Positions 1 to 64,000 of a stretch of DNA of 64,000 bases are shown here, one piece after another. The position numbers and the translations under genes were made by a program. Origin of the DNA: Chromohalobacter moromii. GTDB lineage: Bacteria > Pseudomonadota > Gammaproteobacteria > Pseudomonadales > Halomonadaceae. Within the stretch, counting starts at the first letter, position 1. Every line of letters starts with the position of its first letter. The notes under the pieces are model-generated. The model made no database searches. It saw only the letters and a program-made list of their open reading frames with translations, and was not told the DNA's origin. The stretch spans positions 992,001 to 1,056,000 of the forward strand of contig NZ_JAHXDI010000001.1 of assembly GCF_023091865.1 (NCBI RefSeq), read 5' to 3'.

Positions 1-201
1 CTGGGCTTGTTGCTGGGGCCGGAAATGGAAAAGAATCTCGGCCACGCGCTAACACTCTCCAACGGTGACTGGAGCGTACTCTGGAGTAGCGGCCTGTCGA
101 TCACGTTGTGGGCGCTGGCCATCATCGGGCTGGTGTTGCCCGTAGTCGTGGGGCCGATCCTACGGCGTCGCATGCGCGCCGCTCAGGGGAATGTCGATTA
201 A
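1..201 (+). CDS. Tripartite tricarboxylate transporter permease TctA family, C-terminal fragment (5' end outside window)
   Basis: Only the last 66 codons are in the window; the frame is open from base 1. The reading LGLLLGPEMEKNLGHAL followed by an SNGDWSVLW segment and a hydrophobic stretch is the pattern near the C terminus of TctA-family large permeases (typically GPLLEENLRRAL..S.GD). These proteins are the multi-spanning membrane subunit of a tripartite tricarboxylate transporter working with a periplasmic TctC and a small TctB subunit, which would lie to the left. The protein ends in a basic tail (RRRMRAAQ). A strong hairpin lies 66 bp downstream. Identification rests on a short segment, so substrate cannot be stated. 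Confidence 0.7.
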   Translation: MGLLLGPEMEKNLGHALTLSNGDWSVLWSSGLSITLWALAIIGLVLPVVVGPILRRRMRAAQGNVD

Positions 202-217
202 CTCGGTCCCCGGTGTC

Positions 218-258
218 TGATAAGTACGATTTAATTAGTACGATGTGATAAGTACGAT
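218..258. repeat. 13-bp direct repeat pair TGATAAGTACGAT
   Basis: TGATAAGTACGAT occurs at 218-230 and again at 246-258, with a partial copy (TAGTACGATG) between them at 238-247. It lies between the end of the permease gene and its terminator. It could be a slippage duplication or a protein site; nothing else supports a function. Confidence 0.6.
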
Positions 259-266
259 GCGTGTTG

Positions 267-298
267 TTCGCCCCCACCGGTATGCCGGTGGGGGCGAA
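267..298. terminator. Strong hairpin between convergent genes (bidirectional terminator)
   Basis: A perfect 14-bp stem (TTCGCCCCCACCGG at 267-280 with its complement at 285-298) closes on a TATG loop. It sits between the permease gene ending at 201 and the leftward gene ending at 313, so it can serve both. There is no long T run on either side. Confidence 0.75.
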
Positions 299-312
299 TG
301 TCGTTTACGGCT

Positions 313-2334
313 TCAATGCGGGGAGGAAAGCGCCTGTAGTTCCGCGGCAGGGACACGATTGGCTCCCCAGCTGCGATAGACATGGCCGATCACGCGATCG
401 AGTTCGGCCTGAGGAATATGCGCCAGTTCGCCGTGTTCCAGCGGATCGTAGTGGAAGATATAAAGCCGCGAGGCGAATTGCTCGAAGGGTAGCGACGCCT
501 CGCCGAAGCGCTCGCCGCAACCGGCGGTGCTGACTTTGGTGTCGTCGCCCCAGTCCTGTCCGCTATCGTTGTTGGGATTGAAGAAGTAGGCGCGCATCAC
601 GTCCTGAGGGTCCAGATTGACCCGCAGCAGGGTGATGGCGTGCCAGCCGATGAAACGAGCTGCACTGTCGGTCACTGCGATGCCGGCAGGCTGCGGGTGT
701 ATCAGCGGCTGATTGCCGTTGTAATACGGATGGTAGCTGGCATAGAAGTGACGCAAGAACGTGTCGAGGTCCTGAAGTTGGCCGGTCTCGACATCCACAT
801 TGATACGAAAGCCGCGTCCGGCCCACCAGCCATGGAATTCCGGATTGACCCAGCGATGAGGATCGCCCTCACGGCCTGCACAGCGCCGGCCCATTTCGGC
901 GTAGATGCGGTCGAGATGGGGTACCACGATTAGCGATACCGGGTCGAGATCCAGCGGCAAGGCGGTGGCCACGCCGGATAGGCTGGCCATCGACGACAGC
1001 GGCATGCCCTCGAAATGCATGATGATCTCGTCGTCGCGGGCCGCCCAGGCGACCATCTGCAACAGATAGTCAGGGTCGTTATAGGCCCACATCGATAACG
1101 CTCGGGCCGACTGGCAGGTCGGATTGTTGCCCTGACCGACGCCCAGCGGCAGACCGAGCATGCACAGCACGCCTTCAAGCAATCGCGCGCGGGGCGCCAC
1201 GGCGTCGCCATAGGCCATGCGGATACGCTCCTGCGACCAGGCCGAGACCGGTAGACCGATCTGGCGCCACAGCGCGGGCGCGACCGGCGGCTGGTAGAGA
1301 ATGCCGCGCTCGAGCATTAACGCCAGCCCATACACCGCCTGGGGCGTCTCGGGGAAGATGCTTTCCTCGATGAGTGCCTGAATCAGTTGGCGGTAGCAGA
1401 GCAGGCAGTCGCGCCCGGTCGCTGAAAGGCCCAGCGCTTCGGCAAGAAGATGATCGCCCTGGTCGAGCAGGTGGCGCAGCAGTACCGCATGATAGGCCGA
1501 GACCAGCCCAGTATCGTGCATGGCGCGGGCGAAGCCGGTGGCCTCGTACTGCAGGGCACCGCTATCCATTGCCTGTAGGCGCTCGAGGTAAATCTCGACA
1601 CCAGGGTCCTCGCGGGACGCCTGGGTAGCCCCGAAGAGGCTGCTGACCAAGCGGTCGGCCCCTTGGCCGCTGGCGCCCAGATCGATATCGGGATTGGCCT
1701 GACAGATGGCGATCTGGGTAATCATGCGTTTGATCGCCTCGACCTGGATGGGGCGCTGCTGAAGGATGCGCCAGATCTCGTCGATCAACTGGTCGATGAC
1801 ATGTTCGTAGCCGATGGTTTCGGCCAGGTGCGTAAACAGGCTACGCGTCAACTGCGCCAAGCGGCCCTGGGTTTCGCGCTCGGCTTCGCTGGGTGCGCTA
1901 AACAGCAGCTCGAGATTGAGTGCCAGGACCTGCGTGAGGTAGTGGTGCGCCTGCTCAGCGGAGATCAGCGCATGTTCGTAGCGACCCTGCGCCACGGCAA
2001 GCAAGCGCAACTCGCTGAGCGCCTCGAGCACCACGATGTCGCTTTCCGCGCTCTTCAGCGAGTGCACGGTCAACGATGGCACTAGGATCTGCGGTTTGGC
2101 CCAGTCGGAACCATCGAAGGTCCCAGCGGTCTCGATCGCTTGGGCGCGCGTGTCGATGGCGGCGCAGCCCCCCGGTTGCAGCATCACCTTGCGAGCGCCG
2201 TCGAAGACCCGGCGTAGCTTGCCGGGCTTGGCGAAATCGCGTGCATTGGCGAGGATCTCGACTGCTTCGTCGAGCTTGGCCAGCGCGGCGTCCAGCATGG
2301 CGTTATCTGGCGCTTGTTCGTCGTGGCTCGTCAC
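313..2334 (-). CDS. Uncharacterised 673-aa protein with papain-like Cys/His/Asn arrangement, partner of ATP-grasp gene
   Basis: I do not recognise a named family. The N-terminal ~350 residues are helix-rich. The C-terminal half holds GNNPTCQSARALSMW (Cys407), FIGWHAITLLRV (His565) and YFFNPNND (Asn586), a C-H-N order and spacing like papain/transglutaminase-fold cysteine peptidases; a beta-strand-like segment follows His565 as in those folds. No signal peptide or membrane segment is evident, so it is probably cytosolic. It is the second gene of a leftward pair, 33 bp after the ATP-grasp gene. Known amidoligase systems couple an ATP-grasp ligase to such peptidases; a peptide-making or protein-modifying role is inference only. 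The start is ATG at 2334, after an AGGAG-like AAAAGGAGCCCTTGTG context. Confidence 0.7.
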   Translation of the reverse strand: MTSHDEQAPDNAMLDAALAKLDEAVEILANARDFAKPGKLRRVFDGARKVMLQPGGCAAIDTRAQAIETAGTFDGSDWAKPQILVPSLTVHSLKSAESDIVVLEALSELRLLAVAQGRYEHALISAEQAHHYLTQVLALNLELLFSAPSEAERETQGRLAQLTRSLFTHLAETIGYEHVIDQLIDEIWRILQQRPIQVEAIKRMITQIAICQANPDIDLGASGQGADRLVSSLFGATQASREDPGVEIYLERLQAMDSGALQYEATGFARAMHDTGLVSAYHAVLLRHLLDQGDHLLAEALGLSATGRDCLLCYRQLIQALIEESIFPETPQAVYGLALMLERGILYQPPVAPALWRQIGLPVSAWSQERIRMAYGDAVAPRARLLEGVLCMLGLPLGVGQGNNPTCQSARALSMWAYNDPDYLLQMVAWAARDDEIIMHFEGMPLSSMASLSGVATALPLDLDPVSLIVVPHLDRIYAEMGRRCAGREGDPHRWVNPEFHGWWAGRGFRINVDVETGQLQDLDTFLRHFYASYHPYYNGNQPLIHPQPAGIAVTDSAARFIGWHAITLLRVNLDPQDVMRAYFFNPNNDSGQDWGDDTKVSTAGCGERFGEASLPFEQFASRLYIFHYDPLEHGELAHIPQAELDRVIGHVYRSWGANRVPAAELQALSSPH

Positions 2335-2367
2335 AAGGGCTCCTTTTGCCCAAGAGTACAGGCGTGA

Positions 2368-3591
2368 TTATACATAGAAGTCGAGCTCTTCCTGATGCTT
2401 GAGCAAATCTCGCATGGTGTGCGGGTCATCGCCGAAGAAATACAAAAGCCCCCAGTGCGTGCCGAAAGCCGTCCGCTTGGTGACGGTTTCCTCGAGCGGC
2501 GCGGTCAATTCATGAGACTCGAAGTAGGGATGATCCTCGGTTTCCTCGGGCATCTGCAGGCGGCTGACCACGCGGCGGCGTGGATAAACGCCGAAACAGC
2601 CGGCGACGCCCTTGGCATCGACCACTTCGCGGGGAAAGAAGTCGGTAATCTCCTGCTCGGTGGTCTTCGGATCGAAGGACAGAATCAGCCCCTGGTAGGC
2701 ATTGAAGCCGTAGGCCCGCTCGAGCAGCTCGAAGACCTTGAAACCGGGCGGGCGGTAGGCGACTTCGCCGAAGTACATCTCGCCATCGCTGGTGACGAAG
2801 TATTCCGGATGCACGAAGCCGAAATCGATATCGAAGGTCTTGATCAGTTTCTCGATCTGGCGGGTGATCGACTCGCGGTACCTTTCGAGTTCCGGTGTCG
2901 CCGGGACGAACACCGAATATCCCAGGGTCACGTATTCGGAGATATTGAGAAAGCGGATCTTGCCATTGTGGATCCACGCCTCGACGGCGAATTCCCAGCC
3001 GTCCAGGTGCGATTCCATCAGTACCGGAAACTCTTCTTCGGGGATGGTATCGACCTCGTCCGGCGTGCGGATCACGCGATGACCCAGGCAGCCCGCTTTG
3101 TCGAAGGCCTTGAGGTGGATCGGGTCGTTGGGATCGCCATCGAGTTTGAGCAGCGTTTGGTTGACGCGCTTGAGGAAGCGGATGACGTCTTCCTTGTCGT
3201 GGGCTTCTTCGAAGATACCCACGCGTATGCCACCCAATTGCGCGCGGCGCTTCATCAGCGCCTTGTCGCGCAGCAGCAGGGCTTGGCCATAAAGGCGGGG
3301 ATTGTCGAGCAGCACCGAGTTGATGGCGCCGGCCCACTCGACGGTTTCCTCGTACAGGGGAATGGCGACATCGACGCCCATGTCTTGCAGCGTTTCGGCG
3401 ATTTCCATCGAACGATCGTTGAGGCGCTCGAAGTTCCATGGCACGTAGGGGATTGCGTGTTCCTGGCAGTAGTCTTCCGCCCACTCGGGGGCCACGACGA
3501 CATAGCGGCGATCGAAGTTCTCAGCGGCCTCGATGGCATTCAGGCTCCAGCCCAGAAGCGCGATATGTCCCTTTTCGGGGGATTTTTCCAT
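2368..3591 (-). CDS. ATP-grasp domain ligase, carbamoyl-phosphate-synthase/biotin-carboxylase-like
   Basis: The protein is 407 residues from the second ATG at 3591. That start is preferred because AAGGAG sits 7-8 bases upstream, while an ATG at 3597 abuts the Shine-Dalgarno sequence. The N-terminal segment GHIALLGWSLNAIEAA is a pre-ATP-grasp Rossmann-like fold. The central region has the nucleotide-binding lid (HLKAFDKAG near 159-167, LMESHLDGWEFAVEAW at 191-206). The metal/ATP carboxylates lie in EMYFGEVAYRPPG (Glu271, Glu276). Such enzymes ligate a carboxylate to an amine or thiol through an acyl-phosphate. The substrate is unknown. It is the first gene of a two-gene leftward operon with the peptidase-like protein at 313-2334, which suggests peptide or amide-bond metabolism. 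Confidence 0.85.
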   Translation of the reverse strand: MEKSPEKGHIALLGWSLNAIEAAENFDRRYVVVAPEWAEDYCQEHAIPYVPWNFERLNDRSMEIAETLQDMGVDVAIPLYEETVEWAGAINSVLLDNPRLYGQALLLRDKALMKRRAQLGGIRVGIFEEAHDKEDVIRFLKRVNQTLLKLDGDPNDPIHLKAFDKAGCLGHRVIRTPDEVDTIPEEEFPVLMESHLDGWEFAVEAWIHNGKIRFLNISEYVTLGYSVFVPATPELERYRESITRQIEKLIKTFDIDFGFVHPEYFVTSDGEMYFGEVAYRPPGFKVFELLERAYGFNAYQGLILSFDPKTTEQEITDFFPREVVDAKGVAGCFGVYPRRRVVSRLQMPEETEDHPYFESHELTAPLEETVTKRTAFGTHWGLLYFFGDDPHTMRDLLKHQEELDFYV

Positions 3592-3675
3592 GGTCATTCT
3601 CCTTGAACGCGGGAAGGGGCCGTGCCTTTCCAGCCTAGCCTATAATACCGGGTGGGCGCTGGATTGTTTGATGTC

Positions 3676-3704
3676 TTGCCGACCGGCGAGCACGCTGTTA
3701 TAGT
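3676..3704 (+). promoter_or_regulatory. Putative sigma-70 promoter for ffs
   Basis: TTGCCG at 3676-3681 and TATAGT at 3699-3704 are separated by 17 bp and face ffs, matching the -35/-10 consensus at 4/6 and 5/6. Transcription would begin near 3711, giving a precursor with a ~95-nt leader that needs 5' processing. Confidence 0.5.
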
Positions 3705-3805
3705 GCTGCGGCGTTCGAGGCAAGTCATTGAAAGCGCATGGCGTTTTCCTCATGTTCGAACGTTTCGGTGGCGACCTGTAAAAGCGCTCGTCAATCGGAT
3801 GCACT

Positions 3806-3921
3806 GTGGTGGCCCTGTCGGTCCTCCCGCAACGCTAAACCGCGAACCCCGCCAGGCCCGGAAGGGAGCAACGGTAGTGGTGGCTGCGTGTGCCGGGATG
3901 TGGCTGATGGGGCCGCCTCCA
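3806..3921 (+). ncRNA. ffs: 4.5S / signal recognition particle RNA
   Basis: The sequence carries the conserved bacterial small SRP RNA core: GGTCCTCCCGCAACGCTAA on the 5' side, the Ffh-binding GGCCCGGAAGGGAGCAACGG apical segment, and GTGTGCCGGGATG on the 3' side. The ends pair: GGTGGCCC at 3808-3815 with GGGCCGCC at 3910-3917 (one G-U). The RNA scaffolds Ffh in co-translational membrane targeting. The last 33 bases are the integration site of the mobile element, and the attL copy leaves the RNA intact. dnaX is the usual next gene and is found only after the element. Confidence 0.95.
3889..3921 (+). repeat. attL, 33-bp core repeat (3' end of ffs)
   Basis: This stretch is identical base for base to 16727-16759. 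The bases immediately outside differ (G/A on the left, A/T on the right), so 33 bp is the full exact match. It overlaps the 3' strand of the 4.5S RNA stem, a typical RNA-gene target for a tyrosine recombinase. Confidence 0.93.
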
Positions 3922-3985
3922 ACCTATTGATTTTAAAGGCTTTTTAGCTCTCTGGCTCTCAATAGTAGCCAAAGGGTGATCCAAA

Positions 3986-5365
3986 ATGCCTTCATACCAG
4001 CGTTCAAACGCTCCGTACCTGTACCGCTCTCGTCACGGGCTGTTCTACTTCCGTATCGTCGTCCCTGAAGCCATCCGGCCTATCATTGGTAAGCGCGAGA
4101 TACGCCGCTCTCTACGCACGACCTCAAAGCGTGAAGCTGTCATCCGCTCCAGTGGGTTGATGGTGAACATTCAGAGCGCGTTCGAAAGGGCATATCAGGG
4201 AGAGAAGCTAGACACGACCAATAGTCCTATTGGTAATATCAGCATTCCAACAGGTAGTAACGATTTCCCCTCCTATCAGCACGCCTCAAACCAGCCGGTA
4301 AGCCTCACACAAGCGACAGCACCACCAGACCCCACCAATCCCCCTCAAGACCTTCCAGCGCCTTCACAGGGGCCGTATCTGTCCGAGATCAACAAGGAGT
4401 ATCGAGAGAGCCAAGAAAGGGAAGGGGTGTCTTTGAAGACACTGGACGATAAGGAATCCGTAGTAAGGCTTCTTATACGTATCGTGGGTGATATGCCGGT
4501 CTCTAGCTTCAGCCTGAACCACGCCAAGACCTTCCGAGAAACAGCCTTGAAGCTCCCGCCACTGGTATTCCGCCTGCTCAAGAAGAATATGAGCCTTGAG
4601 AGCATCATCGAGAACGCCGACAAGACCATCAGCGTGACCACGTACAACAACTACGTGAAGTACCTTGTGACTGTCTTTCAGTTCGCTATCAGGGAGGAAC
4701 ACATAGACCGTAACCCCATGCTGGGTATGAAGATCGTTCAGAGGCGCAAGGCGAACACGTACCGGGCCATCTTCACGAACGATGAGCTTGAAACGATCTT
4801 CAAAACGGTATCGGTGCTTAGGGAGAAGGCCAAGCCGTTCAAGTATTGGCTTCCTTACCTTGGGCTCTACACAGGGGCAAGGCTGAATGAGTTGTGCCAG
4901 TTGTACTTGGAGGACGTGAAGACCATAGACGGCATTCCTTGCATCCATATAAATGAGAGCAAGCCCGACCAGACCTTGAAGACCTTCCAGACGGAACGGG
5001 TGATACCGATTCACTCCAAGCTGATAGAGCTAGGATTCCTTGAGTATGTCGAGAGACAGCGAGCCAATGGACACGAGCGGCTATTTCCTGAGTTGGTCAG
5101 ACATAAGAAGCATGGCTACTCGGCGGCACCTTCCAAGTGGTTTGGGCGCTTAAGAGAACAGCTAGACTTGAAAGATGGGGACCAGAAGCGGGACTTCCAT
5201 AGCTTCAGACACTCCGTAGCGGACCATCTCAAGCAGAAGGGTGTAACAGAGGCGCTGATTGGCGGCATCCTTGGGCACACGACAGGCGGTATCACCATCA
5301 ATCGGTATGGTAAGGACTTCAAGCCAAGCGTGCTGAAGCCTGTCATTGAACAAATCGAGCTATGA
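3986..5365 (+). CDS. int: Tyrosine-type site-specific integrase
   Basis: The product has 459 residues and lies 64 bp inside attL. An N-terminal SLRTTSKREAV segment resembles the arm/SAM-like region of phage integrases. A core-binding domain spans about 120-250. The catalytic domain shows YTGARLNELCQL (catalytic Arg), HSFRHSVADHLKQKG (HxxR box), GGILGHTTGGI (second His) and TINRYGKDF (nucleophilic Tyr near 440). It would catalyse attP x attB recombination at ffs. It is transcribed away from ffs, with two small genes close behind it. The codon use and AT content match the element, not the host. No excisionase is recognisable beside it; the candidates are the short unassigned ORFs. Confidence 0.95.
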   Translation: MPSYQRSNAPYLYRSRHGLFYFRIVVPEAIRPIIGKREIRRSLRTTSKREAVIRSSGLMVNIQSAFERAYQGEKLDTTNSPIGNISIPTGSNDFPSYQHASNQPVSLTQATAPPDPTNPPQDLPAPSQGPYLSEINKEYRESQEREGVSLKTLDDKESVVRLLIRIVGDMPVSSFSLNHAKTFRETALKLPPLVFRLLKKNMSLESIIENADKTISVTTYNNYVKYLVTVFQFAIREEHIDRNPMLGMKIVQRRKANTYRAIFTNDELETIFKTVSVLREKAKPFKYWLPYLGLYTGARLNELCQLYLEDVKTIDGIPCIHINESKPDQTLKTFQTERVIPIHSKLIELGFLEYVERQRANGHERLFPELVRHKKHGYSAAPSKWFGRLREQLDLKDGDQKRDFHSFRHSVADHLKQKGVTEALIGGILGHTTGGITINRYGKDFKPSVLKPVIEQIEL

Positions 5366-5377
5366 GGGGTAAGCACC

Positions 5378-5566
5378 ATGCTGGCGACGACCATGCTTCT
5401 AGCTGCGCTCACAATCCCTGTGGAGCCGGGTAAGAATCCGTATGATGTAGCCTTGGAATACTGTCAGGATAAGGGAGGGCTTGCCATATATGCGCCCCAT
5501 GGCGATGTGGTGGATTTCAGTTGTGGTAATGAGCCTTCCAAGGTAATTACAATAAGCGTAAACTAA
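5378..5566 (+). CDS. Small hypothetical protein with hydrophobic N terminus
   Basis: This 62-residue ORF starts 12 bp after the integrase stop behind GAGGGG at good spacing. It begins MLATTMLLAALTIP, which could be a short signal or membrane segment, and has two cysteines (EYCQDKGG and FSCGNE) that could form a disulfide if exported. I do not recognise it. Tight spacing suggests co-transcription with the integrase and the following gene. Confidence 0.5.
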   Translation: MLATTMLLAALTIPVEPGKNPYDVALEYCQDKGGLAIYAPHGDVVDFSCGNEPSKVITISVN

Positions 5567-5583
5567 TAATTTATGGAGGTATC

Positions 5584-6288
5584 GTGAAGGCCAAGCTACA
5601 TACTAACTGGCGGACCTACACTAAGTTGAGGGAGCAAGGGCAAAGATGCCTTGATTTTAAGACCGACAAAAATAGGTATATTTGCGCTCTCTATGCGAGA
5701 ATAGACAGCCTTGCTGAAGAGACTTTAAAGCTACTAAAAGGGAACTCAGGGACGGGGGCTCCTGTTCTGTTGAGGTCTGCTTATGAAGCTTATGTTGATC
5801 TTGTTTGCATAGCTAAGGACGAAGACCATGTAGAGGACATGAAGTTACGTTTTTACAGCCAAGAAAAGCGGTTCTACAAAAACTACAGTTCTGACAACCA
5901 CTACATGGCGAATGTGACGGAAGAAGAAGCTAGGCGGAAGGTTGAGCATTTTGAGGGACTGCTAAAAAATAAATCACCATTAAACCTCCGAGATAAGTTC
6001 AAGAAAGCTGGAGAGTTGAAAGAATATTATACAGTTTATCATGTGCTTAGTGGTAGTAGTCATGCGTCAATAGAGTCGATAGCAGAATTTTTCAGTGAAA
6101 ATAGAGAGGTGCTCTTCGGCAGGTCGGTGGATGATGGGCTGTATAATTTCTATTGCTTAAGTGCTATTAACCTTGCCTGTGCTGCGCTTATGTATACTCT
6201 TGACTCTCAGAACACAGGGGAACAGTTGGTAAATGAGTTGCGAGAGAACATTCAGCGAGCCATGAAAACCGCAGAGGCGACAGTTTGA
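5584..6288 (+). CDS. Hypothetical protein resembling DUF5677-type proteins, likely cargo
   Basis: The product has 234 residues with a GTG start at 5584, 7 bp after a GGAGG-type site (ATGGAGGTATC). The protein is helical, with LLRSAYEAYVDLVCIAKD near 60-78 and YHVLSGSSHASIESI near 155-170. This Arg-x-x-x-Glu plus Ser-x-x-H pattern is seen in DUF5677/AbiV-like helical proteins, some of which occur in defence islands. It lies directly behind the integrase, a common cargo position in satellites. It is the most AT-rich coding stretch here (many AAA/GAA/TTT codons), suggesting separate acquisition. The family match is from memory of the pattern, and a defence role is inference. Confidence 0.65.
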   Translation: MKAKLHTNWRTYTKLREQGQRCLDFKTDKNRYICALYARIDSLAEETLKLLKGNSGTGAPVLLRSAYEAYVDLVCIAKDEDHVEDMKLRFYSQEKRFYKNYSSDNHYMANVTEEEARRKVEHFEGLLKNKSPLNLRDKFKKAGELKEYYTVYHVLSGSSHASIESIAEFFSENREVLFGRSVDDGLYNFYCLSAINLACAALMYTLDSQNTGEQLVNELRENIQRAMKTAEATV

Positions 6289-7094
6289 ATTCTCTTAGCA
6301 CATATTTTATCGATGCCGATTAGAGTATAATGGGGTTAGCCAAAGCCCGCATGCCCCCTTTAAAATCAATCGTATAATTCTATTGATTGCCAGTATTTCA
6401 TAGTCATTCTATATAGACTTGAATCCTAACTATTTTACCTTGACGAGACTTTCTAACAATTCCATTTTGACGCTATTTTGATTTGTAATCCATCAGTGCA
6501 ATTCGATAGTCAGAACCCATATACATTCAAGACTGTCTTGTTAATAGTTCTGCGGATAAGGCTTAATATCAATAACTTATGGGTTCGTGTAACAGCCATT
6601 ATGTTAAATGCGTGATTTCTAAATGGGTAAATGGCTGGTCCTGATTGCTGGAAGATAAGGGAGTAACTTGAAAGGCGAGAGGTCAGGGTATTGACGGTAG
6701 TGGATGATTGTGAAGGAGATTGGAAGGGTAGAGGGATTAGATAAAGTTATTGATGAGGAGTATTTGGTAAGTAATAGTTATAGCTCCTAGGCAAACAAAT
6801 AAAAGAAGACAAAGAAGTAAGACAAGCTAAACTTACTAACACAATCACCAATCACTCTAAGCCTCAAGGGTACAAGTATTTAATAAGTATCTGACACTAT
6901 CTTTAGCAATAAGCAAACACCAGAAATCAAAGTATGCTGAGCATTGACCACTTCAAGGCTTATTTTGACGGCTGATTGTAAGAAAATTGAAGCTCAAGAT
7001 TACCATTCGTGCCTTGAAGTGTATTTGAGTGGTGCTAGAACTCCCTGTGAGTCCACATGCTATTGGAGCTTCAGTTCCTAAACGTAACATGCTA
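6289..7094. other. Long AT-rich non-coding stretch inside the element
   Basis: About 800 bp without a supportable gene, lying between the rightward cargo genes and the leftward head operon. Stop codons are dense in all frames. I see no convincing promoter or RNA. A 14-bp copy of the sequence just inside attL (3926-3939) recurs inverted at 6357-6370. The stretch may be the remains of lost cargo or a convergent-transcription buffer. Confidence 0.6.
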
Positions 7095-7135
7095 GACAAA
7101 AAGAAAGCCCAAACACCAAGGTAGTGAGTGGGCTT
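7095..7135 (-). terminator. Intrinsic terminator of the head operon
   Basis: On the minus strand, AAGCCCA (7135-7129) pairs with TGGGCTT (7111-7105) and is followed by TTCTTTTTG. It lies 9 bp after the stop of the last leftward gene. Confidence 0.75.
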
Positions 7136-7143
7136 AAAGGGTC

Positions 7144-7533
7144 TTACAACGTTGGTGCTGTAATATCAGGGGCGCTACCAAGACCAGAAAACTGAAACTT
7201 GAAATGCTTTGGTCCTGAGGCTGGTGTGGTGTAATCCATCCATCCTTCGGCCTGATACCATTCTCCATTGGCGTACATTATCAAGCTTCCATCCTGTTGG
7301 TCTTTAGGAACATCAGGGAAGTTTGGATACTCTCTCAGATATAAAACCTTGTAGTCCTGTGTGTAGTATTGACCTGCTTGTGTGAAGGTCAGGTTGTTTC
7401 CACCACTGAAGGGCTGAAGGTTGCCACGAGTAATGTAAGGCTCGCTATAGCCTTCTACATAGTCGCCAATCTCATTGTAATAACTGGCAGACATATAGAG
7501 AGCAACAGGTGTCCTGTAGAATGATCGTCTCAT
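7144..7533 (-). CDS. Putative head-closure (stopper-type) protein
   Basis: The product has 129 residues with ATG at 7533 behind AAGGA. Its layout is that of small head-completion proteins of siphoviruses: a GDYVEGY strand, then a GNLQPFSGG turn, a YKVLYLREYP strand, DGSLIMYANGEWYQAEGW, and a C-terminal strand ending HFKFQF. Known counterparts bind the portal/adaptor ring and form the docking surface for a tail. It is the last gene of the leftward head module, 40 bp after terL. The assignment is by fold-pattern memory, not a strong motif, so the family is tentative. If right, it lets self-made heads accept tails from another phage. Confidence 0.5.
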   Translation of the reverse strand: MRRSFYRTPVALYMSASYYNEIGDYVEGYSEPYITRGNLQPFSGGNNLTFTQAGQYYTQDYKVLYLREYPNFPDVPKDQQDGSLIMYANGEWYQAEGWMDYTTPASGPKHFKFQFSGLGSAPDITAPTL

Positions 7534-7573
7534 GTTGAATCCTTATAGTTTCGTCTAGGAGCTAAAGTTTCAC

Positions 7574-9064
7574 TTATAATAGAGTTGAGCCACCAAGGGA
7601 TTGAAGGCGCTTGTTGTCCTTACTTACCCTGATAGGGCTGATTAAATTTCCCTTGGTAAGCTGGTTGTAACAATCGGAAAGGGTATCGATAACGTCATCG
7701 TGCGCACCGTTGTTCTTGTTACCATCGAAGGCTTCAAGCTCTCGATAGTTGTCTGAACTGAATACGCCTTTGACAATGAACACAGAACCTTCCTGAGCGG
7801 CAATCATGAAGTCCTGGGCTCGGTTCAGCTTGGATGCTCTGGTCTTACAAATAACGGCTCTGTTGCCTTGTGCTAGGAGGCGAGCTTTCTTGCTCTGTGC
7901 TACTTGTTTCCCTGAAGCCCCCGCATCCTGTGGGATACCTTGGTAAACGTCTCTACCATCCCTTCGAGCGGTATCGAGCATTAGCTTTTCAACGTGTGCG
8001 GCACGATCCCTCATGCTTTCCATATCGAGAATGTAAAAGCAACCTGATTCCTTGTCATAGCTACACTTGATACCACGAGTCCAGTCAGGGTCAGGGTAAC
8101 TCTCACTTGGAAGTGTGCCCGCAATATCCCAACAGCGCATTGTAGGAGCATCCAAAGGAACATCGGACAATGACACTTCCTTGAAATGATCGCGCCTTAG
8201 AAAGCCTTCTGAGCCTTGTGTGGCGAACCAATTACCTAGAAGTAGTCTTTCACGCTCAAGGCGTTTCATGTTCTCAAGCTTGAACACATAGTCAGGCTGG
8301 TGTTTGACCATATAAGGGTTGTCATAAATGTTCGCAGCGTAGAACACGAAGGAAAGGGCGTGTTTCTGTGCCTCAGTACCGTAAAGGGCTTTGATTTCTT
8401 CCTTAGTACTGTAAAACTCAAAGTTCCCGTTGATTTGGAGCATGTAGGTTGTCACACCATCCATATCAGGATCGGGTAAACCACTTTCCAATAGATACCC
8501 GCCTTTCTGAAGCCATTCACAAAGGAAGCTGTCACGGTCAGGGTTACACGTCATTCTTAGTTGGTGCTTCCTATCACTCTGAGAGCGTAGGCGAGAGGTG
8601 AGATACCACACGTCAGACTCGTCACACTGAGCGGCTTCATCAACCAACCATTCAGTAACCTGTGTCCCTTGCATATCGTCAGTGTTGTTATTCAGATAGT
8701 GGGCTTTCACAAAGGAACCTGAAGGAAAGCGCCAATTCATTTCAATAGAGTTGCTGGTAACACCATGGGGCTTGAACAGTTTGTTTCCTGTCTCCCATAG
8801 ACTGCCAGCGCCTTTAACCATTCGCTGTGACTTCCTCAAGATGCCCGCTACATAATCGGAATCGTACAAGGCAGCCTGAAGAATCCTCATTAATGAGAGC
8901 TGGGATTTGCCACTTCCGGCAGCGCCACCGAAAACGATAATGTCATTAGTTTCATCGTTCAGATAGAGTTCATGTTTCTTTGAAAGGGGTGCGATAACCG
9001 GGATTTCTGATAGGGATTCTTGATTATGGTAAAAGGTATAGTTTCTTGTGTTCTTTCTTGGCAT
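7574..9064 (-). CDS. terL: Phage terminase large subunit
   Basis: The product has 496 residues; the start is fixed by a near-perfect AAGGAGGAATA site before ATG 9064. The ATPase domain has Walker A GGAAGSGKS (46-54) and Walker B EWLVDEAAQ (Asp142/Glu143). The C-terminal RNase H-like nuclease has MRCWDIAGT (Asp313), FYILDMESM (Asp347) and GAHDDVIDT (Asp456/457). The enzyme translocates DNA into the procapsid through the portal and cuts the genome. Unusually it follows the major capsid gene, separated from it by a terminator, instead of heading the module beside a small subunit. No terS is recognisable, so DNA recognition may come from the helper or from one of the unassigned small genes. Confidence 0.95.
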   Translation of the reverse strand: MPRKNTRNYTFYHNQESLSEIPVIAPLSKKHELYLNDETNDIIVFGGAAGSGKSQLSLMRILQAALYDSDYVAGILRKSQRMVKGAGSLWETGNKLFKPHGVTSNSIEMNWRFPSGSFVKAHYLNNNTDDMQGTQVTEWLVDEAAQCDESDVWYLTSRLRSQSDRKHQLRMTCNPDRDSFLCEWLQKGGYLLESGLPDPDMDGVTTYMLQINGNFEFYSTKEEIKALYGTEAQKHALSFVFYAANIYDNPYMVKHQPDYVFKLENMKRLERERLLLGNWFATQGSEGFLRRDHFKEVSLSDVPLDAPTMRCWDIAGTLPSESYPDPDWTRGIKCSYDKESGCFYILDMESMRDRAAHVEKLMLDTARRDGRDVYQGIPQDAGASGKQVAQSKKARLLAQGNRAVICKTRASKLNRAQDFMIAAQEGSVFIVKGVFSSDNYRELEAFDGNKNNGAHDDVIDTLSDCYNQLTKGNLISPIRVSKDNKRLQSLGGSTLL

Positions 9065-9376
9065 TATTCCTCCTTGTATGTGTTCTTATGCGGCTTTCTA
9101 AGGGCTTTGAATAACTAATTGGTATGGATGCCTTGATATGGATATTCAAAAGCCTGAGAGAGCAACACAAACGGATATTAAAGGCATTAAAAAAGGGAGA
9201 AGGGCTTTAACCCAACTCCCCCTAGGCTGTAAGCCTTGACGGCTCACTATGTTTCGAGCAATAGTAAGTCCTATACAGACTTGGAATCCGTTTCCTTATC
9301 TGTACTTGATTGGTTCAACAAAGATTCAGGTAGGAGCTATACGCTCCGATGGGAAAACTTACTAAAGCTCTAACAA
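9065..9376. other. Intergenic region between capsid and terminase genes
   Basis: This 312-bp stretch holds the terminator at 9188-9220, a short GGAGC/GCTCC hairpin at 9333-9347, and the terL ribosome site. I could not identify a confident terL promoter among the AT-rich sequence at 9065-9187. Confidence 0.6.
9188..9220 (-). terminator. Intrinsic terminator between major capsid and terminase genes
   Basis: On the minus strand GGGAG (9220-9216) pairs with CTCCC (9199-9195), with an inner GGG/CCC pair, followed by TTTTTTA. It lies about 155 bp after the capsid stop and 125 bp before the terL start. It could reduce terminase expression relative to capsid or end the capsid transcript. Confidence 0.8.
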
Positions 9377-10387
9377 TTAAGCGGCTGTACCAATGGAGAG
9401 TTCCACTGTTGCGCCAAACTGTTCAGCAACGATCAGGCTGTTCTGTTCGCTGGAAACTTCAACATAACGATCGCGCGGATCGCGGAAGCTACGGGCGAAA
9501 CGACGAGCGCCACCATTACCAAGACCGCCAAGGGTGCTTTCAGGACCGAAGAAGGCGCGTCCCAGCTTGGTACGGGGAACCAGTACACCGGCTTCAGGTG
9601 TCAGTACATCGACGGTAGAACCATCGGCTTTCTGGAAGCTGTCATCATACTGGACCACTGACACGTTACCCATTTGGAACATGCTGTAGCCATTGGCGAC
9701 AGTACCAAGTTCAAGACGAAGCGGGTTATTACCGCTATTGTCGAACTGATAAGCCTGTTGAACATCGCTAGAGCCGACAATGTGGTCGAACATATCGACA
9801 CCAGCAAACAGGATATAACCACCGATACGGCCACCGTTGGTAAGGCCAGCCTTGGAAACTCGCTGTGCTGCGCGTAGGTCAGCGGTCAGGGAACCATCGT
9901 TAAGCGCCTGAGTAGGACGAGAGACGCCAAATTCAGTAGCCATATCGATAGTACCGTAGTGGTCTGTATCAACCTGTCCGGTCAGAGTCATAAGCGCCTG
10001 AAGATATTCTAGGTGAAGCTCATGATGTTCCACTTGGACTTCGAGTTCTTCAGCGACAGCCTGAGCAACGGTTTGTTCGCTCTGCTGGTCGAAGCCACGA
10101 ATACCAGCCAGACGCTCGCGGCCAATGGTGCGAGTAACGGGGTAGTGGGGTAGTGCCATCGTATGCACATCATACGGACGTTCACCAGTTACGTTCTTCT
10201 CGGCGACATTCCGAAGATGGTCTGAGAGGACGTGGAGGTTATTATCACGAACGTCAAAGCTAATCGCGTCACTACCTACCATCTGTTCACGATAGAGCCC
10301 GAGAGAGCCGAATAGGCCCGGCTGCGGTTTGATCTTGTTGATCGCCTCAGTCTGTGACTGGACTTCAGTGTTATTCAGAATACTCAT
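9377..10387 (-). CDS. Major capsid protein, lambda gpE-like (HK97 fold)
   Basis: The product has 336 residues, the usual size of the lambda gpE group, with ATG at 10387 behind GGGAGA. Supporting features: an N-terminal RTIGRERLAGIRGFDQQSEQTVAQAVAEEL segment, where gpE-type proteins place the conserved R..R....E....A.. helix, followed by a long helix with HHELHLEYLQALMTLTG. The gene directly follows a decoration-protein gene, as D and E do in lambda. Its role is to form the icosahedral shell. There is no separate N-terminal delta domain or neighbouring protease, consistent with gpE-type capsids that assemble on a scaffold without cleavage. Family assignment is by length, context and helix pattern. 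Confidence 0.8.
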   Translation of the reverse strand: MSILNNTEVQSQTEAINKIKPQPGLFGSLGLYREQMVGSDAISFDVRDNNLHVLSDHLRNVAEKNVTGERPYDVHTMALPHYPVTRTIGRERLAGIRGFDQQSEQTVAQAVAEELEVQVEHHELHLEYLQALMTLTGQVDTDHYGTIDMATEFGVSRPTQALNDGSLTADLRAAQRVSKAGLTNGGRIGGYILFAGVDMFDHIVGSSDVQQAYQFDNSGNNPLRLELGTVANGYSMFQMGNVSVVQYDDSFQKADGSTVDVLTPEAGVLVPRTKLGRAFFGPESTLGGLGNGGARRFARSFRDPRDRYVEVSSEQNSLIVAEQFGATVELSIGTAA

Positions 10388-10410
10388 TAATTATTCTCCC
10401 TGTGTCTGTT

Positions 10411-10749
10411 TTATTTGTTGATTACAACGATGCCTTTGGCTTCAAGCTTGCTGTTCACGTCAGCCACGGTAGCGTTGCCATAAATAAGTGCCTTGCCATT
10501 AACAGTGCTTGGATTGCCACGAGTCATTACACGGCAATGCTTGGTGCCTGCCGGCTTGTCTTCGGCAAGAATCCCTAGCACATTGGTAGTTGAACCATTT
10601 ACGGCACTACCAGCGGTAGCCATAACGGTTCCTGATTCGAGAGCGCCACTAGCAGTAATCTCGACTTCATCAAACGGGACTTCATAGTCTCCGTTAAGCT
10701 GGGCAAGCCAGCCTTCATTCTGTGTTACATTGGTTTCAATCTTAGCCAT
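10411..10749 (-). CDS. Head decoration protein, lambda gpD-like
   Basis: The product has 112 residues with ATG 10749 behind GGAG. The sequence has the gpD-like beta-rich pattern: a flexible N terminus, then a GTVMATAG..VNGSTTNVLGILAEDKPAGTK core, a basic CRVMTRGN strand and GKALIYGNATV. In lambda-like heads such trimers clamp the expanded shell at three-fold sites and allow packaging of full-length DNA. It lies 23 bp upstream of the major capsid gene and only 3 bp after the preceding ORF. Confidence 0.75.
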   Translation of the reverse strand: MAKIETNVTQNEGWLAQLNGDYEVPFDEVEITASGALESGTVMATAGSAVNGSTTNVLGILAEDKPAGTKHCRVMTRGNPSTVNGKALIYGNATVADVNSKLEAKGIVVINK

Positions 10750-10752
10750 TGA

Positions 10753-11136
10753 TCATTCTCCATACTTTTGTTCAAGGATTTGGTAGACGTAATCTGTTTC
10801 GTCTGTTTCTTCTTCCTGCTCTGGTAGGTCTTCAACGTTATCGGGGTCTGAGTCCTGTTCGAATGATTCAGGGTTGTCCAACACGTTATTCAATTCCGTT
10901 TCTTTGGCTTCGATAAGCTCATAGAAGGTTTCAGCGTGTTCCGATTCGTTGAGTGCCATGAAGGCGGGAAGAAGTTCTTCGACAAGTCTGTCTTCGTACA
11001 GGAAGGATTTAATACGTTGCCTTGTCTCTTCTTCGATTTGAGCAAGGTCTTTTTCATCTTCGGTATCTTGCTCTTCCTGCTCTGGTTGTTTCCGTTTAGG
11101 CTTTCGGTATTCCTGTAGTCGCTTCAGGATGCTCAT
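10753..11136 (-). CDS. Highly acidic coiled protein, candidate internal scaffold
   Basis: The product has 127 residues. The first 17 are basic (KRLQEYRKPKRK), the rest is strongly acidic and predicted helical, with long E/D/Q runs. It sits between the adaptor and decoration genes, the place where small head modules keep a scaffold. No scaffold or protease is otherwise present. Its translation start region (17 bp, 11132-11148) is identical to that of the major capsid gene (10383-10399), suggesting matched translation. Function is inferred from charge, size and position only; I do not recognise a family. Confidence 0.6.
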   Translation of the reverse strand: MSILKRLQEYRKPKRKQPEQEEQDTEDEKDLAQIEEETRQRIKSFLYEDRLVEELLPAFMALNESEHAETFYELIEAKETELNNVLDNPESFEQDSDPDNVEDLPEQEEETDETDYVYQILEQKYGE

Positions 11137-11139
11137 TAA

Positions 11140-11499
11140 TTATTCTCCAAAGATGGCTTCAAAGTCGCTCCAATCCTTTCTGTCTGTGTTTAGGAGGATC
11201 GGAACAGGTGTCTTTTTGACCCGGTTACGCTTGAGGATGAGAGCGTCGAGACGCTTTTCTAGGGTGTCTATATTGGCTCTGTTCTCACTTGCGTCACCGA
11301 TACGCCACCTTTCAGGGGTTAACGACAACTGGTTAATGATCGTCTCAAGGGCTGCTATTGCAGCCTCATACACGTCCCCTTCGTTGTCCTGAAGGAACCA
11401 GTCATAGATATTATCTGGAAGATACTGGTCGAGTTCTTCAGTAGCCGTATCACCAGTTAGGAGGCGTGTTCTTCCAATGTCTGTGTTTGGATCAATCAT
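11140..11499 (-). CDS. Putative head-tail connector / adaptor protein
   Basis: The product has 119 residues with ATG 11499 behind GGAGG, overlapping the portal stop by 4 bases (ATGA), so translation is likely coupled to portal. The pattern RTRLLTGDT..EELDQYLPDNIYDWFL...VYEAAIAALETIINQL..ERWRIGDAS..RANIDTLEKRLDAL follows gp6/gp15-type connector proteins: an R-x-x-x-G-D start, a D-x-x-I helix, an AA-rich helix and a late amphipathic helix. Those proteins form a 12-mer ring under the portal. Identification is by pattern and by adjacency to the portal gene. Confidence 0.6.
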   Translation of the reverse strand: MIDPNTDIGRTRLLTGDTATEELDQYLPDNIYDWFLQDNEGDVYEAAIAALETIINQLSLTPERWRIGDASENRANIDTLEKRLDALILKRNRVKKTPVPILLNTDRKDWSDFEAIFGE

Positions 11500-12767
11500 C
11501 GAATATCCTCCAATCGTGGCTGGTCATTGGCTGAAGTAGGAGCGCCGCCTTTCTCCCTGAAGAAGTCTTCAAGCTTCTCACCGGGGTTTACACCGCCAGC
11601 CGTTAGCAGACGTTGCCAACCTGAAGTGAACGTATCCCAATCAACATCTTCGATTTCTTCAAACTCAATATCAGGTATGTTACGGCTGGTGATTCCGTTC
11701 AATTCGAAAGCGGTTCGAATAGCTTTCTTGAACACACCAGCGATTGAATCTTGAATAGACTTGGCGAATAGCGTTAGCAAGTAGGTCTTTGACTCTGAAA
11801 GGGCGAAACTCCCCGATCCGCCGCCTTCCTGTCCGAGACTCAATAGCATTGATTGGAGAGAGAGCATAATTTCACGGTTACAACGTTCAATGGAGTCATT
11901 TACGCGATAGTCGTTACTAGTATCACCACCAATGGTGTCTACCTGGAACTGCTGCTGGCCGCCTTCGTACACGTCTGAGGGCACGACAACATAGCTTGAT
12001 TTCCCGGCGTGCATCATCTCGGCTTGTTGCAATAGCGAATCAACGTAAACAGCTTCATCGCTGGCTGGCTCTGTCAGGTACTTGGTAATGTACTCTGACG
12101 GGAGAGAAACACTCAGGACGCCAGACAGGTTCTTAGCGGTTCCGATTAGGCTGTACTCCCGGTACACATTCTTCTCTTTCCAAGCCGTGTAGCAGCCTTT
12201 CAATAGACTCTGACCAAGTGGGGAATCCTGAGAAGGCTGAACGCTGAATAGAAGCAGCTTGGAGCCGTCAATCTCTTTCTGTTGTTCCTCGACACGCTCG
12301 ATAAGGCCATCATTCTCGGCTGGATCGAGAATAACCTTTTCAAGCTCACCACGATTGAACTGAAAGCGGTTCACTGTGCTCAGGTGAATAGGGCTGAATC
12401 CTTTGAAGACTTGATAACCGTCTACACGCTCAAAGACCATTTCCTGAAGGCTTGAACCGTATTCGAGACAGCTAAGCACATGGTACATGAAACGCTTTAT
12501 GTCATATGGAGAAAGGTTATCGAGCGAAGTATTGAGAGCGTCGATTACTGCCTTCTCTCGTGTAGTGCTTTTGGGGTGATACTTAATTTTGAATTTCTTG
12601 GCTAGGACTGACTTGATAAAAAGCATTGAACCTGAAATAACAGGGTCGAATCCCATGTCGTGGAACGTGCGGAAAGCATTATCGATGCTCAAGTCTTTCT
12701 TTGTCTCACGGAGAATCGTGTTTTCTACGTGAATTGGGGTTGTCTCTTGTGTGGTGAATTTCACCAT
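11496..12767 (-). CDS. Phage portal protein
   Basis: The product has 423 residues with ATG 12767 (cattgg-type alternatives absent), after GGGAG. It resembles the gp29/DUF935-like portal group: an N-terminal wing with SIDNAFRTFHDMGFDPVISGSMLFIKSVLAKKFKIKY, then YDIKRFMYHVLSCLEYGSSLQEMVFER, a typical portal segment, and a crown-side QSMLLSLGQEGGGSGSFALSESKTYLLTLF motif near 305-335. The dodecameric portal is the DNA entry channel and terminase dock. It is the largest gene of the head module and nearly its first. Portal proteins of this type usually start a head operon after terL; here terL is last. Confidence 0.85.
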   Translation of the reverse strand: MVKFTTQETTPIHVENTILRETKKDLSIDNAFRTFHDMGFDPVISGSMLFIKSVLAKKFKIKYHPKSTTREKAVIDALNTSLDNLSPYDIKRFMYHVLSCLEYGSSLQEMVFERVDGYQVFKGFSPIHLSTVNRFQFNRGELEKVILDPAENDGLIERVEEQQKEIDGSKLLLFSVQPSQDSPLGQSLLKGCYTAWKEKNVYREYSLIGTAKNLSGVLSVSLPSEYITKYLTEPASDEAVYVDSLLQQAEMMHAGKSSYVVVPSDVYEGGQQQFQVDTIGGDTSNDYRVNDSIERCNREIMLSLQSMLLSLGQEGGGSGSFALSESKTYLLTLFAKSIQDSIAGVFKKAIRTAFELNGITSRNIPDIEFEEIEDVDWDTFTSGWQRLLTAGGVNPGEKLEDFFREKGGAPTSANDQPRLEDIR

Positions 12768-12771
12768 GATG

Positions 12772-13020
12772 TTAGGCTCCCTGTTTTGTTAGATCGTTGT
12801 CGAGCTTCCCTCGCCATCGTTTGAAATCCATGTGCCACCCGCCGCCATGGTGCTTGTACTTTTGAGAATGCTGGTACAGGTAATAAAGATCGTCGGGGTG
12901 ATGGTCGAGCATGTAACGTAGGTATTCACGAAGCTCAGGGCTTGGTGTCTCTGTCAGCATTCTGTTGCTGAAAACGTGTGCTGGTATATCGTCTAATTTC
13001 TGGTAGGGCTTTTTAGCCAT
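12772..13020 (-). CDS. Small hypothetical protein at head of capsid operon
   Basis: The product has 82 residues. ATG at 13020 is chosen because GGGAG lies 8-9 bases upstream; a longer GTG reading from 13050 has no ribosome site. The protein is rich in Tyr, His and Lys (RYMLDHHPDDLYYLYQHSQKYKHHGGG). It ends 4 bp before the portal gene. Its place as first gene of the operon is where a small terminase subunit is often found, but I see no helix-turn-helix, so no function is assigned. Confidence 0.6.
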   Translation of the reverse strand: MAKKPYQKLDDIPAHVFSNRMLTETPSPELREYLRYMLDHHPDDLYYLYQHSQKYKHHGGGWHMDFKRWRGKLDNDLTKQGA

Positions 13021-13065
13021 TTTCAAGACTCCCTTGCTGGTAAACCCCACAACAAGGGGTGAGGA

Positions 13066-13095
13066 ATAATAAAAAGAAGGCGGGGGCTACCCGCC
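13066..13095 (-). terminator. Intrinsic terminator ahead of the capsid operon
   Basis: On the minus strand GGCGGG pairs with CCCGCC (stem 13079-13084 with 13090-13095) and is followed by TTCTTTTTATTATT. It lies 45-75 bp upstream of the first head gene and downstream of the hairpin array, so transcripts entering from the Rep-like gene would stop here unless antiterminated. Confidence 0.75.
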
Positions 13096-13163
13096 CTGTA
13101 TCTAAGGACGCTAGAAGGAGAGCGACTTTTCGGAGGGATGAAAAGAAGTGATAAATATAAATT

Positions 13164-13480
13164 AGCATTGAAGGAAAATGCTGTAGAACCGCAACTTTCC
13201 ACTAAGTATCATCGTAAGGCACGATGAACCACGAAATAGGTAGAGCGACTTACAAGGAGGTGCCGACAATGAAATGCCCCCATAACATTGCCAGTTTAGT
13301 TGTAAGCCGCTCTAGGGAAGTCATGCAAGGTTAAGACAAGCATGACTAGAGGCCAGCGAAAACACGGCTCACAACACCGTGTACAAACTGAAGACAATAT
13401 TCGCTGGGCTTGGGTAGGGAGACTAAAGCAACTCCCTAGGAGGGGCTGGCAGCCAATATTGACACGAAAAACCGCCAGCT
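13164..13480 (-). ncRNA. Candidate structured RNA: run of consecutive hairpins upstream of the head operon
   Basis: Successive inverted repeats fill this non-coding stretch: 13164-13169/13177-13182; 13210-13215/13221-13226; 13241-13255/13300-13314 (15-base arms with one mismatch, inner CAATG/CATTG at 13267-13271/13286-13290); 13319-13326/13340-13347 (8 bp); 13353-13360/13400-13407 with nested 13362-13367/13377-13382; 13415-13421/13432-13438 (7 bp); 13445-13450/13474-13479. They do not overlap and leave short linkers, as in a folded RNA. Stems work on either strand; the minus strand is assumed because the head operon and its leading terminator (13066-13095) follow. The possible roles are an antitermination or leader RNA, a packaging signal, or a small RNA. 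No known family is recognised. Confidence 0.55.
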
Positions 13481-13503
13481 AACATCTGAACGGAGGCAAC
13501 CAT

Positions 13504-13974
13504 TCAGGTGAAATCAAGTAACTCTTGATATTGCGTAGTGCAATAGAAATCTTTCTTTGAAGTCTCGGACAGGCCACGGATGAGATACCATTTGTGGATG
13601 GCTTGTTCTCTCGTGAGTCTGTCACTCTGTTTCCAGCCGTATGCTGGATTTACCACGATCCTAATATAACCACGAGGAACTTCATCGTTACCCCATGATG
13701 TTTCATACTCTATCAAGTGATCTATGTTCCGTAGGGTGCGATTAATATTGTTGATTTTGCAGCCGAATAGTTCACACAATCCCTTGCGAGTCATTAGAAT
13801 GACGTTCTCATAATCAATTTGATCGACTAGTAAGGAGATCTTCTTATATTCTCCCTTGGTGAACTTTGCGGTGTTACGTTTGTTCATGAAGCTATAGAAC
13901 TTTGAAGCACTGTGAATCTTCAAGCAATCGTTAATAATCTGAGGGGAGTTATCCCCGGTAGACTGACTTTTCAT
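13504..13974 (-). CDS. Small winged-helix Rep-like protein (RepL-like), putative replication initiator
   Basis: The product has 156 residues. ATG 13974 is chosen over an upstream in-frame ATG because GGGGAGG lies 5 bases before it. The core KGEYKKISLLVDQID..NVILMTRKGLCELFGCKINNINRTLRNIDHLIEY looks like a winged helix-turn-helix: a helix, then the LCELFGCKINNINRTLR recognition unit, then a wing, followed by RGYIRIVVNPAYGWK. This order (helix, HTH, R/K-G-x-hydrophobic-x-hydrophobic-NP) is seen in RepL-type plasmid initiators and phage Rep proteins. It is expressed leftward from a consensus promoter at 14104-14132, towards the hairpin array and head genes. It could alternatively be a late-gene regulator. 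Confidence 0.55.
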   Translation of the reverse strand: MKSQSTGDNSPQIINDCLKIHSASKFYSFMNKRNTAKFTKGEYKKISLLVDQIDYENVILMTRKGLCELFGCKINNINRTLRNIDHLIEYETSWGNDEVPRGYIRIVVNPAYGWKQSDRLTREQAIHKWYLIRGLSETSKKDFYCTTQYQELLDFT

Positions 13975-14103
13975 TGGGCCTCCCCTGTGTTGGTGTGAAA
14001 TAAACGAGCAAAAGCGGCCATCCCAAATCAATGAGATGGCTGGAAATAAGCTAGAAGGAGATATAGAGGAAGGTGTTTTTTGCTTTCCTCCATCTTATAA
14101 GTA

Positions 14104-14132
14104 TGGTAACAGAACTTTGCCTAAATGTCAAT
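14104..14132 (-). promoter_or_regulatory. Leftward sigma-70 promoter for the Rep-like gene
   Basis: On the minus strand TTGACA (14132-14127) is a perfect -35, followed after 17 bp by TACCAT (14109-14104). It lies about 130 bp before the start at 13974. Confidence 0.6.
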
Positions 14133-14158
14133 ACAAATGAGGATGTTTATCATTTGTA
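14132..14158. promoter_or_regulatory. Perfect 9-bp inverted repeat, operator candidate
   Basis: TACAAATGA at 14132-14140 and its complement TCATTTGTA at 14150-14158 are separated by 9 bp. The repeat abuts the -35 box of the leftward promoter, a position suited to an activator or repressor. Confidence 0.6.
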
Positions 14159-14302
14159 AATATATAACAATACGGTCACTGCGGGGCCTGTGAGTGGTTG
14201 TGAGTAGAGTTAAAACGATGCAGTCGGGAAGTTTGTAAAATTCATCTACGGCGCTTGTGTAGGCCGTGTGGAGTTAATAGGGGAGGGTGTTCTCAACGAG
14301 TT

Positions 14303-14318
14303 GCAGGGCTTCGACAGG
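14303..14318. repeat. Partial copy of the 38-bp repeat
   Basis: GCAGGGCTTCGACAGG is identical to the right half of the repeat at 14452-14467. Confidence 0.7.
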
Positions 14319-14430
14319 TATGGCATACGGCTGGCAGTGCTTGAAGGTGTTTGAAACATTATTGAAGGGAAGGCACGGGTAAGAGTGCATCGTACATCGT
14401 GCCACTCGAAAGGGAGCTAGAAACTAGAAA

Positions 14431-14468
14431 CTTGTCGAGATTGCCGCAACGGCAGGGCTTCGACAGGG
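14431..14468. repeat. 38-bp nested inverted repeat, copy 1
   Basis: Outer arms TTGTCGA and TCGACAG enclose an inner hairpin TGCCG-CAA-CGGCA. The copy at 14677-14714 keeps the same length, the outer arms and the inner TGCC/GGCA, while the linkers vary, so both hairpins are conserved rather than the sequence alone. Confidence 0.7.
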
Positions 14469-14478
14469 TGTAACCTCA

Positions 14479-14515
14479 ATTGTCGATTGACAATCACTCT
14501 CATCTGTGCTACATT
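14479..14515 (+). promoter_or_regulatory. Rightward sigma-70 promoter overlapped by a palindromic operator
   Basis: TTGACA at 14487-14492 and TACATT at 14510-14515 are 17 bp apart. A 6-bp palindrome, ATTGTC (14479-14484) with GACAAT (14489-14494), covers the -35 box, so a bound repressor would block it. Transcription runs toward the gene at 14957. Confidence 0.65.
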
Positions 14516-14676
14516 GAAGATGTAAAGTTGAGATTTAACCACAAACCGGATTGACCACTACGGTCATTGCCGGCTTCTCTTGTGTCTGCTCGACTTGCAT
14601 CAGGCTTAGCTTATTAAACACTGTCACTTCAGCTTTTGACTGGTGGGTATAAGTTGTGCCTGAAATCTCACTGAGT

Positions 14677-14714
14677 CTTGTCGAATACTGCCGCAAGGCA
14701 AATGCTCGACAGGG
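14677..14714. repeat. 38-bp nested inverted repeat, copy 2
   Basis: Same architecture as 14431-14468: CTTGTCGA and CTCGACAGGG arms around TGCCGCAAGGCA. The two copies are 246 bp apart, flanking the rightward promoter. Confidence 0.7.
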
Positions 14715-14956
14715 ATATTTAATACGTATCGCGTGAGCACAACGGTACGGAGTGAAACGACTGTGTTCTTCATGTGCCATCTACCGATACATATTCAATA
14801 ACACTGAAGATTTTCTTGAAGGGTATTTGAGTCGTGAGGGGTCTTACCTCACTCATTTCTTTTCTTCGATAAATCTTCAATACCATGGCAAATTTGCAAC
14901 ACGGTTATTCCAACTGTGGGAGACGCTATGCCTAAAATATAAGAAGGAGCTAATTA

Positions 14957-15721
14957 ATGACAGAACATACCGATGTGTATCATCCTGAAGATATGCCAGC
15001 ACTCAAGGCAAGGCTTACAAGGACCAAATCAAGGAACTGTATTGTAGCCTTCGAGACTCTTGAAATCGAACTTGATAATTCACTGGGAATTGATTTAAAT
15101 AAATGCGACCGTAATTCAAAACGTGGCCCAAAGCCTTCTAGTATCACGAATGAGGTTCTGGATTTCATGTGGTGTTGCATGGAAGTTTCCGACATTCCTG
15201 ATGAAGCCTTGAACGTATTGGAGGGTGTGGCAAGGCTCAATTGGTATTCAAGGAAGCATCGCTCAGACAAGATCGTTGCTCCGAATCCAGTTGTCGAATG
15301 CCCTGTTGTAATGACTTGGAGAGTCTTATTTGATAAATGCGACCGTAATTCAAAACAGGAGTTGAACGCGGCTTTCACGGTCAGGAAACATGATGATGAC
15401 GGGGAGTGGCTTCTTTCACCCGCTGGTGTGACAAGGAACGAATATCTTCGTGGTCTGTGGCAGTCGAAAAATAACGCTGACAGCCTGAGTGTCCTTTCCA
15501 TGCTCTATTGCTTGCGTGAGCTTAAAGAAATCACAACCAAAGGAGTTCAGCAGGTTATCAATGTCGGTGAGAGGCAGGCCAGACGCTACAAGCAGGCTCT
15601 TGGCTTGTGTATGCCTTATTTGGTCGAAGCCTACCAGAGCATAGCGCCAGAATTTGATGCTGGACTGGTGAGAGAGGTTGAGCGTATCGAAGAACAAGTA
15701 ATATTTTCAGAAGCCGCATAA
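14957..15721 (+). CDS. Hypothetical protein with C-terminal helix-turn-helix, putative regulator or replication protein
   Basis: The product has 254 residues with ATG 14957 behind AGAAGGAG. I do not recognise a family. The C terminus LKEITTKGVQQVINVGERQARRYKQAL (about 200-226) reads as a helix-turn-helix. Two copies of the heptapeptide KCDRNSK (about 50-56 and 128-134) come from an exact 24-bp DNA repeat at 15099-15122 and 15333-15356. Synonymous positions are also identical, hinting that the DNA sequence itself matters, as with iterons inside lambda O. The gene is the rightward counterpart of the Rep-like gene across the control region. Confidence 0.65.
   Translation: MTEHTDVYHPEDMPALKARLTRTKSRNCIVAFETLEIELDNSLGIDLNKCDRNSKRGPKPSSITNEVLDFMWCCMEVSDIPDEALNVLEGVARLNWYSRKHRSDKIVAPNPVVECPVVMTWRVLFDKCDRNSKQELNAAFTVRKHDDDGEWLLSPAGVTRNEYLRGLWQSKNNADSLSVLSMLYCLRELKEITTKGVQQVINVGERQARRYKQALGLCMPYLVEAYQSIAPEFDAGLVREVERIEEQVIFSEAA
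15099..15356. repeat. Exact 24-bp direct repeat within the 254-aa gene
   Basis: The copies lie at 15099-15122 and 15333-15356, in the same frame, 234 bp apart, with every base identical. Core: AAATGCGACCGTAATTCAAA. Confidence 0.85.
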
Positions 15722-15902
15722 GCAATAATTCCAAGTCAGATAGAGCGGGAATGACTTGGAAGACCAAAACTCTAGCTACACATAGGGCGAGAGCGCCCGC
15801 ACAAGCCACACAAGGGCTTTCAATGGGGCAAGCAGGGCCTTCCTACCAGTAACCCCTTACAATGGCTCATGTGAACTTTGAGTGACTCAGGAAATTAAAT
15901 AG

Positions 15903-16238
15903 CTATTGTAATGTCCTACGTATGTTGTTCATGGGGCGTTCACACATACCTTGCCACATGCTGTCTAAATAATAGTTTTGGCTTTCTTCTTCCCACCATG
16001 TGTTTGCATCGTCTAGTAATTTTCCAGATTTTTCTGTTTCGATATTAGCTGCGTTTACCGTTTTCGATAATAGTATTAAGGAGTCGGGGGCCTTGCCCGT
16101 TTTATGTCCAATGATGGCGCATGTGTATAGAACGGATATGGAGGTTCCTTGTTTGAATTCTTCAGTTATGTAAGAGGCAGAATGACTGACGGCAGGAAGC
16201 AGCGAGAGTAGGACGATGGCTAAGGTTTGCAATTTCAT
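15903..16238 (-). CDS. Small secreted hypothetical protein, likely cargo
   Basis: The product has 111 residues from the ATG at 16238. A longer reading from 16301 would put a charged stretch ahead of the signal. The first 21 residues (MKLQTLAIVLLSLLPAVSHS then A) form a typical Sec signal peptide with an A-x-A-like cleavage site, so a mature periplasmic or secreted protein of about 90 residues is expected. It has two cysteines (LYTCAIIG, WQGMCERP), and a WWEEESQNYYLDSMW patch. I do not recognise it. It is at the attR end, transcribed leftward on its own: probably a lysogenic-conversion type gene. Confidence 0.6.
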   Translation of the reverse strand: MKLQTLAIVLLSLLPAVSHSASYITEEFKQGTSISVLYTCAIIGHKTGKAPDSLILLSKTVNAANIETEKSGKLLDDANTWWEEESQNYYLDSMWQGMCERPMNNIRRTLQ

Positions 16239-16335
16239 AGCGTACCTATCGGAATGTTTTTGATTTGGCCTAGGTGTAAACCATGGCTTATCAGGCATCA
16301 AGCCCCAACTAAAAGCTCTTATACAGCCCGTGAAG

Positions 16336-16354
16336 GCAAATGAGAATCATTAGA
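16336..16354. promoter_or_regulatory. Fur-box-like sequence
   Basis: The 19-mer at 16336-16354 matches the E. coli Fur consensus at 14 of 19 positions, with AATGA-GAATCATTA in the centre. It lies 20-40 bp before the 55-aa gene. A second 14/19 match is at 16539-16557. Confidence 0.3.
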
Positions 16355-16375
16355 TATTAAAGGAGGATCGACCAC

Positions 16376-16543
16376 ATGAGTTTTCCAACCACAACTGACT
16401 TTGAAAAGCATGGCGATATAGCCGTGAACACCAACAGGAAACCGACCAAGCGTTTCAAGCGTGACAGGGAAGAACGGAGGGATCGATTAGGAGGGCTAGG
16501 GCTGTATTTGGGTTGCTCCAAAGACCGTAAAAAAGAGCGATAA
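16376..16543 (+). CDS. Small basic hypothetical protein (55 aa)
   Basis: This short ORF has a strong AAAGGAGG ribosome site 9 bases before ATG. The product begins MSFPTTTDFEKHGDIAVNTN and ends in a very basic half (KPTKRFKRDREERRDR and CSKDRKKER). It lies about 180 bp inside attR. Size, charge and position near an attachment site would suit a DNA-bending or excisionase-like factor, but there is no recognisable motif. An overlapping leftward ORF at 16357-16641 has no ribosome site and is less likely. Confidence 0.5.
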   Translation: MSFPTTTDFEKHGDIAVNTNRKPTKRFKRDREERRDRLGGLGLYLGCSKDRKKER

Positions 16544-16726
16544 TGAGAACCATTCATGACGCTTGAGGTGGTCCAAAATGGTGGTCCATTCAGGGTGCCC
16601 CTCATGCCTAATTCTATGGTAAGCTGTAGATAGGTCTTCACGGACAGATAGCTAGAAAAGTCTTTTTTATCAAGTTGTTAAGGTGTCGCCATTAATCGGA
16701 AGCCAATCGGTATTTTTGGCTAATAA

Positions 16727-16759
16727 TGTGCCGGGATGTGGCTGATGGGGCCGCCTCCA
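16727..16759 (+). repeat. attR, 33-bp core repeat
   Basis: Exact copy of the last 33 bases of ffs (3889-3921). It is followed by host sequence leading to dnaX, which marks the right end of the element. Confidence 0.93.
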
Positions 16760-16921
16760 TTTCGTCTCCCCGTATTGCTGTTCGACCTCGATGTCGACTC
16801 GCCCCTCGTCGAAGTTCTCGCTACCCGCTAGAATGGACGCTTTAACGATCTTCCCCTCTGTGTCGAGTGCTTGGTGCTGCCAGGTGGGAATCGGCCCGAT
16901 CTGCAAGGACATCCCGACGGT

Positions 16922-18970
16922 ATGAGTTACCAGGTTCTGGCCCGCAAATGGCGCCCCCGCACGTTTCACGAACTGGTTGGCCAGGAGCATGTCTCGCGTG
17001 CGCTGGTCAATGCGCTCGATCAGGGGCGTCTTCACCATGCCTATCTGTTTACCGGCACGCGCGGGGTCGGCAAGACGACGCTGGCACGGATTCTTGCCAA
17101 GTGCCTGAACTGCCGCCAGGGCGTGACCTCGGTACCGTGCGGTGAATGCGAAACCTGCCGGGAGATCGACGAGGGGCGTTTTGTCGACCTGATCGAGGTC
17201 GATGCCGCGTCCCGCACCAAGGTCGAGGATACGCGCGAGCTGCTCGACAACGTGCAGTACGCGCCGACCCAGGGGCGCTACAAGGTGTACCTCATCGATG
17301 AGGTGCACATGCTTTCCTCGCACAGTTTCAATGCGCTGCTCAAGACGCTCGAGGAGCCGCCGCCCCACGTCAAGTTCCTGCTGGCGACCACCGATCCGCA
17401 GAAGCTCCCGGTGACGGTACTCTCGCGTTGCCTGCAGTTTACGCTCAAGAATATGCCGCCGGAGCGCGTGGTCGGGCATCTGACGCATATTCTCGAAGCC
17501 GAGTCGGTGACCTTCGACGAGCAAGCGCTGTGGTTGCTGGGCAAGGCCGCCGAGGGCTCGATGCGCGACGCCTTGAGTCTGACCGACCAGGCCATTGCTT
17601 TCGGGCAGGGTGAGGTGCGTCATGCCGATGTCGCGGCCATGTTGGGCACACTCGATCATCGTCACCTGTTGGCATTGGCCGAGGCGCTGGCGGAGGTCGA
17701 TGCCGCGCGGGTGCTGCAAGAAGTCGCCAGCCTGGCCGAGCAGGGGCCGGATTTCGGCGGTATCCTCGACGATCTGGCCGGCATCTTCCACCGCCTGACC
17801 ATCGCCCAGATGGTGCCGGATGCGCTGGATAACGGCCACGGCGACCGCGATACCCTGCTGCCGTTGGCCGCGCGCTTCACCGCTGAGGATGTGCAGCTCT
17901 ATTACCAGATCGCGCTGCAAGGGCGCGGCGACATGGAGAGCGCGCCGGACCCGCGTACTGCGCTGGAGATGACGCTGCTGCGCATGCTGGCATTCCGCCC
18001 CCAGGGCGTACCCAAGCCGCCACAGACGCCGTTGCCGATTCGTGGTGCGGCGGAAGGCGAGGCCGCAGCGAGCACGCCGGCGGCGTCCGCGCCCGGCCAG
18101 CCCGCAGCGGCTGAGCCTGCACCTAGCCAGCCGTCGCCTGCCGTCGCCCCTTCGTCTAGCGAGCCGTCACCTCCCGTGACTCAGGCGCCCGCGGCGGATG
18201 ATAGCAGTCCCGTAGCGGGTGATAGCGGTAACCATGCACCGCACGAGCTGCCTGCGGCCGCCGTACCTGAAGTCGAGACGCCCGCAGTAGAGGAGGAGAT
18301 GCCGGCTCCGGTGGCCGAAGCCCCTGATGACGCTGTCGATGCCGCGCTCGAAGACGAGGCGCAACGCCAGGCGGACGCCGCTGGCGTTGCCGATGTGGAC
18401 GATGCACCGCCTTGGGCGCTCGACGATGCGGCGGCGCCAGCCGCCTCCGAGCCACCTGCGGCTGCCCCGGAGCCTCCGGCGGTGAGTGCCACTGAAGAGG
18501 CGGATGAGTCTGATCCCGAGCCCTCGACGCCGGCGCCTGTCGCCGCCAGGCCCGAGACGGGGACTTTCGACCACGCGCGTTGGCTGGCGGTTTTCGAGTC
18601 GCTGCCGCTGGGTGGCCTGACGCGTAACCTGGCGGCGCACTGCATCGTCGAGCACGACGACGGCGAAACGCTGGCGCTACGGCTGGACCCCTCGCAGGGG
18701 GCGATGCTGGCCGATGTCCACATCGAGCGTCTCACCAAGGCTTTGGCCGATCAGGGCGTCGAGCGGCGTTTGAATGTCACGGTCGCGGCCCTGCCCGAGG
18801 AGCTGGATACACCGCGTTCGCAAAGTGAGCGGCTGGCGCGAGAGCGTCATGCCCAAGCGGTTGAAGCATTGCGCCGCGACCCGCATATTCAGATGCTAGA
18901 ACATGATTTTGGCGCCCACTTGTTGGAACGCAGCGTGACGCCGAACGATGGCGCCGCTTCCGATGCGTAA
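16922..18970 (+). CDS. dnaX: DNA polymerase III subunit gamma/tau
   Basis: The product has 682 residues. The ATG giving MSYQVLARKWRPRTF is the family start; an in-frame upstream start at 16871 is not conserved in character. Motifs: Walker A GTRGVGKTT, a zinc module CLNCRQGVTSVPCGECETC, Walker B LIDEVHML, SRC sensor LSRCLQF. After the clamp-loader domains, a long Ala/Pro/Glu-rich linker (about 370-550) leads to a C-terminal domain that in tau binds the polymerase and helicase. I see no A-AAA-AAG slippery site, so a short gamma product by frameshift is not evident. It is the first gene of dnaX-ybaB-recR, normally adjacent to ffs and here displaced 12.8 kb by the island. Confidence 0.97.
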   Translation: MSYQVLARKWRPRTFHELVGQEHVSRALVNALDQGRLHHAYLFTGTRGVGKTTLARILAKCLNCRQGVTSVPCGECETCREIDEGRFVDLIEVDAASRTKVEDTRELLDNVQYAPTQGRYKVYLIDEVHMLSSHSFNALLKTLEEPPPHVKFLLATTDPQKLPVTVLSRCLQFTLKNMPPERVVGHLTHILEAESVTFDEQALWLLGKAAEGSMRDALSLTDQAIAFGQGEVRHADVAAMLGTLDHRHLLALAEALAEVDAARVLQEVASLAEQGPDFGGILDDLAGIFHRLTIAQMVPDALDNGHGDRDTLLPLAARFTAEDVQLYYQIALQGRGDMESAPDPRTALEMTLLRMLAFRPQGVPKPPQTPLPIRGAAEGEAAASTPAASAPGQPAAAEPAPSQPSPAVAPSSSEPSPPVTQAPAADDSSPVAGDSGNHAPHELPAAAVPEVETPAVEEEMPAPVAEAPDDAVDAALEDEAQRQADAAGVADVDDAPPWALDDAAAPAASEPPAAAPEPPAVSATEEADESDPEPSTPAPVAARPETGTFDHARWLAVFESLPLGGLTRNLAAHCIVEHDDGETLALRLDPSQGAMLADVHIERLTKALADQGVERRLNVTVAALPEELDTPRSQSERLARERHAQAVEALRRDPHIQMLEHDFGAHLLERSVTPNDGAASDA

Positions 18971-19015
18971 GTCGTTGGCGGCCTTGACTTTTTAGAACTC
19001 CTTGAGGATATGACC

Positions 19016-19342
19016 ATGATGAAGGGCGGAATGGGCAACATGATGAAACAGGCCCAGGAAATGCAGGAAAAGATGCAGAAGGTCCAGGAGGAAATCGCCG
19101 AAACCGAAGTCACGGGCGAGGCCGGGGCCGGTATGATCAAAGTCACCATGAACGGTCGCCACGACGTGAGTAGCGTGAATATCGACCCCTCGGTGATGGA
19201 AGAGGACAAGGAATTGCTCGAGGACTTGCTGGCTGCCGCCGTCAACGACGCGGTGCGCAAGGTCGAGACGACATCCAAGGAGCGTATGGAAGAAGTCACC
19301 GCCGGGATGAACCTGCCGGCGGACTTCAAGATGCCGTTCTAA
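19016..19342 (+). CDS. ybaB: YbaB/EbfC family nucleoid-associated protein
   Basis: The product has 108 residues from the ATG at 19016, which has better spacing to TTGAGGA than the ATG at 19010 and gives the usual [17 protein letters not shown] start. The family forms tweezer-like dimers that bind DNA. The conserved GMIKVTMNG strand and [15 protein letters not shown] helix are present. It sits between dnaX and recR (4 bp before recR), the standard bacterial arrangement linked to recombination and replication. Confidence 0.95.
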
Positions 19343-19345
19343 GCG

Positions 19346-19957
19346 ATGGCGTTTTCTCCTCTCGTCGATCAACTGCTGGAGACGCTGCGTGTGTTGCCGG
19401 GCGTGGGTCCCAAGACCGCGCAGCGCATGGCGCTGCATCTGCTGGAGCGCGACCGCGATGGCGGCCGTCGGCTTGTTGCCTCGTTGGGCGAGGCGTTGGA
19501 GCAGGTTGGCTATTGTCAGCGCTGCCGAACGCTGACCGAAACGCCGCTATGCACCATTTGCGAGGATGCGCGGCGCGATGAAGGGCTGCTGTGCGTGATC
19601 GAATCGCCGGCCGACATGCTGGCGATCGAGCAGGCCGGCGGCTATCGCGGTCACTATTTCGTGCTTCACGGCCATTTGTCGCCGCTGGACGGCATCGGCC
19701 CCGAGGACATTGGGCTCGATCAGCTCGATGAGCGGCTCGCAAACGGCGCTATCGAGGAATTGATCTTGGCCACCAATCCCACCGTGGAAGGCGAAGCCAC
19801 TGCGCACTATATCGCCGAACAACTGCGCGGGACTGGCGTGCGTCTGTCGCGCCTGGCGTATGGCGTGCCCATGGGGGGCGAGCTGGAATACGTGGATGGC
19901 GGCACGCTGAGCCGCGCCTTCAATGGTCGTTTGCCGTTCGCGCAAGAATCGAGCTGA
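19346..19957 (+). CDS. recR: Recombination protein RecR
   Basis: The product has 203 residues, close to the usual ~200. It contains the helix-hairpin-helix [20 protein letters not shown], a C4 zinc finger ([16 protein letters not shown]), and a Toprim domain with [13 protein letters not shown] and the [15 protein letters not shown] segment. With RecF/RecO it loads RecA on gapped DNA. It is the third gene of the dnaX operon. Confidence 0.97.
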
Positions 19958-19986
19958 CCCTCATTATCGTCAACTAAGGATACGGG

Positions 19987-21114
19987 ATGCCCCCGAGTTT
20001 CGAGATTCGCTGGGTGGAAACGCCCACTGCGCTGGCCGAGGCGTGTGAGACGCTAGCCGACGCCGATTGGCTAGCGGTGGACACGGAATTTCACCGCGAG
20101 TCGACGTTCTTTCCCATTGCAGCGCTCGTGCAGCTCTACGCCGGCGGCGATGAGGTTTTCCTGATCGATCCGCAAGTCGTGGCGGCCGATAGTGCTCTGC
20201 AGACGCTCCTGGGTGCCGGCGGACCGCTCAAGTTGCTGCATGCCAGCGGCGAGGATCTCGAAGTGTTGGAGAGTTGGGCGGATGTGGCCGTTGCGCCGAT
20301 CGCCGATACGCAGGTAGCTCAAAGCTTGCTGAGTACTCAGGCGTCGCTGGGCTATCAGCGGCTGGTCGAGCATTGGACCGGCGATGTCTTGCCCAAGGAA
20401 GAAACGCGTTCGGATTGGCTGCGACGTCCTTTGTCCGACTCACAACTACGCTATGCCGCGCTGGACGTGGTCTATCTGCCGCTCGTTTGGCAGGCGCAGC
20501 GTGACGCGTTGGTACAACAGGGACGCCTGGCTTGGCTGGAGGAAGAGTGCGCGCGCCTATGCGAGGCCAACCGTCGCGATCGCGATGCCGATGAACAGTG
20601 GTATCGTCGTCATCGCCAGTTGTGGCGTCTCGAGCCGCGTCAGCTGGCGCTTTATCAGGCGCTCACGCGTTGGCGCGAAGGCGAGGTGCGCCTTCGCGAT
20701 CTGCCTCGAGGCTGGCTGGCGAGCGATAAGGTGCTGTTCGCGATCGCGGTGGAAATGCCGCACAACCGCTATCAGCTCTCGACCGTCGAAGGCGTCAGGC
20801 CCAAACTGATCAAACATGACGGCGATACGTTGCTGGCGATGGTGCAGGAAGCCGTTCACCTCGATGACGACGCATTGCCGGCACCGCTTCCACCACCGCA
20901 TTCAGCGGCGTTCAAGACGCGGCTCAAGGCGCTCAAGACTGTCGTCAACCGCGAAGCAGAGCGCCTGGACATCGCCCCTGAGGTGTTGGCCAATCGCCGC
21001 GATCTCGAAGCCCTGGTGATGGCGGATCTGGATGGCGTGCCGCTGTCATTACCCCAGGGTTGGCGTGGCACCTTGCTGGCCGAGGCGTTCACCCAGGCAC
21101 TGGCCGATCACTGA
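19987..21114 (+). CDS. rnd: Ribonuclease D
   Basis: The product has 375 residues. The DEDD exonuclease motifs are VDTEFHRE (Asp/Glu), LLHASGEDLEVL (Asp), and SDSQLRYAALDVVYL (Tyr/Asp). An HRDC-like domain follows (LYQALTRWREGEVRLRDLPRGWLASDKVLF). It trims tRNA and other RNA 3' ends. ATG 19987 follows AAGGATACGGG. The following ycgL and ycgN genes are its usual partners in gammaproteobacteria. Confidence 0.95.
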   Translation: MPPSFEIRWVETPTALAEACETLADADWLAVDTEFHRESTFFPIAALVQLYAGGDEVFLIDPQVVAADSALQTLLGAGGPLKLLHASGEDLEVLESWADVAVAPIADTQVAQSLLSTQASLGYQRLVEHWTGDVLPKEETRSDWLRRPLSDSQLRYAALDVVYLPLVWQAQRDALVQQGRLAWLEEECARLCEANRRDRDADEQWYRRHRQLWRLEPRQLALYQALTRWREGEVRLRDLPRGWLASDKVLFAIAVEMPHNRYQLSTVEGVRPKLIKHDGDTLLAMVQEAVHLDDDALPAPLPPPHSAAFKTRLKALKTVVNREAERLDIAPEVLANRRDLEALVMADLDGVPLSLPQGWRGTLLAEAFTQALADH

Positions 21115-21126
21115 GAGGCGAAGACG

Positions 21127-21417
21127 ATGCCCAAACGACTCTGTGAAATCTTCAAGAGCCCGCGTCGCGACGAGATGTATTTATACGTGGATCGCGCACG
21201 AGGGCTAACGGATGTTCCCGAAGCCCTGCTCGAGCGGTTCGGCAAACCGGTATCGGTGACCGTGATGATGCTCGGTGACGACAAGTCGCTAGCGCGGGCC
21301 AAGGCGAGCGACGTGCTGGCCGCCATCGAGACACAAGGCTTCTACCTGCAGATGCCGCCGGCGCGCGAGTCTTACATGCTGGATTCATACAAGGCGCCCA
21401 CTGAGGCACGGTACTGA
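21127..21417 (+). CDS. ycgL: YcgL domain protein
   Basis: The product has 96 residues, matching the small YcgL family: a CEIFKSPRRDEMYLYVDR start, LLERFGKPVSVTVMML, and GFYLQMPP near the end. Function is unknown; it forms a small alpha/beta fold. It is located 12 bp after rnd and 3 bp before ycgN, as in relatives. Confidence 0.93.
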   Translation: MPKRLCEIFKSPRRDEMYLYVDRARGLTDVPEALLERFGKPVSVTVMMLGDDKSLARAKASDVLAAIETQGFYLQMPPARESYMLDSYKAPTEARY

Positions 21418-21420
21418 TTC

Positions 21421-21867
21421 ATGCGTGAACGTTTCTGGGAGCGCTTTTCCCTCCAAGAGCTCGACGATGAAGAGTGGGAAGCCCTCTGCGACGGGTGCGG
21501 TTTGTGCTGCCTGCTCAAGCTTGAAGACGAAGAGAGCGGCGATGTCGCCACGCTCAACGTGGCCTGCCAGCTGCTGGATATCGATACGTGCCGTTGCAGC
21601 GATTACGAAAATCGCTTCGAGCACGTGCCGGGATGCACCAAGTTGACCCGAGACAACCTGGCGGCGTTTCATTGGCTACCGGCGTCGTGTGCCTATCGTC
21701 GATTGGCCGAGGGGCGCAAACTCGCGGCCTGGCATCCGCTGAACGCGGGCGATGCACGGCGTATGCATCGCAAGCAGAAGAGCGTGCGTCACTTCGCGGT
21801 GAGTGAGTGTGAGGTGGCCGATGAGGCGCTCGAGGATCACATCATCGACATCATTCCGTGCCAATGA
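21421..21867 (+). CDS. ycgN: YcgN family cysteine cluster protein
   Basis: The product has 148 residues. It begins with FWERFSLQELDDEEWEALCDGCGLCCLLKLEDE and contains a cysteine cluster (CDGCGLCC, CQLLD, CRCSDYENRF, GCTKL), as in the UPF0260/YkgJ-type putative Fe-S or zinc proteins. Biochemical role is unknown. It is the last gene of the rnd-ycgL-ycgN run and is followed by a hairpin terminator. Confidence 0.93.
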   Translation: MRERFWERFSLQELDDEEWEALCDGCGLCCLLKLEDEESGDVATLNVACQLLDIDTCRCSDYENRFEHVPGCTKLTRDNLAAFHWLPASCAYRRLAEGRKLAAWHPLNAGDARRMHRKQKSVRHFAVSECEVADEALEDHIIDIIPCQ

Positions 21868-21899
21868 CGTGTTCGGTGGCATGGAGAGGTGATTGATAT

Positions 21900-21928
21900 G
21901 AAGAAGGCCCCGGTACGGGGCCTTCTTC
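21900..21928. terminator. Bidirectional terminator between convergent ycgN and oligopeptidase genes
   Basis: A perfect 13-bp stem (GAAGAAGGCCCCG with its complement) closes on a GTA loop. A/T-rich arm ends serve both strands. The leftward gene ends 10 bp away. Confidence 0.85.
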
Positions 21929-21938
21929 ATTATGGGCG

Positions 21939-24035
21939 TCAGTCCGCGCCCTCAGCGGATATTTCGTTGTCGGTGAGGCCCAGAGCCCAAAGCAGGAAGG
22001 CATCCTGGCGGGCATTGTCGTGCCAGGCCTTGAAGCGCCCCGAGGCACCCCCATGCCCAGCCGCCATGTCAGTGCGTAGCATGATTGGGCGGCGCTCGGC
22101 GGCGGGCAGTTGTGAGACGATCTCGGTCAGGCGCGCGTAAAGCTTGGCCGGTTCCCAGTAGGGCACGCGTGAGTCATGCCAACTGCCTTGCAGGAACAGC
22201 GTGGGATAAGGCTGCGCGACGAGGTTGTCGAGGGGCGAGTAGTCGCGTATGCGGCGTTTCGCTTCGGGTTCATTGGGGTTGCCCCATTCGCTGTATTCCG
22301 CGGTCGTCAACGGCAGATCGGGGTTTTCCATGGTGCGCAGCACATCGACGAATGGCACGTCGAGCACGGCGGCACAGAACGCGTCCGGCTCGAGATTGAG
22401 ACTGGCACCCACCAGCAGCCCACCGGCGCTGGCGCCATAGGCGGCGATGCGATGGGTATCTGCCACGCCATTCGCTACCAGGGCATGACGCGCGGCGAGA
22501 AAGTCGCGGAAGCTGTTTTCCTTGTGCGCCAGCTTGCCGGCCAAGTACCAGGGCTCGCCCCGATCGCCGCCACCGCGCACATGGGCGACGGCGAACGCCA
22601 CGCCCCGTGACAGTAGTTCGAGCCGCGCCACGGAAAACCACGGATCGAGCACTTCCCCGTAGGCGCCATAGCCATAGAGCAACGTCGGCAGGGGGCCTTG
22701 CTCGATAAGGTCGCCGCGTGCCACGACGGAGACCGGGATGCGTTCTCCGTCGTGTGCCTCGGCCCACAGGCGGCGGCATACTAGTTGCGCCGGGGCAAGA
22801 TCGCCGTGCACGGGCTGGGCTTTGAGCAGGCGGCGCACATCGGTATCGAGATCGTGCTCGATCCAGCGTGGCGGCAGCGTGAACGATTCCTCGTGTAGAC
22901 GCAGGCGGCGGGTGTCGAAGTCGGGTGTATCGCCCAGTACCAGGCTGCAGGGAGCTTCGGGCAGCGGCAGGCGACGCTTGATCGGCGTATCCGTATCGAG
23001 CGCGACCACACTGAGATGCACCTGGGCCTCGCGGTGATCGCGTTCGGTGATGACGAGTCCCCAGGCAAAGGCATCGACGCCTTCCAGCGTCAGGTGCTCC
23101 TGGTGATCGAGCAGCGGTGTCCAGCCACCCGGCGTGGACTCGGTCGCGACGTCGAGCTGGAAGTGCGGTGCGCCCTGGTTATGCAGGATGTAAAAGTGAC
23201 CGGGGCGATGTTCGAGGCCGTATTCAACGCCTTTAACGCGTTCGCGTACGCAGCGCGGCGGCGCATCGGGCGCTGCCGCGGGGATCAGATGGCACTCAGA
23301 GGTGTCCTTGGAGGCGGTTTCCAGCACCAGCCATGCGCGTGAGCGGGTCTTGCCGAGCCCCACCCAAAACTCGGCGTCCATTTCACGGAACAGACACGCG
23401 CTTTTGCCGCTTTCGATATCCAGCCGCCAGATGCTGTCGGGGCGCTGCGTGTCGTCGTAGCGTGTGAATAGCAGGTTGCGGTTGTCCTCGGCGCAACATA
23501 GCTCGGGACCTATGTCGGTCAGCAGACATCGGGGTTCGCCGCCGGGCAGGGCGCGCAGGAAGAGGTCGAAATTCTCGTCGCCGTTGGTGTCCTCGGTCCA
23601 CGCTAGCCAGCTTTCATCGGGGGCGATGGCCATGTCGGCGACTTCCATGAAGTCGTGATGCAGGGCGCGGGCCTGGACATCGAGCACGCATTCACGCTGA
23701 GATGCGTCGTGATTGGGGTGGCGCCACCATATCGGATAGTCGGCGTCGTGGGCTGTCTCGCTCCAATAGGTATGGTGATCGAGTGGCGTGCGCAGGCCAT
23801 CGACGGCCAGTTCGCGACGCGCCAGGTGGCCAGCGTAGAGCGTCTCGACGAGCGGCTCGAGGGGCGCGAAGCAGGCGGTGGACTCTGCGTTGGCCTGCTC
23901 GAGAAAGCTCTCCACCTCGGGGTCGTCGCGATTCTCCAGCCAATGCCAGTGAGGATCGTCCTTGCGTTTGAAGCGTGCGACCGGCGAGAGTTGGGTCGCG
24001 TCGTGAAGCGCAGGGATGTGCGGCTGTGCTTTCAT
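21939..24035 (-). CDS. ptrB: Oligopeptidase B-type S9 serine peptidase
   Basis: The product has 698 residues, the family's size. An N-terminal beta-propeller (WHWLENRDDPEVESFLEQAN start, HHTYWSETAHDADYPIWWR) is followed by the alpha/beta-hydrolase: LLYGYGAYGEVLDPWF, VRGGGDRGEPWYLAGKL, nucleophile GASAGG, LDVPFVDVLRTM, acid HDSRVPYWEP and His in AAGHGG. It cleaves peptides after Arg/Lys. The start is ATG 24035, with a divergent gene at 24084. Confidence 0.93.
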   Translation of the reverse strand: MKAQPHIPALHDATQLSPVARFKRKDDPHWHWLENRDDPEVESFLEQANAESTACFAPLEPLVETLYAGHLARRELAVDGLRTPLDHHTYWSETAHDADYPIWWRHPNHDASQRECVLDVQARALHHDFMEVADMAIAPDESWLAWTEDTNGDENFDLFLRALPGGEPRCLLTDIGPELCCAEDNRNLLFTRYDDTQRPDSIWRLDIESGKSACLFREMDAEFWVGLGKTRSRAWLVLETASKDTSECHLIPAAAPDAPPRCVRERVKGVEYGLEHRPGHFYILHNQGAPHFQLDVATESTPGGWTPLLDHQEHLTLEGVDAFAWGLVITERDHREAQVHLSVVALDTDTPIKRRLPLPEAPCSLVLGDTPDFDTRRLRLHEESFTLPPRWIEHDLDTDVRRLLKAQPVHGDLAPAQLVCRRLWAEAHDGERIPVSVVARGDLIEQGPLPTLLYGYGAYGEVLDPWFSVARLELLSRGVAFAVAHVRGGGDRGEPWYLAGKLAHKENSFRDFLAARHALVANGVADTHRIAAYGASAGGLLVGASLNLEPDAFCAAVLDVPFVDVLRTMENPDLPLTTAEYSEWGNPNEPEAKRRIRDYSPLDNLVAQPYPTLFLQGSWHDSRVPYWEPAKLYARLTEIVSQLPAAERRPIMLRTDMAAGHGGASGRFKAWHDNARQDAFLLWALGLTDNEISAEGAD

Positions 24036-24083
24036 GTGCAGCGGTGTACCATGTCGAAGAAAGATCGAACGCGAGAGGACGCG

Positions 24084-24539
24084 ATGCTGATTTCCGATTC
24101 CCTGCCACAGTTGTGGCTGAGTTACTTTGTATTATCGCTGCTGGTACTGGTCACCGGCTACCTCGGGGTGCGCTTTTTGCCCAAGCTACCGCGTTGGGTC
24201 GTGACGGGTGTAGTCGCGGGGATGTTATGGGCGGTGGCGCCATTTACCTCGCCTTTGTTGGAAGACGGTGAGCATTATTCCGGTCTCGCGCCGGCTATCG
24301 TCGTCGCTGCGGTGGGTGTGTTGCAAGGCGATGGTGGACAGCTTGCCGTGGCCACGCCGCTATTGTTGGTCGGCATGGCGATAGGCGGTGTGCTCGGTGC
24401 GCTGCTGTATATATGGCGCCGGCGGCGCCATAGCGGTGATGATAACGACGGGCCACGCGGTGGTGACAAGCAGCGTAAGTCGACCTCTGGAAATGCGCGG
24501 GACGACGACGCTCGGCGTCGTGAGCCAGTGCTCAACTGA
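24084..24539 (+). CDS. Hypothetical membrane protein
   Basis: The product has 151 residues; the start at 24084 follows GAGAGGAC, while a longer reading would run through the oligopeptidase gene. There are four likely membrane segments (SYFVLSLLVLVTGYLGVRF, WVVTGVVAGMLWAVAPF, LAPAIVVAAVGVL, ATPLLLVGMAIGGVLGALLYIW), then a charged, disordered tail rich in R, D, K. I do not recognise the family. It lies 39 bp before the VWA gene, so the two probably form an operon and work together at the membrane. Confidence 0.75.
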   Translation: MLISDSLPQLWLSYFVLSLLVLVTGYLGVRFLPKLPRWVVTGVVAGMLWAVAPFTSPLLEDGEHYSGLAPAIVVAAVGVLQGDGGQLAVATPLLLVGMAIGGVLGALLYIWRRRRHSGDDNDGPRGGDKQRKSTSGNARDDDARRREPVLN

Positions 24540-24578
24540 CACTCTCTGATTATTCGTATTACAAAAGAAGGAAGGGTC

Positions 24579-26396
24579 ATGCGAGCGCTGTTCGCGTTTC
24601 TGTTGTTGTGCGTAGGCGGAGGGCTCTCGCCCCTCGCCTGGGCACAGGACTCTACCGCATCCCAGACACCGGATGTCCGCATGATTTTCGATGTCTCGGG
24701 GAGCATGAAGGCCAACGATCCCGCTAACTTGAGGGCCTCGGCCCTGCAACTGGCGGCGACCTTGTTGCCCTCGCAGACGCGTGGCTCGGTGTGGACGTTT
24801 GGTTCGCAGGTGCGCAATCCCTTGCCCGATGGCAAGGTCGACGCCCAATGGCGGCGACGTGCTCGGTCGCTGGCCCCGCAACTGGTTGACTATCAGCAGT
24901 TCACGGATATCGAAGGGGTGCTGCGTGACGCCACCGACACGCCGGGAGGTAAACGCCATGTGGTGCTGTTGACCGACGGTATGGTCGATCTGCCGGGAAG
25001 TGGTGAGGGAAAACGTACCCGCGATACGGCGTCGCGCGAGACATTGCTGACCTCGCTGGCGCCTGAGCTGGCCTCGCGCGATGTGGTGGTGCATACCATC
25101 GCTCTATCGCATAACGTGGATCGCGAGTTGCTCGAGCGGATATCCCAGGCCACAGGTGGCTTGGCAGCGGTGGCCGAAACACCGGAAGCATTGTTGCGGG
25201 CGTTTCTCGATGTGCTCGAGCGCATCGTGCCCAGCGACCAGTTGCCGCTTGAAAAGGGAAGCTTCGATGTCGATGACGAGGTCGAGGGCTTCAATGCGCT
25301 GCTGTTTCACGACGAAGACGCGCCCGAACTCGCCTTGGTGGGCCCCGACGGTGAGCGTTACACGCGTGACGATCATCCCGACGATATGCTCTGGCAGAGC
25401 AACCCGCGCTATGACCTGATCCGCGTGCCCGAGCCACAGGTGGGCGAGTGGCATATCGAGGGGCCGGTGGGACGCGATAGCCGCGTGAGCATCGAGTCGC
25501 CGCTGCAATTGCGCAGTGACACGCTGCCGCCGACTTTGTATCTGGGCTTCGAAGTGCCGATCGATGCCTGGCTGGTCCGCGATGGCGATATTCTCAAGGG
25601 CGATACGTTGCCCGAAGACGTACGCCTGCGGGGAGCGTTGCGCGGGCTCGATGACGAAACGCTGGCCTCCACGTCCTTGAAAGCCGACAACGATGGGCAC
25701 TTCACGGGGACGCTGGCGGCCCCCGAGGAGGCAGGCAATGCTCGCTTGGTGCTCAACGCCGATAGCGACTCATGGCAGCGCGAGCGCGTGCAGGGCGTCA
25801 ATGTCGTCACTCCCGTAAGCGCGACGCTGAACGACGATGCCACGCAGGTCACGCTGGAAGCGCAGCATCCGCGCCTGAACGTCGACAACACGCAGATATC
25901 GGCGAACCTGTTGGGCGAAACGCTCGACGTGGTGCCCGATGGCGAGCGGACATGGCAGGTCGCGCTGCCGGAGATCGATCCCGAACAATCGGTGCCGCTG
26001 GATCTCGATGTGTCGGTGACACTCGATGATCGTACCTGGTCCATTGCCTTACCCGCGCTGCGCCTCAACCCCGAGGCGCGTATCGGCGTCTCCGGGGCCG
26101 ATGTCGATGGCGATGGGCCGCGGGCCGAAGCGTTACCGGACGACGCTACTGCCGCCACCCAAGATGACGAAAGCGATGCGCGCGAAGAGAGCAGTTTGAC
26201 CGTTCTTGCCAGCGCACTATGGGATAAGGCCGGCGACGAGTGGCAGGCGCTGAGACCGCATGTCGAACCCTATGCCAAGCGCCCCACGACCTGGGCGGTG
26301 TTCGCCGCGCTGTTACTGGCGCTGGTGCTCTTGTGGAGGCTGCGCCGGCGTTCCCGACGTCGTCATCATCGGCGGCGCCACGAACCGCAGGTATAA
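24579..26396 (+). CDS. von Willebrand factor A domain membrane protein
   Basis: The product has 605 residues. A signal peptide (ending LAWAQD) precedes a VWA domain with a MIDAS motif DVSGSMKAND near 39-48 and LLTDGMVDLPG. A long beta-rich extracytoplasmic region follows. A C-terminal membrane helix (TTWAVFAALLLALVLLWRL) and a very basic tail (RRRSRRRHHRRRHEPQ) end the protein, giving type I topology in the inner membrane with the VWA domain in the periplasm. It resembles the TIGR03503 type of marine gammaproteobacterial proteins, whose role is unknown. It is followed by a clear terminator. Confidence 0.85.
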   Translation: MRALFAFLLLCVGGGLSPLAWAQDSTASQTPDVRMIFDVSGSMKANDPANLRASALQLAATLLPSQTRGSVWTFGSQVRNPLPDGKVDAQWRRRARSLAPQLVDYQQFTDIEGVLRDATDTPGGKRHVVLLTDGMVDLPGSGEGKRTRDTASRETLLTSLAPELASRDVVVHTIALSHNVDRELLERISQATGGLAAVAETPEALLRAFLDVLERIVPSDQLPLEKGSFDVDDEVEGFNALLFHDEDAPELALVGPDGERYTRDDHPDDMLWQSNPRYDLIRVPEPQVGEWHIEGPVGRDSRVSIESPLQLRSDTLPPTLYLGFEVPIDAWLVRDGDILKGDTLPEDVRLRGALRGLDDETLASTSLKADNDGHFTGTLAAPEEAGNARLVLNADSDSWQRERVQGVNVVTPVSATLNDDATQVTLEAQHPRLNVDNTQISANLLGETLDVVPDGERTWQVALPEIDPEQSVPLDLDVSVTLDDRTWSIALPALRLNPEARIGVSGADVDGDGPRAEALPDDATAATQDDESDAREESSLTVLASALWDKAGDEWQALRPHVEPYAKRPTTWAVFAALLLALVLLWRLRRRSRRRHHRRRHEPQV

Positions 26397-26411
26397 CAAC
26401 CAGCAAGGTTT

Positions 26412-26443
26412 AGAGCCTCGGCATCATTGCCGGGGCTCTTTGT
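26412..26443 (+). terminator. Intrinsic terminator after the VWA gene
   Basis: AGAGCCTCGGCA pairs with TGCCGGGGCTCT (one G-U) around a TCAT loop, followed by TTTGT. Confidence 0.8.
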
Positions 26444-26446
26444 CGT

Positions 26447-26488
26447 CCGTTCCTTGTGAGCCGTTCTTTGTGAACCGTTCTTTGTGAA
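26447..26488. repeat. Three tandem 14-bp repeats
   Basis: CCGTTCCTTGTGAG, then CCGTTCTTTGTGAA twice, head to tail at 26447, 26461 and 26475. They lie between the terminator and the fadD promoter region. Confidence 0.85.
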
Positions 26489-26750
26489 TATGTGTCGATG
26501 GACGGTGTTGAACGTTAGTTTCAATCGACTGTTTTAATTCCTGCTGGCCTGTTATAACGGAAACGGCACCGCCAATGATGTTGTCCGACAGATGTCGAAC
26601 AATGTTTCATCACGCGCGCCGAAGCGGCTGGTGTCGTGGCGGGTGTCGCGCTATCTTGCGGAAAGCCTGTGTTTTTCAGCATGGCCCAGGCGCGAGATTC
26701 AATAATAAATGTCGGCGCCATTAAGTCGATTCGGTCAGCGGAGATATACG
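26489..26750. other. fadD upstream region
   Basis: About 260 bp of non-coding, comparatively AT-rich sequence ahead of fadD. Together with the terminator and tandem repeats it makes the 354-bp gap after the VWA gene. No confident promoter or fatty-acid-regulator site could be assigned by eye. Confidence 0.5.
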
Positions 26751-28442
26751 ATGAGCCACGCCACCTCGCCGGTCGTTTCCGGTCCGCCTCTCGAAGGAAT
26801 GGAGGAGTTCGCCTCGGTCAACGAGGTCTTCGTCCACACCTGCGGGCGCTTCGCCGACAAGCCGGCGTTCACCTGCATGGGGCAAACGCTGAGCTACTCG
26901 GAACTCGAACGCCTCTCGCGGGACTTCGCCGCCTGGCTCAGCGAGGAAACCGACCTCGTGCCGGGGGACCGCATCGCCATCCAGTTGCCCAATGTGCTGC
27001 AATTTCCCGTGGCGATCTTCGGCGCCATGCGTGCCGGGCTGGTGGTGGTCAATACCAACCCGCTGTATACCGAGCGCGAGATGGCGCATCAATTTCAGGA
27101 TGCCGACGTCAAGGCGATCCTGATTCTCGCCAACATGGCCGACAAGCTCGAGCGAATACTGCCGCGCACGGCGATTCGACACGTGCTGGTGACCGAACTC
27201 GGCGACATGCATGACTTTCCCAAGCGCACGCTGATAAATGCCGTGGTCAAGCACGTCAAGAAGTTGGTGCCGCGCTACACATTGCCCGAGGCGACACGCT
27301 TTCGCGATGCTCTGACGCGCGGGCGAGAGCAGTCGAGTGACGCCGCGACATGCCAGACCGATGATGTGGCCGTATTGCAGTACACCGGCGGTACCACCGG
27401 CGTCGCCAAGGGCACCATGCTCACGCATCGCAACCTGATCGCCAACATGCTGCAAACTCGCCAGATGATCGCCGGACTGATCGAGGAAGGGCGCGAGACG
27501 ATCATCGCACCGCTGCCCGTTTATCATATCTACACCTTCACGGTGAATTGCCTGTTCACCATGGTCACCGGCAATCACACCGTGCTGATTCCCAATCCGC
27601 GCGATATCGACGGCTTCATCAAGACGCTGCGCAAGACCGAGTACACCGGTTTCGTGGGGCTCAATACGTTATTCAACGCGCTGTGTCAGCGCGAGGACTT
27701 TCGCGCCCTGGATTTTTCGCGCCTCAAGCTGACCATTTCCGGTGGCATGGCGCTGACCAAGGCCGCCGCGAAACGTTGGGAAGAGGTCACGGGCTGCGCG
27801 ATCCTGGAAGGTTATGGGATGACCGAGACCTCGCCCATCGTATGCGTCAATCCGCCGGACGGTATTCAACTGGGCACCATCGGCAAGCCGGTGCCCGGTA
27901 CCTCGATCAAGGTGGTCGGGCCCGAAGGCGAAGAGGTCGCGCGGGGCGAGCCCGGCGAGTTGTGCGTCCAGGGCCCGCAGGTGATGAAGGGGTATTGGAA
28001 TCGCCCCGAGGATACCGCCAAGACGCTGGACGCCGAGGGTTGGATTCGCACCGGCGATATCGCCGTGATTCAGGACGACGATTACGTGCGCATCGTCGAC
28101 CGCAAGAAGGACATGATCATCGTCTCCGGCTTCAACGTCTATCCCAACGAGGTCGAGGACGTGGTCGCCACGCACGAGGATGTGATCGAGGTCGCCGCCA
28201 TCGGCGTGTCCGACGATGCCTCCGGCGAGGCGATCAAACTCTTCGTGGTGAGCCGCAACGAGACGCTGGATGCCGAAACCTTGCGCGCCTGGTGCAAACA
28301 GGAACTCTCCGCCTACAAGGTGCCCAAGTTCATCGAGTTTCGCGATGAGCTGCCCAAGACCAACGTCGGTAAGGTGCTGCGCCGCGAACTCCGCGATGAC
28401 CAGGGCGGCAAAGAATCGGTGCCGGGGGATCGGGCAACATAG
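26751..28442 (+). CDS. fadD: Long-chain fatty-acid--CoA ligase
   Basis: The product has 563 residues from ATG 26751 (GGAG 8 bases upstream); longer readings lack a site. ANL-superfamily motifs: P-loop YTGGTTGVAKGTMLTHRN, GYGMTETSP, TGDIAVIQDDDYVRIVDRKKDMIIVSGFNVYPNEVED and the catalytic Lys in TNVGKVLRREL. It activates imported fatty acids for beta-oxidation at the inner membrane. It stands alone between two terminators. Confidence 0.95.
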   Translation: MSHATSPVVSGPPLEGMEEFASVNEVFVHTCGRFADKPAFTCMGQTLSYSELERLSRDFAAWLSEETDLVPGDRIAIQLPNVLQFPVAIFGAMRAGLVVVNTNPLYTEREMAHQFQDADVKAILILANMADKLERILPRTAIRHVLVTELGDMHDFPKRTLINAVVKHVKKLVPRYTLPEATRFRDALTRGREQSSDAATCQTDDVAVLQYTGGTTGVAKGTMLTHRNLIANMLQTRQMIAGLIEEGRETIIAPLPVYHIYTFTVNCLFTMVTGNHTVLIPNPRDIDGFIKTLRKTEYTGFVGLNTLFNALCQREDFRALDFSRLKLTISGGMALTKAAAKRWEEVTGCAILEGYGMTETSPIVCVNPPDGIQLGTIGKPVPGTSIKVVGPEGEEVARGEPGELCVQGPQVMKGYWNRPEDTAKTLDAEGWIRTGDIAVIQDDDYVRIVDRKKDMIIVSGFNVYPNEVEDVVATHEDVIEVAAIGVSDDASGEAIKLFVVSRNETLDAETLRAWCKQELSAYKVPKFIEFRDELPKTNVGKVLRRELRDDQGGKESVPGDRAT

Positions 28443-28472
28443 GCGCGAGGTCGGCCTTGGCGTTACAATTGA

Positions 28473-28504
28473 CGGCTCGCCTTCCCATGGAGGCGAGCCG
28501 TTTT
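28473..28504 (+). terminator. Intrinsic terminator after fadD
   Basis: CGGCTCGCCT pairs with AGGCGAGCCG around an 8-base loop, followed by TTTT. It lies within the 5' untranslated region of hrpA, 20 bp before its start. Confidence 0.85.
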
Positions 28505-28524
28505 GCTGATTTGATGAGGCGCCC

Positions 28525-31500
28525 TTGAGCACGACACCGACGAGCGATTCCCACGATCAATTGGCGCACCTGCGCGCGCAACTCGACGACTGCCTGCTGC
28601 GTGATGCCTACGATCAAGGGCGGCGTCTAGACAAGCTGGTAGGACGCGCGCGCGGCGGTAAACCCATCGACCGTTCGCTACGCGAGATCGAGACGCATCT
28701 GGCGCGCTCGCGCGAGGCCTTGGCGGCGCGGCGTGCCCAGCCGCTGACGCTGAACTATCCCGAGCACCTGCCCGTGGCCGAGCGGCGCGACGACTTGCTG
28801 GCGGCGCTCGACGAACATCAAATCGTCGTGGTGGCGGGGGAAACCGGCTCGGGCAAGACTACCCAGCTGCCCAAGCTATGTCTCGAGTTGGGGTTGGGAC
28901 GGCGTGGCCTGATCGGCCATACGCAGCCCCGGCGTCTGGCGGCGCGTACCGTGGCCACGCGCCTCGCCGAAGAACTGGAAGTACCGCTGGGGTCGCAGGT
29001 CGGCTACCAGGTACGTTTCACCGACCAGACTGACGAGCGCACCCTGGTCAAGCTGATGACCGACGGTATCCTGCTCGCCGAGACGCAGAACGATCCGGAT
29101 CTGACGCGCTATGACGCGATCATCATCGACGAGGCTCACGAGCGCAGTCTCAACATCGATTTCCTGCTCGGTTATCTCAAGCGCCTGACCGAGCGCCGGC
29201 CCGACCTCAAGATCATCATTACCTCGGCGACCATCGATGTCGAGCGCTTCAGCCAACACTTCGGGCGTGAAGGCAAACCGGCACCGGTGGTCGAGGTGTC
29301 GGGGCGCACCTACCCGGTGGATGTGCTCTATCGGCCGCTGGTCCGCGATGCCGATGACGAGGAAGACCGTTCCCTGCAGGAAGGCATCCTGCATGCGGTG
29401 GAAGAGATCGAGACCATCGAGCGCGAACGGCGCTGGTTCAGCGGGCCGCGCGATGTCTTGATCTTTCTGCCCGGTGAGCGGGAAATCCGCGAGACGGCGG
29501 ATACTTTGCGGCGTGCCGATCTGCGGGGCACCGAGATCCTGCCGCTCTATGCGCGACTCTCCAATGCCGAGCAGAATCGCGTGTTCCAGTCGCACACCGG
29601 ACGCCGCATCGTGCTGGCCACCAATGTCGCCGAAACCTCACTGACCGTACCGGGCATTCGCTATGTCATCGATCCCGGTCTGGTGCGCATGAGCCGTTAC
29701 AGCTACCGCGCCAAGGTCCAGCGGCTGCCCATCGAGCCGGTTAGCCAGGCCAGCGCCGACCAGCGTAAGGGGCGTTGCGGGCGTATCAGCGAGGGCGTGT
29801 GCATCCGCCTCTACAGCGAGGAAGATTTCCTGGCGCGGCCGACCTATACCGAACCCGAGATTCAGCGCACCAATCTGGCTTCGGTGATCTTGTCGATGCT
29901 GGCACTGAAACTCGGCGATATCGAAGCGTTTCCGTTCGTCGACGTGCCGGATTCGCGCTTCGTCAAGGACGGTTATCGCCTGCTCTACGAACTGGGGGCC
30001 GTGGGGGCCGACAATCGCCTGAGCGAGCTGGGGCGGCGCCTGGCCCGTTTGCCCATCGACCCACGCCTAGCGCGCATGGTGCTGGCCGGCGCCGAGCAGG
30101 GTAGCTTGCGCGAAACCTTGATCGTGGTCAGCGCGTTGGCCGCTCAGGACCCGCGTGACCGCCCGGCCGACAAGCGCCAGGCGGCGGACGAGAAGCATCG
30201 CCAGTGGCAGGACCCCGAGTCCGATTTCATGGCGTGGCTGAATCTCTGGCATGGCGTCGAGCATGCGCGCGAGACATTGTCCGGCAACCAACTGCGGCGT
30301 TGGTGCCGTGACAATTATCTGAGTTATCTGCGACTACGCGAGTGGCACGATACCTTCCGACAGCTCAAGCAATTGACCCGCGACATGGGGCTTGAGTCCT
30401 CCAGCGCGGTGCTGCCACCCAAGGAAGACGCCCCTGCGACGGCGCATCCGCGCGTCGATGGCGAACGCCTGCACAAGGCGCTGCTGTCGGGGCTGCTCTC
30501 GCATCTGGGGACGCTGCAGGAAAATCGCGAGTATCTGGGGGCGCGCAATCGCAAGTTCATGATTCATCCCGGCTCGGGGCTGGCCAAGAAAACGCCCAAG
30601 TGGGTCATGGCCGGCGAGCTGGTGGAAACCTCGCGACTCTATGCGCGTGACGTGGCACGCATACAGCCGGCCTGGGTCGAGCCCATGGCCGAGCATCTGA
30701 TCAAGCGTAGCCACAGCGAGCCGCATTGGGAAATGAAGCGCGGCCAGGTCGTCGCCTTCGAGCAGGTCACGTTGTTCGGCCTGCCTATCGTCACCGGGCG
30801 GCGCGTCGACTATGCCAAGGTGGCGCCGGTGGAGGCACGCGAGATATTCATACGCCGCGCTCTGGTGGAAGGCGAGTATCGCAGTCAGGCCGATTTTTTC
30901 CAGCACAATCGCGCCTTGATCGACGACGTCGAGGAACTCGAAGACCGCGCCCGCAAGCGCGATATTCTGGTCGACGAGGAAACGCTGTTCGCCTTCTACG
31001 ATGCGCGCTTGCCGGCGGATGTCGCGGGCGCGCGTAGCTTCGAGCGCTGGCGCAAGAAGGCCGAGCGCGAGGCACCCGACGTACTCAAGCTCGACCGTGA
31101 CACGTTGATGGCGCGCGACGCCGAGGAAATCACGCAGGACGCCTATCCCGATGTGTTGGTACACAATGGCGTGCGTTATCCGCTTAGCTATCACTTCGCG
31201 CCGAGACAGCCCGACGACGGCGTGACCTTGACGGTGCCGGCGGCGATGCTGTCGCAACTGCCCGAAGGGCGACTCGAGTGGTTGGTGCCGGGGCTGTTGC
31301 GCGAGAAGTGCATCGCGCTGCTCAAGACGCTGCCCAAGGCGATTCGCCGCCAGGTGGTGCCGATTCCCGACTGGGTAGATGCTGCTCTGGCAACGCTGGT
31401 GCCCGATGAGCGTCCGTTGACCGAGGCGCTGGGCGAGTTCCTGCGTCGACGCACCGGTGTGCGCTTGGGCCCTGATGATTGGCATACCGAGGCCCTCGAG

Positions 31501-32508
31501 GCGCATCTGGTCATGAATCTGCGCGTGGTCGATCATGACGGCAAGGTGCTCGGCGAAGGGCGTGACTTGAGCGCCCTCAAGCAGCGTTTCGATGAGGCGG
31601 CAAGTCAAGGCGCGAAGGCCCTGGCGGCGAGTGGGCCGACGGCTGAGGCGCTGGACGAGTTACCGGCACAGGCGATCCCCGAATCGCGTTCCACACAGCA
31701 GGCGGGGATTCGCGTCGAGGCCTATCCGGCGTTGGTCGATCAGGGCGAGAGTCTGGCGATTGAATCCTTCGATCATCCAGACAAGGCACACGCGGTGCAT
31801 CGTCATGGGGTCAAGCGCGCAGCGATGCTGCGCCTGCCCGAGCAGGTGCGCTATCTTGCCCGCGAGCTCAAGGGCGTTGACCGCTGTGCGTTGCTGTTCG
31901 CCAAGGTGGGCAGCAAACAACAACTCGTCGACGACCTGATCGAGGCGGTCTTCCTGCAAGTTGTCGCCGTGGATCCGTTGCCGCGTGATCGCCAGGCCCT
32001 GGAGGCGCGCATCGAGGTCACGCGAGGCGAGCTCGTCGCGCATGCCGAATCCCTGATCGCGACCCTCCAGAAGGCCCTGGAGGGGCATCTTGAAGTGACC
32101 AAGGCGCTCAAGGGCAACCTCAATTTGTCCTTGGCCTTGGTCTACAGTGATTTGAAAGCCCAGATGGGACGTCTGGTGTATCCCGGCTTCATCAGCGACG
32201 CTGAAGCCTGGCTCGAGCAGTATCCGCGCTACATGCAAGCAGCGCTGATCCGCCTCGAAAAGGCGCCGCGTGAACGCAACCGTGACCAGGCCGCGATGCA
32301 GCAGGTGCATGAATTCGAGGAGCGCCTGCACGCGCGCCTCGAGGCCGATCGGCGCGAGGGGCGTCGCGACCCACGTTTCATCGAGTTCGGCTGGTGGATC
32401 GAGGAGTTGCGGGTGTCGTTATTTGCCCAGCAGCTCGGCACCTTGGCGCCGGTCTCGGACAAGCGTCTCGAACGTCGCTGGGCGGAACTGACGGGACGTC
32501 AGCAGTGA
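28525..32508 (+). CDS. hrpA: ATP-dependent RNA helicase HrpA (DEAH-box)
   Basis: The product has 1327 residues, like E. coli HrpA (~1300). The start is TTG at 28525, after GATGAGG. Motifs: I GETGSGKTTQ near 107, II DEAH near 203, III TSATI, V TNVAETSLT, VI QRKGRCGR. The helicase-associated and OB-fold domains follow, and then the long HrpA-specific C-terminal region (DUF3418-like, ending RRWAELTGR). The family rescues stalled ribosomes and remodels mRNA. It is a monocistronic-looking gene followed by the FabH-like gene 49 bp downstream. Confidence 0.95.
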   Translation: MSTTPTSDSHDQLAHLRAQLDDCLLRDAYDQGRRLDKLVGRARGGKPIDRSLREIETHLARSREALAARRAQPLTLNYPEHLPVAERRDDLLAALDEHQIVVVAGETGSGKTTQLPKLCLELGLGRRGLIGHTQPRRLAARTVATRLAEELEVPLGSQVGYQVRFTDQTDERTLVKLMTDGILLAETQNDPDLTRYDAIIIDEAHERSLNIDFLLGYLKRLTERRPDLKIIITSATIDVERFSQHFGREGKPAPVVEVSGRTYPVDVLYRPLVRDADDEEDRSLQEGILHAVEEIETIERERRWFSGPRDVLIFLPGEREIRETADTLRRADLRGTEILPLYARLSNAEQNRVFQSHTGRRIVLATNVAETSLTVPGIRYVIDPGLVRMSRYSYRAKVQRLPIEPVSQASADQRKGRCGRISEGVCIRLYSEEDFLARPTYTEPEIQRTNLASVILSMLALKLGDIEAFPFVDVPDSRFVKDGYRLLYELGAVGADNRLSELGRRLARLPIDPRLARMVLAGAEQGSLRETLIVVSALAAQDPRDRPADKRQAADEKHRQWQDPESDFMAWLNLWHGVEHARETLSGNQLRRWCRDNYLSYLRLREWHDTFRQLKQLTRDMGLESSSAVLPPKEDAPATAHPRVDGERLHKALLSGLLSHLGTLQENREYLGARNRKFMIHPGSGLAKKTPKWVMAGELVETSRLYARDVARIQPAWVEPMAEHLIKRSHSEPHWEMKRGQVVAFEQVTLFGLPIVTGRRVDYAKVAPVEAREIFIRRALVEGEYRSQADFFQHNRALIDDVEELEDRARKRDILVDEETLFAFYDARLPADVAGARSFERWRKKAEREAPDVLKLDRDTLMARDAEEITQDAYPDVLVHNGVRYPLSYHFAPRQPDDGVTLTVPAAMLSQLPEGRLEWLVPGLLREKCIALLKTLPKAIRRQVVPIPDWVDAALATLVPDERPLTEALGEFLRRRTGVRLGPDDWHTEALEAHLVMNLRVVDHDGKVLGEGRDLSALKQRFDEAASQGAKALAASGPTAEALDELPAQAIPESRSTQQAGIRVEAYPALVDQGESLAIESFDHPDKAHAVHRHGVKRAAMLRLPEQVRYLARELKGVDRCALLFAKVGSKQQLVDDLIEAVFLQVVAVDPLPRDRQALEARIEVTRGELVAHAESLIATLQKALEGHLEVTKALKGNLNLSLALVYSDLKAQMGRLVYPGFISDAEAWLEQYPRYMQAALIRLEKAPRERNRDQAAMQQVHEFEERLHARLEADRREGRRDPRFIEFGWWIEELRVSLFAQQLGTLAPVSDKRLERRWAELTGRQQ

Positions 32509-32557
32509 CACTGCGCCCTCTAACGACCACACGACAAGCGCACCTGGGAGCACGCTC

Positions 32558-33700
32558 ATGACGCACGCGGTCATCACCGGAACGGGGCTTTATACTCCCC
32601 CCAACGCCATCGACAACGCGACGTTGGTGGCTTCGTTCAACGCCTGGGTGGACCTTGAGAACGCGCGCCACCACGAGGCGATTCGAGATGGACATCGCGA
32701 GCCACTCGAACATTCGAGCAGCGAGTTCATCGTCAAGGCTTCGGGAATTCATAGCCGCTACGTGGTCGAGGCGGCGGGGATCCTCGATCCCGACCGCATG
32801 CGTCCACAATTGGCACCACGCGCCAATGACGAGCTCAGCGTGCAGGCCGAGATGGGCTTGGAAGCGGCGCGCCAGGCGCTGTCCAATGCTGCGGTCACGC
32901 CCGACGCATTAGATATGGTGGTCGTGGCATGCTCCAACCTGCAGCGTGCGTATCCAGCCATCGCCGTGGAGCTGCAGGCGGCATTGGGCGCTGGCGGGTA
33001 CGCTTTCGACATGAATGTGGCGTGCTCCAGCGCGACTTTCGCCATCGATCTCGCCAACAATGCGATTCGCGCCGGCAGCGCCAAGCGCGTGCTGGTGGTG
33101 AGCCCGGAGATCTGCTCGGCGCATCTCAATTTCCGCGATCGCGATAGTCACTTCATCTTCGGCGATGCGTGTACGGCGGTGCTGCTGGAGGCCGATGACG
33201 TAGCGCGAGCGGAGGAGCGCTTCGAGGTCATGAGCACGCGCCTGGTGACGCGTTTCTCGAACGCGATTCGCAACAATTTCGGCTTTCTCGACCGGGTGAC
33301 GGAGCACAGGATCGATGCCGAACCGGCGTTCGTTGCCGATAAGTTATTCGTGCAGGAAGGTCGTCGGGTCTTCAAGGAGGTGTGTCCGCTGGTGGCCGAG
33401 TTGATTGGCGCTCACCTCGAGGCGCAGAATGTGGCACCTCGTGATCTCAAGCGATTGTGGCTGCATCAGGCCAATCGTCATATGAATGATCTGATCGCCC
33501 GGCGCGTGTTGGGGCGCGACCCTGACGAAAGCGAGGCACCGGTGATTCTCGACCGTTATGCCAACACCAGTTCTGCCGGTTCGATCATCGCCTTTCATCT
33601 GCACCGCGACAATCTAGCCGTGGGGGATGTGGGGGTGGTCTGTTCGTTCGGAGCGGGCTACAGTGCGGGCAATATATTATTGCGGAAGGTGAAGGCTTGA
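32558..33700 (+). CDS. Beta-ketoacyl-ACP synthase III-like protein
   Basis: The product has 380 residues, longer than FabH (~320) because of an insert near 40-75. Thiolase-fold catalytic residues are present: Cys in DMNVACSSATFAI, His in LWLHQANRHMND and Asn in RYANTSSAGSI; the C terminus SFGAGYSAGNILLRK is typical. This is the group of FabH-like condensing enzymes from Pseudomonas and Halomonas relatives that can start fatty-acid synthesis or handle medium-chain substrates. The exact substrate is not readable. Its stop overlaps the mlaA start (TGATG), so translation is coupled, tying it to envelope lipid metabolism. Confidence 0.85.
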   Translation: MTHAVITGTGLYTPPNAIDNATLVASFNAWVDLENARHHEAIRDGHREPLEHSSSEFIVKASGIHSRYVVEAAGILDPDRMRPQLAPRANDELSVQAEMGLEAARQALSNAAVTPDALDMVVVACSNLQRAYPAIAVELQAALGAGGYAFDMNVACSSATFAIDLANNAIRAGSAKRVLVVSPEICSAHLNFRDRDSHFIFGDACTAVLLEADDVARAEERFEVMSTRLVTRFSNAIRNNFGFLDRVTEHRIDAEPAFVADKLFVQEGRRVFKEVCPLVAELIGAHLEAQNVAPRDLKRLWLHQANRHMNDLIARRVLGRDPDESEAPVILDRYANTSSAGSIIAFHLHRDNLAVGDVGVVCSFGAGYSAGNILLRKVKA

Positions 33701-34449
33701 TGAAAATGACCAAGTTGCTGGCCGCGGCATGCGTAGTGACGGCGGTAAGCGGCTGCGCGACGCAGGGCCAGACGGACGCCAATCCCGACGATCCTTGGGA
33801 GGGATATAACCGTAAGGTATTCGCTTTCAACGACACACTGGATCGTTATGCGTTGAAACCCGTTGCTCAAGGGTATGACTATGTAACCCCCGAGCCGGTT
33901 CAGTCGGGGGTCGGTAATTTCTTCAGCAACCTGGGAGAGATTGGCACCACGGTCAATAGCGTCTTGCAGTGGAAGTGGGCCAATGCCGGTGTGGCGTCCG
34001 GGCGTTTCGTGATCAATTCCATCCTGGGGATCGGTGGCATTCTCGACCCAGCCTCACGCATGGGTCTCGTCGAGCGCGAAGAAGATTTCGGCCAGACGTT
34101 GGCCACTTGGGGCGTCGGCGAAGGGCCTTACGTGGTCTTGCCGGTGTTGGGCGGACGCACGCTGCGCCATACCTCGGGATTACCCGTGGATTGGTATACC
34201 GACCCGGTGACCTATGTCGAAGAAGATTCGGTGCGCTATGGTTTGCGTTTCGTCGATCTCATCGATACCCGAGCAGGACTCCTTGACCGCGAAGAGCTGA
34301 TTAGCGGTGACCGTTACAGCTTCATTCGTGATGCGTATCTCCAGAACCGGCGCTATGAGGTCAACGACGGTGAAACGGGAAAAGATCCCTTCGCCAGCGG
34401 TGATTTCGGCGACGATTTCGAATACGACGAAGACGCCTTCGCCGATTGA
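33700..34449 (+). CDS. mlaA: MlaA/VacJ family outer-membrane lipoprotein
   Basis: The product has 249 residues, with a lipoprotein signal with lipobox VSGC, then the family motif NPDDPWEGYNRKVFAFNDTLDRYALKPVAQGYDYVTPEPVQSGVGNFF and later GPYVVLPVLGGRTLRHTSGLPVDW. In the Mla pathway it removes misplaced phospholipids from the outer leaflet. ATG 33700 overlaps the preceding stop codon. The C terminus is very acidic (DDFEYDEDAFAD). No mlaBCDEF genes are in the window. Confidence 0.93.
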   Translation: MKMTKLLAAACVVTAVSGCATQGQTDANPDDPWEGYNRKVFAFNDTLDRYALKPVAQGYDYVTPEPVQSGVGNFFSNLGEIGTTVNSVLQWKWANAGVASGRFVINSILGIGGILDPASRMGLVEREEDFGQTLATWGVGEGPYVVLPVLGGRTLRHTSGLPVDWYTDPVTYVEEDSVRYGLRFVDLIDTRAGLLDREELISGDRYSFIRDAYLQNRRYEVNDGETGKDPFASGDFGDDFEYDEDAFAD

Positions 34450-34464
34450 TCCCGAGGCCCCTGC

Positions 34465-35604
34465 ATGGCCAACGCACGTACTCTGATCGGTCTGCTCGAC
34501 ACGCCCGGCGCATCGCGAGATGCGCTGGCACGTCTCATTGGAAGCGGGCAGTTCGCCGTACTGGCGACGACGTCCGTAGACGCGTTACCCGACGATGTGG
34601 CCTTGGTAGTTGCCCATGTGCGGGCGGTCGCACGGGATGACTGGGCCACATTGGCCGCGCGCTGGCCGACTATCGTCATCAGCGAGACACGCCTCGATGG
34701 CGACCTGCTGCAGGCCGTGGACGCTGGGTTGGTCGATTATCTGGTCGAACCGGAATGCCATGGCGATATCTTGCGTCGCTTGATCGATCGCTCCATCGAA
34801 CATCATCGATTGACTCAGGAGCATGCCCGCGACCGCCAACGCCTGGCCGAGCTCAACGAAAGCCTGGAAACCCACCTGGCCATGCTGCGTCTCGACCAGC
34901 AGGCCGGTTGGCAGATCCAGCGCAAGCTGCTGCCTGCTAGTCCGATAACGCTGCATGGCGTGCGCGCCGATTACTGGCTCGCGCCATCTCTTTATCTGTC
35001 GGGCGACTTTCTGGACTTTCAGCGTTGCGATGCACGCTACAGTTTCTTTTATTTCGTCGATGTCTCGGGGCACGGAGCGTCCTCGGCTTTTGTGACTGTG
35101 CTGCTCAAGTACCTCAGCAATCGCTGGCTGACGCAGTGGCCGCAACAGGCGGCGGAGACTTTCCCAGCGCGCTGCCTGACGGAGCTCAATCGAGAGCTTT
35201 TGGAGACGGGAATTGGCAAGCATGCCACGGTGTTTGCCGGGGTGCTTGACCATGAGCAACGCTATCTCCACTATTCGCTCGGCGCGCAGATGCCGATGCC
35301 CTTTCTGCAAGTGGATCGCGAAGTCAGCGTGCTCGAGGGCGAGGGGCCGCCGGTGGGATTGTTTCCCCATGTCGAGTTCCCGACCTATGGCTGTACATTG
35401 CCGCAACGATTCCGCCTTTGGCTGTGCTCCGATGGCATCTTGGAGTGCTTGGGTGGAGATACCCTCGATCAGCGTCTCGAGGCACTGAAACACCGAATTG
35501 TCTCTTGTGCGTCGGTGGACGCGTTGAAAGAGGGGCTCGTGCTAGGCGATGAACTGCCGGATGATCTCACCGTGATGACTTTGAGTGGATTCGACCATGC
35601 ATGA
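34465..35604 (+). CDS. PP2C-type (SpoIIE) phosphatase with degenerate receiver domain
   Basis: The product has 379 residues. Residues 1-125 have the length and secondary-structure rhythm of a response-regulator receiver, but the phosphoacceptor Asp is replaced (VALVVAHVRAV). A coiled linker (HARDRQRLAELNESLETHL) leads to the SpoIIE phosphatase domain with YLSGDFLDFQ, YFVDVSGHGASSAF, LCSDGILECLGG and PDDLTVMTL metal-binding motifs. It overlaps the next gene, a STAS protein, by 8 bp. The pair recalls Pseudomonas HsbR-HsbA: the phosphatase would dephosphorylate the STAS antagonist. There is no HATPase kinase domain here, unlike HsbR, so a separate kinase is needed. Confidence 0.88.
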   Translation: MANARTLIGLLDTPGASRDALARLIGSGQFAVLATTSVDALPDDVALVVAHVRAVARDDWATLAARWPTIVISETRLDGDLLQAVDAGLVDYLVEPECHGDILRRLIDRSIEHHRLTQEHARDRQRLAELNESLETHLAMLRLDQQAGWQIQRKLLPASPITLHGVRADYWLAPSLYLSGDFLDFQRCDARYSFFYFVDVSGHGASSAFVTVLLKYLSNRWLTQWPQQAAETFPARCLTELNRELLETGIGKHATVFAGVLDHEQRYLHYSLGAQMPMPFLQVDREVSVLEGEGPPVGLFPHVEFPTYGCTLPQRFRLWLCSDGILECLGGDTLDQRLEALKHRIVSCASVDALKEGLVLGDELPDDLTVMTLSGFDHA

Positions 35605-36112
35605 AGGGCGTATTCAGGCGGCGTTCGACGCCGGTGTGTTCGTTCTCAAGCTCAGTGGTGACGTGCGTCTGACGTTATGCGCGACGCTCGATCAGCAGGC
35701 GCAGCGCGTGGCTGAGAGCCCGGGCCTTGTCGCGGTGATGATCGACCTGCGCGAGGCGACGAATGTCGACTCCACTGCACTGGGTTTTCTGGCCAAAGTG
35801 GCGATGGCCGTCCAGGGGCGTCTCGAACAGCCGCCGACCATCGTCGCTGAGCATCCCGACGTGCGCCGTATGCTCGACGTCATGGGATTTTCACGTTACT
35901 TCACCTTGCTCGAGGCACCTTTGACCGAACCGGCAAGCCTCGATGAGTTGCCGCAGGTGAGAGCCGATGAGCATGACATGCAGCAACGCATCCTCGAAGC
36001 ACATCGTATCCTCATGCGCATGAGCGATCATAATCGCGACGAGTTCCAGCCGCTGGTCGACCTGCTCGAAGAGCAGAAATCCGACAAGGATTGTTCCAAG
36101 GCGCACCACTGA
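35597..36112 (+). CDS. STAS-domain anti-sigma factor antagonist
   Basis: The product has 171 residues from ATG 35597, which overlaps the phosphatase stop (ATGCATGA); a GTG at 35585 is less likely. The STAS core has VLKLSGDVRLTLC, then VMIDLREATNVDSTALGFLAKVA, where Ser in DSTALG is the phospho-site, and VRRMLDVMGFSRYFTL. An extra C-terminal helical region of ~60 residues (HDMQQRILEAHRILMRM) is as in HsbA-type antagonists, which act on flagellar anti-sigma FlgM or on a diguanylate cyclase. The next gene is a chemoreceptor on the opposite strand, in line with a motility or surface-behaviour link. Confidence 0.88.
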   Translation: MHEGRIQAAFDAGVFVLKLSGDVRLTLCATLDQQAQRVAESPGLVAVMIDLREATNVDSTALGFLAKVAMAVQGRLEQPPTIVAEHPDVRRMLDVMGFSRYFTLLEAPLTEPASLDELPQVRADEHDMQQRILEAHRILMRMSDHNRDEFQPLVDLLEEQKSDKDCSKAHH

Positions 36113-36130
36113 AAGCCTTCGAGTGGTGCG
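36102..36130. terminator. Possible hairpin terminator between convergent STAS and chemoreceptor genes
   Basis: CGCACCACT (36102-36110) pairs with AGTGGTGCG (36122-36130); the left arm includes the last STAS codons. No T run follows. Confidence 0.4.
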
Positions 36131-36168
36131 TGCGCGCAACGTGCGAGTCTCGTGTCATGGAGCGGCGG

Positions 36169-37857
36169 TCAGTGCTGGTGGATGCTCTGTCGCTGAGGTG
36201 AGTCGTCTCGATGAGCCGGCAACCTATCGCGCGACGGCGCAACGGCGGGTCGGTCGTCGGTTTCTTCGAGCACGAACTCGCGTACCGAGGCATGCAGGCG
36301 TGTAGTTTCTTCCCCCAGCGTAATGGCAGCGTGCGTGGCCTGAGTGGCCATGGCGGCATTGCCCTGCGTGAGCCGCTCCAACTGCTCGATCGCGCGGTCG
36401 ATCTGCTCGATGCCTTGATGTTGTTCTTGACTGGCGTCGGCAATCTCGCGCATTAGCTGGGCTGTCCGTTCCACGGATGCGACGAGTTCGCCAATGGTGG
36501 TACCGGTTTCCTTGACGCGTTGGCGACCCGCTTCAACGTCGCGTCGAGCGCTGTCGGTGAGTGAGCGGATATCGCGTGCGGCGTCGGCGCTCTGGCTGGC
36601 GAGACGTCTGACTTCGGTGGCGACGACCGAAAATCCTCTGCCATGTTGACCGGCACGCGCTGCTTCGACCGAGGCATTGAGCGCGAGGAGATTGGTCTGG
36701 AATGCCAGCGAGTCGATCATGGCGACGCTATCCTCGACCTGACGCGAGCGGGCATGGATGTTGTCCATGGTCGTGGTGACCTGTGATACGGCTTCCTGGC
36801 CGCGTTCGGCTGAATGCGAGGCAGTGGTTGCCAAGGCAACAGCCTGCTCGGTGTGTTCGGTATTGCGTCCCACGGTGGCAGTCAGTTGTGCCATGCTGGC
36901 GGCGGTCTCTTCCAGGGCCGCAGCTTGTCGCTCGGTGCGGGCGGACAGGGCTTGGCTGTCCTCGGCGATACGCTGAGTATCACGGTGGATCGTTTGACTG
37001 CTGGTGCGAACCTCGCCGACGTTGGCAGCGAGGCGCTGACGCATGCCGTCTAGCGCTTCGAACAGGCGGCGAACGTCGCGTTGTCCCCGGGCAGTGACGG
37101 GGCTATCCAGACGCCCCTCGGCAATGCGCTCGAAATGCTCGATTAGACCATTGAGCGGTGTCACCACGCGTCGCGTTATGCCCCACATGACGAAGGCAAT
37201 GGCGATCAGCGAGGCGACAATGGCGGCGCCGATCAAGAATCGGAGCGTGTCGGCCATGATGCCGAAGTCATCGACCAGGGTCGCGCCTCGCTGTTGGCTG
37301 GTGGCCATGAAGGCGTCGGCGCTCCCCATGAAAGCGGCGTTCATATCATGCAAGCGTGACTGGCCGGAACGATAGCCGCTGAGGTCGCGTGCCGTATTGT
37401 CACCGGCGTCGAGGCGTTCGTTGGCTTCTTGAAGCTGCATCAACTGCAAGGACATTCCAGTGTTGAGCAGAGAGTGAAAGCGTTGGCCCAACGTCTCGAG
37501 CGCCGGAGAAGAGGACGTAGGTTCTAGATGCTTGAAAGTGTCCTGTGCCCGGTTCATCAAGGCCTCGGCCTCATCGATGACTGGCCCGGGAGGGTCGAAT
37601 GACGGACGCTCAAGTAACGATGCGGCACGATTCATGGCCAATTGGGCGCGCAATGTATCGACATAAACATCCTCGAGTACAGTGGTACGTTCGGCGTTTA
37701 GACGATCGAGTGTATCGAAGGCATGTTGACCGACATGCAATGTATATCCCCCCAACAAGCCGACGGCGATCACCATCAAACTGAACGCGCCCAGTACCAA
37801 CATACTGATGGATCGGATCGTCAGCGGCGGTAAACGGCGAGGCAAGTAAACGCGCAT
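36169..37857 (-). CDS. Methyl-accepting chemotaxis protein
   Basis: The product has 562 residues. A first membrane helix ([24 protein letters not shown]) is followed by a periplasmic four-helix-bundle sensor of about 165 residues and a second helix ([21 protein letters not shown]). A HAMP domain ([26 protein letters not shown]) leads to the cytoplasmic signalling hairpin: [40 protein letters not shown]. Ligand is unknown. Upstream on the minus strand a TAAA-N15-GCC arrangement (37961-37935) vaguely resembles a sigma-28 promoter. There is no C-terminal CheR-docking pentapeptide. Confidence 0.95.
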
Positions 37858-38098
37858 GATGGCAGTCCCTGTATCTTTTTGAGATCGAAGAAAGGCAGGC
37901 TCGTGACGTCGCCGAGCACTGCAAAGCGGCTGTCATGATGGCGCGGGATTGTTTCGATTTATGGACACACGCACCGATGCTCGGTCCCAAGCGAGACCGT
38001 AATCGGCTATGATGAGCACACTAGCGGTTAGCCTTTTTCATGAGCGTGCCGCCCCTTCAGGGCGCCTGCACGGCGATGTATGTTTTTCGGGAGATTTC

Positions 38099-39316
38099 GT
38101 GACTCAACTCAATGCGCGGCGATTGGCCTTGCTGGTGGCGGCCAACACCGCTCTGGCGCCTTTTGCCATCGATGCTTACCTGCCTGCCATGCCCACGCTT
38201 GCCGAGGCGGTTAATGCCAGCGTTCACCATACTGAACTGTCGCTGAGCGTGTTCCTTTTCGGGTTCGCGATCGGACAGCTGTTATGTGGGCCGCTGTCGG
38301 ATCGCTTGGGTCGACGCCCGGTGCTATTGACCGGTCTGGTGGTGTTCTTACTCGCCAGTCTGGGCATCATGCAGGTGTCGTCGCTGGAAACGCTTTGGGG
38401 ACTGCGCTTCGTCCAGGCCCTGGGCGGCGGTGCCTGCGTGGTCAACTCGGCGGCCATCGTGCGCGACTGTTTCAGCGGACGTGAGGCCGCCAAGGTGATG
38501 TCGACCATGGCAATGATTCTGATGCTGGCGCCGCTCGTGGCGCCCACGGTGGGGAGCGTGCTGCTGGGGATTTTCAATTGGCAGTCGATTTTCCTGTTTC
38601 TGGCTTTGTACGCGGCATTCCTGTTGTTCTTCTTGGGCACACGGCTACCTGAGACCCACGGGCGCGATCCCGATGCGCCGTCGCCACGCCAAGTGCTGGG
38701 CAATTATGCCAGCGTGCTTCGTCATCGCGAGGCGATGGGGTATATCTGTGCGGTGTCGATGTCATTCGCGGGCATGTTCGCGTTCATCACTGGCTCGCCT
38801 TATCTGTATATGGAGCATTATGGATTATCGGCGGCTGTCTATCCGTTCGTATTCGGGGCCAATATCCTGGTCATGGCGTCCTCCAATCGCCTCAACATCC
38901 ACCTGTTGAAGAAGCGTACCCCGCAGCAAAACCTCGTGGTGGGGCTGGGTATCCAATTGTGCGCCGGCGTGGCGCTAGTGGCATTGATCCTGTCCGGGAT
39001 GGATTCTATCTACAGCGTGGCGCCGCTGATGGTGGTATTCGTAGGGATGCAGGGGCTGATCGCGCCGAATGCGATGTCCTCGATGCTCGATCACTTTCCG
39101 AAGATGAGTGCCACGGCGACGGCTCTGCAGGGATGCTTGCAATTTTCCAGTGGGGCGTTTGCCGGCATGCTGGTGGGGGCCTTCGAGATTGCCAGTGCCT
39201 GGCCGACGGTACTCACGATGCTGGGGGCCTCGCTGTTGGGCAATATCGGCGTGCGCTTGCTGGCCGGTCGCGCTCTACGTGGGAGCGAGAGCGAAGAGGC
39301 CGTCGTCAGTCGTTAG
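38099..39316 (+). CDS. Bcr/CflA family multidrug efflux MFS transporter
   Basis: The product has 405 residues from GTG 38099 (GGGAG upstream). The in-frame ATG at 38009 would add a hydrophilic 30-residue stretch atypical for the family. Family signatures: an ANTALAPFAIDAYLPAMPTLAEAV first helix with the DxYLPA motif, a GQLLCGPLSDRLGRRPVLL loop, and RFVQALGGGACVVNSAAIVRD. Twelve membrane helices are predicted, and it acts as a drug/H+ antiporter in the inner membrane. It is immediately followed by the Pho-regulated pst operon, which is not part of its unit. Confidence 0.92.
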   Translation: MTQLNARRLALLVAANTALAPFAIDAYLPAMPTLAEAVNASVHHTELSLSVFLFGFAIGQLLCGPLSDRLGRRPVLLTGLVVFLLASLGIMQVSSLETLWGLRFVQALGGGACVVNSAAIVRDCFSGREAAKVMSTMAMILMLAPLVAPTVGSVLLGIFNWQSIFLFLALYAAFLLFFLGTRLPETHGRDPDAPSPRQVLGNYASVLRHREAMGYICAVSMSFAGMFAFITGSPYLYMEHYGLSAAVYPFVFGANILVMASSNRLNIHLLKKRTPQQNLVVGLGIQLCAGVALVALILSGMDSIYSVAPLMVVFVGMQGLIAPNAMSSMLDHFPKMSATATALQGCLQFSSGAFAGMLVGAFEIASAWPTVLTMLGASLLGNIGVRLLAGRALRGSESEEAVVSR

Positions 39317-39332
39317 GGAAAATCGCTCACTT

Positions 39333-39350
39333 CTGTCATGAAGCTGTCAT
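39333..39350 (+). promoter_or_regulatory. Pho box (PhoB-binding site) upstream of pstS
   Basis: Two perfect PhoB half-sites CTGTCAT at 39333-39339 and 39344-39350 are spaced by GAAG, giving the 11-bp period of the consensus. They end 61 bp before the pstS start. Confidence 0.93.
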
Positions 39351-39411
39351 CTTCATTGGGCATCTTAGGTGTCGCGAAGGTTGAACACTCTCATCGACAG
39401 GAGTTACCCGC

Positions 39412-40431
39412 ATGAACCGTATCCTCAAGACTACCGCGTTGGCCGCTGCCGTGATGAGCGTCGCGGGTGCCGCCCAGGCGCAGGAACGCGAGCAGCTACG
39501 CATCGTCGGTTCCAGCACCGTCTATCCGTTCGCCAGCTACGTCGTCGAGGAGTTCGGCGCGACCACCGATTACCCGACGCCCGTCATCGAATCCACTGGG
39601 TCCGGCGGCGGTCTGCGTTTGTTCTGTAATGGGGTCGGGCTGGACACGCCGGACATCACCAACGCCTCGCGTCGCATGAAGCCCTCCGAATTCGAGCGTT
39701 GCCAGGAAAACGGTGTGACCGACATCACCGAAGCGAAAATCGGTTATGACGGCATCGCGTTCGCCGAGTCCAACGCCAACGAGCCGGTCAATTTCACGCG
39801 TGAGCAGCTCTTCCTCGCGTTGGCCGCCAAGGTGCCTCAGGACGGCGAGCTGGTCGACAACCCCTACACCAAGTGGAGCGATATCGATCCCTCTCTCCCG
39901 GATCGCGAGATCATGGTGTACGGTCCGCCGACCACTTCCGGCACCCGTGATGCTTTCGAGGAGCTGGTGATGGAAGCCGCTTCCGAGGACATGGACGCCT
40001 ACGGCGGTGAAGGTTATACCGACATCCGTCAGGACGGTCCCTACGTCGACGCCGGCGAGAACGACAACCTCATCGTGCAGCGTCTTCAGGAAAACACGAC
40101 TTCGTTCGGTATCTTCGGGTATTCCTTCCTTGAAGAGAACGCCGATGTCCTGACTGCCGCGAGCATCGATGGCGTGGCCCCCGAGCCCGAAGCCATCAGC
40201 TCCGGTGAGTATCCGGTGTCGCGCTCGCTGTTCTTCTACGTCAAGAATCAGCATGCCGATAGCGTGCCGGCCGTATATCCGTACGTCGACCTGTTCATGA
40301 GCGAGCAGATGATCAGCCCGATGGGCTACCTCAAGGGCCTGGGTCTGATCCCGCTGCCCGAGGACGCACGTGAGCAGGCGCGTAGCGATGTCGAAGATCG
40401 CGAGAGTCTCGAACTCAGCGATCTGAAGTAA
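39412..40431 (+). CDS. pstS: Phosphate ABC transporter, periplasmic phosphate-binding protein
   Basis: The product has 339 residues with a Sec signal (ending AGAAQAQE). Binding-site segments: IVGSSTVYPFAS, ESTGSGGGLRLFC and PPTTSGTRDAF, matching the T/S-rich phosphate cage of PstS proteins of the Pseudomonas/Halomonas type. ATG 39412 follows ACAGGAG. It is the first gene of pstSCAB, under the Pho box at 39333, so it is induced on phosphate starvation. A hairpin follows, which would favour high pstS expression over downstream genes. Confidence 0.96.
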   Translation: MNRILKTTALAAAVMSVAGAAQAQEREQLRIVGSSTVYPFASYVVEEFGATTDYPTPVIESTGSGGGLRLFCNGVGLDTPDITNASRRMKPSEFERCQENGVTDITEAKIGYDGIAFAESNANEPVNFTREQLFLALAAKVPQDGELVDNPYTKWSDIDPSLPDREIMVYGPPTTSGTRDAFEELVMEAASEDMDAYGGEGYTDIRQDGPYVDAGENDNLIVQRLQENTTSFGIFGYSFLEENADVLTAASIDGVAPEPEAISSGEYPVSRSLFFYVKNQHADSVPAVYPYVDLFMSEQMISPMGYLKGLGLIPLPEDAREQARSDVEDRESLELSDLK

Positions 40432-40454
40432 GGCCGTACGCGGACCGATGAAGT

Positions 40455-40478
40455 GGCCGGCGGCTTTTGCTGCCGGCC
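40455..40478 (+). terminator. Intergenic hairpin between pstS and pstC (attenuator or RNA-stability element)
   Basis: GGCCGGCGGC pairs with GCTGCCGGCC (one G-U) on a TTTT loop; no T run follows, so partial termination or 3'-end protection of pstS mRNA is more likely than full termination. Confidence 0.6.
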
Positions 40479-40552
40479 CATTTGCGTGACGTCCCGCGAG
40501 AGTTTGAAGCCTCCCTCTGGGAGCAACGTTATCTTGAGAGACCGATAGGCCG

Positions 40553-41803
40553 ATGAATATCGTCTTCCTGCTATTCTGCGCGGTACTCGTGGTGCTAGGC
40601 GGAATCGCTTTCACGCTGAGTCGCGCCAAGGCCGCGCGCGTGCGGGCCACGGGCACGACTATGCATGCACAGCCGGATCAATATGCGTGGTTCGCGGTAC
40701 TCGTTACCGCCGGACCGGCGCTTTTGGTCAGCGCCCTGGGGGCGTTTGTTCTGTTACTGATGGGGGCGGATATCCCCACGTTTTATCTGTTGGCAGCGAG
40801 CCTGGTCATTGCCTTGATTGGCCTGGTTATGGGGCTGAATCAGGTGCGCTCCGATTTCCATGCGCGCCGCGCCATCGAGGGCGTCATTCGTAAGCTGTTG
40901 GCCGCCGCGGCGATGATCTCGATTCTCACTACGCTGGGCATTTTGCTGTCGATCATTAGCGAGGCGCTACGCTTCTTCCAGATGCACAGCTTCTGGGACT
41001 TCGTAACCGGTACTACCTGGAATCCCGGCGCAAGTTTCCTATCCGCCGCCGGACGTGGCGACGAGGGCGGCAGTGCCGCGCAGTTCGGATCGATTCCGCT
41101 CTTCGCCGGTACCTTCATGATCACCTTGATCGCCATGTTGGTAGCGATTCCTTTCGGCCTGGGCGCCGCCATCTACATGGTTGAGTTCGCGCCCTTGCGC
41201 ATTCGCAAGGCGGCCAAGCCGGTCATCGAAGTGCTGGCGGGGATCCCCACCGTGGTATATGGCGTCTTCGCGGCCTTGACCGTGGCGCCGCTGGTGGTGG
41301 ATATCGCAGGGCTGTTCGGGTTGGATGCCTCCTATTCCAATGCGCTGGCGCCGGGCTTGGTGATGGGCATCATGATCATTCCATTCATCTCCTCGCTTTC
41401 CGACGATGTTATCAACTCGGTCCCCAACAGCCTGCGGGAAGGGGCTTTGGCTCTGGGGATCACCAAGGCCGAAATGGTGCGCAACGTGGTCGTGCCCGCC
41501 GCCGCGCCGGGGATCATATCGGCCTCGTTGCTGGCTGTCTCTCGGGCCTTGGGGGAAACCATGATCGTGGTCATGGCGGCTGGCATGCGTCCCAACCTGA
41601 CCGCCAATCCCCTGGAAGACATGACGACCGTGACAGTAAGTATCGTGGCGGCGCTGACCGGCGATCAAGAATTCGAAAGCGCCCAGACACTCTCGGCCTT
41701 TGCCCTGGGACTGGTGCTGTTCATCGTGACGCTGACGCTGAATGTGGTGTCGGTGTTCATGATTCGCCGCTTCCGCGAGAAGTATCGCGTCAACAACCTG
41801 TAA
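40553..41803 (+). CDS. pstC: Phosphate ABC transporter permease PstC
   Basis: The product has 416 residues, longer than E. coli PstC (319) because of an N-terminal extension with three extra membrane helices, as in Pseudomonas-type PstC. The permease core has the EAA-type loop LREGALALGITKAEMVRNVVVPAAAPGI and SRALGETMIVVMAAG. It pairs with PstA to form the inner-membrane channel. It is the second gene of the operon, 17 bp before pstA. Confidence 0.95.
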   Translation: MNIVFLLFCAVLVVLGGIAFTLSRAKAARVRATGTTMHAQPDQYAWFAVLVTAGPALLVSALGAFVLLLMGADIPTFYLLAASLVIALIGLVMGLNQVRSDFHARRAIEGVIRKLLAAAAMISILTTLGILLSIISEALRFFQMHSFWDFVTGTTWNPGASFLSAAGRGDEGGSAAQFGSIPLFAGTFMITLIAMLVAIPFGLGAAIYMVEFAPLRIRKAAKPVIEVLAGIPTVVYGVFAALTVAPLVVDIAGLFGLDASYSNALAPGLVMGIMIIPFISSLSDDVINSVPNSLREGALALGITKAEMVRNVVVPAAAPGIISASLLAVSRALGETMIVVMAAGMRPNLTANPLEDMTTVTVSIVAALTGDQEFESAQTLSAFALGLVLFIVTLTLNVVSVFMIRRFREKYRVNNL

Positions 41804-41820
41804 TCCGATAGGTCGAGAGC

Positions 41821-42987
41821 ATGAGCCAATCGTTCGAAGAAATTTCCGCGCAGCTCAAGAAGCGCCACCGGCGCTCGGCGCGCATGAAATGGATGACCAT
41901 GGGCGCCTTGATTCTATCGGCGGCGTTTCTGGTGGTCTTCATTTCCGACATGGTGGTGCGGGGATGGCCCGCTTTCCAGCAAGCGCAGATACAGGTCGAG
42001 GTCAGCTACGACGAGCAGTCCCAGAAGTTGCCGTTAGCCGCGGTCGATGAAGATGTGCGCCCGCTGATCTCGCGCGGGTTTTTCCGGCCCTTGCCGCGGA
42101 AAATGGAAAACAATCCGGCGCTGATGGGCACGACGCAGACGCAGTGGGTCATCGCCGATAGCCGTGTCGATCAGTATCTCAAGGGCAATGAGGACCGCTT
42201 GCGTCCCGCCGACAAGGAAACGCTCCAAGCATTGGTCGAAGAGGGGCGGGCGGAGCTGAAGTTCAATACCACCTTCTTTACCACCGGTGACTCCAAGATG
42301 CCGGAACTGGCGGGGATTGCTTCGGCGGCTATCGGCACGGTAATGACCATGCTGGTCACCATGGCGGTATGCTTTCCGATCGGCGTGATGACGGCCGTGT
42401 ATCTCGAGGAGTTCGCCCCCGACAACAAGCTGACTCAGCTCATCGAAATCAATATCAACAACCTGGCGGCCGTCCCTTCCATCCTGTTCGGCCTGCTGGG
42501 GCTGGCAATTTATATCAGCTTCTTCGGGGTGCCTCGCTCCTCGCCGCTGGTAGGTGGGTTGACCCTGGCACTGATGACGCTGCCGGTCATTATCATTTCG
42601 ACGCGCGCGGCGCTTCGCAGTGTGCCGGATAGTATTCGTCACGCGGCATTTGGCGTGGGGTGTTCACGTTGGCAGGTGGTGCGCGATCACGTGTTGCCGG
42701 TGTCGCTGCCGGGCATACTGACCGGTTCGATCATCGGTCTGGCGCAAGCCATGGGAGAAACCGCGCCACTGATTATCGTGGGCATGGTGGCGTTCATTCC
42801 CGATGCCTCGATCTCGATTACGAACGCCTCGACGGTCATGCCGGCGCAGATATTCACTTGGGCCAGTGAGCCGAATAGTGCCTTCGCCGAGAAGACAGCG
42901 GGCGGCATTCTGGTGCTTCTGGCGGTGCTGATCTTTCTCAATGCGCTCGCCGTGTGGTTACGCAACAAATTCGAACGTCGCTGGTAA
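41821..42987 (+). CDS. pstA: Phosphate ABC transporter permease PstA
   Basis: The product has 388 residues, again larger than the E. coli form because of a ~110-residue periplasmic insertion after the first helix ([21 protein letters not shown] onward). The EAA loop [30 protein letters not shown] and [14 protein letters not shown] are typical. It forms the heterodimeric channel with PstC. Confidence 0.95.
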
Positions 42988-43013
42988 GCGACTTCCGACA
43001 GGACATCATCGCC

Positions 43014-43907
43014 ATGAACGATACGACCCTGCAAAACTTTCAGCCTCAGCAAGATCAATCCTTGGCGTCGGGTGATACCGTACGCGGCCAATATAGCGAC
43101 GCGACACCCGACAAGGGGCAGCCGGTAACACGTAACGAAAGCGTCGAAGAAAATTTAAGCGTACGCGTGCGCGATCTCAGTCTGTGGTATGGCGAGCACC
43201 AAGCGCTGGATGACATCAGCATCGATGTGTTTGCAAATACCGTCACGGCCTTGATCGGTCCGTCGGGCTGCGGCAAGTCCACCTTTCTGCGTTGTCTCAA
43301 CCGTATGAACGATTTGATCAGCAGCGTACGGATCAAGGGACTAGTGGAAATGGATGGCCGCGATGTCAATGCCCGCGGCATGGATGAAGTAGCACTCCGC
43401 CGGCGTGTGGGCATGGTGTTCCAGAAGCCCAATCCGTTTCCCAAGTCGATCTTCGAAAACGTTGCCTATGCACCGCGCATGCACGACATGGTCAGCCGCA
43501 AGGCCGACCAGGACGAACTGGTGGAGCGCGCGTTGCGCGATGCGGGACTATGGAATGAGGTCAAGGACAAGCTGCATGAGCCAGGCACGTCGCTATCCGG
43601 CGGTCAGCAGCAGCGCTTGTGCATCGCGCGTGCGATTGCCGTGCGTCCCGACGTCATCCTAATGGACGAACCGACCTCGGCGCTCGATCCGATTTCCACC
43701 GCAACGATTGAGGACCTGATGGATAAGCTCAAGCAGGACTTCACAATCGTGACCGTGACTCACAACATGCAGCAGGCGGCACGCGTGGCGGATTACACGG
43801 CGTTTTTCCACCTTGGTGAGATGATCGAATACAACGCCACCAAGCAAATGTTTGCCAACCCGCATACCAAAAAGGCAGAAGACTACATCACCGGTCGTTA
43901 CGGTTAA
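43014..43907 (+). CDS. pstB: Phosphate ABC transporter ATP-binding protein PstB
   Basis: The product has 297 residues from ATG 43014; a GTG reading from 42954 would run into pstA. An N-terminal extension of about 45 polar residues precedes the ABC domain: Walker [10 protein letters not shown], the NRMNDLI motif typical of PstB, signature LSGGQQQR, Walker [14 protein letters not shown], switch TVTHNMQQ. It drives uptake by ATP hydrolysis. It is the last gene: no phoU follows, a terminator lies 27 bp later. Confidence 0.96.
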
Positions 43908-43933
43908 TGGCCTGATAAAACAGGTGATTTTGC

Positions 43934-43954
43934 AGGGCGCTTCGGCGCCCTTTT
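43934..43954 (+). terminator. Intrinsic terminator of the pst operon
   Basis: AGGGCGC pairs with GCGCCCT around a UUCG tetraloop, followed by TTT. This is a textbook stable terminator hairpin. Confidence 0.88.
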
Positions 43955-44012
43955 GCGTGTAGCTACCCGGCTTGCGGTGCTTGACGAACACCGGGTATAC
44001 GGCAAGCCGTGC

Positions 44013-45179
44013 TTACGCCGTGATGCGTTGGTACCCGCCGAGCACGCCTGGCTTGGCCAGCACCCATTGCCACAGTTGGATGTCCCGGGCCCGGAAAGCT
44101 GCCGCGCATGACAGCAAGTAATAGCGCCACATGCGGTAGAACTCGTTGCCGTAGCGTTCCTTGAATTGTGGCCAATGGGCTTCGAAGTTCTCCCACCAGG
44201 CCATCAACGTCTTGTCGTAGTCGGCACCGAAGTTGTGTAGGTCCTCGGTGACGAACAGGCCCCCGGCTGCGTCGCCGATCTGGCCTATGGAAGGCAGGTC
44301 CCCGTTGGGAAAGATGTACTTGTCGACCCAGGGATCCGGCGTGCTTTCGCGGACGTTCTTGCCGATGGTATGTAGCAAGAAGAGACCGCCATCCTTGAGG
44401 CAACGATGGGCGACTTCCATGTACTCGCGGTGATTCTTGCGGCCGACATGCTCGAACATGCCGATACTGATGATGGCATCGAACTGCTCGTCGATCTCGC
44501 GATAGTCCTGAAGCCGAAATTCCACGGGAAGTCCCTTCTTCATCAAGGATTTCCCGTAGTCGGCCTGCTCGCGCGAGATGGTGAGACCAACGCATTCCAC
44601 GCCATAGTGCTCGGCGGCGTAGGCCATGAAACTGCCCCAGCCGCAGCCGATGTCGAGAATGCGCATGCCGGGCTTGAGATCCAGCTTTCGACAGATCAGG
44701 TCGAGCTTGGCTTCCTGCGCGGCATCCAGGGTCTCGGCGTCGTGCCAGTAGCCACAGGTATAGGTCATGCGCTGATCAAGCATGGCAGCGTAGAAGTCGT
44801 TGCCCAGGTCGTAGTGCGCTTCGCCGACTTTCCAGGCGCGCTTGACGCTTTGCAGGTTGGTGAGCTTGGCACGCAGGGCGTGAAAGACCAGCTTCGATGG
44901 CTGTACCGCCTTGTTGATGTTGGCACGCAATAACCGAAAGAAAAATTCGTCGAGGCGTTCGGCGTCCCAGAGGCCGGCCATGTAGGCTTCGCCGAGCCCA
45001 AGATTGCCTTCGGCAAGCGCGCGGTCAAAAACCTCTGATGAATGAACCTGCATGTCCCCAGGGCGCGAGCCGTTGATCTGGATGTCGGCGCGGGCCAGGA
45101 GATCTGCGACGAATCGATAGCTCTTGTGCTGTTCAAGTGCCTGGGTCGAAGTGGTAGTTTCCTTGAGTGGAGCGTTCAC
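44013..45179 (-). CDS. cfa: Cyclopropane-fatty-acyl-phospholipid synthase
   Basis: The product has 388 residues with a GTG start at 45179 behind GAGGAAG. SAM-dependent methyltransferase motifs: MRILDIGCGWGSFMAYAAEHYGVECVGLTIS, the catalytic-domain segment MTYTCGYWHDAETLDAAQEAKLDLI, and IISIGMFEHVGRKNHREYM with the bicarbonate-site His. It adds a methylene across membrane phospholipid double bonds, a stress and salinity adaptation. It is a single gene, with an AT-rich 220-bp region upstream that should hold its promoter. Confidence 0.96.
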   Translation of the reverse strand: MNAPLKETTTSTQALEQHKSYRFVADLLARADIQINGSRPGDMQVHSSEVFDRALAEGNLGLGEAYMAGLWDAERLDEFFFRLLRANINKAVQPSKLVFHALRAKLTNLQSVKRAWKVGEAHYDLGNDFYAAMLDQRMTYTCGYWHDAETLDAAQEAKLDLICRKLDLKPGMRILDIGCGWGSFMAYAAEHYGVECVGLTISREQADYGKSLMKKGLPVEFRLQDYREIDEQFDAIISIGMFEHVGRKNHREYMEVAHRCLKDGGLFLLHTIGKNVRESTPDPWVDKYIFPNGDLPSIGQIGDAAGGLFVTEDLHNFGADYDKTLMAWWENFEAHWPQFKERYGNEFYRMWRYYLLSCAAAFRARDIQLWQWVLAKPGVLGGYQRITA

Positions 45180-45401
45180 TGCTGATCTTCCTCTTGCTCA
45201 TGCTTCCAGTGCGCGGGGAAGCTTATGCGGGCTTTTTGCTCTGCTTCTAGGCTAGACGAAGATTATACGTCATTGACACCGTTTGCACGCTACCGAGCTG
45301 ATAGTTTTTATGGATAAGGACATATAAACAAAACTATTAAATAAGGTAGCTGCGAGATGTCGCATGTGCCGCATATTGCATGCTTCAGCGCGTGGTATCG
45401 G

Positions 45402-46622
45402 TCATTGAGACTCCCGTGGCAGGCCCAGCGCGAGCAGAGCGCTCGTCAGCACCAGGGCGGCCGAGATCCCCAGGCATGCTGCCAGACCGTACACCTGGTA
45501 AACCCAGCCGGAGAGGACCGTGCCGATGAGTCGCCCCATGGCATTGGCCATGTAGTAGAACCCCACGTCCATGGAAACGCCTTCGGCACGGGCGAAACGC
45601 ACGATCAAATAGCTGTGCCAGCTCGAGTTGATGGCGAAGAACACGCCGAAGGCCAGCAGGCCCATGATTAGCCAGATGGTGGTGGTCGCCAGTGGCGTGA
45701 AGGCGAGCACCGCCGGGAGCAGGGCGAGTATCGCGGCCAGTACGGCAGTGATGCTGCGCGTATCGCCGTGCAGGTGTTGCGTGATGCGCGGGGCCTGGGT
45801 CTGAACGCCACCGTAGCCGATCACCCAGACGGACATCAGAATGCCGACGCTCCAGAAGTTCCAGCCGTGTTGGTCGTAGAGGAACACCGGCAATGCCACC
45901 ACGAACCAGATGTCGCGAGAGGCGAACAGGCACAGGCGCGCCGCCGCGAGAACGTTGACCGCGCGCGAGGTGGAGAAGACCTCGCGGAACCTGGGCTTGG
46001 CTTTCTGGCGGCCCAGATCGGCACGCAAACGCCATAGCGAAAGCCCCAGCACCACGGCCAGCATCACCCACATGGCGAGTATCGCGCCCTGGAAACCGAT
46101 CAGCGTCAGCAACAAGCCGCCGGCGAAGAAGCCGGCCCCCTTGAGGGCATTCTTGGACCCGGTGAGGATGGCCACCCAGCGATACAGCGCGCCTTGGGCA
46201 TTGCTGCTGTCCTTGGGGACCAGCACCTTGACCGCACTCTTGGCGCTCATCTTGTTGAGGTCCTTGGCGACCCCCGAGAGCGCCTGGGCGGCCATGACCC
46301 AGGGCACCGTCAAGGCCGAGGCCGGCACCAGCAGCATGCCCAGGGCGACCAGTTGCAGCCCCAGACCGAGATTCATGGTGCGGTTGAGTCCCAGGCGGGC
46401 GCCGAGCCAGCCACCGACGAAGTTGGTGACCACGCCGAAGGCCTCGTAGAACAGAAACAGCAGGGCGATTTCCAGCGGCGAATAGCCAAGCTGATGGAAA
46501 TGCAGCACCACCAGCATCCGCAAGGCGCCGTCGGTCAGCGTGAAGGCCCAATAATTGCCCGTGACCAGCAGATACTGGCGTATTTCGAAGGGCAGGGCGC
46601 GCAGGCGTTGCAGGGTCGTCAT
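45402..46622 (-). CDS. arsJ: Organoarsenical efflux MFS transporter ArsJ
   Basis: The product has 406 residues from ATG 46622, overlapping the gap stop by 4 bases (ATGA). It is an MFS protein with 11-12 helices; characteristic segments are [38 protein letters not shown] and [18 protein letters not shown]. In known operons ArsJ exports 1-arseno-3-phosphoglycerate made by the adjacent GAPDH, giving arsenate resistance without reduction. It is the last gene of a five-gene leftward ars operon, and its pairing with gap is the strongest evidence. Confidence 0.92.
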
Positions 46623-47650
46623 CGTGCTGGTTCCCGGGCGTTGCCCACTTTCAAGGCTAGCTCTACCGTGCGATTGGCATAGCCCCACTCATTGTCGTAC
46701 CACGCGTAGACTTTTACCTGGGTCTCGTTGATTACCATCGTCGACGGGGCATCGATGACCGCGCTACGCGGATCGGTGCGGTAATCGATGGAGACCAGCG
46801 GGCGGGTTTCGAAGCCCAGGATGCCGGCTAGCTCGCCATTCGCGGCTTGTTCCAGGGCAGTATTGACCTCGTCGACATTGGTGGCACGTTCGACTTCGAA
46901 GACCATGTCGGTAAGCGAGGCGTTGGCCAGCGGCACGCGCACGGCGTGACCGTTGAGCTTGCCTTCCAGCTCGGGAAAGATCGCCGTGATCGCCTTGGCC
47001 GAGCCCGTGGTGGTGGGGATCAGACTCATGCCACAGGCGCGAGCACGGCGTAGATCCTTATGCGGCGCATCGAGGATCGTCTGGGTGTTGGTGATGTCGT
47101 GCACCGTGGTCATCGAGCCATGGCGAATGCCGAAGGTTTCGTGAATCACCTTGACCACGGGTGCCAGGCAGTTGGTAGTGCAACTGGCCGCGGTGACGAT
47201 GCGGTGTCGCTCGGGGACGAAATCGCCATCGTTGACGCCCATCACCATGTTGAGCACCTCGGGATCCTTGACCGGCGCCGAGACCACGACGCGCGGCACG
47301 CCTTGATCGAGGTAGGGCTGCAGCTTGGCGGCCTGGGTCATGGCGCCCGAGGCTTCGATCACCACATCGCACTGGGACCAGTCGCTGTCGGCGAGATCGC
47401 GATGGGTACTGAAGATGATCGAGGTGTCGTCGATGATGAGCGAATCCGCTGCGGCGCGAATGCCCGTGCCGGGGGACCAGTGGCCGTGTACCGAATCGAA
47501 TTCCAGCAGATGAGCGAAGGTCGCCGCGTCGCCGCCAGGATCGTTGATGCGAACGATCTCCAGCGGTTGCGTCGCGCGCGACGCCCACAGGACGCGCAGG
47601 GCAAGGCGGCCGATGCGCCCGAAGCCGTTGATGCCGATGCGTAATGTCAT
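46619..47650 (-). CDS. gapdh: ArsJ-associated glyceraldehyde-3-phosphate dehydrogenase
   Basis: The product has 343 residues from ATG 47650. The NAD fold begins [17 protein letters not shown]; the active site is [12 protein letters not shown] with catalytic Cys; the [13 protein letters not shown] and [15 protein letters not shown] segments are typical. In the ars context it uses arsenate in place of phosphate to make 1-arseno-3-phosphoglycerate for ArsJ. Its start overlaps the arsR stop and its stop overlaps the arsJ start, so the three are translationally coupled. Confidence 0.94.
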
Positions 47651-48054
47651 GCGATGTCTCCTGACGTGGAGGAAAAGAGGGCCGGCCTGGGCTTGGTGTG
47701 GCAAGCCGCCTGACGCCGCCTGGCGGTGCCGGCGTCGGCGAGTCGTCGGTGAGCCGTGATGACCTCCGGCGGCGCGGCGTCGCGCGAGGCCTCGAGAATG
47801 ATCGAGACCCACTCGGGCAGCGTCGGCTCGAGGCGATAGAAGATCCAGGCACCGCGGCGGCGGCCGCGCAGCAGGCCGGCACGACGCAGGTAGGCCAGAT
47901 GACGCGATATCCTGGGCTGCGGGGCCGCCAGGGCCTCGGTCATTTCGCAGACGCACAGCTCGGGTTCGGTGCAGAGCAGCAGCGTCAGCGTCAAGCGCGT
48001 CTCGTCGGCGAGACAGCGGTGCAAGGCCGCCGGGGTCAGCACTGCCGTGGTCAC
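47647..48054 (-). CDS. arsR: Arsenic-responsive repressor ArsR (CxC in alpha-3)
   Basis: The product has 135 residues, with a winged-helix SmtB/ArsR fold. The As(III) site [11 protein letters not shown] (CVC) precedes the recognition helix [16 protein letters not shown]. Arsenite binding releases it from DNA. The C-terminal 35 residues beyond the fold are basic and may be disordered. It lies between arsC and gap, 4 bp after arsC. Confidence 0.94.
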
Positions 48055-48058
48055 TGGC

Positions 48059-48475
48059 TCAGGCCTCTTTGGACTGAACGCTCAACCATAGCCGCAGACG
48101 GCCACGAATCTCCTCGAGGGTCTGGGTATAGGCGCCGTCACGCGGATTGAGGCGCGGATCCAGAATATCCCAGAACAGCAGCTCGTCGGTGTTGCCTGTC
48201 CAGTCCCGGCAGCGCTGCTGGGCTTTTTCGCAGAGGATGATCACGCTGTCGAAATGCTCGCCGGCATAGGCCTCCAGCGATTTGCTGGCCAGCCCCGTGG
48301 TATCGATGCCCAGCTCTGTGAGTGCCTGCAGCGCCGCCTGCTGCGGCTCATCGGGCTCGACGCCGGCGCTGTAGGCCTCGAAGCGCTGTCCGGCCATGTG
48401 ACGCAGCAGGGCTTCGGCCATCAACGAGCGGGCCGAGTTGGCGTTGCAGAGAAAGAGAACGCGTTTTTTGCTCAT
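48059..48475 (-). CDS. arsC: Thioredoxin-coupled arsenate reductase ArsC (LMW phosphatase fold)
   Basis: The product has 138 residues. The P-loop LCNANSARSLMAEA has catalytic Cys10 and Arg. The redox pair is ILCEKAQQRC (Cys82 and Cys89 region), and DPRLN supplies the general acid Asp. This is the Bacillus/S. aureus-type enzyme that relays the disulfide to thioredoxin. ATG 48475 follows CGAGG. It would reduce arsenate to arsenite for ArsB. Confidence 0.93.
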   Translation of the reverse strand: MSKKRVLFLCNANSARSLMAEALLRHMAGQRFEAYSAGVEPDEPQQAALQALTELGIDTTGLASKSLEAYAGEHFDSVIILCEKAQQRCRDWTGNTDELLFWDILDPRLNPRDGAYTQTLEEIRGRLRLWLSVQSKEA

Positions 48476-48547
48476 GGGTCAGCCTCGTGGGATATATGGC
48501 GAGACGAATATGCCCGAGATCCATGTCATTTCGATGAACGTGCCGGG

Positions 48548-49258
48548 CTACATGCCACGCTGATTGACGCGCCGAGATACCTCTTCAGCGCTCTCCTTGC
48601 GTTCGGAGTAGCGGTCGGTGAGCAGGTCGCTGCGGTCGCGTGTCAGCAAGGTGAACTTCACCAGCTCTTCCGTCACGTCGACGATACGGTCGTAGAGCGG
48701 CGAGGGCTTCATGCGGTCGTCGTCGCCGAATTCCAGGAACGCCTTGGGCACCGACGACTGGTTGGGGATGGTCAGCATGCGCATCCAGCGACCGAGAATG
48801 CGTAGCTGGTTGACCGTATTGAAGGACTGCGAGCCGCCGCAGACCTGCATGACCGCCAGGGTCTTTCCCTGAGTCGGGCGGACGCCGCCCAGCGCCAGCG
48901 GAATCCAGTCGATCTGCGCCTTCATGATGCCGCTCATCGCGCCGTGACGTTCCGGGGAGCACCACACCATGCCTTCCGCCCACTGGGCCAAGTCACGGAG
49001 CTCCTGAACCTTGGGGTGCGAGACGTCCTCGCTATCCGGCAAGGGCAGGCCGCGCGGATCGAAGCAGCGTGTCTCGGCGCCCATGGCAGCGAGCAAACGC
49101 GCGGCTTCCTCGCTGACCAGACGACTGAACGAGCGTTCACGCAGCGAGCCATGCAGTAGCAGGATGCGCGGCGGATGCGTGCTGAGTCGGGGCGCCATCA
49201 GCGCATCGCCGTCGGGGGCGGCGAAAGATGCGGTGTCGAGATTGGGAAGGTCGTGCAT
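48548..49258 (-). CDS. arsH: ArsH family NADPH-dependent FMN reductase
   Basis: The product has 236 residues. Flavodoxin-like fold with [16 protein letters not shown] (FMN phosphate loop), [25 protein letters not shown] and [23 protein letters not shown], all hallmarks of ArsH. The family oxidises trivalent organoarsenicals and reduces quinones. ATG 49258 follows CAGGAG. It is the first gene of the leftward operon arsH-arsC-arsR-gap-arsJ, divergent from the second arsR. Confidence 0.95.
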
Positions 49259-49286
49259 GAACGACTCCTGTGTGGGATAGTCGGGC

Positions 49287-49306
49287 CAACGTAACTTCTA
49301 TCGTTG
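49287..49306. promoter_or_regulatory. Inverted repeat in the divergent ars promoter region
   Basis: CAACG (49287-49291) and CGTTG (49302-49306) are separated by an A/T-rich 10-mer, between the arsH and arsR2 starts. It is a candidate ArsR operator; short arms make this tentative. Confidence 0.4.
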
Positions 49307-49313
49307 TGCAAAT

Positions 49314-49640
49314 ATGGAAACGAACGACGCTCTCAAGGCCTTATCGGCGCTGGCGCAGCGCACGCGACTGGCGGTTTTTCGGCACCTGGTGGGCGTCGGT
49401 CCCGATGGCGCCTTTGCCGGCGATATCGCCGAGGCCCTCGGGGTCTCGCCTTCGACGCTCTCCTTCCATCTCAAGGAGCTCACGCACGCCGGTCTGGTGC
49501 ATGGCGAGGCGCATGGCCGGCACGTGCATTACCGCGCCGATTTCTCCCGGATGCGCGGCCTGGTGGATTACCTGACCGCGCATTGTTGTGATGACCAGCC
49601 CGAGCTTTGCCGTCTGCCGGACGATGGAGGGCGATGCTGA
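49314..49640 (+). CDS. Second ArsR-family regulator with C-terminal cysteine site
   Basis: The product has 108 residues, with an ArsR winged helix (LAQRTRLAVFRHLVGVG, DIAEALGVSPSTLSFHLKELTHAGLV). The alpha-3 CxC of classical ArsR is missing. Instead the C-terminal tail has Cys91, Cys92 and Cys98 (HCCDDQPELC), the same CC-x5-C spacing as the Acidithiobacillus ferrooxidans ArsR site. No Shine-Dalgarno sequence precedes ATG 49314, so leaderless initiation is possible. It faces arsB convergently and arsH divergently and probably governs both. Confidence 0.9.
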   Translation: METNDALKALSALAQRTRLAVFRHLVGVGPDGAFAGDIAEALGVSPSTLSFHLKELTHAGLVHGEAHGRHVHYRADFSRMRGLVDYLTAHCCDDQPELCRLPDDGGRC

Positions 49641-49656
49641 CCTTGGGCTTGTCGTC

Positions 49657-50949
49657 TCAGGACGCGAGCAACTGTAGCCAGGCGGCCAGTGCCAGCAGGG
49701 TGATCGTCAGTACGGGGACGGTGAGCACGATGCCCACACGGAAATAGTAGCCCCAACTGATGGTCATGCCCTTACGTGCCAGGACGTGCAGCCACAGCAA
49801 GGTGGCAAGGCTGCCGATTGGCGTGATCTTGGGGCCCAGGTCGCTACCGATGACGTTGGCATAGACCATCGCCTGCTGGGTCAGGTCGGTGACGTCGCTG
49901 GCATCGATCGACAAGGCGACCACCAGTACGGTGGGCATGTTGTTCATCACCGAGGAAAGCCCGGCGGCGATGAAGCCTGTGCCCAGTGTGGCGATCCACG
50001 GGCCATGTCCGCCCAGCCATTCCAGACCGCCGGCGATCATGTCGGTGAGTCCGGCGTTGCGCAGGCCATACACCACCAGGTACATGCCCAGCGAAAACAC
50101 CACAATGTTCCAGGGGGCGTCGCGCAGCACCTTGCGAGTGTGGATGTGATGACCGCGCTGGGCGATCACGAATAGGATCAATGCGCCAATGGCGGCGATT
50201 GCGCAGACCGGTACGCCCAGCGGTTCGGCCACGAAGAAGCCCACCAGCAAGAGCCCCAGTACCCACCAGCCGGCCTTGAACACCGCCGGATCGCGGATCG
50301 CCTCACATGGCTTGCGCAGATCACCGAGGGCATAGGTCGAGGGCACCGCACGTCGAAAGAACAGGTACAGCATGCCGAGCGAGGCGAGTACCGAGATGAT
50401 ATCGACGAGCACCATGACACCCGCGTATTCGCCGAAGGCGATATCGAAGTAATCCGCCGAGACGATATTGACCAGGTTGGAAATCACCAGCGGCAGGCTG
50501 GCGGTATCGGCGATGAAGCCGGCGGCCATCACGAACGCCAGTGTCGCACCGGCACTGAAGCCCAGGGCGACGAGCATCTCGAAGACGATCGGGGTGAGGA
50601 TCAAGGCCGCGCCATCGTTGGCGAACAGCGCCGCGACCACGGCCCCGAGCAGTACCACCAGGACGAACAGACGACGCCCTCGGCCGTTGCCCCAGCGGCC
50701 GATATGCAAGGCCGCCCATTCGAAGAAGCCAGCCTCGTCGAGCAGCAGGCTGGTGATGATGATGGCAATGAAGGTGAAGGTGGCATTCCAGACGATCGAC
50801 CACACGGCGGGAATGTCCGCGGGGTGGATGACGCCGGTGAGCAGCGCGACCAAGGCGCCGGCGCTTGCGCTCCAGCCGATTCCCAGGCCACGTGGCTGCC
50901 AGATGACGAGAATGAGCGTGGCGATGAAGATGGGCAGGGCAAGTAGCAT
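49657..50949 (-). CDS. arsB: Arsenite efflux pump ArsB
   Basis: The product has 430 residues, the standard ArsB size (~429). Twelve membrane helices; family segments: [84 protein letters not shown]. It extrudes arsenite/antimonite with H+. It is transcribed separately from the other leftward ars genes because arsR2 lies between on the opposite strand. No arsA follows. Confidence 0.96.
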
Positions 50950-51046
50950 GCTAGGTCCGACGCGGATGAGTGGCTTGAGATGGTTCTATATTTAAATAAT
51001 TATCGAAATGTATCAAGCCTTCAAGCTGCTGGCCTCAGCCACCCTA

Positions 51047-52408
51047 TCAGCCGATCTGAATATGGCCCTCGGCGTAGCGCATTCCCCGCGTGCGCCGCGT
51101 GGCCAGGAAGTAGCCCAACGACAGCGGTCCGACACGCCCGAGCAGCATGGTCAGGATCAGCATCCATTGTCCGGGGCTCGAGAGCTCCTCGGTAATGCCA
51201 CGTGACAGCCCCACGGTGCCGAACGCCGAGACGCTCTCGAAGGCCAGATCGAGAAATGCTTGTCGGCTATCGGTGATGGTAAGCACCAGCAACGTCACGA
51301 ACACCAGCGCCACTCCGGCCAGCGCCACGGCGATGGCCTTCATAACGGTCTGCTGAGAGATGGAGCGCCCAAAGGCCGCGGGTTGCGTGCCGCGTAGGAA
51401 GGCGCGGGCCACCAAGATCAGTACGATGAAGGTGGTGAGCTTGATCCCGCTGGCGGTGGAGCTCGCACCGCCGCCGATGAACATCAGTAGCATGGTGAGC
51501 AGTGACGAGGCATCGGTCATGGCGGCGGTATCCACGCTGTTGAAGCCCGCCGTACGCGGTGTCACGGCTTGGAACCAGGCGGCTTGAAGTTTGTCGCCGA
51601 TACTTTCCAACCCACCCAGTGTGGCGGGGTTGTGCCACTCGAGGCATCCCAGCGCCAACATGGCGACGAGATTGACGGCCAGCGTGGCGCAAAGCACCAC
51701 CTTGGTTTGCATCGAAAAGCGGCCCCAGCGGCGCTTTTCACGCACATCGCTGATCACCACGAAGCCTAGTCCGCCGACGATGAATAACCCGCTGACGACA
51801 AGCGTCACCAGCGGATCACCGGCGTCACGCGTCAGGCTATCGGGCCACAGTGAAAAACCAGCGTTGTTGAACGCGGACACGGCATGAAACAGGCTCGCCC
51901 AAAGCCCTCGTGACCAGCCAAGCTCCGGTACCCAATGCAGCGCCAGCAATACGGTGCCCAGCGCCTCGACCACCAGAGCAAAAGTGACCACCATGCGTAC
52001 CAGTTGCGAGAGCGCACCGAACGAGGTTTCGCCGAGTGCCTCGCGCACCAGCGTTTGTTGCTGCAAGGGGAGGCGCGCGCCCAGCAAGAGCAGCGTCAAG
52101 GCGCCGAAAGTCATGAAACCGAGCCCACCGATTTGGATCAGCACCAGTAGGATGACCTGACCCAAGGTCGTAAAACTGCTGGTGTCCATGACGGCCAAGC
52201 CGGTGACGGTGATCGCCGAGGTCGCCGTGAACAGCGCCTGATGCCAGGCAAGCGGTTGCGTCGTGGCCCCAGGTAGCATCAATAAACCGCTTCCCAGCAG
52301 ACACAATAGGGTAAAGCCTAGCAGCAAGGATTCCGGCGGGGAGAGTCGTAGGACACGCCCGTGCGGCGCATGCCGGAACGGACGCGTCAGACGCTTCCAG
52401 AGATGCAT
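51047..52408 (-). CDS. ktrB: Trk/Ktr-type potassium uptake membrane subunit
   Basis: The product has 453 residues. Four selectivity-filter loops of the TrkH/KtrB family can be read: SAITVTGLAV, SAFNNAGFSL, TPRTAGFNSV and SAFGTVGLSR. Size and the adjacent upstream TrkA-N/C gene fit KtrB rather than TrkH (~480). K+ uptake is Na+-dependent in KtrAB systems, a key osmoadaptation in halophiles. ATG 52408 follows GGAGAACG. It is the second gene after ktrA, 55 bp apart. Confidence 0.92.
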   Translation of the reverse strand: MHLWKRLTRPFRHAPHGRVLRLSPPESLLLGFTLLCLLGSGLLMLPGATTQPLAWHQALFTATSAITVTGLAVMDTSSFTTLGQVILLVLIQIGGLGFMTFGALTLLLLGARLPLQQQTLVREALGETSFGALSQLVRMVVTFALVVEALGTVLLALHWVPELGWSRGLWASLFHAVSAFNNAGFSLWPDSLTRDAGDPLVTLVVSGLFIVGGLGFVVISDVREKRRWGRFSMQTKVVLCATLAVNLVAMLALGCLEWHNPATLGGLESIGDKLQAAWFQAVTPRTAGFNSVDTAAMTDASSLLTMLLMFIGGGASSTASGIKLTTFIVLILVARAFLRGTQPAAFGRSISQQTVMKAIAVALAGVALVFVTLLVLTITDSRQAFLDLAFESVSAFGTVGLSRGITEELSSPGQWMLILTMLLGRVGPLSLGYFLATRRTRGMRYAEGHIQIG

Positions 52409-52463
52409 GCTCAGCGTTCTCCTCGGTTGCCGAACGCCCAGGCACGCTGTGACGGTACGCCCA

Positions 52464-53120
52464 TCATAGTTTGTTGCCGAGCTCGCGCAGGGCGGCGAGA
52501 TCGCCCATCAACACGAGGTGGTCGCCGCAGACGAGGGCGGTGTCGTGCCCCGGTGCACGGATCACCTCGTCGCCTCGCTTGATGGCCACCAGCTGCAGAG
52601 CACGTTCATCGATACCGAGATTCTCGACATTGCTGCATTGCTCCGTGAGGCGCTCGGTGGTTTCGATTTCGACGATGAATTCGCGTTCGCCGAGACGAAT
52701 GAAATCGACCATGGCATGATAATTGAGGCTTTCGGCGACGCGGATGCCGCTATCGTATTCGGGGTAAACGATATGATCTGCGCCGAGGCGATCGAGTAGT
52801 TTGTGATGAGCGTCGGAATGCGCCTTGGCCCAGATTTCGCGTGCTCCGAGTTCCTTGGCGTGCACCGTGCAGATCACGCTGGCCTCGAGGTTGCCGTCGA
52901 CGTCGATGATCACGGCGTCGTAATTCTCGAGGGAAAGCTCGGCGAGGGATTTCTCGTCGGTGACATCGGCAATGACGGCATGATCAAGGCACTCGGCCAG
53001 CGCATCGACACGTGACTCATCGCGGTCGACCCCGAGTACCTGATTGTCATGGCGCTTGAGTTCGCGCGCGACCGTGCTGCCGAAATAGCCGAGCCCGAGA
53101 ATGGCGAATTGGCGTGACAT
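52464..53120 (-). CDS. ktrA: Potassium uptake regulatory subunit (TrkA-N/TrkA-C)
   Basis: The product has 218 residues from ATG 53120 behind AAGGAGG; longer readings lack a site. The RCK domain starts QFAILGLGYFGSTVARELKR with the GxGxxG nucleotide fold and VDRDESRVD acidic end of strand 2. The C-terminal ligand domain is GIDERALQLVAIKRGDEVIRAPG. It gates the KtrB channel in response to ATP/ADP or NAD(H). It is the first gene of the pair. Confidence 0.94.
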   Translation of the reverse strand: MSRQFAILGLGYFGSTVARELKRHDNQVLGVDRDESRVDALAECLDHAVIADVTDEKSLAELSLENYDAVIIDVDGNLEASVICTVHAKELGAREIWAKAHSDAHHKLLDRLGADHIVYPEYDSGIRVAESLNYHAMVDFIRLGEREFIVEIETTERLTEQCSNVENLGIDERALQLVAIKRGDEVIRAPGHDTALVCGDHLVLMGDLAALRELGNKL

Positions 53121-53325
53121 GCGGCCTCCTTGGCTGTCGCCCCATTGCCGCCACACGCAGGCGGCGCTTCGTGGGCAGCTTCGCATATGCCGAGGCTCGG
53201 CTCCAGCGCACGACGATGGTATGGCGCGCGGTTCGCGAAATGCCAGTGGAAAACGGTAGAATCACGCAGTGGCAAGTGCTCGCGCCGCGCTGCATGAACC
53301 ACAACAATAACCCTTCAGGTGAACC

Positions 53326-54786
53326 ATGACGGCAAGACAGCAACCGAAAAATCTTTGGATCGGCCGCTGGGGCTTCGTGCTGGCGGCGACGGGCTCGGCA
53401 GTGGGCCTTGGCAATATCTGGAAGTTTCCCTACATGACCGGCGAGTACGGCGGCGGCGCTTTCGTGCTCGTCTATCTGGCCTGCATTCTGTGCATCGGGA
53501 TCCCCGCGATGATGACCGAGATCGCATTCGGGCGGCGCGGTCGCGGGAGTCCCATCGATGCCGTCAAGCGCGTGGCGCAGGAGTCCGGACGCGGCAAGAT
53601 CTGGTCCGGCTTCGGCTGGATGTCGATGCTCGCCGGCTTCATGATCCTGTCCTTCTACGTGGTCGTCGCCGGCTGGTCGCTTGCCTACCTGTGGAAGGCG
53701 ATCAGTGGTGGCTTGCAAGGCGGTAGTGTCGACGACATGGCGGCCATCTTCGGCGCCAATAACGCCAACCCGCTGACGCTGGGGGCGTGGAGCACGCTAG
53801 TGACGGTGGTGACCATGTTCATCGTCGGCAAGGGGGTGCAGGAAGGCATCGAGCGCAACATGCGCTGGATGATGCCTGGCATGGTGCTGTTGCTGCTGGT
53901 GATGATCGTCTATGCCATGTTCTCTGGCGGCTTCGGCGAGGCGGTGACGTTCCTGTTTTCCTTCGAGGTCGGCAAGCTGTCGAGTGAGGGCCTGCTGGCG
54001 GCGATGGGGCATGCCTTCTTCACGCTGTCGCTCTCGGCGGGGGCGATCATGGCCTATGGCGCCTACCTGCCTGATAATAAATCCATCGCGCGTACCACCT
54101 TCACCGTGGCGATCTGCGACACGTTGATCGCGTTGATGGCGGGGCTAGCGATCTTTCCGGCGATTTTCGCCAACGGTATGGATCCGGCTAGCGGTCCGGG
54201 GCTGATCTTCATGAGCCTGCCGTTGGCCTTCCAGCAGATGCCGCTGGGTAGCGTGCTGCAGGTGATCTTCTTCGTGATGCTCAGCGTGGCGGCACTGACC
54301 TCGGCAGTGTCGATGATCGAGGCCACCGTGGCCTGGCTGACCGAGCGCAAGGGCATGAGTCGCAAGGCGGCGGCCTGGAGTAGTGGCATCGTGCTCTGGT
54401 TGCTGAGCACCTTGGCCATGCTGTCGTTCAATCTGGGTGCCGATTGGACCTTCGCCGGCAAGAATTTCTTCGATTGGCTCGATTACCTGACCTCGCGCTG
54501 GATGATGCCGCTAGGCGGTCTAGGGCTCTGCCTGATGGCGGGCTTCCTGCTCCGCGATGAGATCTTCCGCGACGAGCTGCGTCTTTCCAAACGTCAGCAT
54601 GCCTTGTGGCTGTTGATGGTGCGCTATGTCAGTCCGCTGGGGATCGTGCTGATCTTCATCGACGCCCTGGGCGTGATGAGCATCGACATCGGTAGCCAGT
54701 GGCCGTGGTTCCTCGCGGTGCTGGTGGTGATTGCCGTGCTCGGTGAGATGCTGAGCCCGCGCGTGAAGCGCCAGTTCACCGGCTGA
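53326..54786 (+). CDS. Sodium-dependent transporter, SNF/NSS family
   Basis: The product has 486 residues and 11-12 helices. The NSS Na+/substrate motif is WGFVLAATGSAVGLGNIWKFPYMTGEYGGGAFVLVYL, with unwound helix 1 (AVGLGN). Also present: TLSLSAGAIMAYGAYLP in helix 6 and SAVSMIEATVAW in helix 8. Substrate is probably an amino acid or related solute; it cannot be read from sequence. It is a single gene followed by a strong terminator. Confidence 0.93.
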   Translation: MTARQQPKNLWIGRWGFVLAATGSAVGLGNIWKFPYMTGEYGGGAFVLVYLACILCIGIPAMMTEIAFGRRGRGSPIDAVKRVAQESGRGKIWSGFGWMSMLAGFMILSFYVVVAGWSLAYLWKAISGGLQGGSVDDMAAIFGANNANPLTLGAWSTLVTVVTMFIVGKGVQEGIERNMRWMMPGMVLLLLVMIVYAMFSGGFGEAVTFLFSFEVGKLSSEGLLAAMGHAFFTLSLSAGAIMAYGAYLPDNKSIARTTFTVAICDTLIALMAGLAIFPAIFANGMDPASGPGLIFMSLPLAFQQMPLGSVLQVIFFVMLSVAALTSAVSMIEATVAWLTERKGMSRKAAAWSSGIVLWLLSTLAMLSFNLGADWTFAGKNFFDWLDYLTSRWMMPLGGLGLCLMAGFLLRDEIFRDELRLSKRQHALWLLMVRYVSPLGIVLIFIDALGVMSIDIGSQWPWFLAVLVVIAVLGEMLSPRVKRQFTG

Positions 54787-54820
54787 TTGCTACTCAATCG
54801 CCAGATTGTTGCCGTACGAT

Positions 54821-54853
54821 GACGATGCCCGGCCTTGTTGGCCGGGCATCGTC
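54821..54853. terminator. Bidirectional terminator after the NSS transporter
   Basis: A perfect 14-bp stem (GACGATGCCCGGCC and complement) on a TTGTT loop, between the converging transporter and SIMPL genes. Confidence 0.85.
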
Positions 54854-54903
54854 GTTGTGAGCACCGTCGTTGTGAGAAGCGATTGAATTAAAAGCGTGAG
54901 GCG

Positions 54904-55677
54904 TTAGTCCGCGATTTCCCAGGTAACGTTGACGCTGGCGTCGATGGTGATTTCTCCGGCGCGGTATTCCGGTGCTGATTTAGCGTCGGCTGACTCGGCG
55001 CGCATCATCATGGTACGCGGCGTGTAGGTGGGGGACTGCGTTTCCTGGACATTGATCACATCGCCGAGCTTGACCTCGAGCGTATCGGCCATTAGCTGCG
55101 CCTTGTGTGTGGCGCGTTCGAGGGCTTTTGACAGCGCCTTGTCGGTAGCCGCGTCGCGGTCCTTTAGATCGTATTCGACACCATCCAGTGAATCCACGCC
55201 CGCGGCAGTCAGCGCATCAAGAATGCTCGGCAAGCGTTCGAGGTCGCGAATAGTGACACTGACCGGACGCTCGACCTGGGTCCGCACCTGATCTTCCGCA
55301 TCGTCGTTCTGTTGTGAGCGCGAGATGATCTCGGGGCGCACGTTGAGCGAGCCGGCTTGAATGTCGCGACTCTCCACGCCGGCGTCTTCCAGGGCGCGAA
55401 TCAAATCGCCAGTACGTGATTCCAGTTGATCGCGCGCATCGCCGAGAGCCTGGGCGTCACTGCCTTCCTCGCTGCGAGCCACGGCGGGGGTGCGTTCCCA
55501 CAAGCGTGCATTGAGGCGCGCCATGTCAGGGGCCACGTCGAGACTCGATTGTGCCTGTACGTGAAGCTCATGCGACGTCTTGGGCCCGGGCTTGGCCTGC
55601 GCCTGGGGCACGGCGATCAGCAAGGCGCCGAACAGCGCCGTCGCCATGAAAGGAAGACGAATATCCTTGCGCAACAT
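54904..55677 (-). CDS. SIMPL domain (DUF541) periplasmic protein
   Basis: The product has 257 residues, with a Sec signal (LLIAVPQAQAKP) then the SIMPL fold: ELHVQAQSSLDVAPDMARLNARL, LESRTGDLIRALEDAGVESRDIQAGSLNVRPE, VTIRDLERLPSILDAL, LERATHKAQLMADTLEVKLGDVINVQE. Family members are periplasmic or outer-membrane-associated and implicated in oxidative-stress tolerance; mechanism is unknown. ATG 55677 follows CAGGAGG. Confidence 0.92.
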   Translation of the reverse strand: MLRKDIRLPFMATALFGALLIAVPQAQAKPGPKTSHELHVQAQSSLDVAPDMARLNARLWERTPAVARSEEGSDAQALGDARDQLESRTGDLIRALEDAGVESRDIQAGSLNVRPEIISRSQQNDDAEDQVRTQVERPVSVTIRDLERLPSILDALTAAGVDSLDGVEYDLKDRDAATDKALSKALERATHKAQLMADTLEVKLGDVINVQETQSPTYTPRTMMMRAESADAKSAPEYRAGEITIDASVNVTWEIAD

Positions 55678-55766
55678 GTAAACCTCCTGTCGACATTGAA
55701 AAGCTGAGCCGCCGCCTAAGCCAACCGCTCATGCGAGCATGCTATCCTGCATGCCCGAAAGTGGCT

Positions 55767-56660
55767 ATGGGAGTCGTGAGGTTGCGCCGTATTTGCTCGT
55801 TTCTTGCATATCTGTTGACGATGGCCGCGCTGTTATCGTCAGGCACGGCACTGGCGGCGCTCAAGGTGACCGATGATGCCGGCAACACGGTCACGCTCGA
55901 CGCCCCCGCCGAGCGTGTCGTGGCACTGGCGCCGCATATCGTGGAAATGCTCTATGCGGTAGAGGCCGGCGAACGGCTGGTGGGAGTGCTACAGGGTAGC
56001 GATTATCCTGAGGCAGCCAAGCAGGTATCCCGGGTGGGCAGTTATCGCGGCATCGCGTTGGAAGCCATCATGGCCCGCGAGCCAGATCTCGTGGTGACCT
56101 GGCGCAGCGGCACGCCGCGCAGCGTGGTGGAGCGCCTCAAGGCGCTCGGTGTGCCAGTCTACGAGAGCGAGCCACGTCATCTCGACGACGTGGCGGAAGA
56201 CCTGCGCGACTTGGGGCGCCTAACCGGTCACTCGAAGGCGTCAGAGCAAGCGGCCGAGGCGTTCGAATCGCGCCTCGACGCCTCGCGGCAAACGCTCAAA
56301 GAGACGCCGCGCGTGTTCTATCAGTTGGGGCATAATCCGCTGACTACGCTGGGCGATGGGCATATCGTCACCCAGGCGATCCGCCATTGCGGGGGAGAGC
56401 CATTGTTCGCCAATCGCTCGGTGCTGGTGCCTGAAATCGGGCGCGAAGCGTTGATCGAGGCGCGTCCCGAGGTGATTCTGTCAGCCGCGCGTAGCGATGA
56501 TTGGCAGCGCGCTTGGCAAGGCCAAGACTGGTTGCCGGCGGTGCACGATGGTCACCTCTACACCCTCGATCCCGATCCCATCAGCCGTCCCGGGCCGCGC
56601 CTCGTTCAGGGCGTCGAGCAAATCTGCCAGGCGCTCAAGCAGGCGACTCGACAGCCCTGA
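55767..56660 (+). CDS. btuF: Periplasmic cobalamin/metal-chelate-binding protein (BtuF-like)
   Basis: The product has 297 residues. ATG 55767 gives a signal peptide ending SGTALAAL; a longer start at 55731 is possible. The cluster A-2 binding fold is shown by ERVVALAPHIVEMLYAVEAGERLVGV, RVGSYRGIALEAIMAREPDLVVTWRSGTP, and GGEPLFANRSVLVPEIGREALIEARPEVIL. The corrinoid assignment is supported by the cobO gene that converges on it 9 bp away. No BtuCD permease/ATPase genes are present here. Confidence 0.82.
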   Translation: MGVVRLRRICSFLAYLLTMAALLSSGTALAALKVTDDAGNTVTLDAPAERVVALAPHIVEMLYAVEAGERLVGVLQGSDYPEAAKQVSRVGSYRGIALEAIMAREPDLVVTWRSGTPRSVVERLKALGVPVYESEPRHLDDVAEDLRDLGRLTGHSKASEQAAEAFESRLDASRQTLKETPRVFYQLGHNPLTTLGDGHIVTQAIRHCGGEPLFANRSVLVPEIGREALIEARPEVILSAARSDDWQRAWQGQDWLPAVHDGHLYTLDPDPISRPGPRLVQGVEQICQALKQATRQP

Positions 56661-56669
56661 GCGCAGGAC

Positions 56670-57269
56670 TCAATAGTCGATGCCGCGGCGCGCTTGGACG
56701 CCGGCGTTGAAGGCGTGTCGTACCTCCTGCATCTCGGTGACGGTATCGGCCATGTCGAGCAGCTCGCGATGGGCATTGCGTCCGGTGACGATTACCGTCT
56801 GTTCGGAAGGCCGGTTGGCCAAGGCCTCGCGTACCGTGGCGATGTCGAGATAACCGAACTTGAGCATATAGGTGATTTCATCGAGCACTACGAGGTAGAC
56901 CTCGGGATCGCTCAGCAGGCGTGCTGCATCCGCCCACACGGCCTGGCAGGCTTGAGTGTCCGACTCACGGTTCTGCGTCTCCCAGGTGAAACCGGTGGCC
57001 ATGATATGCACGCTCAAGTTGGCGTCGTCTGCGAGGCGTTCGCGCTCGCCGCATTCCCACATGCCCTTGATGAACTGCACCACGCCGGCTCGGTAGCCAT
57101 AGCCGAGGGCGCGGGTAACGGTGCCCCAGGCGGCGGTGGTCTTGCCTTTTCCGTTGCCGGTGAAGACGAGCAGCAAGCCGCGTTGCTCGGTGGCGGCGGC
57201 GACTTTCTCGTCGACATGCGACTTGAGGTTGCGCATGGCGTTGCGATGGCGGGACTGACGGTCGGTCAT
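56670..57269 (-). CDS. cobO: Cob(I)yrinic acid a,c-diamide adenosyltransferase
   Basis: The product has 199 residues, close to BtuR/CobO (~196-203), from ATG 57269. Motifs: P-loop-like LLLVFTGNGKGKTTAAWGTVTRALGYG, VVQFIKGMW, LVVLDEITYMLKFGYLD, VIVTGRNAHRELLDMADTVTEM. It adds the adenosyl group to corrinoids, salvaged or made de novo. Its convergence with btuF suggests a corrinoid salvage locus. Confidence 0.95.
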   Translation of the reverse strand: MTDRQSRHRNAMRNLKSHVDEKVAAATEQRGLLLVFTGNGKGKTTAAWGTVTRALGYGYRAGVVQFIKGMWECGERERLADDANLSVHIMATGFTWETQNRESDTQACQAVWADAARLLSDPEVYLVVLDEITYMLKFGYLDIATVREALANRPSEQTVIVTGRNAHRELLDMADTVTEMQEVRHAFNAGVQARRGIDY

Positions 57270-57342
57270 GACGTATTCTCGGGTAAAAGAAGCAACGTAA
57301 CGCGACGGGGACCTGCACCACAACGTTGTAGACATGCCTGAT

Positions 57343-58074
57343 TTACAGACGCTGTTCGAGTTCTCGCCACAGGCTACGATAGGCACGCGCCGCAGGGGAC
57401 GACCGTGCGAACTGCGTGACCGGCGCGCGCTCAAGTCCCATGCGCTCGATGGCACTGGCGTTGGGAATGGTCGTGGTCAGCATCAGTGGCCAATCCTGCT
57501 TGAGGGTGGCCATGACATCGAGATGGAGTTTCCGGCGGCGATCGGCGAGCGTAAAGAAAGGCCACACCGGGCAGGCATGATCGGCCTCGTCGAGATGCTC
57601 GCGTAGTTGCTCCAGGGTGCGTAGCGAGAGCGTCGTCGGCACGGTGGGTACCAACAGGGCATCGACGCTGGAGAAAACATGCTCGGAGAGCGTGGAAATG
57701 CTCGGTGGGCAGTCGAGTATCACCAGGTCGTAATCGTCGTGTACCGGTTTGAGTATCTTGCGCAGCCGGCTGAGTTTTTGGCCCTGAAGCAGGTGATCCA
57801 TCTCCCGCGAGCCGAAAGACGCCGGCAGCAGGTCGAGATCGGGGATCTCGCTGGTACGAATGACCTTGTCGAATGAAGCCTTGCCCTTGACGAGCTTGTC
57901 CACGCCGCCGCGCACCTTGGGCTTGACGCGTAGGTAGAAGGTGGTGGCCGCTTGTGGATCGAGATCCCAGAGCAGTACGCGATGCCCGGCCTGGCTCGCT
58001 AGCGCGGCCAGATTGACGGCGGAGGCGGTTTTGCCCACGCCGCCTTTAATACTGTAGAGGGCTAGCATTTTCAT
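57343..58074 (-). CDS. ParA family ATPase (orphan)
   Basis: The product has 243 residues from ATG 58074, after GGGAGAAATC. The deviant Walker A is YSIKGGVGKTASAVNLA and Walker B VILDCPPSIS; it is a small type-Ib/MinD-like ParA without an N-terminal HTH. A partner ParB or cargo is not visible, so the role (plasmid-like partition, cellulose/flagellar positioning, other) is open. Neighbours are cobO and an MpaB-like gene. Confidence 0.88.
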   Translation of the reverse strand: MKMLALYSIKGGVGKTASAVNLAALASQAGHRVLLWDLDPQAATTFYLRVKPKVRGGVDKLVKGKASFDKVIRTSEIPDLDLLPASFGSREMDHLLQGQKLSRLRKILKPVHDDYDLVILDCPPSISTLSEHVFSSVDALLVPTVPTTLSLRTLEQLREHLDEADHACPVWPFFTLADRRRKLHLDVMATLKQDWPLMLTTTIPNASAIERMGLERAPVTQFARSSPAARAYRSLWRELEQRL

Positions 58075-58267
58075 CACGATTTCTCCCGGGCAATGGCGCG
58101 TGGGCACGGTGACAGCCAGTTGTGACATTCATGTGTCAGCCAAACGCTTCAGTGAAGATTGTGCCAGCGATCCGTCAGGACATAACGCGCTATCATGGAT
58201 AGCCCTTCATTATGTGATGATCGTCAGGCATTAAGGGGAGGATAGTCGTGGCGCTTGGGAGGTGACG

Positions 58268-59179
58268 GTGGAAATATTGAGACGGCGTATCGAACGTCAG
58301 ATCATGGGCGTGACCGGCATGGCGCTGGGTGATATCGACTATGAACACCCGTCGGGCGACCCCGGCCTGTTCGGGCCTCAGAGCGTATGCTGGCGCGTAC
58401 ATAGCGATTTCACCTCGATGCTTTGCGGCGGCATCAGCTCGTTGATGTTGCAGATGCTGCATCCGCTGGCGCTGGCCGGCGTGTGGGATCATTCCAACTT
58501 TCGCGACGACATGCTCGGTCGGCTACGGCGCACCAGCCAGTTCATCGCCGCGACCACCTTCGCTTCCACGGCGGATGCCGAGCGCCTCATCGACCGGGTA
58601 CGGCGCATTCATGAGGAGGTGGTGGGTACCGCACCTGATGGTCGGCCCTATGCTGCCAACGATCCAGATTTGCTGACCTGGGTGCATGTGGCCGAGGTCA
58701 GTCGCTTTCTCGCCGCGCACCTGCGTTATCGCAACCCTGAACTGAGCGGTGACGACCAGGACCGTTACTATGCCGAAGTGGCGCGTATCGCCGAGGCACT
58801 GGGCGCGCGTGACGTGCCGCGCACGCGCGGTGAGACCGATGCCTATCTCGAGGCGATGCGCCCGCGGCTTCGTTTCGATGCCCGCACGGAAGAGGTGTTT
58901 CGGCTACTGATCGGGGCGCCGGCCCCCCACCCGTTGGCGCGCCCACTAGTGGCGTTGACGATGCGAGCTGGGGTCGACTTGCTACCTACCTGGGCAGCCG
59001 AGATGGCTCACCGCGACATGCCACGCTGGCAGCGTCATAGCGTGCGGATGGGGGTGAATCGGCTGGTGCCGATCATGCGTTGGTCGGTGCGTAATGGCGC
59101 CTCGAGCCGCGCACGGCGACGCGTCGCGAGGGCTACGACGATGGCGGCTGGGTCACCGACGGAGCATGACCGTACTTGA
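58268..59179 (+). CDS. Oxygenase MpaB family protein (DUF2236)
   Basis: The product has 303 residues. GTG 58268 is preferred, with GGGAGG 5 bases upstream; an in-frame GTG at 58262 overlaps that site. Family segments: GDPGLFGPQSVCWRVHSDFTSMLCGGISSLMLQMLHPLALAGVWDHS, where conserved His binds heme in relatives, WVHVAEVSRFLAAHLRY and ARPLVALTMRAGVDLLP. Relatives (MpaB, Lcp) are heme oxygenases or uncharacterised. Its 3' end overlaps the converging small membrane-protein gene by 47 bp. Confidence 0.88.
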   Translation: MEILRRRIERQIMGVTGMALGDIDYEHPSGDPGLFGPQSVCWRVHSDFTSMLCGGISSLMLQMLHPLALAGVWDHSNFRDDMLGRLRRTSQFIAATTFASTADAERLIDRVRRIHEEVVGTAPDGRPYAANDPDLLTWVHVAEVSRFLAAHLRYRNPELSGDDQDRYYAEVARIAEALGARDVPRTRGETDAYLEAMRPRLRFDARTEEVFRLLIGAPAPHPLARPLVALTMRAGVDLLPTWAAEMAHRDMPRWQRHSVRMGVNRLVPIMRWSVRNGASSRARRRVARATTMAAGSPTEHDRT

Positions 59180-59450
59180 GCTCGAACTGCTCGGTCATCT
59201 CCTGACAGCGTTCCTCGGTGGTGTGCCGTTGGCGATCGGTCATCTCCGGCGCCGCCATCGACTGCCAGCACTGCGCGATGCCGCGTTCTTCGCCGGCTTC
59301 GTCTTCCGGGGTCGCGCCCTGGCTGATGAAGTAGATGATGATGGCGTACACCGCCACGATGAAGGCGATAGCGCCGACGATCAGGCCCAGGCAGCCTGGC
59401 TTGTTGGCACGGCGCGGCGTCGTGTCGCGCGAGGATGAAGCGTCTTTCAC
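59133..59450 (-). CDS. Small single-pass membrane protein, hypothetical
   Basis: The product has about 105 residues if it starts at GTG 59450; the start is uncertain because no clear ribosome site is seen. Basic N terminus (RDTTPRRANKPG), one strong membrane helix (CLGLIVGAIAFIVAVYAIIIYFI), then an acidic soluble tail with two cysteines (QCWQSM, ERCQEM). Codon usage and the membrane helix argue it is real. It converges on and overlaps the MpaB-like gene. Confidence 0.6.
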   Translation of the reverse strand: MKDASSSRDTTPRRANKPGCLGLIVGAIAFIVAVYAIIIYFISQGATPEDEAGEERGIAQCWQSMAAPEMTDRQRHTTEERCQEMTEQFELKYGHAPSVTQPPSS

Positions 59451-59600
59451 GGCGGGCTCTTTCTTCGTCGATTGAATGCGTCTCGGGAGTATAACAAAGC
59501 AGGGCTCGGATACGGGGCGACGCGATGTCGCGTTCGGATATGCCGCCAGACAAGGTGCGCTCTGCTTGGGTCGCCAAGACGCGGTTGCTATCATGCGTTC

Positions 59601-61277
59601 ATGAATGCTACGCCGCTCCCGCCGCGCCCCGCATCCCTCGACGATCCGCTTTATTATCTGCATAACTTCCGCAGTGCCTTGCGCTGGATCGAAGCGTGCT
59701 ACGTGGATCTGTTCGATGACGAAGAGCGCGATTTTCTCACTCGTTTTGAAACCTTGCCCGAGCCCGCGCAGGCGCTGTGGGTGCGTATGGTCATGCGCAA
59801 AGGCGATACTTTTCGTGACGACCGGCTCGACTATGCGGAAATCGGAACGCCGTCTTCGGCGATGGTGGCGTTGATCGAATGCGAATGGGTGGAAGACGAT
59901 CCGCCTCTATCGCTGGCGGCGCTGTGGTCCTTGCTGACCAAAGCCGAGATCGGCCGCCATCTGCACGGGCTGTTGCGGGATCACGGCCTCACGCGTGGCG
60001 CGCGCAAGGCGGACATGCTCGAGGTGCTCGCCGCGGCCGACCTTGGCGAGTATTCGCTGACCGCATGGTGCCCCGAGATTCCCTTCAAGGTGGTGCGCAT
60101 GACGCGCATGGCGCTGTGTGAGCGGCTGCGCTTGATGTTCTTCGGCAACCTGTATCAGGACTGGAGCGAGTTCGTGCTTGCCGATCTTGGCGTGCGCCGC
60201 TTCGAGCGGGTACCGCTGAGTCCTGCCTCGCGGGCCTTTCAGCGCCGCGAAGACATTCACACCTACGTACATCTGCATGCCTGTCGCGAGCGCCTGGAGG
60301 CTGGCGAGCCGATTGCCGACATACTTCATGACGTGCCGGCGGCGAATGACAATCCATGGCTGGAAAACCGGCGTGGCAAGCTGTTGTTTCTGCTGGCTCG
60401 GGCGCGTGAGCGCGAAGGTGCGCTGGAGGCAGCGGCAGGCCTTTACGCGCAGAGCGTTCATCCCGGTGCCCGCGGGCGCCGCCTGCGCATGCTGGAGCGC
60501 CAAGCCTGCCATGCCGAGGCCTTGGCGCTGGCCAACGACGCCGCAGCGGCGCCGGAAAGCGAGGCCGAACGTCAGCAGTTGGACCGCCTGTTGCCGCGTC
60601 TGCATCGCCGTCTTGCACTCGCGCCGCCGTCCGTGACCGAGGAACCGGTACCGCCGCGCTTGGAGATGACGCTACCCCGTACGGCGTCGGTGGAACGCGC
60701 CGTGGCGGCGCATCTGTCGTGCGAGTCGATGCCGGTGTATTACGTCGAGAACGCGCTGATCAATGCGCTGTTCGGTTTGCTGTGCTGGGAGGCGGTGTTC
60801 GCGCCACTTGCTGGGGCCTTCTTTCATCCGTTCCAGCGTGCCCCTGCGGATCTGTTGCGTCCCGAGTTCGCGTCGCGTCGCGAGGCGCTATTTGCACAGT
60901 GCCTGGCGCGTCTCGAGGTGCCCGAGGGCGAGCATGGCTATCGCGCTGTGATCCGCCGTACTTACCATGACAAGCACGGGCTCGAATCCGCTTTCGTGCA
61001 GTGGGAGGCGCTCGATGAAGCGCTGCTGGAAATGGCGCTGGCGTGTCTGCCGGCGGCGCATCTGCGGCTGTGGTTCGAGCGTCTGCTGCGCGATGTACGT
61101 GCCAATCGAGCAGGCATGCCGGACCTGATCCAATTTCGCCCCGAGCAGGGCGACTACCGGATGATCGAGGTCAAGGGACCGGGCGATCGTCTGCAGGACA
61201 ATCAACGCCGGTGGCTGGCGTTTTGCGCGCGTCACGCCATGCCTCTCGATGTCTGCCACGTGACATGGGCGTCATGA
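59601..61277 (+). CDS. VRR-NUC domain nuclease, FAN1-like
   Basis: The product has 558 residues from ATG 59601. An N-terminal helical region (DDPLYYLHNFRSALRWIEACYVDLFDDEERDFLTRF) and SAP-like DNA-binding segment (LRDHGLTRGARKADMLEVLA) are followed by a TPR-like middle. The C-terminal VRR-NUC domain is GMPDLIQFRPEQGDYRMIEVKGPGDRLQDNQRRWL, containing the PD-(D/E)xK catalytic residues (PD, EVK). Relatives cut flap and interstrand-crosslink DNA. It overlaps the helicase gene by 4 bases (ATGA), a conserved nuclease/helicase pairing. Confidence 0.92.
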   Translation: MNATPLPPRPASLDDPLYYLHNFRSALRWIEACYVDLFDDEERDFLTRFETLPEPAQALWVRMVMRKGDTFRDDRLDYAEIGTPSSAMVALIECEWVEDDPPLSLAALWSLLTKAEIGRHLHGLLRDHGLTRGARKADMLEVLAAADLGEYSLTAWCPEIPFKVVRMTRMALCERLRLMFFGNLYQDWSEFVLADLGVRRFERVPLSPASRAFQRREDIHTYVHLHACRERLEAGEPIADILHDVPAANDNPWLENRRGKLLFLLARAREREGALEAAAGLYAQSVHPGARGRRLRMLERQACHAEALALANDAAAAPESEAERQQLDRLLPRLHRRLALAPPSVTEEPVPPRLEMTLPRTASVERAVAAHLSCESMPVYYVENALINALFGLLCWEAVFAPLAGAFFHPFQRAPADLLRPEFASRREALFAQCLARLEVPEGEHGYRAVIRRTYHDKHGLESAFVQWEALDEALLEMALACLPAAHLRLWFERLLRDVRANRAGMPDLIQFRPEQGDYRMIEVKGPGDRLQDNQRRWLAFCARHAMPLDVCHVTWAS

Positions 61278-63595
61278 GCGAGGCAGTGGATTATACGGTG
61301 GCGGTGCGTACGCTGTGCGATTTCACCGCCAAGCGCGGCGATCTCGACTTGCGTTTCACGCCGTCGCCCAGCGCTGAAGAAGGCATCGAAGGGCATGCCC
61401 GAGTGGCCTCGCGTCGCGACGCCCATTATGAGCGCGAAGTCGCCTTGAGCGGCGTCTACTGGAGTGCTGCCGGGCAAGGCTTGCGCGTGCGTGGTCGTGC
61501 GGACGGTTTCGACCCGCAACGTGGACGTTTGGAAGAGATCAAGACCCATCGCGGTGACCTGACGCGTCAGCCGGAGAATCATCGTCATCTGCATTGGGCC
61601 CAGCTGCGCCTTTACGGCTGGTTGCTGTGCGAGGCGCGAGGCCTCGACGAACTCGAGCTGGCGCTGGTGTATTTCGATATCGCCCGCCAGGTCGAGACGC
61701 CGCTCGTCGAGCGCGTGGACCGTGAAACCTTGCGTCATTTCTTCGAAGCGCAATGCGCGGCGTTCCTCGATTGGGCATTGCAGGAAACCGCGCACCGTAC
61801 GGCACGCGACGAGGCGCTTGCGGCGATGCGTTTTCCGCATGCGAGCTGGCAGGGTGAGCAGCGCACGCTGGCGGAAAATGTCTACAAGGCGGCCAGTACC
61901 GGGCGCGCGTTGCTGGCCCAAGCGCCGACGGGCACCGGCAAGACGCTGGGCACACTCTTTCCTATGCTCAAGGCGATGCCCATGCAACGCCTCGATGGCC
62001 TGTGCTATCTCGCCGCCAAAACCCCCGGGCGACAGCTGGCGCTGGATGCGCTGAGCCCCGTGGTGGAAACGACCCCATTGCGTGTGCTGGAGCTGACCGC
62101 GCGCGACAAGGCATGCGAGCATCCCGACCTTGCCTGCCACGGCGAGTCCTGCCCGTTGGCGGCGGGCTTTTTCGATAAGTTGCCTGACGCACGGCGTGCA
62201 TTGATCGCCGGTGGCGACTGGGACCGCACGCACGTGCGCAATGCCGCCTTGGCGCATGGCGTCTGCCCGTATTACCTGGGGCAGGAAATGGCGCGCTGGA
62301 GCGATGTCACGGTGGGCGATTATCACTATTACTTCGCCAGCGGCGGCTTGCTGCATCTATTGACTCAGGCCAACGACTGGCGTCTGGGCGTGCTGGTCGA
62401 CGAGGCGCACAACTTGGTAGAACGTGCGCGTGACATGTACAGCGCGAGTCTCGATCAAGGCGATTTGCGCGCCCTGATACGCGAGAAACCTGCCGGCGTT
62501 AGCGCCGCGCTCAAGCAGCTCAATCGCGAATGGAACGCGCTGGGCCGCGAGTGCGTCAACGAGCATACTGCACTCGAAAACGTGCCCGAGGCGTGGCTCG
62601 CGGCGTTGCAGCGCCTGGTAGGAACGATCGGGCAAGTGGCGGCCGAGCCACCATATACCTTGTCACCGGCCTTGCAGCGTTTCTATTTCGATGCCTTGAA
62701 GACGGTGCGCGTCGCCGAACTTTTCGATCGCCACTTCGTGTGCGACATCGCCATGCGCCCGGGTCACCGCGGCACGCGCCATGCGCGCCTGAGCCTGCGC
62801 AACATCGTACCGGCGCCATTGCTGACCCCGCGTTTCAAGGCGGCGCATGCCAGCGTGCTGTTTTCGGCCACCCTGACGCCCGAGCGTTATCAGCGCGATC
62901 TGCTGGGGCTGCCCGAGGACAGCGTGTGGCTGGACGTGGCATCGCCCTTCGCCAAGGAACAGCTCAGCGTGCATATCGCCCGGCACATATCCACGCGCTT
63001 TCGCGACCGCCAGGCATCGCTGGCACCGATCGCCGACTTGATCGCCGCCACTTATGCGCGTCGGCCGGGCAATTATCTGGCCTTCTTCAGCAGCTTCGCT
63101 TATCTGGAGGATGTCGCCACGCGTTTGCGCGAGGCGCACCCCGAGGTGCCGCAATGGCAGCAGGGGCGGGGCATGGACGAAAAGGCACGGACGGATTTCC
63201 TGGCGCGTTTCACGTCGGACGGGTGCGGAGTCGGGTTCGCGGTACTCGGTGGGGCCTTCGGCGAGGGCATCGATCTTCCAGGGGAGCGACTGATCGGCGC
63301 CTTCATCGCCACCCTGGGGCTGCCGCAGGTCAATCCGGTCAACGAGCAGCGTCGACGCTATCTACAGGCGATGTTCGGCGCCGGCTATGACTATGCTTAC
63401 GTTTATCCCGGCGTGCAGAAGGTGATTCAGGCGGCCGGGCGTGTGATTCGTGGACACGAGGACCGAGGCACGATTCATCTGATCGATGACCGTTTCGCCG
63501 AGCCCCGCATTCAGGCGTTATTGCCGTCGTGGTGGCACGTCACCCAAAACGTTGACAACCAGGCTCGCAACCCGGGCGGTGCTTCTTTAGGGTAG
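61274..63595 (+). CDS. DinG/Rad3-like DNA helicase with N-terminal nuclease-like domain
   Basis: The product has 773 residues from ATG 61274. An N-terminal PD-(D/E)xK/Cas4-like region (GLRVRGRADGFDPQRGRLEEIKTHRGD) precedes the XPD-type helicase: Walker A APTGTGKTLG, Fe-S cysteines (ACEHPDLACHGESCPLA, GVCPYYLG), VDEAHN box, and a C-terminal half with VIQAAGRVIRGHEDRG. It unwinds DNA 5'-3', probably coupled to the FAN1-like nuclease in crosslink or replication-fork repair. The nuclease-like domain retains D and E-x-K residues, so it may be active. Confidence 0.92.
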   Translation: MSEAVDYTVAVRTLCDFTAKRGDLDLRFTPSPSAEEGIEGHARVASRRDAHYEREVALSGVYWSAAGQGLRVRGRADGFDPQRGRLEEIKTHRGDLTRQPENHRHLHWAQLRLYGWLLCEARGLDELELALVYFDIARQVETPLVERVDRETLRHFFEAQCAAFLDWALQETAHRTARDEALAAMRFPHASWQGEQRTLAENVYKAASTGRALLAQAPTGTGKTLGTLFPMLKAMPMQRLDGLCYLAAKTPGRQLALDALSPVVETTPLRVLELTARDKACEHPDLACHGESCPLAAGFFDKLPDARRALIAGGDWDRTHVRNAALAHGVCPYYLGQEMARWSDVTVGDYHYYFASGGLLHLLTQANDWRLGVLVDEAHNLVERARDMYSASLDQGDLRALIREKPAGVSAALKQLNREWNALGRECVNEHTALENVPEAWLAALQRLVGTIGQVAAEPPYTLSPALQRFYFDALKTVRVAELFDRHFVCDIAMRPGHRGTRHARLSLRNIVPAPLLTPRFKAAHASVLFSATLTPERYQRDLLGLPEDSVWLDVASPFAKEQLSVHIARHISTRFRDRQASLAPIADLIAATYARRPGNYLAFFSSFAYLEDVATRLREAHPEVPQWQQGRGMDEKARTDFLARFTSDGCGVGFAVLGGAFGEGIDLPGERLIGAFIATLGLPQVNPVNEQRRRYLQAMFGAGYDYAYVYPGVQKVIQAAGRVIRGHEDRGTIHLIDDRFAEPRIQALLPSWWHVTQNVDNQARNPGGASLG

Positions 63596-63610
63596 GGCGC
63601 ACATGTCTCA

Positions 63611-63753
63611 GAGAGTGTTTACAAAAGGACTGCGCTCGACAATTCGGCGTTAAAATCGGCCTTAAAATACTCATTTACCCCACGTAAACTCCGCTTTTTC
63701 GCCCGATTTTGCCTTGTCTTGACGTCGCTCGCCTATTTTGTAAACCCCCTCTC
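63611..63753. repeat. 143-bp near-palindromic intergenic element
   Basis: The left end GAGAG-TGTTTACAAAA (63611) and right end TTTTGTAAAC-CCCCTCTC (to 63753) are inverted, the arms end in AAAATCGG/CCGATTTT (63652-63659 and 63703-63710), and the axis near 63681 carries TTTAC/GTAAA. It is AT-richer than its surroundings. It resembles a miniature inverted-repeat or REP-like element; it could also terminate the helicase transcript. Confidence 0.6.
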
Positions 63754-63766
63754 AAGGACGAGTAAT

Positions 63767-64000
63767 ATGAGTTTGATGCTGAGCGTGGCGCTATTCGCCG
63801 GATGCGCCCTGGTCATCGGCGTGGTCGGGACACGCCTGACCGGCGTGGTGGACACGCTGGCCGACCGTACCGGCATGGGGGAGGCCATTGCCGGGGCGGT
63901 GCTGATGGGCATGGCGACCTCGTTATCCGGCATCGTGCTGTCGGTGACGGCGGCCTGGAAAGGCCAGCCCGAACTGGCGATGAGCAACGCCGTGGGCGGT
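63767..64000 (+). CDS. Calcium/cation antiporter (CaCA family), N-terminal fragment (3' end outside window)
   Basis: The first 78 codons are present, with AAGGACG upstream of ATG 63767. Two membrane helices and the alpha-repeat-like GMGEAIAGAVLMGMATSLSGIVLSVTAAWKG then AMSNAVGG match the first exchanger repeat (G-E-x-x-x-G...TSL..., A..N..G) of YrbG-type Na+/Ca2+ exchangers. The family exchanges Ca2+ for Na+/H+ at the inner membrane. The window ends mid-gene. Confidence 0.75.
   Translation, partial: MSLMLSVALFAGCALVIGVVGTRLTGVVDTLADRTGMGEAIAGAVLMGMATSLSGIVLSVTAAWKGQPELAMSNAVGG

Follow-up and report, generated by a model that had tools for sequence, protein, structure and literature searches.

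A probable capsid-encoding phage satellite without recognisable tail genes, integrated at ffs in Chromohalobacter moromii

INTRODUCTION

According to three reports, capsid-forming PICIs (cf-PICIs) encode a capsid protein of family PF05065 and a head protease and also carry HNH and TerS genes, AlpA, and Pri-Rep (PMC13230959, PMC10690885, PMC10448857); one of these reports also counts 356 PF03864 capsid genes in published PICIs (PMC13230959). The RepA_N satellites of E. coli are described as carrying capsid, decoration, and tape measure genes together with a gene for a baseplate component and are reportedly without terminase and adapter genes (PMC10448857). Two Streptomyces satellites, MulchRoom and MiniFlayer, are described as having their own head and packaging genes and no primase, one possessing an integrase and no tail genes and the other a fibre gene and no integrase (PMC10690885). 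PISP TG93 of Vibrio crassostreae is reported as an 11.1-kb, tail-less element with a capsid-protein-E (PF03864) gene (PMC13230959). Here we describe an island in Chromohalobacter moromii that is probably an intact, integrative, capsid-encoding phage satellite in need of a helper's tail and lysis functions. "The window" denotes the whole 64,000-nucleotide stretch of DNA that was analyzed.

RESULTS

An island at the 3' end of ffs

The island measures 12,838 bp from repeat to repeat, lies in the 3' end of ffs, and is bounded by a perfect 33-bp direct repeat; in a shuffling control, two matches to the repeat arose in 0 of 100 shuffles.

3889..3921, plus strand: attL, 33-bp repeat overlapping the 3' end of ffs (SRP RNA 3816-3912); empty sites
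16727..16759, plus strand: attR, 33-bp repeat; empty sites

The SRP RNA gene scores 74.3 bits (Rfam) and is the sole match in the window at Rfam gathering scores. Among 10 genomes of the genus, the site is empty in eight, each with a single att copy at which the window's two flanks are joined, and occupied in two (the window genome and G237). Together with the repeats, these empty sites bear out the insertion in the SRP RNA gene that a sequence-only reading of this DNA had proposed. The GC content per 1-kb bin is 0.59 to 0.69 outside the island and 0.38 to 0.53 in bins wholly inside it. An integrase and att sites, which serve as a criterion for cf-PICIs, are both present in the element.

Gene content outside the head operon

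Seventeen ORFs were searched against PHROGs, 16 against Pfam, and 10 against NCBIfam; o55 was left out. No listed ORF has an internal stop.

3986..5365, plus strand: tyrosine integrase (DUF6538 and Phage_integrase), 459 aa; Pfam E = 1.4e-15 and 3.8e-15
5378..5566, plus strand: small ORF o62, without a family match; 95% identity in C. canadensis
5584..6288, plus strand: DUF5677 protein, variable cargo; Pfam E = 6.4e-20; 34% identity in the C. canadensis element
13504..14031, minus strand: winged-helix DNA-binding protein, candidate replication initiator (predicted model and fold search); start may be 13974
14957..15721, plus strand: o254; phrog_3360, function not assigned
15903..16301, minus strand: o132, small exported-looking protein; signal peptide by eye; 28% relative in the Kushneria element
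16376..16543, plus strand: o55, small basic ORF near attR; from the ORF list

The candidate initiator groups with nine ORFs from other members of the family. Its earlier label, Rep-like, is borne out only in part: the model (mean pLDDT of 78) is a winged helix, for which the fold search yielded no PDB match at E ≤ 0.001. MarR regulators made up most of the matches listed, and a Rep-DNA complex ranked 42nd; a comparison with phages gave four chance-level matches (E ≥ 0.07). Searches of these 17 ORFs (Pfam, PHROGs, and NCBIfam) revealed neither a primase, whose absence had been claimed, nor AlpA. In C. canadensis, the part that holds o254 here is taken up by an endonuclease-VII-like gene and a second wHTH gene. 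PADLOC returned 0 matches for 10 accessory proteins from the window element and its relatives, the DUF5677 protein among them.

As the sequence-only reading had stated of tail, lysis, and protease genes, no accepted match to any of them emerged among the ORFs searched: tail and lysis genes were undetected in 17 ORFs against PHROGs (16 in Pfam and 10 in NCBIfam), and a head maturation protease gave no match in the same three collections. The sole tail-named match, of o132 to a tail-collar family (E = 0.21), was taken as chance. With seven family tape-measure proteins as queries, the best tblastn match over the element had an E value of 0.63; none was convincing, and a tape measure hidden between 6290 and 7144 was rejected. 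No homologous helper was seen in the host genome by searches with PF20155 (0 matches) and PF06074 (the element itself as the sole match); the genome has one PF05065 capsid, elsewhere, on contig C2.

Head and packaging operon and its leader

The head genes and the leader that precedes them lie on one strand.

7144..7533, minus strand: probable head-closure/neck protein, 129 aa; phrog_939 "head protein," E = 0.0053; conserved after terL
7574..9064, minus strand: terminase large subunit (TerL), 496 aa; phrog_979, E = 1.1e-129; TerL tree; dN/dS 0.05
9377..10387, minus strand: major capsid protein (MCP), lambda-E type (PF03864), 336 aa; E = 6.6e-36; dN/dS 0.16
10411..10749, minus strand: probable head decoration protein, 112 aa; phrog_49, E = 1.6e-4; HDPD 0.014, below cut-off
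10753..11136, minus strand: o127, acidic, conserved; candidate scaffold, from its position
11140..11499, minus strand: putative head-tail adaptor, 119 aa; phrog_1732 (without assigned function), E = 1.5e-11
11496..12767, minus strand: portal protein, Mu type, 423 aa; PF06074, E = 8.7e-19; phrog_113, E = 1.3e-48
12772..13050, minus strand: o92, family signature protein; alignments and predicted helical model
13051..13510, minus strand: structured leader of the head operon, 460 nt; z = -6.63; terminator-like hairpin at 13097-13077

Profile searches of the head genes, the check proposed earlier, matched portal, MCP, and TerL strongly (Pfam and PHROGs). Of the rest of the full head/neck set that had been claimed, the decoration and closure proteins matched weakly, and the adaptor is named by position, because phrog_1732 has no assigned function. 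No named family was found for o127 in Pfam, PHROGs, or NCBIfam, and PF05065 was unlisted for the MCP up to E = 1. The same three collections gave a match for TerL and none for TerS or HNH in the window element. o92 had 0 matches at E ≤ 1 among 50,697 phage records, and no PDB fold match was found for its model; a small-terminase role is possible, and o92 could be an unrecognised TerS.

The leader had been called distinctive, and so it proved: besides its z score, 0 of 100 shuffles were equally stable, the values for sense and antisense were -7.3 and -4.6, and YCUCC occurs six times versus 1.99 in shuffled sequence. A covarying leader RNA (alignment: trimmed A12) is common to five relatives and is absent from the window element; none of the leaders of the window element, Kushneria, and G710 was matched by the RNA model R1. 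Two Rfam matches lie close to the window leader, both at chance level, and the Kushneria stretch has none at gathering scores.

A family with one head cassette

The order o92-portal-adaptor-o127-decoration-MCP-terL(-closure), on one strand, is kept in all 24 of the 27 loci examined that have at least five of the eight core genes, and the window element has all eight in this order; a search of relatives for a shared order had been proposed as a check. terL follows portal and MCP in every one of the 24 loci having these genes, as claimed, but it is not strictly last, since a small closure-like gene follows it. In the TerL tree, 19 family members split from 26 others with support of 100/99, which, with the conserved order, upholds the earlier view of a separate lineage.

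Within the Halomonadaceae, 7 of 275 genomes, from 5 of 24 genera, have o92. Outside this family, large-scale searches yielded little: across the order, o92 turned up in 2 of 390 genomes, both Halomonadaceae-type, and a class-wide portal-profile search (E ≤ 1e-60; 369 genomes) found the window alone. A scan of genome contigs gave at least two loci, and a plasmid collection gave five distant MCP matches (21 to 23%). The lineage is not restricted to the halophilic gammaproteobacteria that the sequence-only reading had named. Among its members are viral contigs that carry fibre-type genes and showed no homologue of the family's integrases; four of these contigs have lysis genes as well. Viral contigs of the family span 4.2 to 15.6 kb, and the three repeat-bounded islands measure 12.8, about 14.4, and about 15.1 kb.

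In relatives, the head genes are followed by either a lone tape measure or a fibre gene, and no relative combines the two. Neither is present in the window element, and nothing further follows in the window element, C. canadensis, or G846. Since a tape-measure protein occurs in five of the eight element-bearing Halomonadaceae genomes, the absence of tail genes characterizes the window element and not the whole family. The element of C. canadensis, from the same genus, has swapped its cargo and retained the integrase, terL, MCP, and closure gene. Values of dN/dS are low (terL, 0.05; MCP, 0.16; integrase, 0.12 versus C. canadensis), indicating purifying selection, which argues against a decaying prophage.

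Comparison with described systems

Like cf-PICIs, the window element is integrative and has its own capsid, portal, terminase, and connectors and no tail genes; unlike them, it has a PF03864 capsid instead of PF05065 and no match for a protease, AlpA, Pri-Rep, HNH, or TerS, its Rep candidate is a small winged helix, and terL lies late in the cassette. By the features tested, the lineage appears distinct from cf-PICIs, and membership was rejected on the capsid family and the missing hallmark genes. By their description, RepA_N satellites share capsid and decoration genes, a Rep, tyrosine or serine recombinases, a link to virulent phages, and, as in several relatives here, a lone tape measure (PMC10448857); the present family differs in having terL and portal, and the window element, with a terminase and without a tape measure, departs from the RepA_N profile (PMC10448857). 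The two layouts described for MulchRoom and MiniFlayer parallel two arms of the present family, whereas their hosts are actinobacterial and a small terminase and scaffold are named (PMC10690885). PISP TG93, as described, is likewise small and tail-less with a PF03864 capsid, but it is episomal, has a protease, a small terminase, a MerR-like regulator, and ParA, and is without an integrase (PMC13230959).

The nearest phage matches listed are virulent myophages of the PaP1/KPP10 type (MCP, 23 to 24% identity; portal, 25 to 29%; TerL, 37 to 38%), and one relative's tape measure matches them at 25 to 28%. Such myophages are also called the Felix-O1 type. TerL and the relatives' tape measure match the same phages, for example, Boevelstad and vB_PseuGesM_254. 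The listed records differ from the element in being mostly about 83 to 154 kb (one is 42 kb), and o92 is absent from the phage collection. On sequence comparison, the head genes are distantly related to those of these myophages.

DISCUSSION

Att repeats, empty sites, and gene content agree with the earlier claim that the element is mobile and encodes a capsid while having no recognisable genes for a tail. Because the element has its own head genes and no recognisable tail genes and belongs to a head-only family with varied extras, it probably spreads on another phage's tail. We infer both helper dependence and helper identity, and the best reading is of a satellite lineage that would work like a cf-PICI yet lacks the cf-PICI hallmarks tested.

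A self-sufficient temperate mini-virus, with tail-less or short-necked virions and unrecognised small genes for adsorption and exit, would need no helper. Three viral contigs of the family (L030, L031, and L061; 11.5 to 12.9 kb) lend it some weight: no tape measure was detected in them, and their genes include fibre-type, SLT endolysin, and spanin-like ones. A terminal repeat of 127 bp is present in L030, and the ends of contig L064 split the portal gene. The fibre and lysis genes of such relatives show that the cassette can occur together with lysis functions of its own, so the lineage as such need not depend on a helper. The window element itself, however, has no fibre, SLT, spanin, or holin-like genes, and the satellite MiniFlayer is described as having a fibre and a podovirus-like look and yet needing a helper (PMC10690885); we therefore consider a self-sufficient mini-virus unlikely here.

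That the island is a defective prophage, its tail and lysis genes lost, we hold to be very unlikely. The distant kinship of its head genes with those of full-size myophages would suit such an origin, as would a stretch of about 850 bp that has no sizeable ORF and corresponds in place to the tape measure of several relatives, but the att pair is intact, the ORFs are open, compact islands of the same order occur in other genera, and the TerL split sets the family apart; moreover, four contigs with less similar TerL and portal have terL just upstream of portal, unlike the window. Relatives that were remnants of full-length prophages were looked for and not seen, compact contigs and islands with low dN/dS being found instead; the dN/dS values, the empty sites, and the shared gene order led us to reject this explanation. 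Most improbable of all is that the element belongs to the cf-PICI family as a divergent member: the lifestyle is the same by gene content, and PF03864 capsids, given the number in published PICIs, are not foreign to satellites (PMC13230959), but the capsid family, the lack of the hallmark genes, and the late terL all speak against it.

For the satellite that we favour, the integrase inserts the element at the end of ffs, where the 33-bp repeat restores the end of the RNA gene, as the sequence and the empty sites show. Induction, probably by a helper phage, would lead to excision and to replication from the element's own initiator, and read-through of the structured leader may then allow expression of the head operon. 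Judging by gene content, a small head would be built with the element's own portal and terminase, and the absence of tail and lysis genes suggests that another phage would supply both for exit from and entry into cells.

More tentatively, and with rather less than even confidence, we suggest one lineage of head-only HK97-fold mini-viruses with interchangeable tail solutions behind one conserved head cassette: the whole tail of a helper (the window type); their own tape measure imposed on the helper's tail tube (most Halomonadaceae members); or fibres and no tail tube, some with their own lysis genes, in a 12- to 13-kb genome. The late operon would follow strongly structured leaders, partly a new covarying RNA.

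Capsid-encoding satellites are known from few lineages, and the present one differs from them in its capsid family, in the order of its genes, and in its replication gene and leader. o92, the gene order, and the RNA model provide markers for elements without the cf-PICI capsid, protease, and replication genes. Behind the same head cassette, relatives carry a tape measure, a fibre with or without lysis genes, or nothing, and this variety opens two general questions to experiment: whether the length of a hijacked tail can be dictated by a satellite, and whether a satellite can turn into a free mini-virus and the reverse.

Integration Site and Gene Content

The integration site, gene content, conservation, and selection of the 12,838-bp window element were established directly. 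Perfect 33-bp repeats (3889-3921 and 16727-16759) enclose a discrete island, the left repeat overlapping the 3' end of the SRP RNA gene (3816-3912), and GC content per 1-kb bin is 0.38 to 0.53 inside versus 0.59 to 0.69 outside. Within the genus, 8 of 10 Chromohalobacter genomes have the two sequences that border the island in the window joined across a single att copy; two copies are found in the window genome and in Chromohalobacter canadensis 85B (G237).

A tyrosine integrase gene is transcribed rightward and is followed by two cargo ORFs, and a leftward operon after a leader runs o92-portal-adaptor-o127-decoration-MCP-terL-closure. Profile matches gave firm assignments for the integrase, the Mu-type portal, the lambda-E-type MCP (PF03864), and TerL; decoration and closure have weak profile matches only, and adaptor and o127 are named from position alone. 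No match to tail, lysis, protease, AlpA, or primase functions was obtained for the ORFs searched (17 in PHROGs, 16 of these in Pfam, and 10 in NCBIfam; o55 lay outside this set), and a match of o132 to a tail-collar family (E=0.21) was at chance level and was discarded as evidence of a tail.

The sequence-only reading had named a Rep-like protein (13504-14031, minus strand). Its predicted model is a winged helix (mean pLDDT, 78) for which a PDB fold search returned nothing at an E of ≤0.001, with MarR regulators on top and a Rep-DNA complex ranking 42nd; DNA binding is supported by the predicted fold, and we infer the role of replication initiator. Between rep and o254, GGGCTTCGACAGG-type elements are repeated at 14300-14900, possibly an origin or regulator, and the plus strand of 14500-14899 has strong predicted folding (z = -5.2). 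A perfect 24-bp direct repeat lies in o254 (15099-15122 and 15333-15356), with KCDRNSK encoded twice.

Comparison with the C. canadensis Element

DNA identity to C. canadensis is 90.8% over 319-5556 (host flank, integrase, and o62) and 94.3% over 6319-10405 (closure, terL, and MCP). The dN/dS values are low, at 0.05 for terL, 0.16 for MCP, and 0.12 for the integrase, and the reading of the element as a prophage remnant was rejected on these values together with the empty sites and the conserved gene order; no value is given for closure because it has zero synonymous differences. Five core genes of the C. canadensis copy were not seen because the assembly breaks within the element. The cargo has diverged: the DUF5677 proteins are 34% identical, and at the o254 position C. 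canadensis has an endonuclease-VII-like protein and a second winged-helix protein with weak MarR_2 and Rep3_N matches.

An Element Family with a Conserved Head Cassette

Relatives of the cassette occur in Halomonadaceae (Kushneria phyllosphaerae and genomes G813, G818, G846, G710, and G756) and in viral contigs. The signature protein o92 is present in 7 of 275 Halomonadaceae genomes (5 of 24 genera), a count from which C. canadensis is absent because of its assembly break, and a search of 50,697 phage records gave o92 no match at an E of ≤1. All 24 loci with at least five of the eight core genes keep the cassette's order and strand, L140 and L036, identical over 14.9 kb, both being counted; the remaining 3 of the 27 loci examined (two C. 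canadensis pieces and L062) fall below five.

In a TerL tree, a 100/99 branch separates 19 family TerLs from 26 others, which were chosen from 65 less similar loci and so have lower identity by construction; three came from contigs of <15 kb (one identical to a 74-kb contig), and long branches were flagged, including those of G756, L033, G710, L067, L064, and Kushneria. Unlike in the family of the window element, terL lies directly upstream of portal in all four of the inspected contigs that combine a less similar TerL with a portal match.

Homologues of the window integrase are present in C. canadensis, G813/L036, G756, and L059; by eye, Kushneria has a serine-recombinase-like gene and L058 a different integrase-like ORF. 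Repeats ~14.4 and ~15.1 kb apart delimit the G813 and G756 islands, respectively, and no bounding repeat was found for the Kushneria, G846, and G710 elements. Also by eye, the serine-recombinase-like gene of the Kushneria element lies near a TnsA-like gene, and the element terminates next to a comM-like fragment (these features lie in L026:9341-12082 and L027:1084-1605). Some relatives encode a candidate helicase, which has a P-loop-like N terminus by eye; the copies in L144 and L141 match phrog_2467, a family of unknown function, and the window element showed no homologue.

Candidate helicases (480 to 490 aa) upstream of rep
L144:12962-14425
L142:590-2056
L058:2465-3940
L141:9927-11372

Behind the head genes, a tape-measure protein was found in 8 (7 distinct) of 27 loci and a fibre-type match in 9 of 27, the two together in none; for L064, L065, and L067, the fibre match could reflect low-complexity sequence. 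PF20155 was matched by the tape-measure proteins of Kushneria (1.9e-16) and G813 (as L036; 1.6e-14). SLT and spanin-like genes occur additionally in L030, L031, L061, and L062. Nothing convincing as a tape measure was found in the window, the C. canadensis head-side piece, eight fibre-type/aquatic contigs, or G846 (best E, 0.015). The 127-bp terminal repeat of L030 may be an assembly overlap, and the portal gene of L064, divided between contig ends with some bases unaccounted for, would fit a circular or permuted genome.

The nearest listed phage matches of MCP, portal, TerL, and a relative's tape measure were mostly myophages of ~83 to 154 kb (23 to 38% identity), and Boevelstad and vB_PseuGesM_254 were matched by both TerL and tape measure. 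Such similarities fit descent of the head genes and tape measure from one phage group and do not point to a particular helper. Searches of the host genome found neither a second Mu-type portal nor a protein matching PF20155; its single PF05065-type capsid gene elsewhere (G000:C2:247002-247883; L001) perhaps belongs to a resident prophage.

Structured Leaders of the Head Operon

The 460-nt window leader folds with a z of -6.63 (-7.3 on the head-operon strand versus -4.6 on the opposite strand) and contains a terminator-like hairpin (13097-13077). Scanned in 200-nt windows, all integrating-type leaders but one (8 of 9; G818 and L059 are 98% identical) reach a z of ≤-5.4, the exception being G813 (minimum, -3.0); those of L030, L061, L063, and L064 are weaker (-2.4 to -4.4). 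The anti-Shine-Dalgarno-like motif YCUCC occurs 6 times in the window leader versus 1.99 when shuffled (2 of 200 shuffles as high), is clearly enriched also in G756 and L058, and is less so or not at all elsewhere (Kushneria, 1 versus 1.10); some motifs are paired in the predicted structure.

A three-way-junction RNA is common to five leaders (G813, G818, G846, G756, and L058); it has a conserved arm containing CUCC and a 16-bp outer stem in which 9 pairs have two-sided changes.

Three-way-junction RNAs upstream of the head operon
L140:8957-9098, plus strand
L058:5038-5187, plus strand
L144:11335-11472, minus strand
L142:2770-2911, plus strand
L141:8924-9076, minus strand

Over the structure as a whole, pairing holds in 90.4% of cells versus 79.5% when shuffled (0 of 500 as high) and in 31 to 57% for slid alignments, a comparison biased toward the structure, since it was derived from the same five sequences. 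Among 22 sources, the RNA model matched only those five loci or near-copies plus one weak reverse-strand site; it matched 4 of 275 Halomonadaceae genomes, all 4 with an o92 element, and did not match the window leader. We hypothesize that the leaders control the head operon.

Relation to Known Satellites and Proposed Life Cycle

A PF03864 capsid in satellites is not new, since published PICIs contain 356 such genes and PISP is also described (PMC13230959), and nor in itself is capsid plus decoration plus a lone tape measure, because E. coli satellites with these are on record (PMC10448857). MulchRoom (integrase, without fibre) and MiniFlayer (fibre, without integrase) parallel two arms of the window element's family (PMC10690885). 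No description of the o92-cassette lineage was found in the accessible literature, and it may already be listed in SatelliteFinder, VEIME, or the primary cf-PICI papers. The window element departs from cf-PICIs (PMC10690885, PMC13230959, and PMC10448857) in features that could be tested, having another capsid family and no head protease, AlpA, or Pri-Rep match in the libraries searched, and agrees with them in its integrase and att sites. Judged from its gene content, it would work like a cf-PICI. In that mode, the element would excise and be replicated by the Rep candidate, the leader terminator would be relieved and the head operon then read, and the element DNA would be packaged into its own heads, with tail and lysis functions taken from a helper phage.
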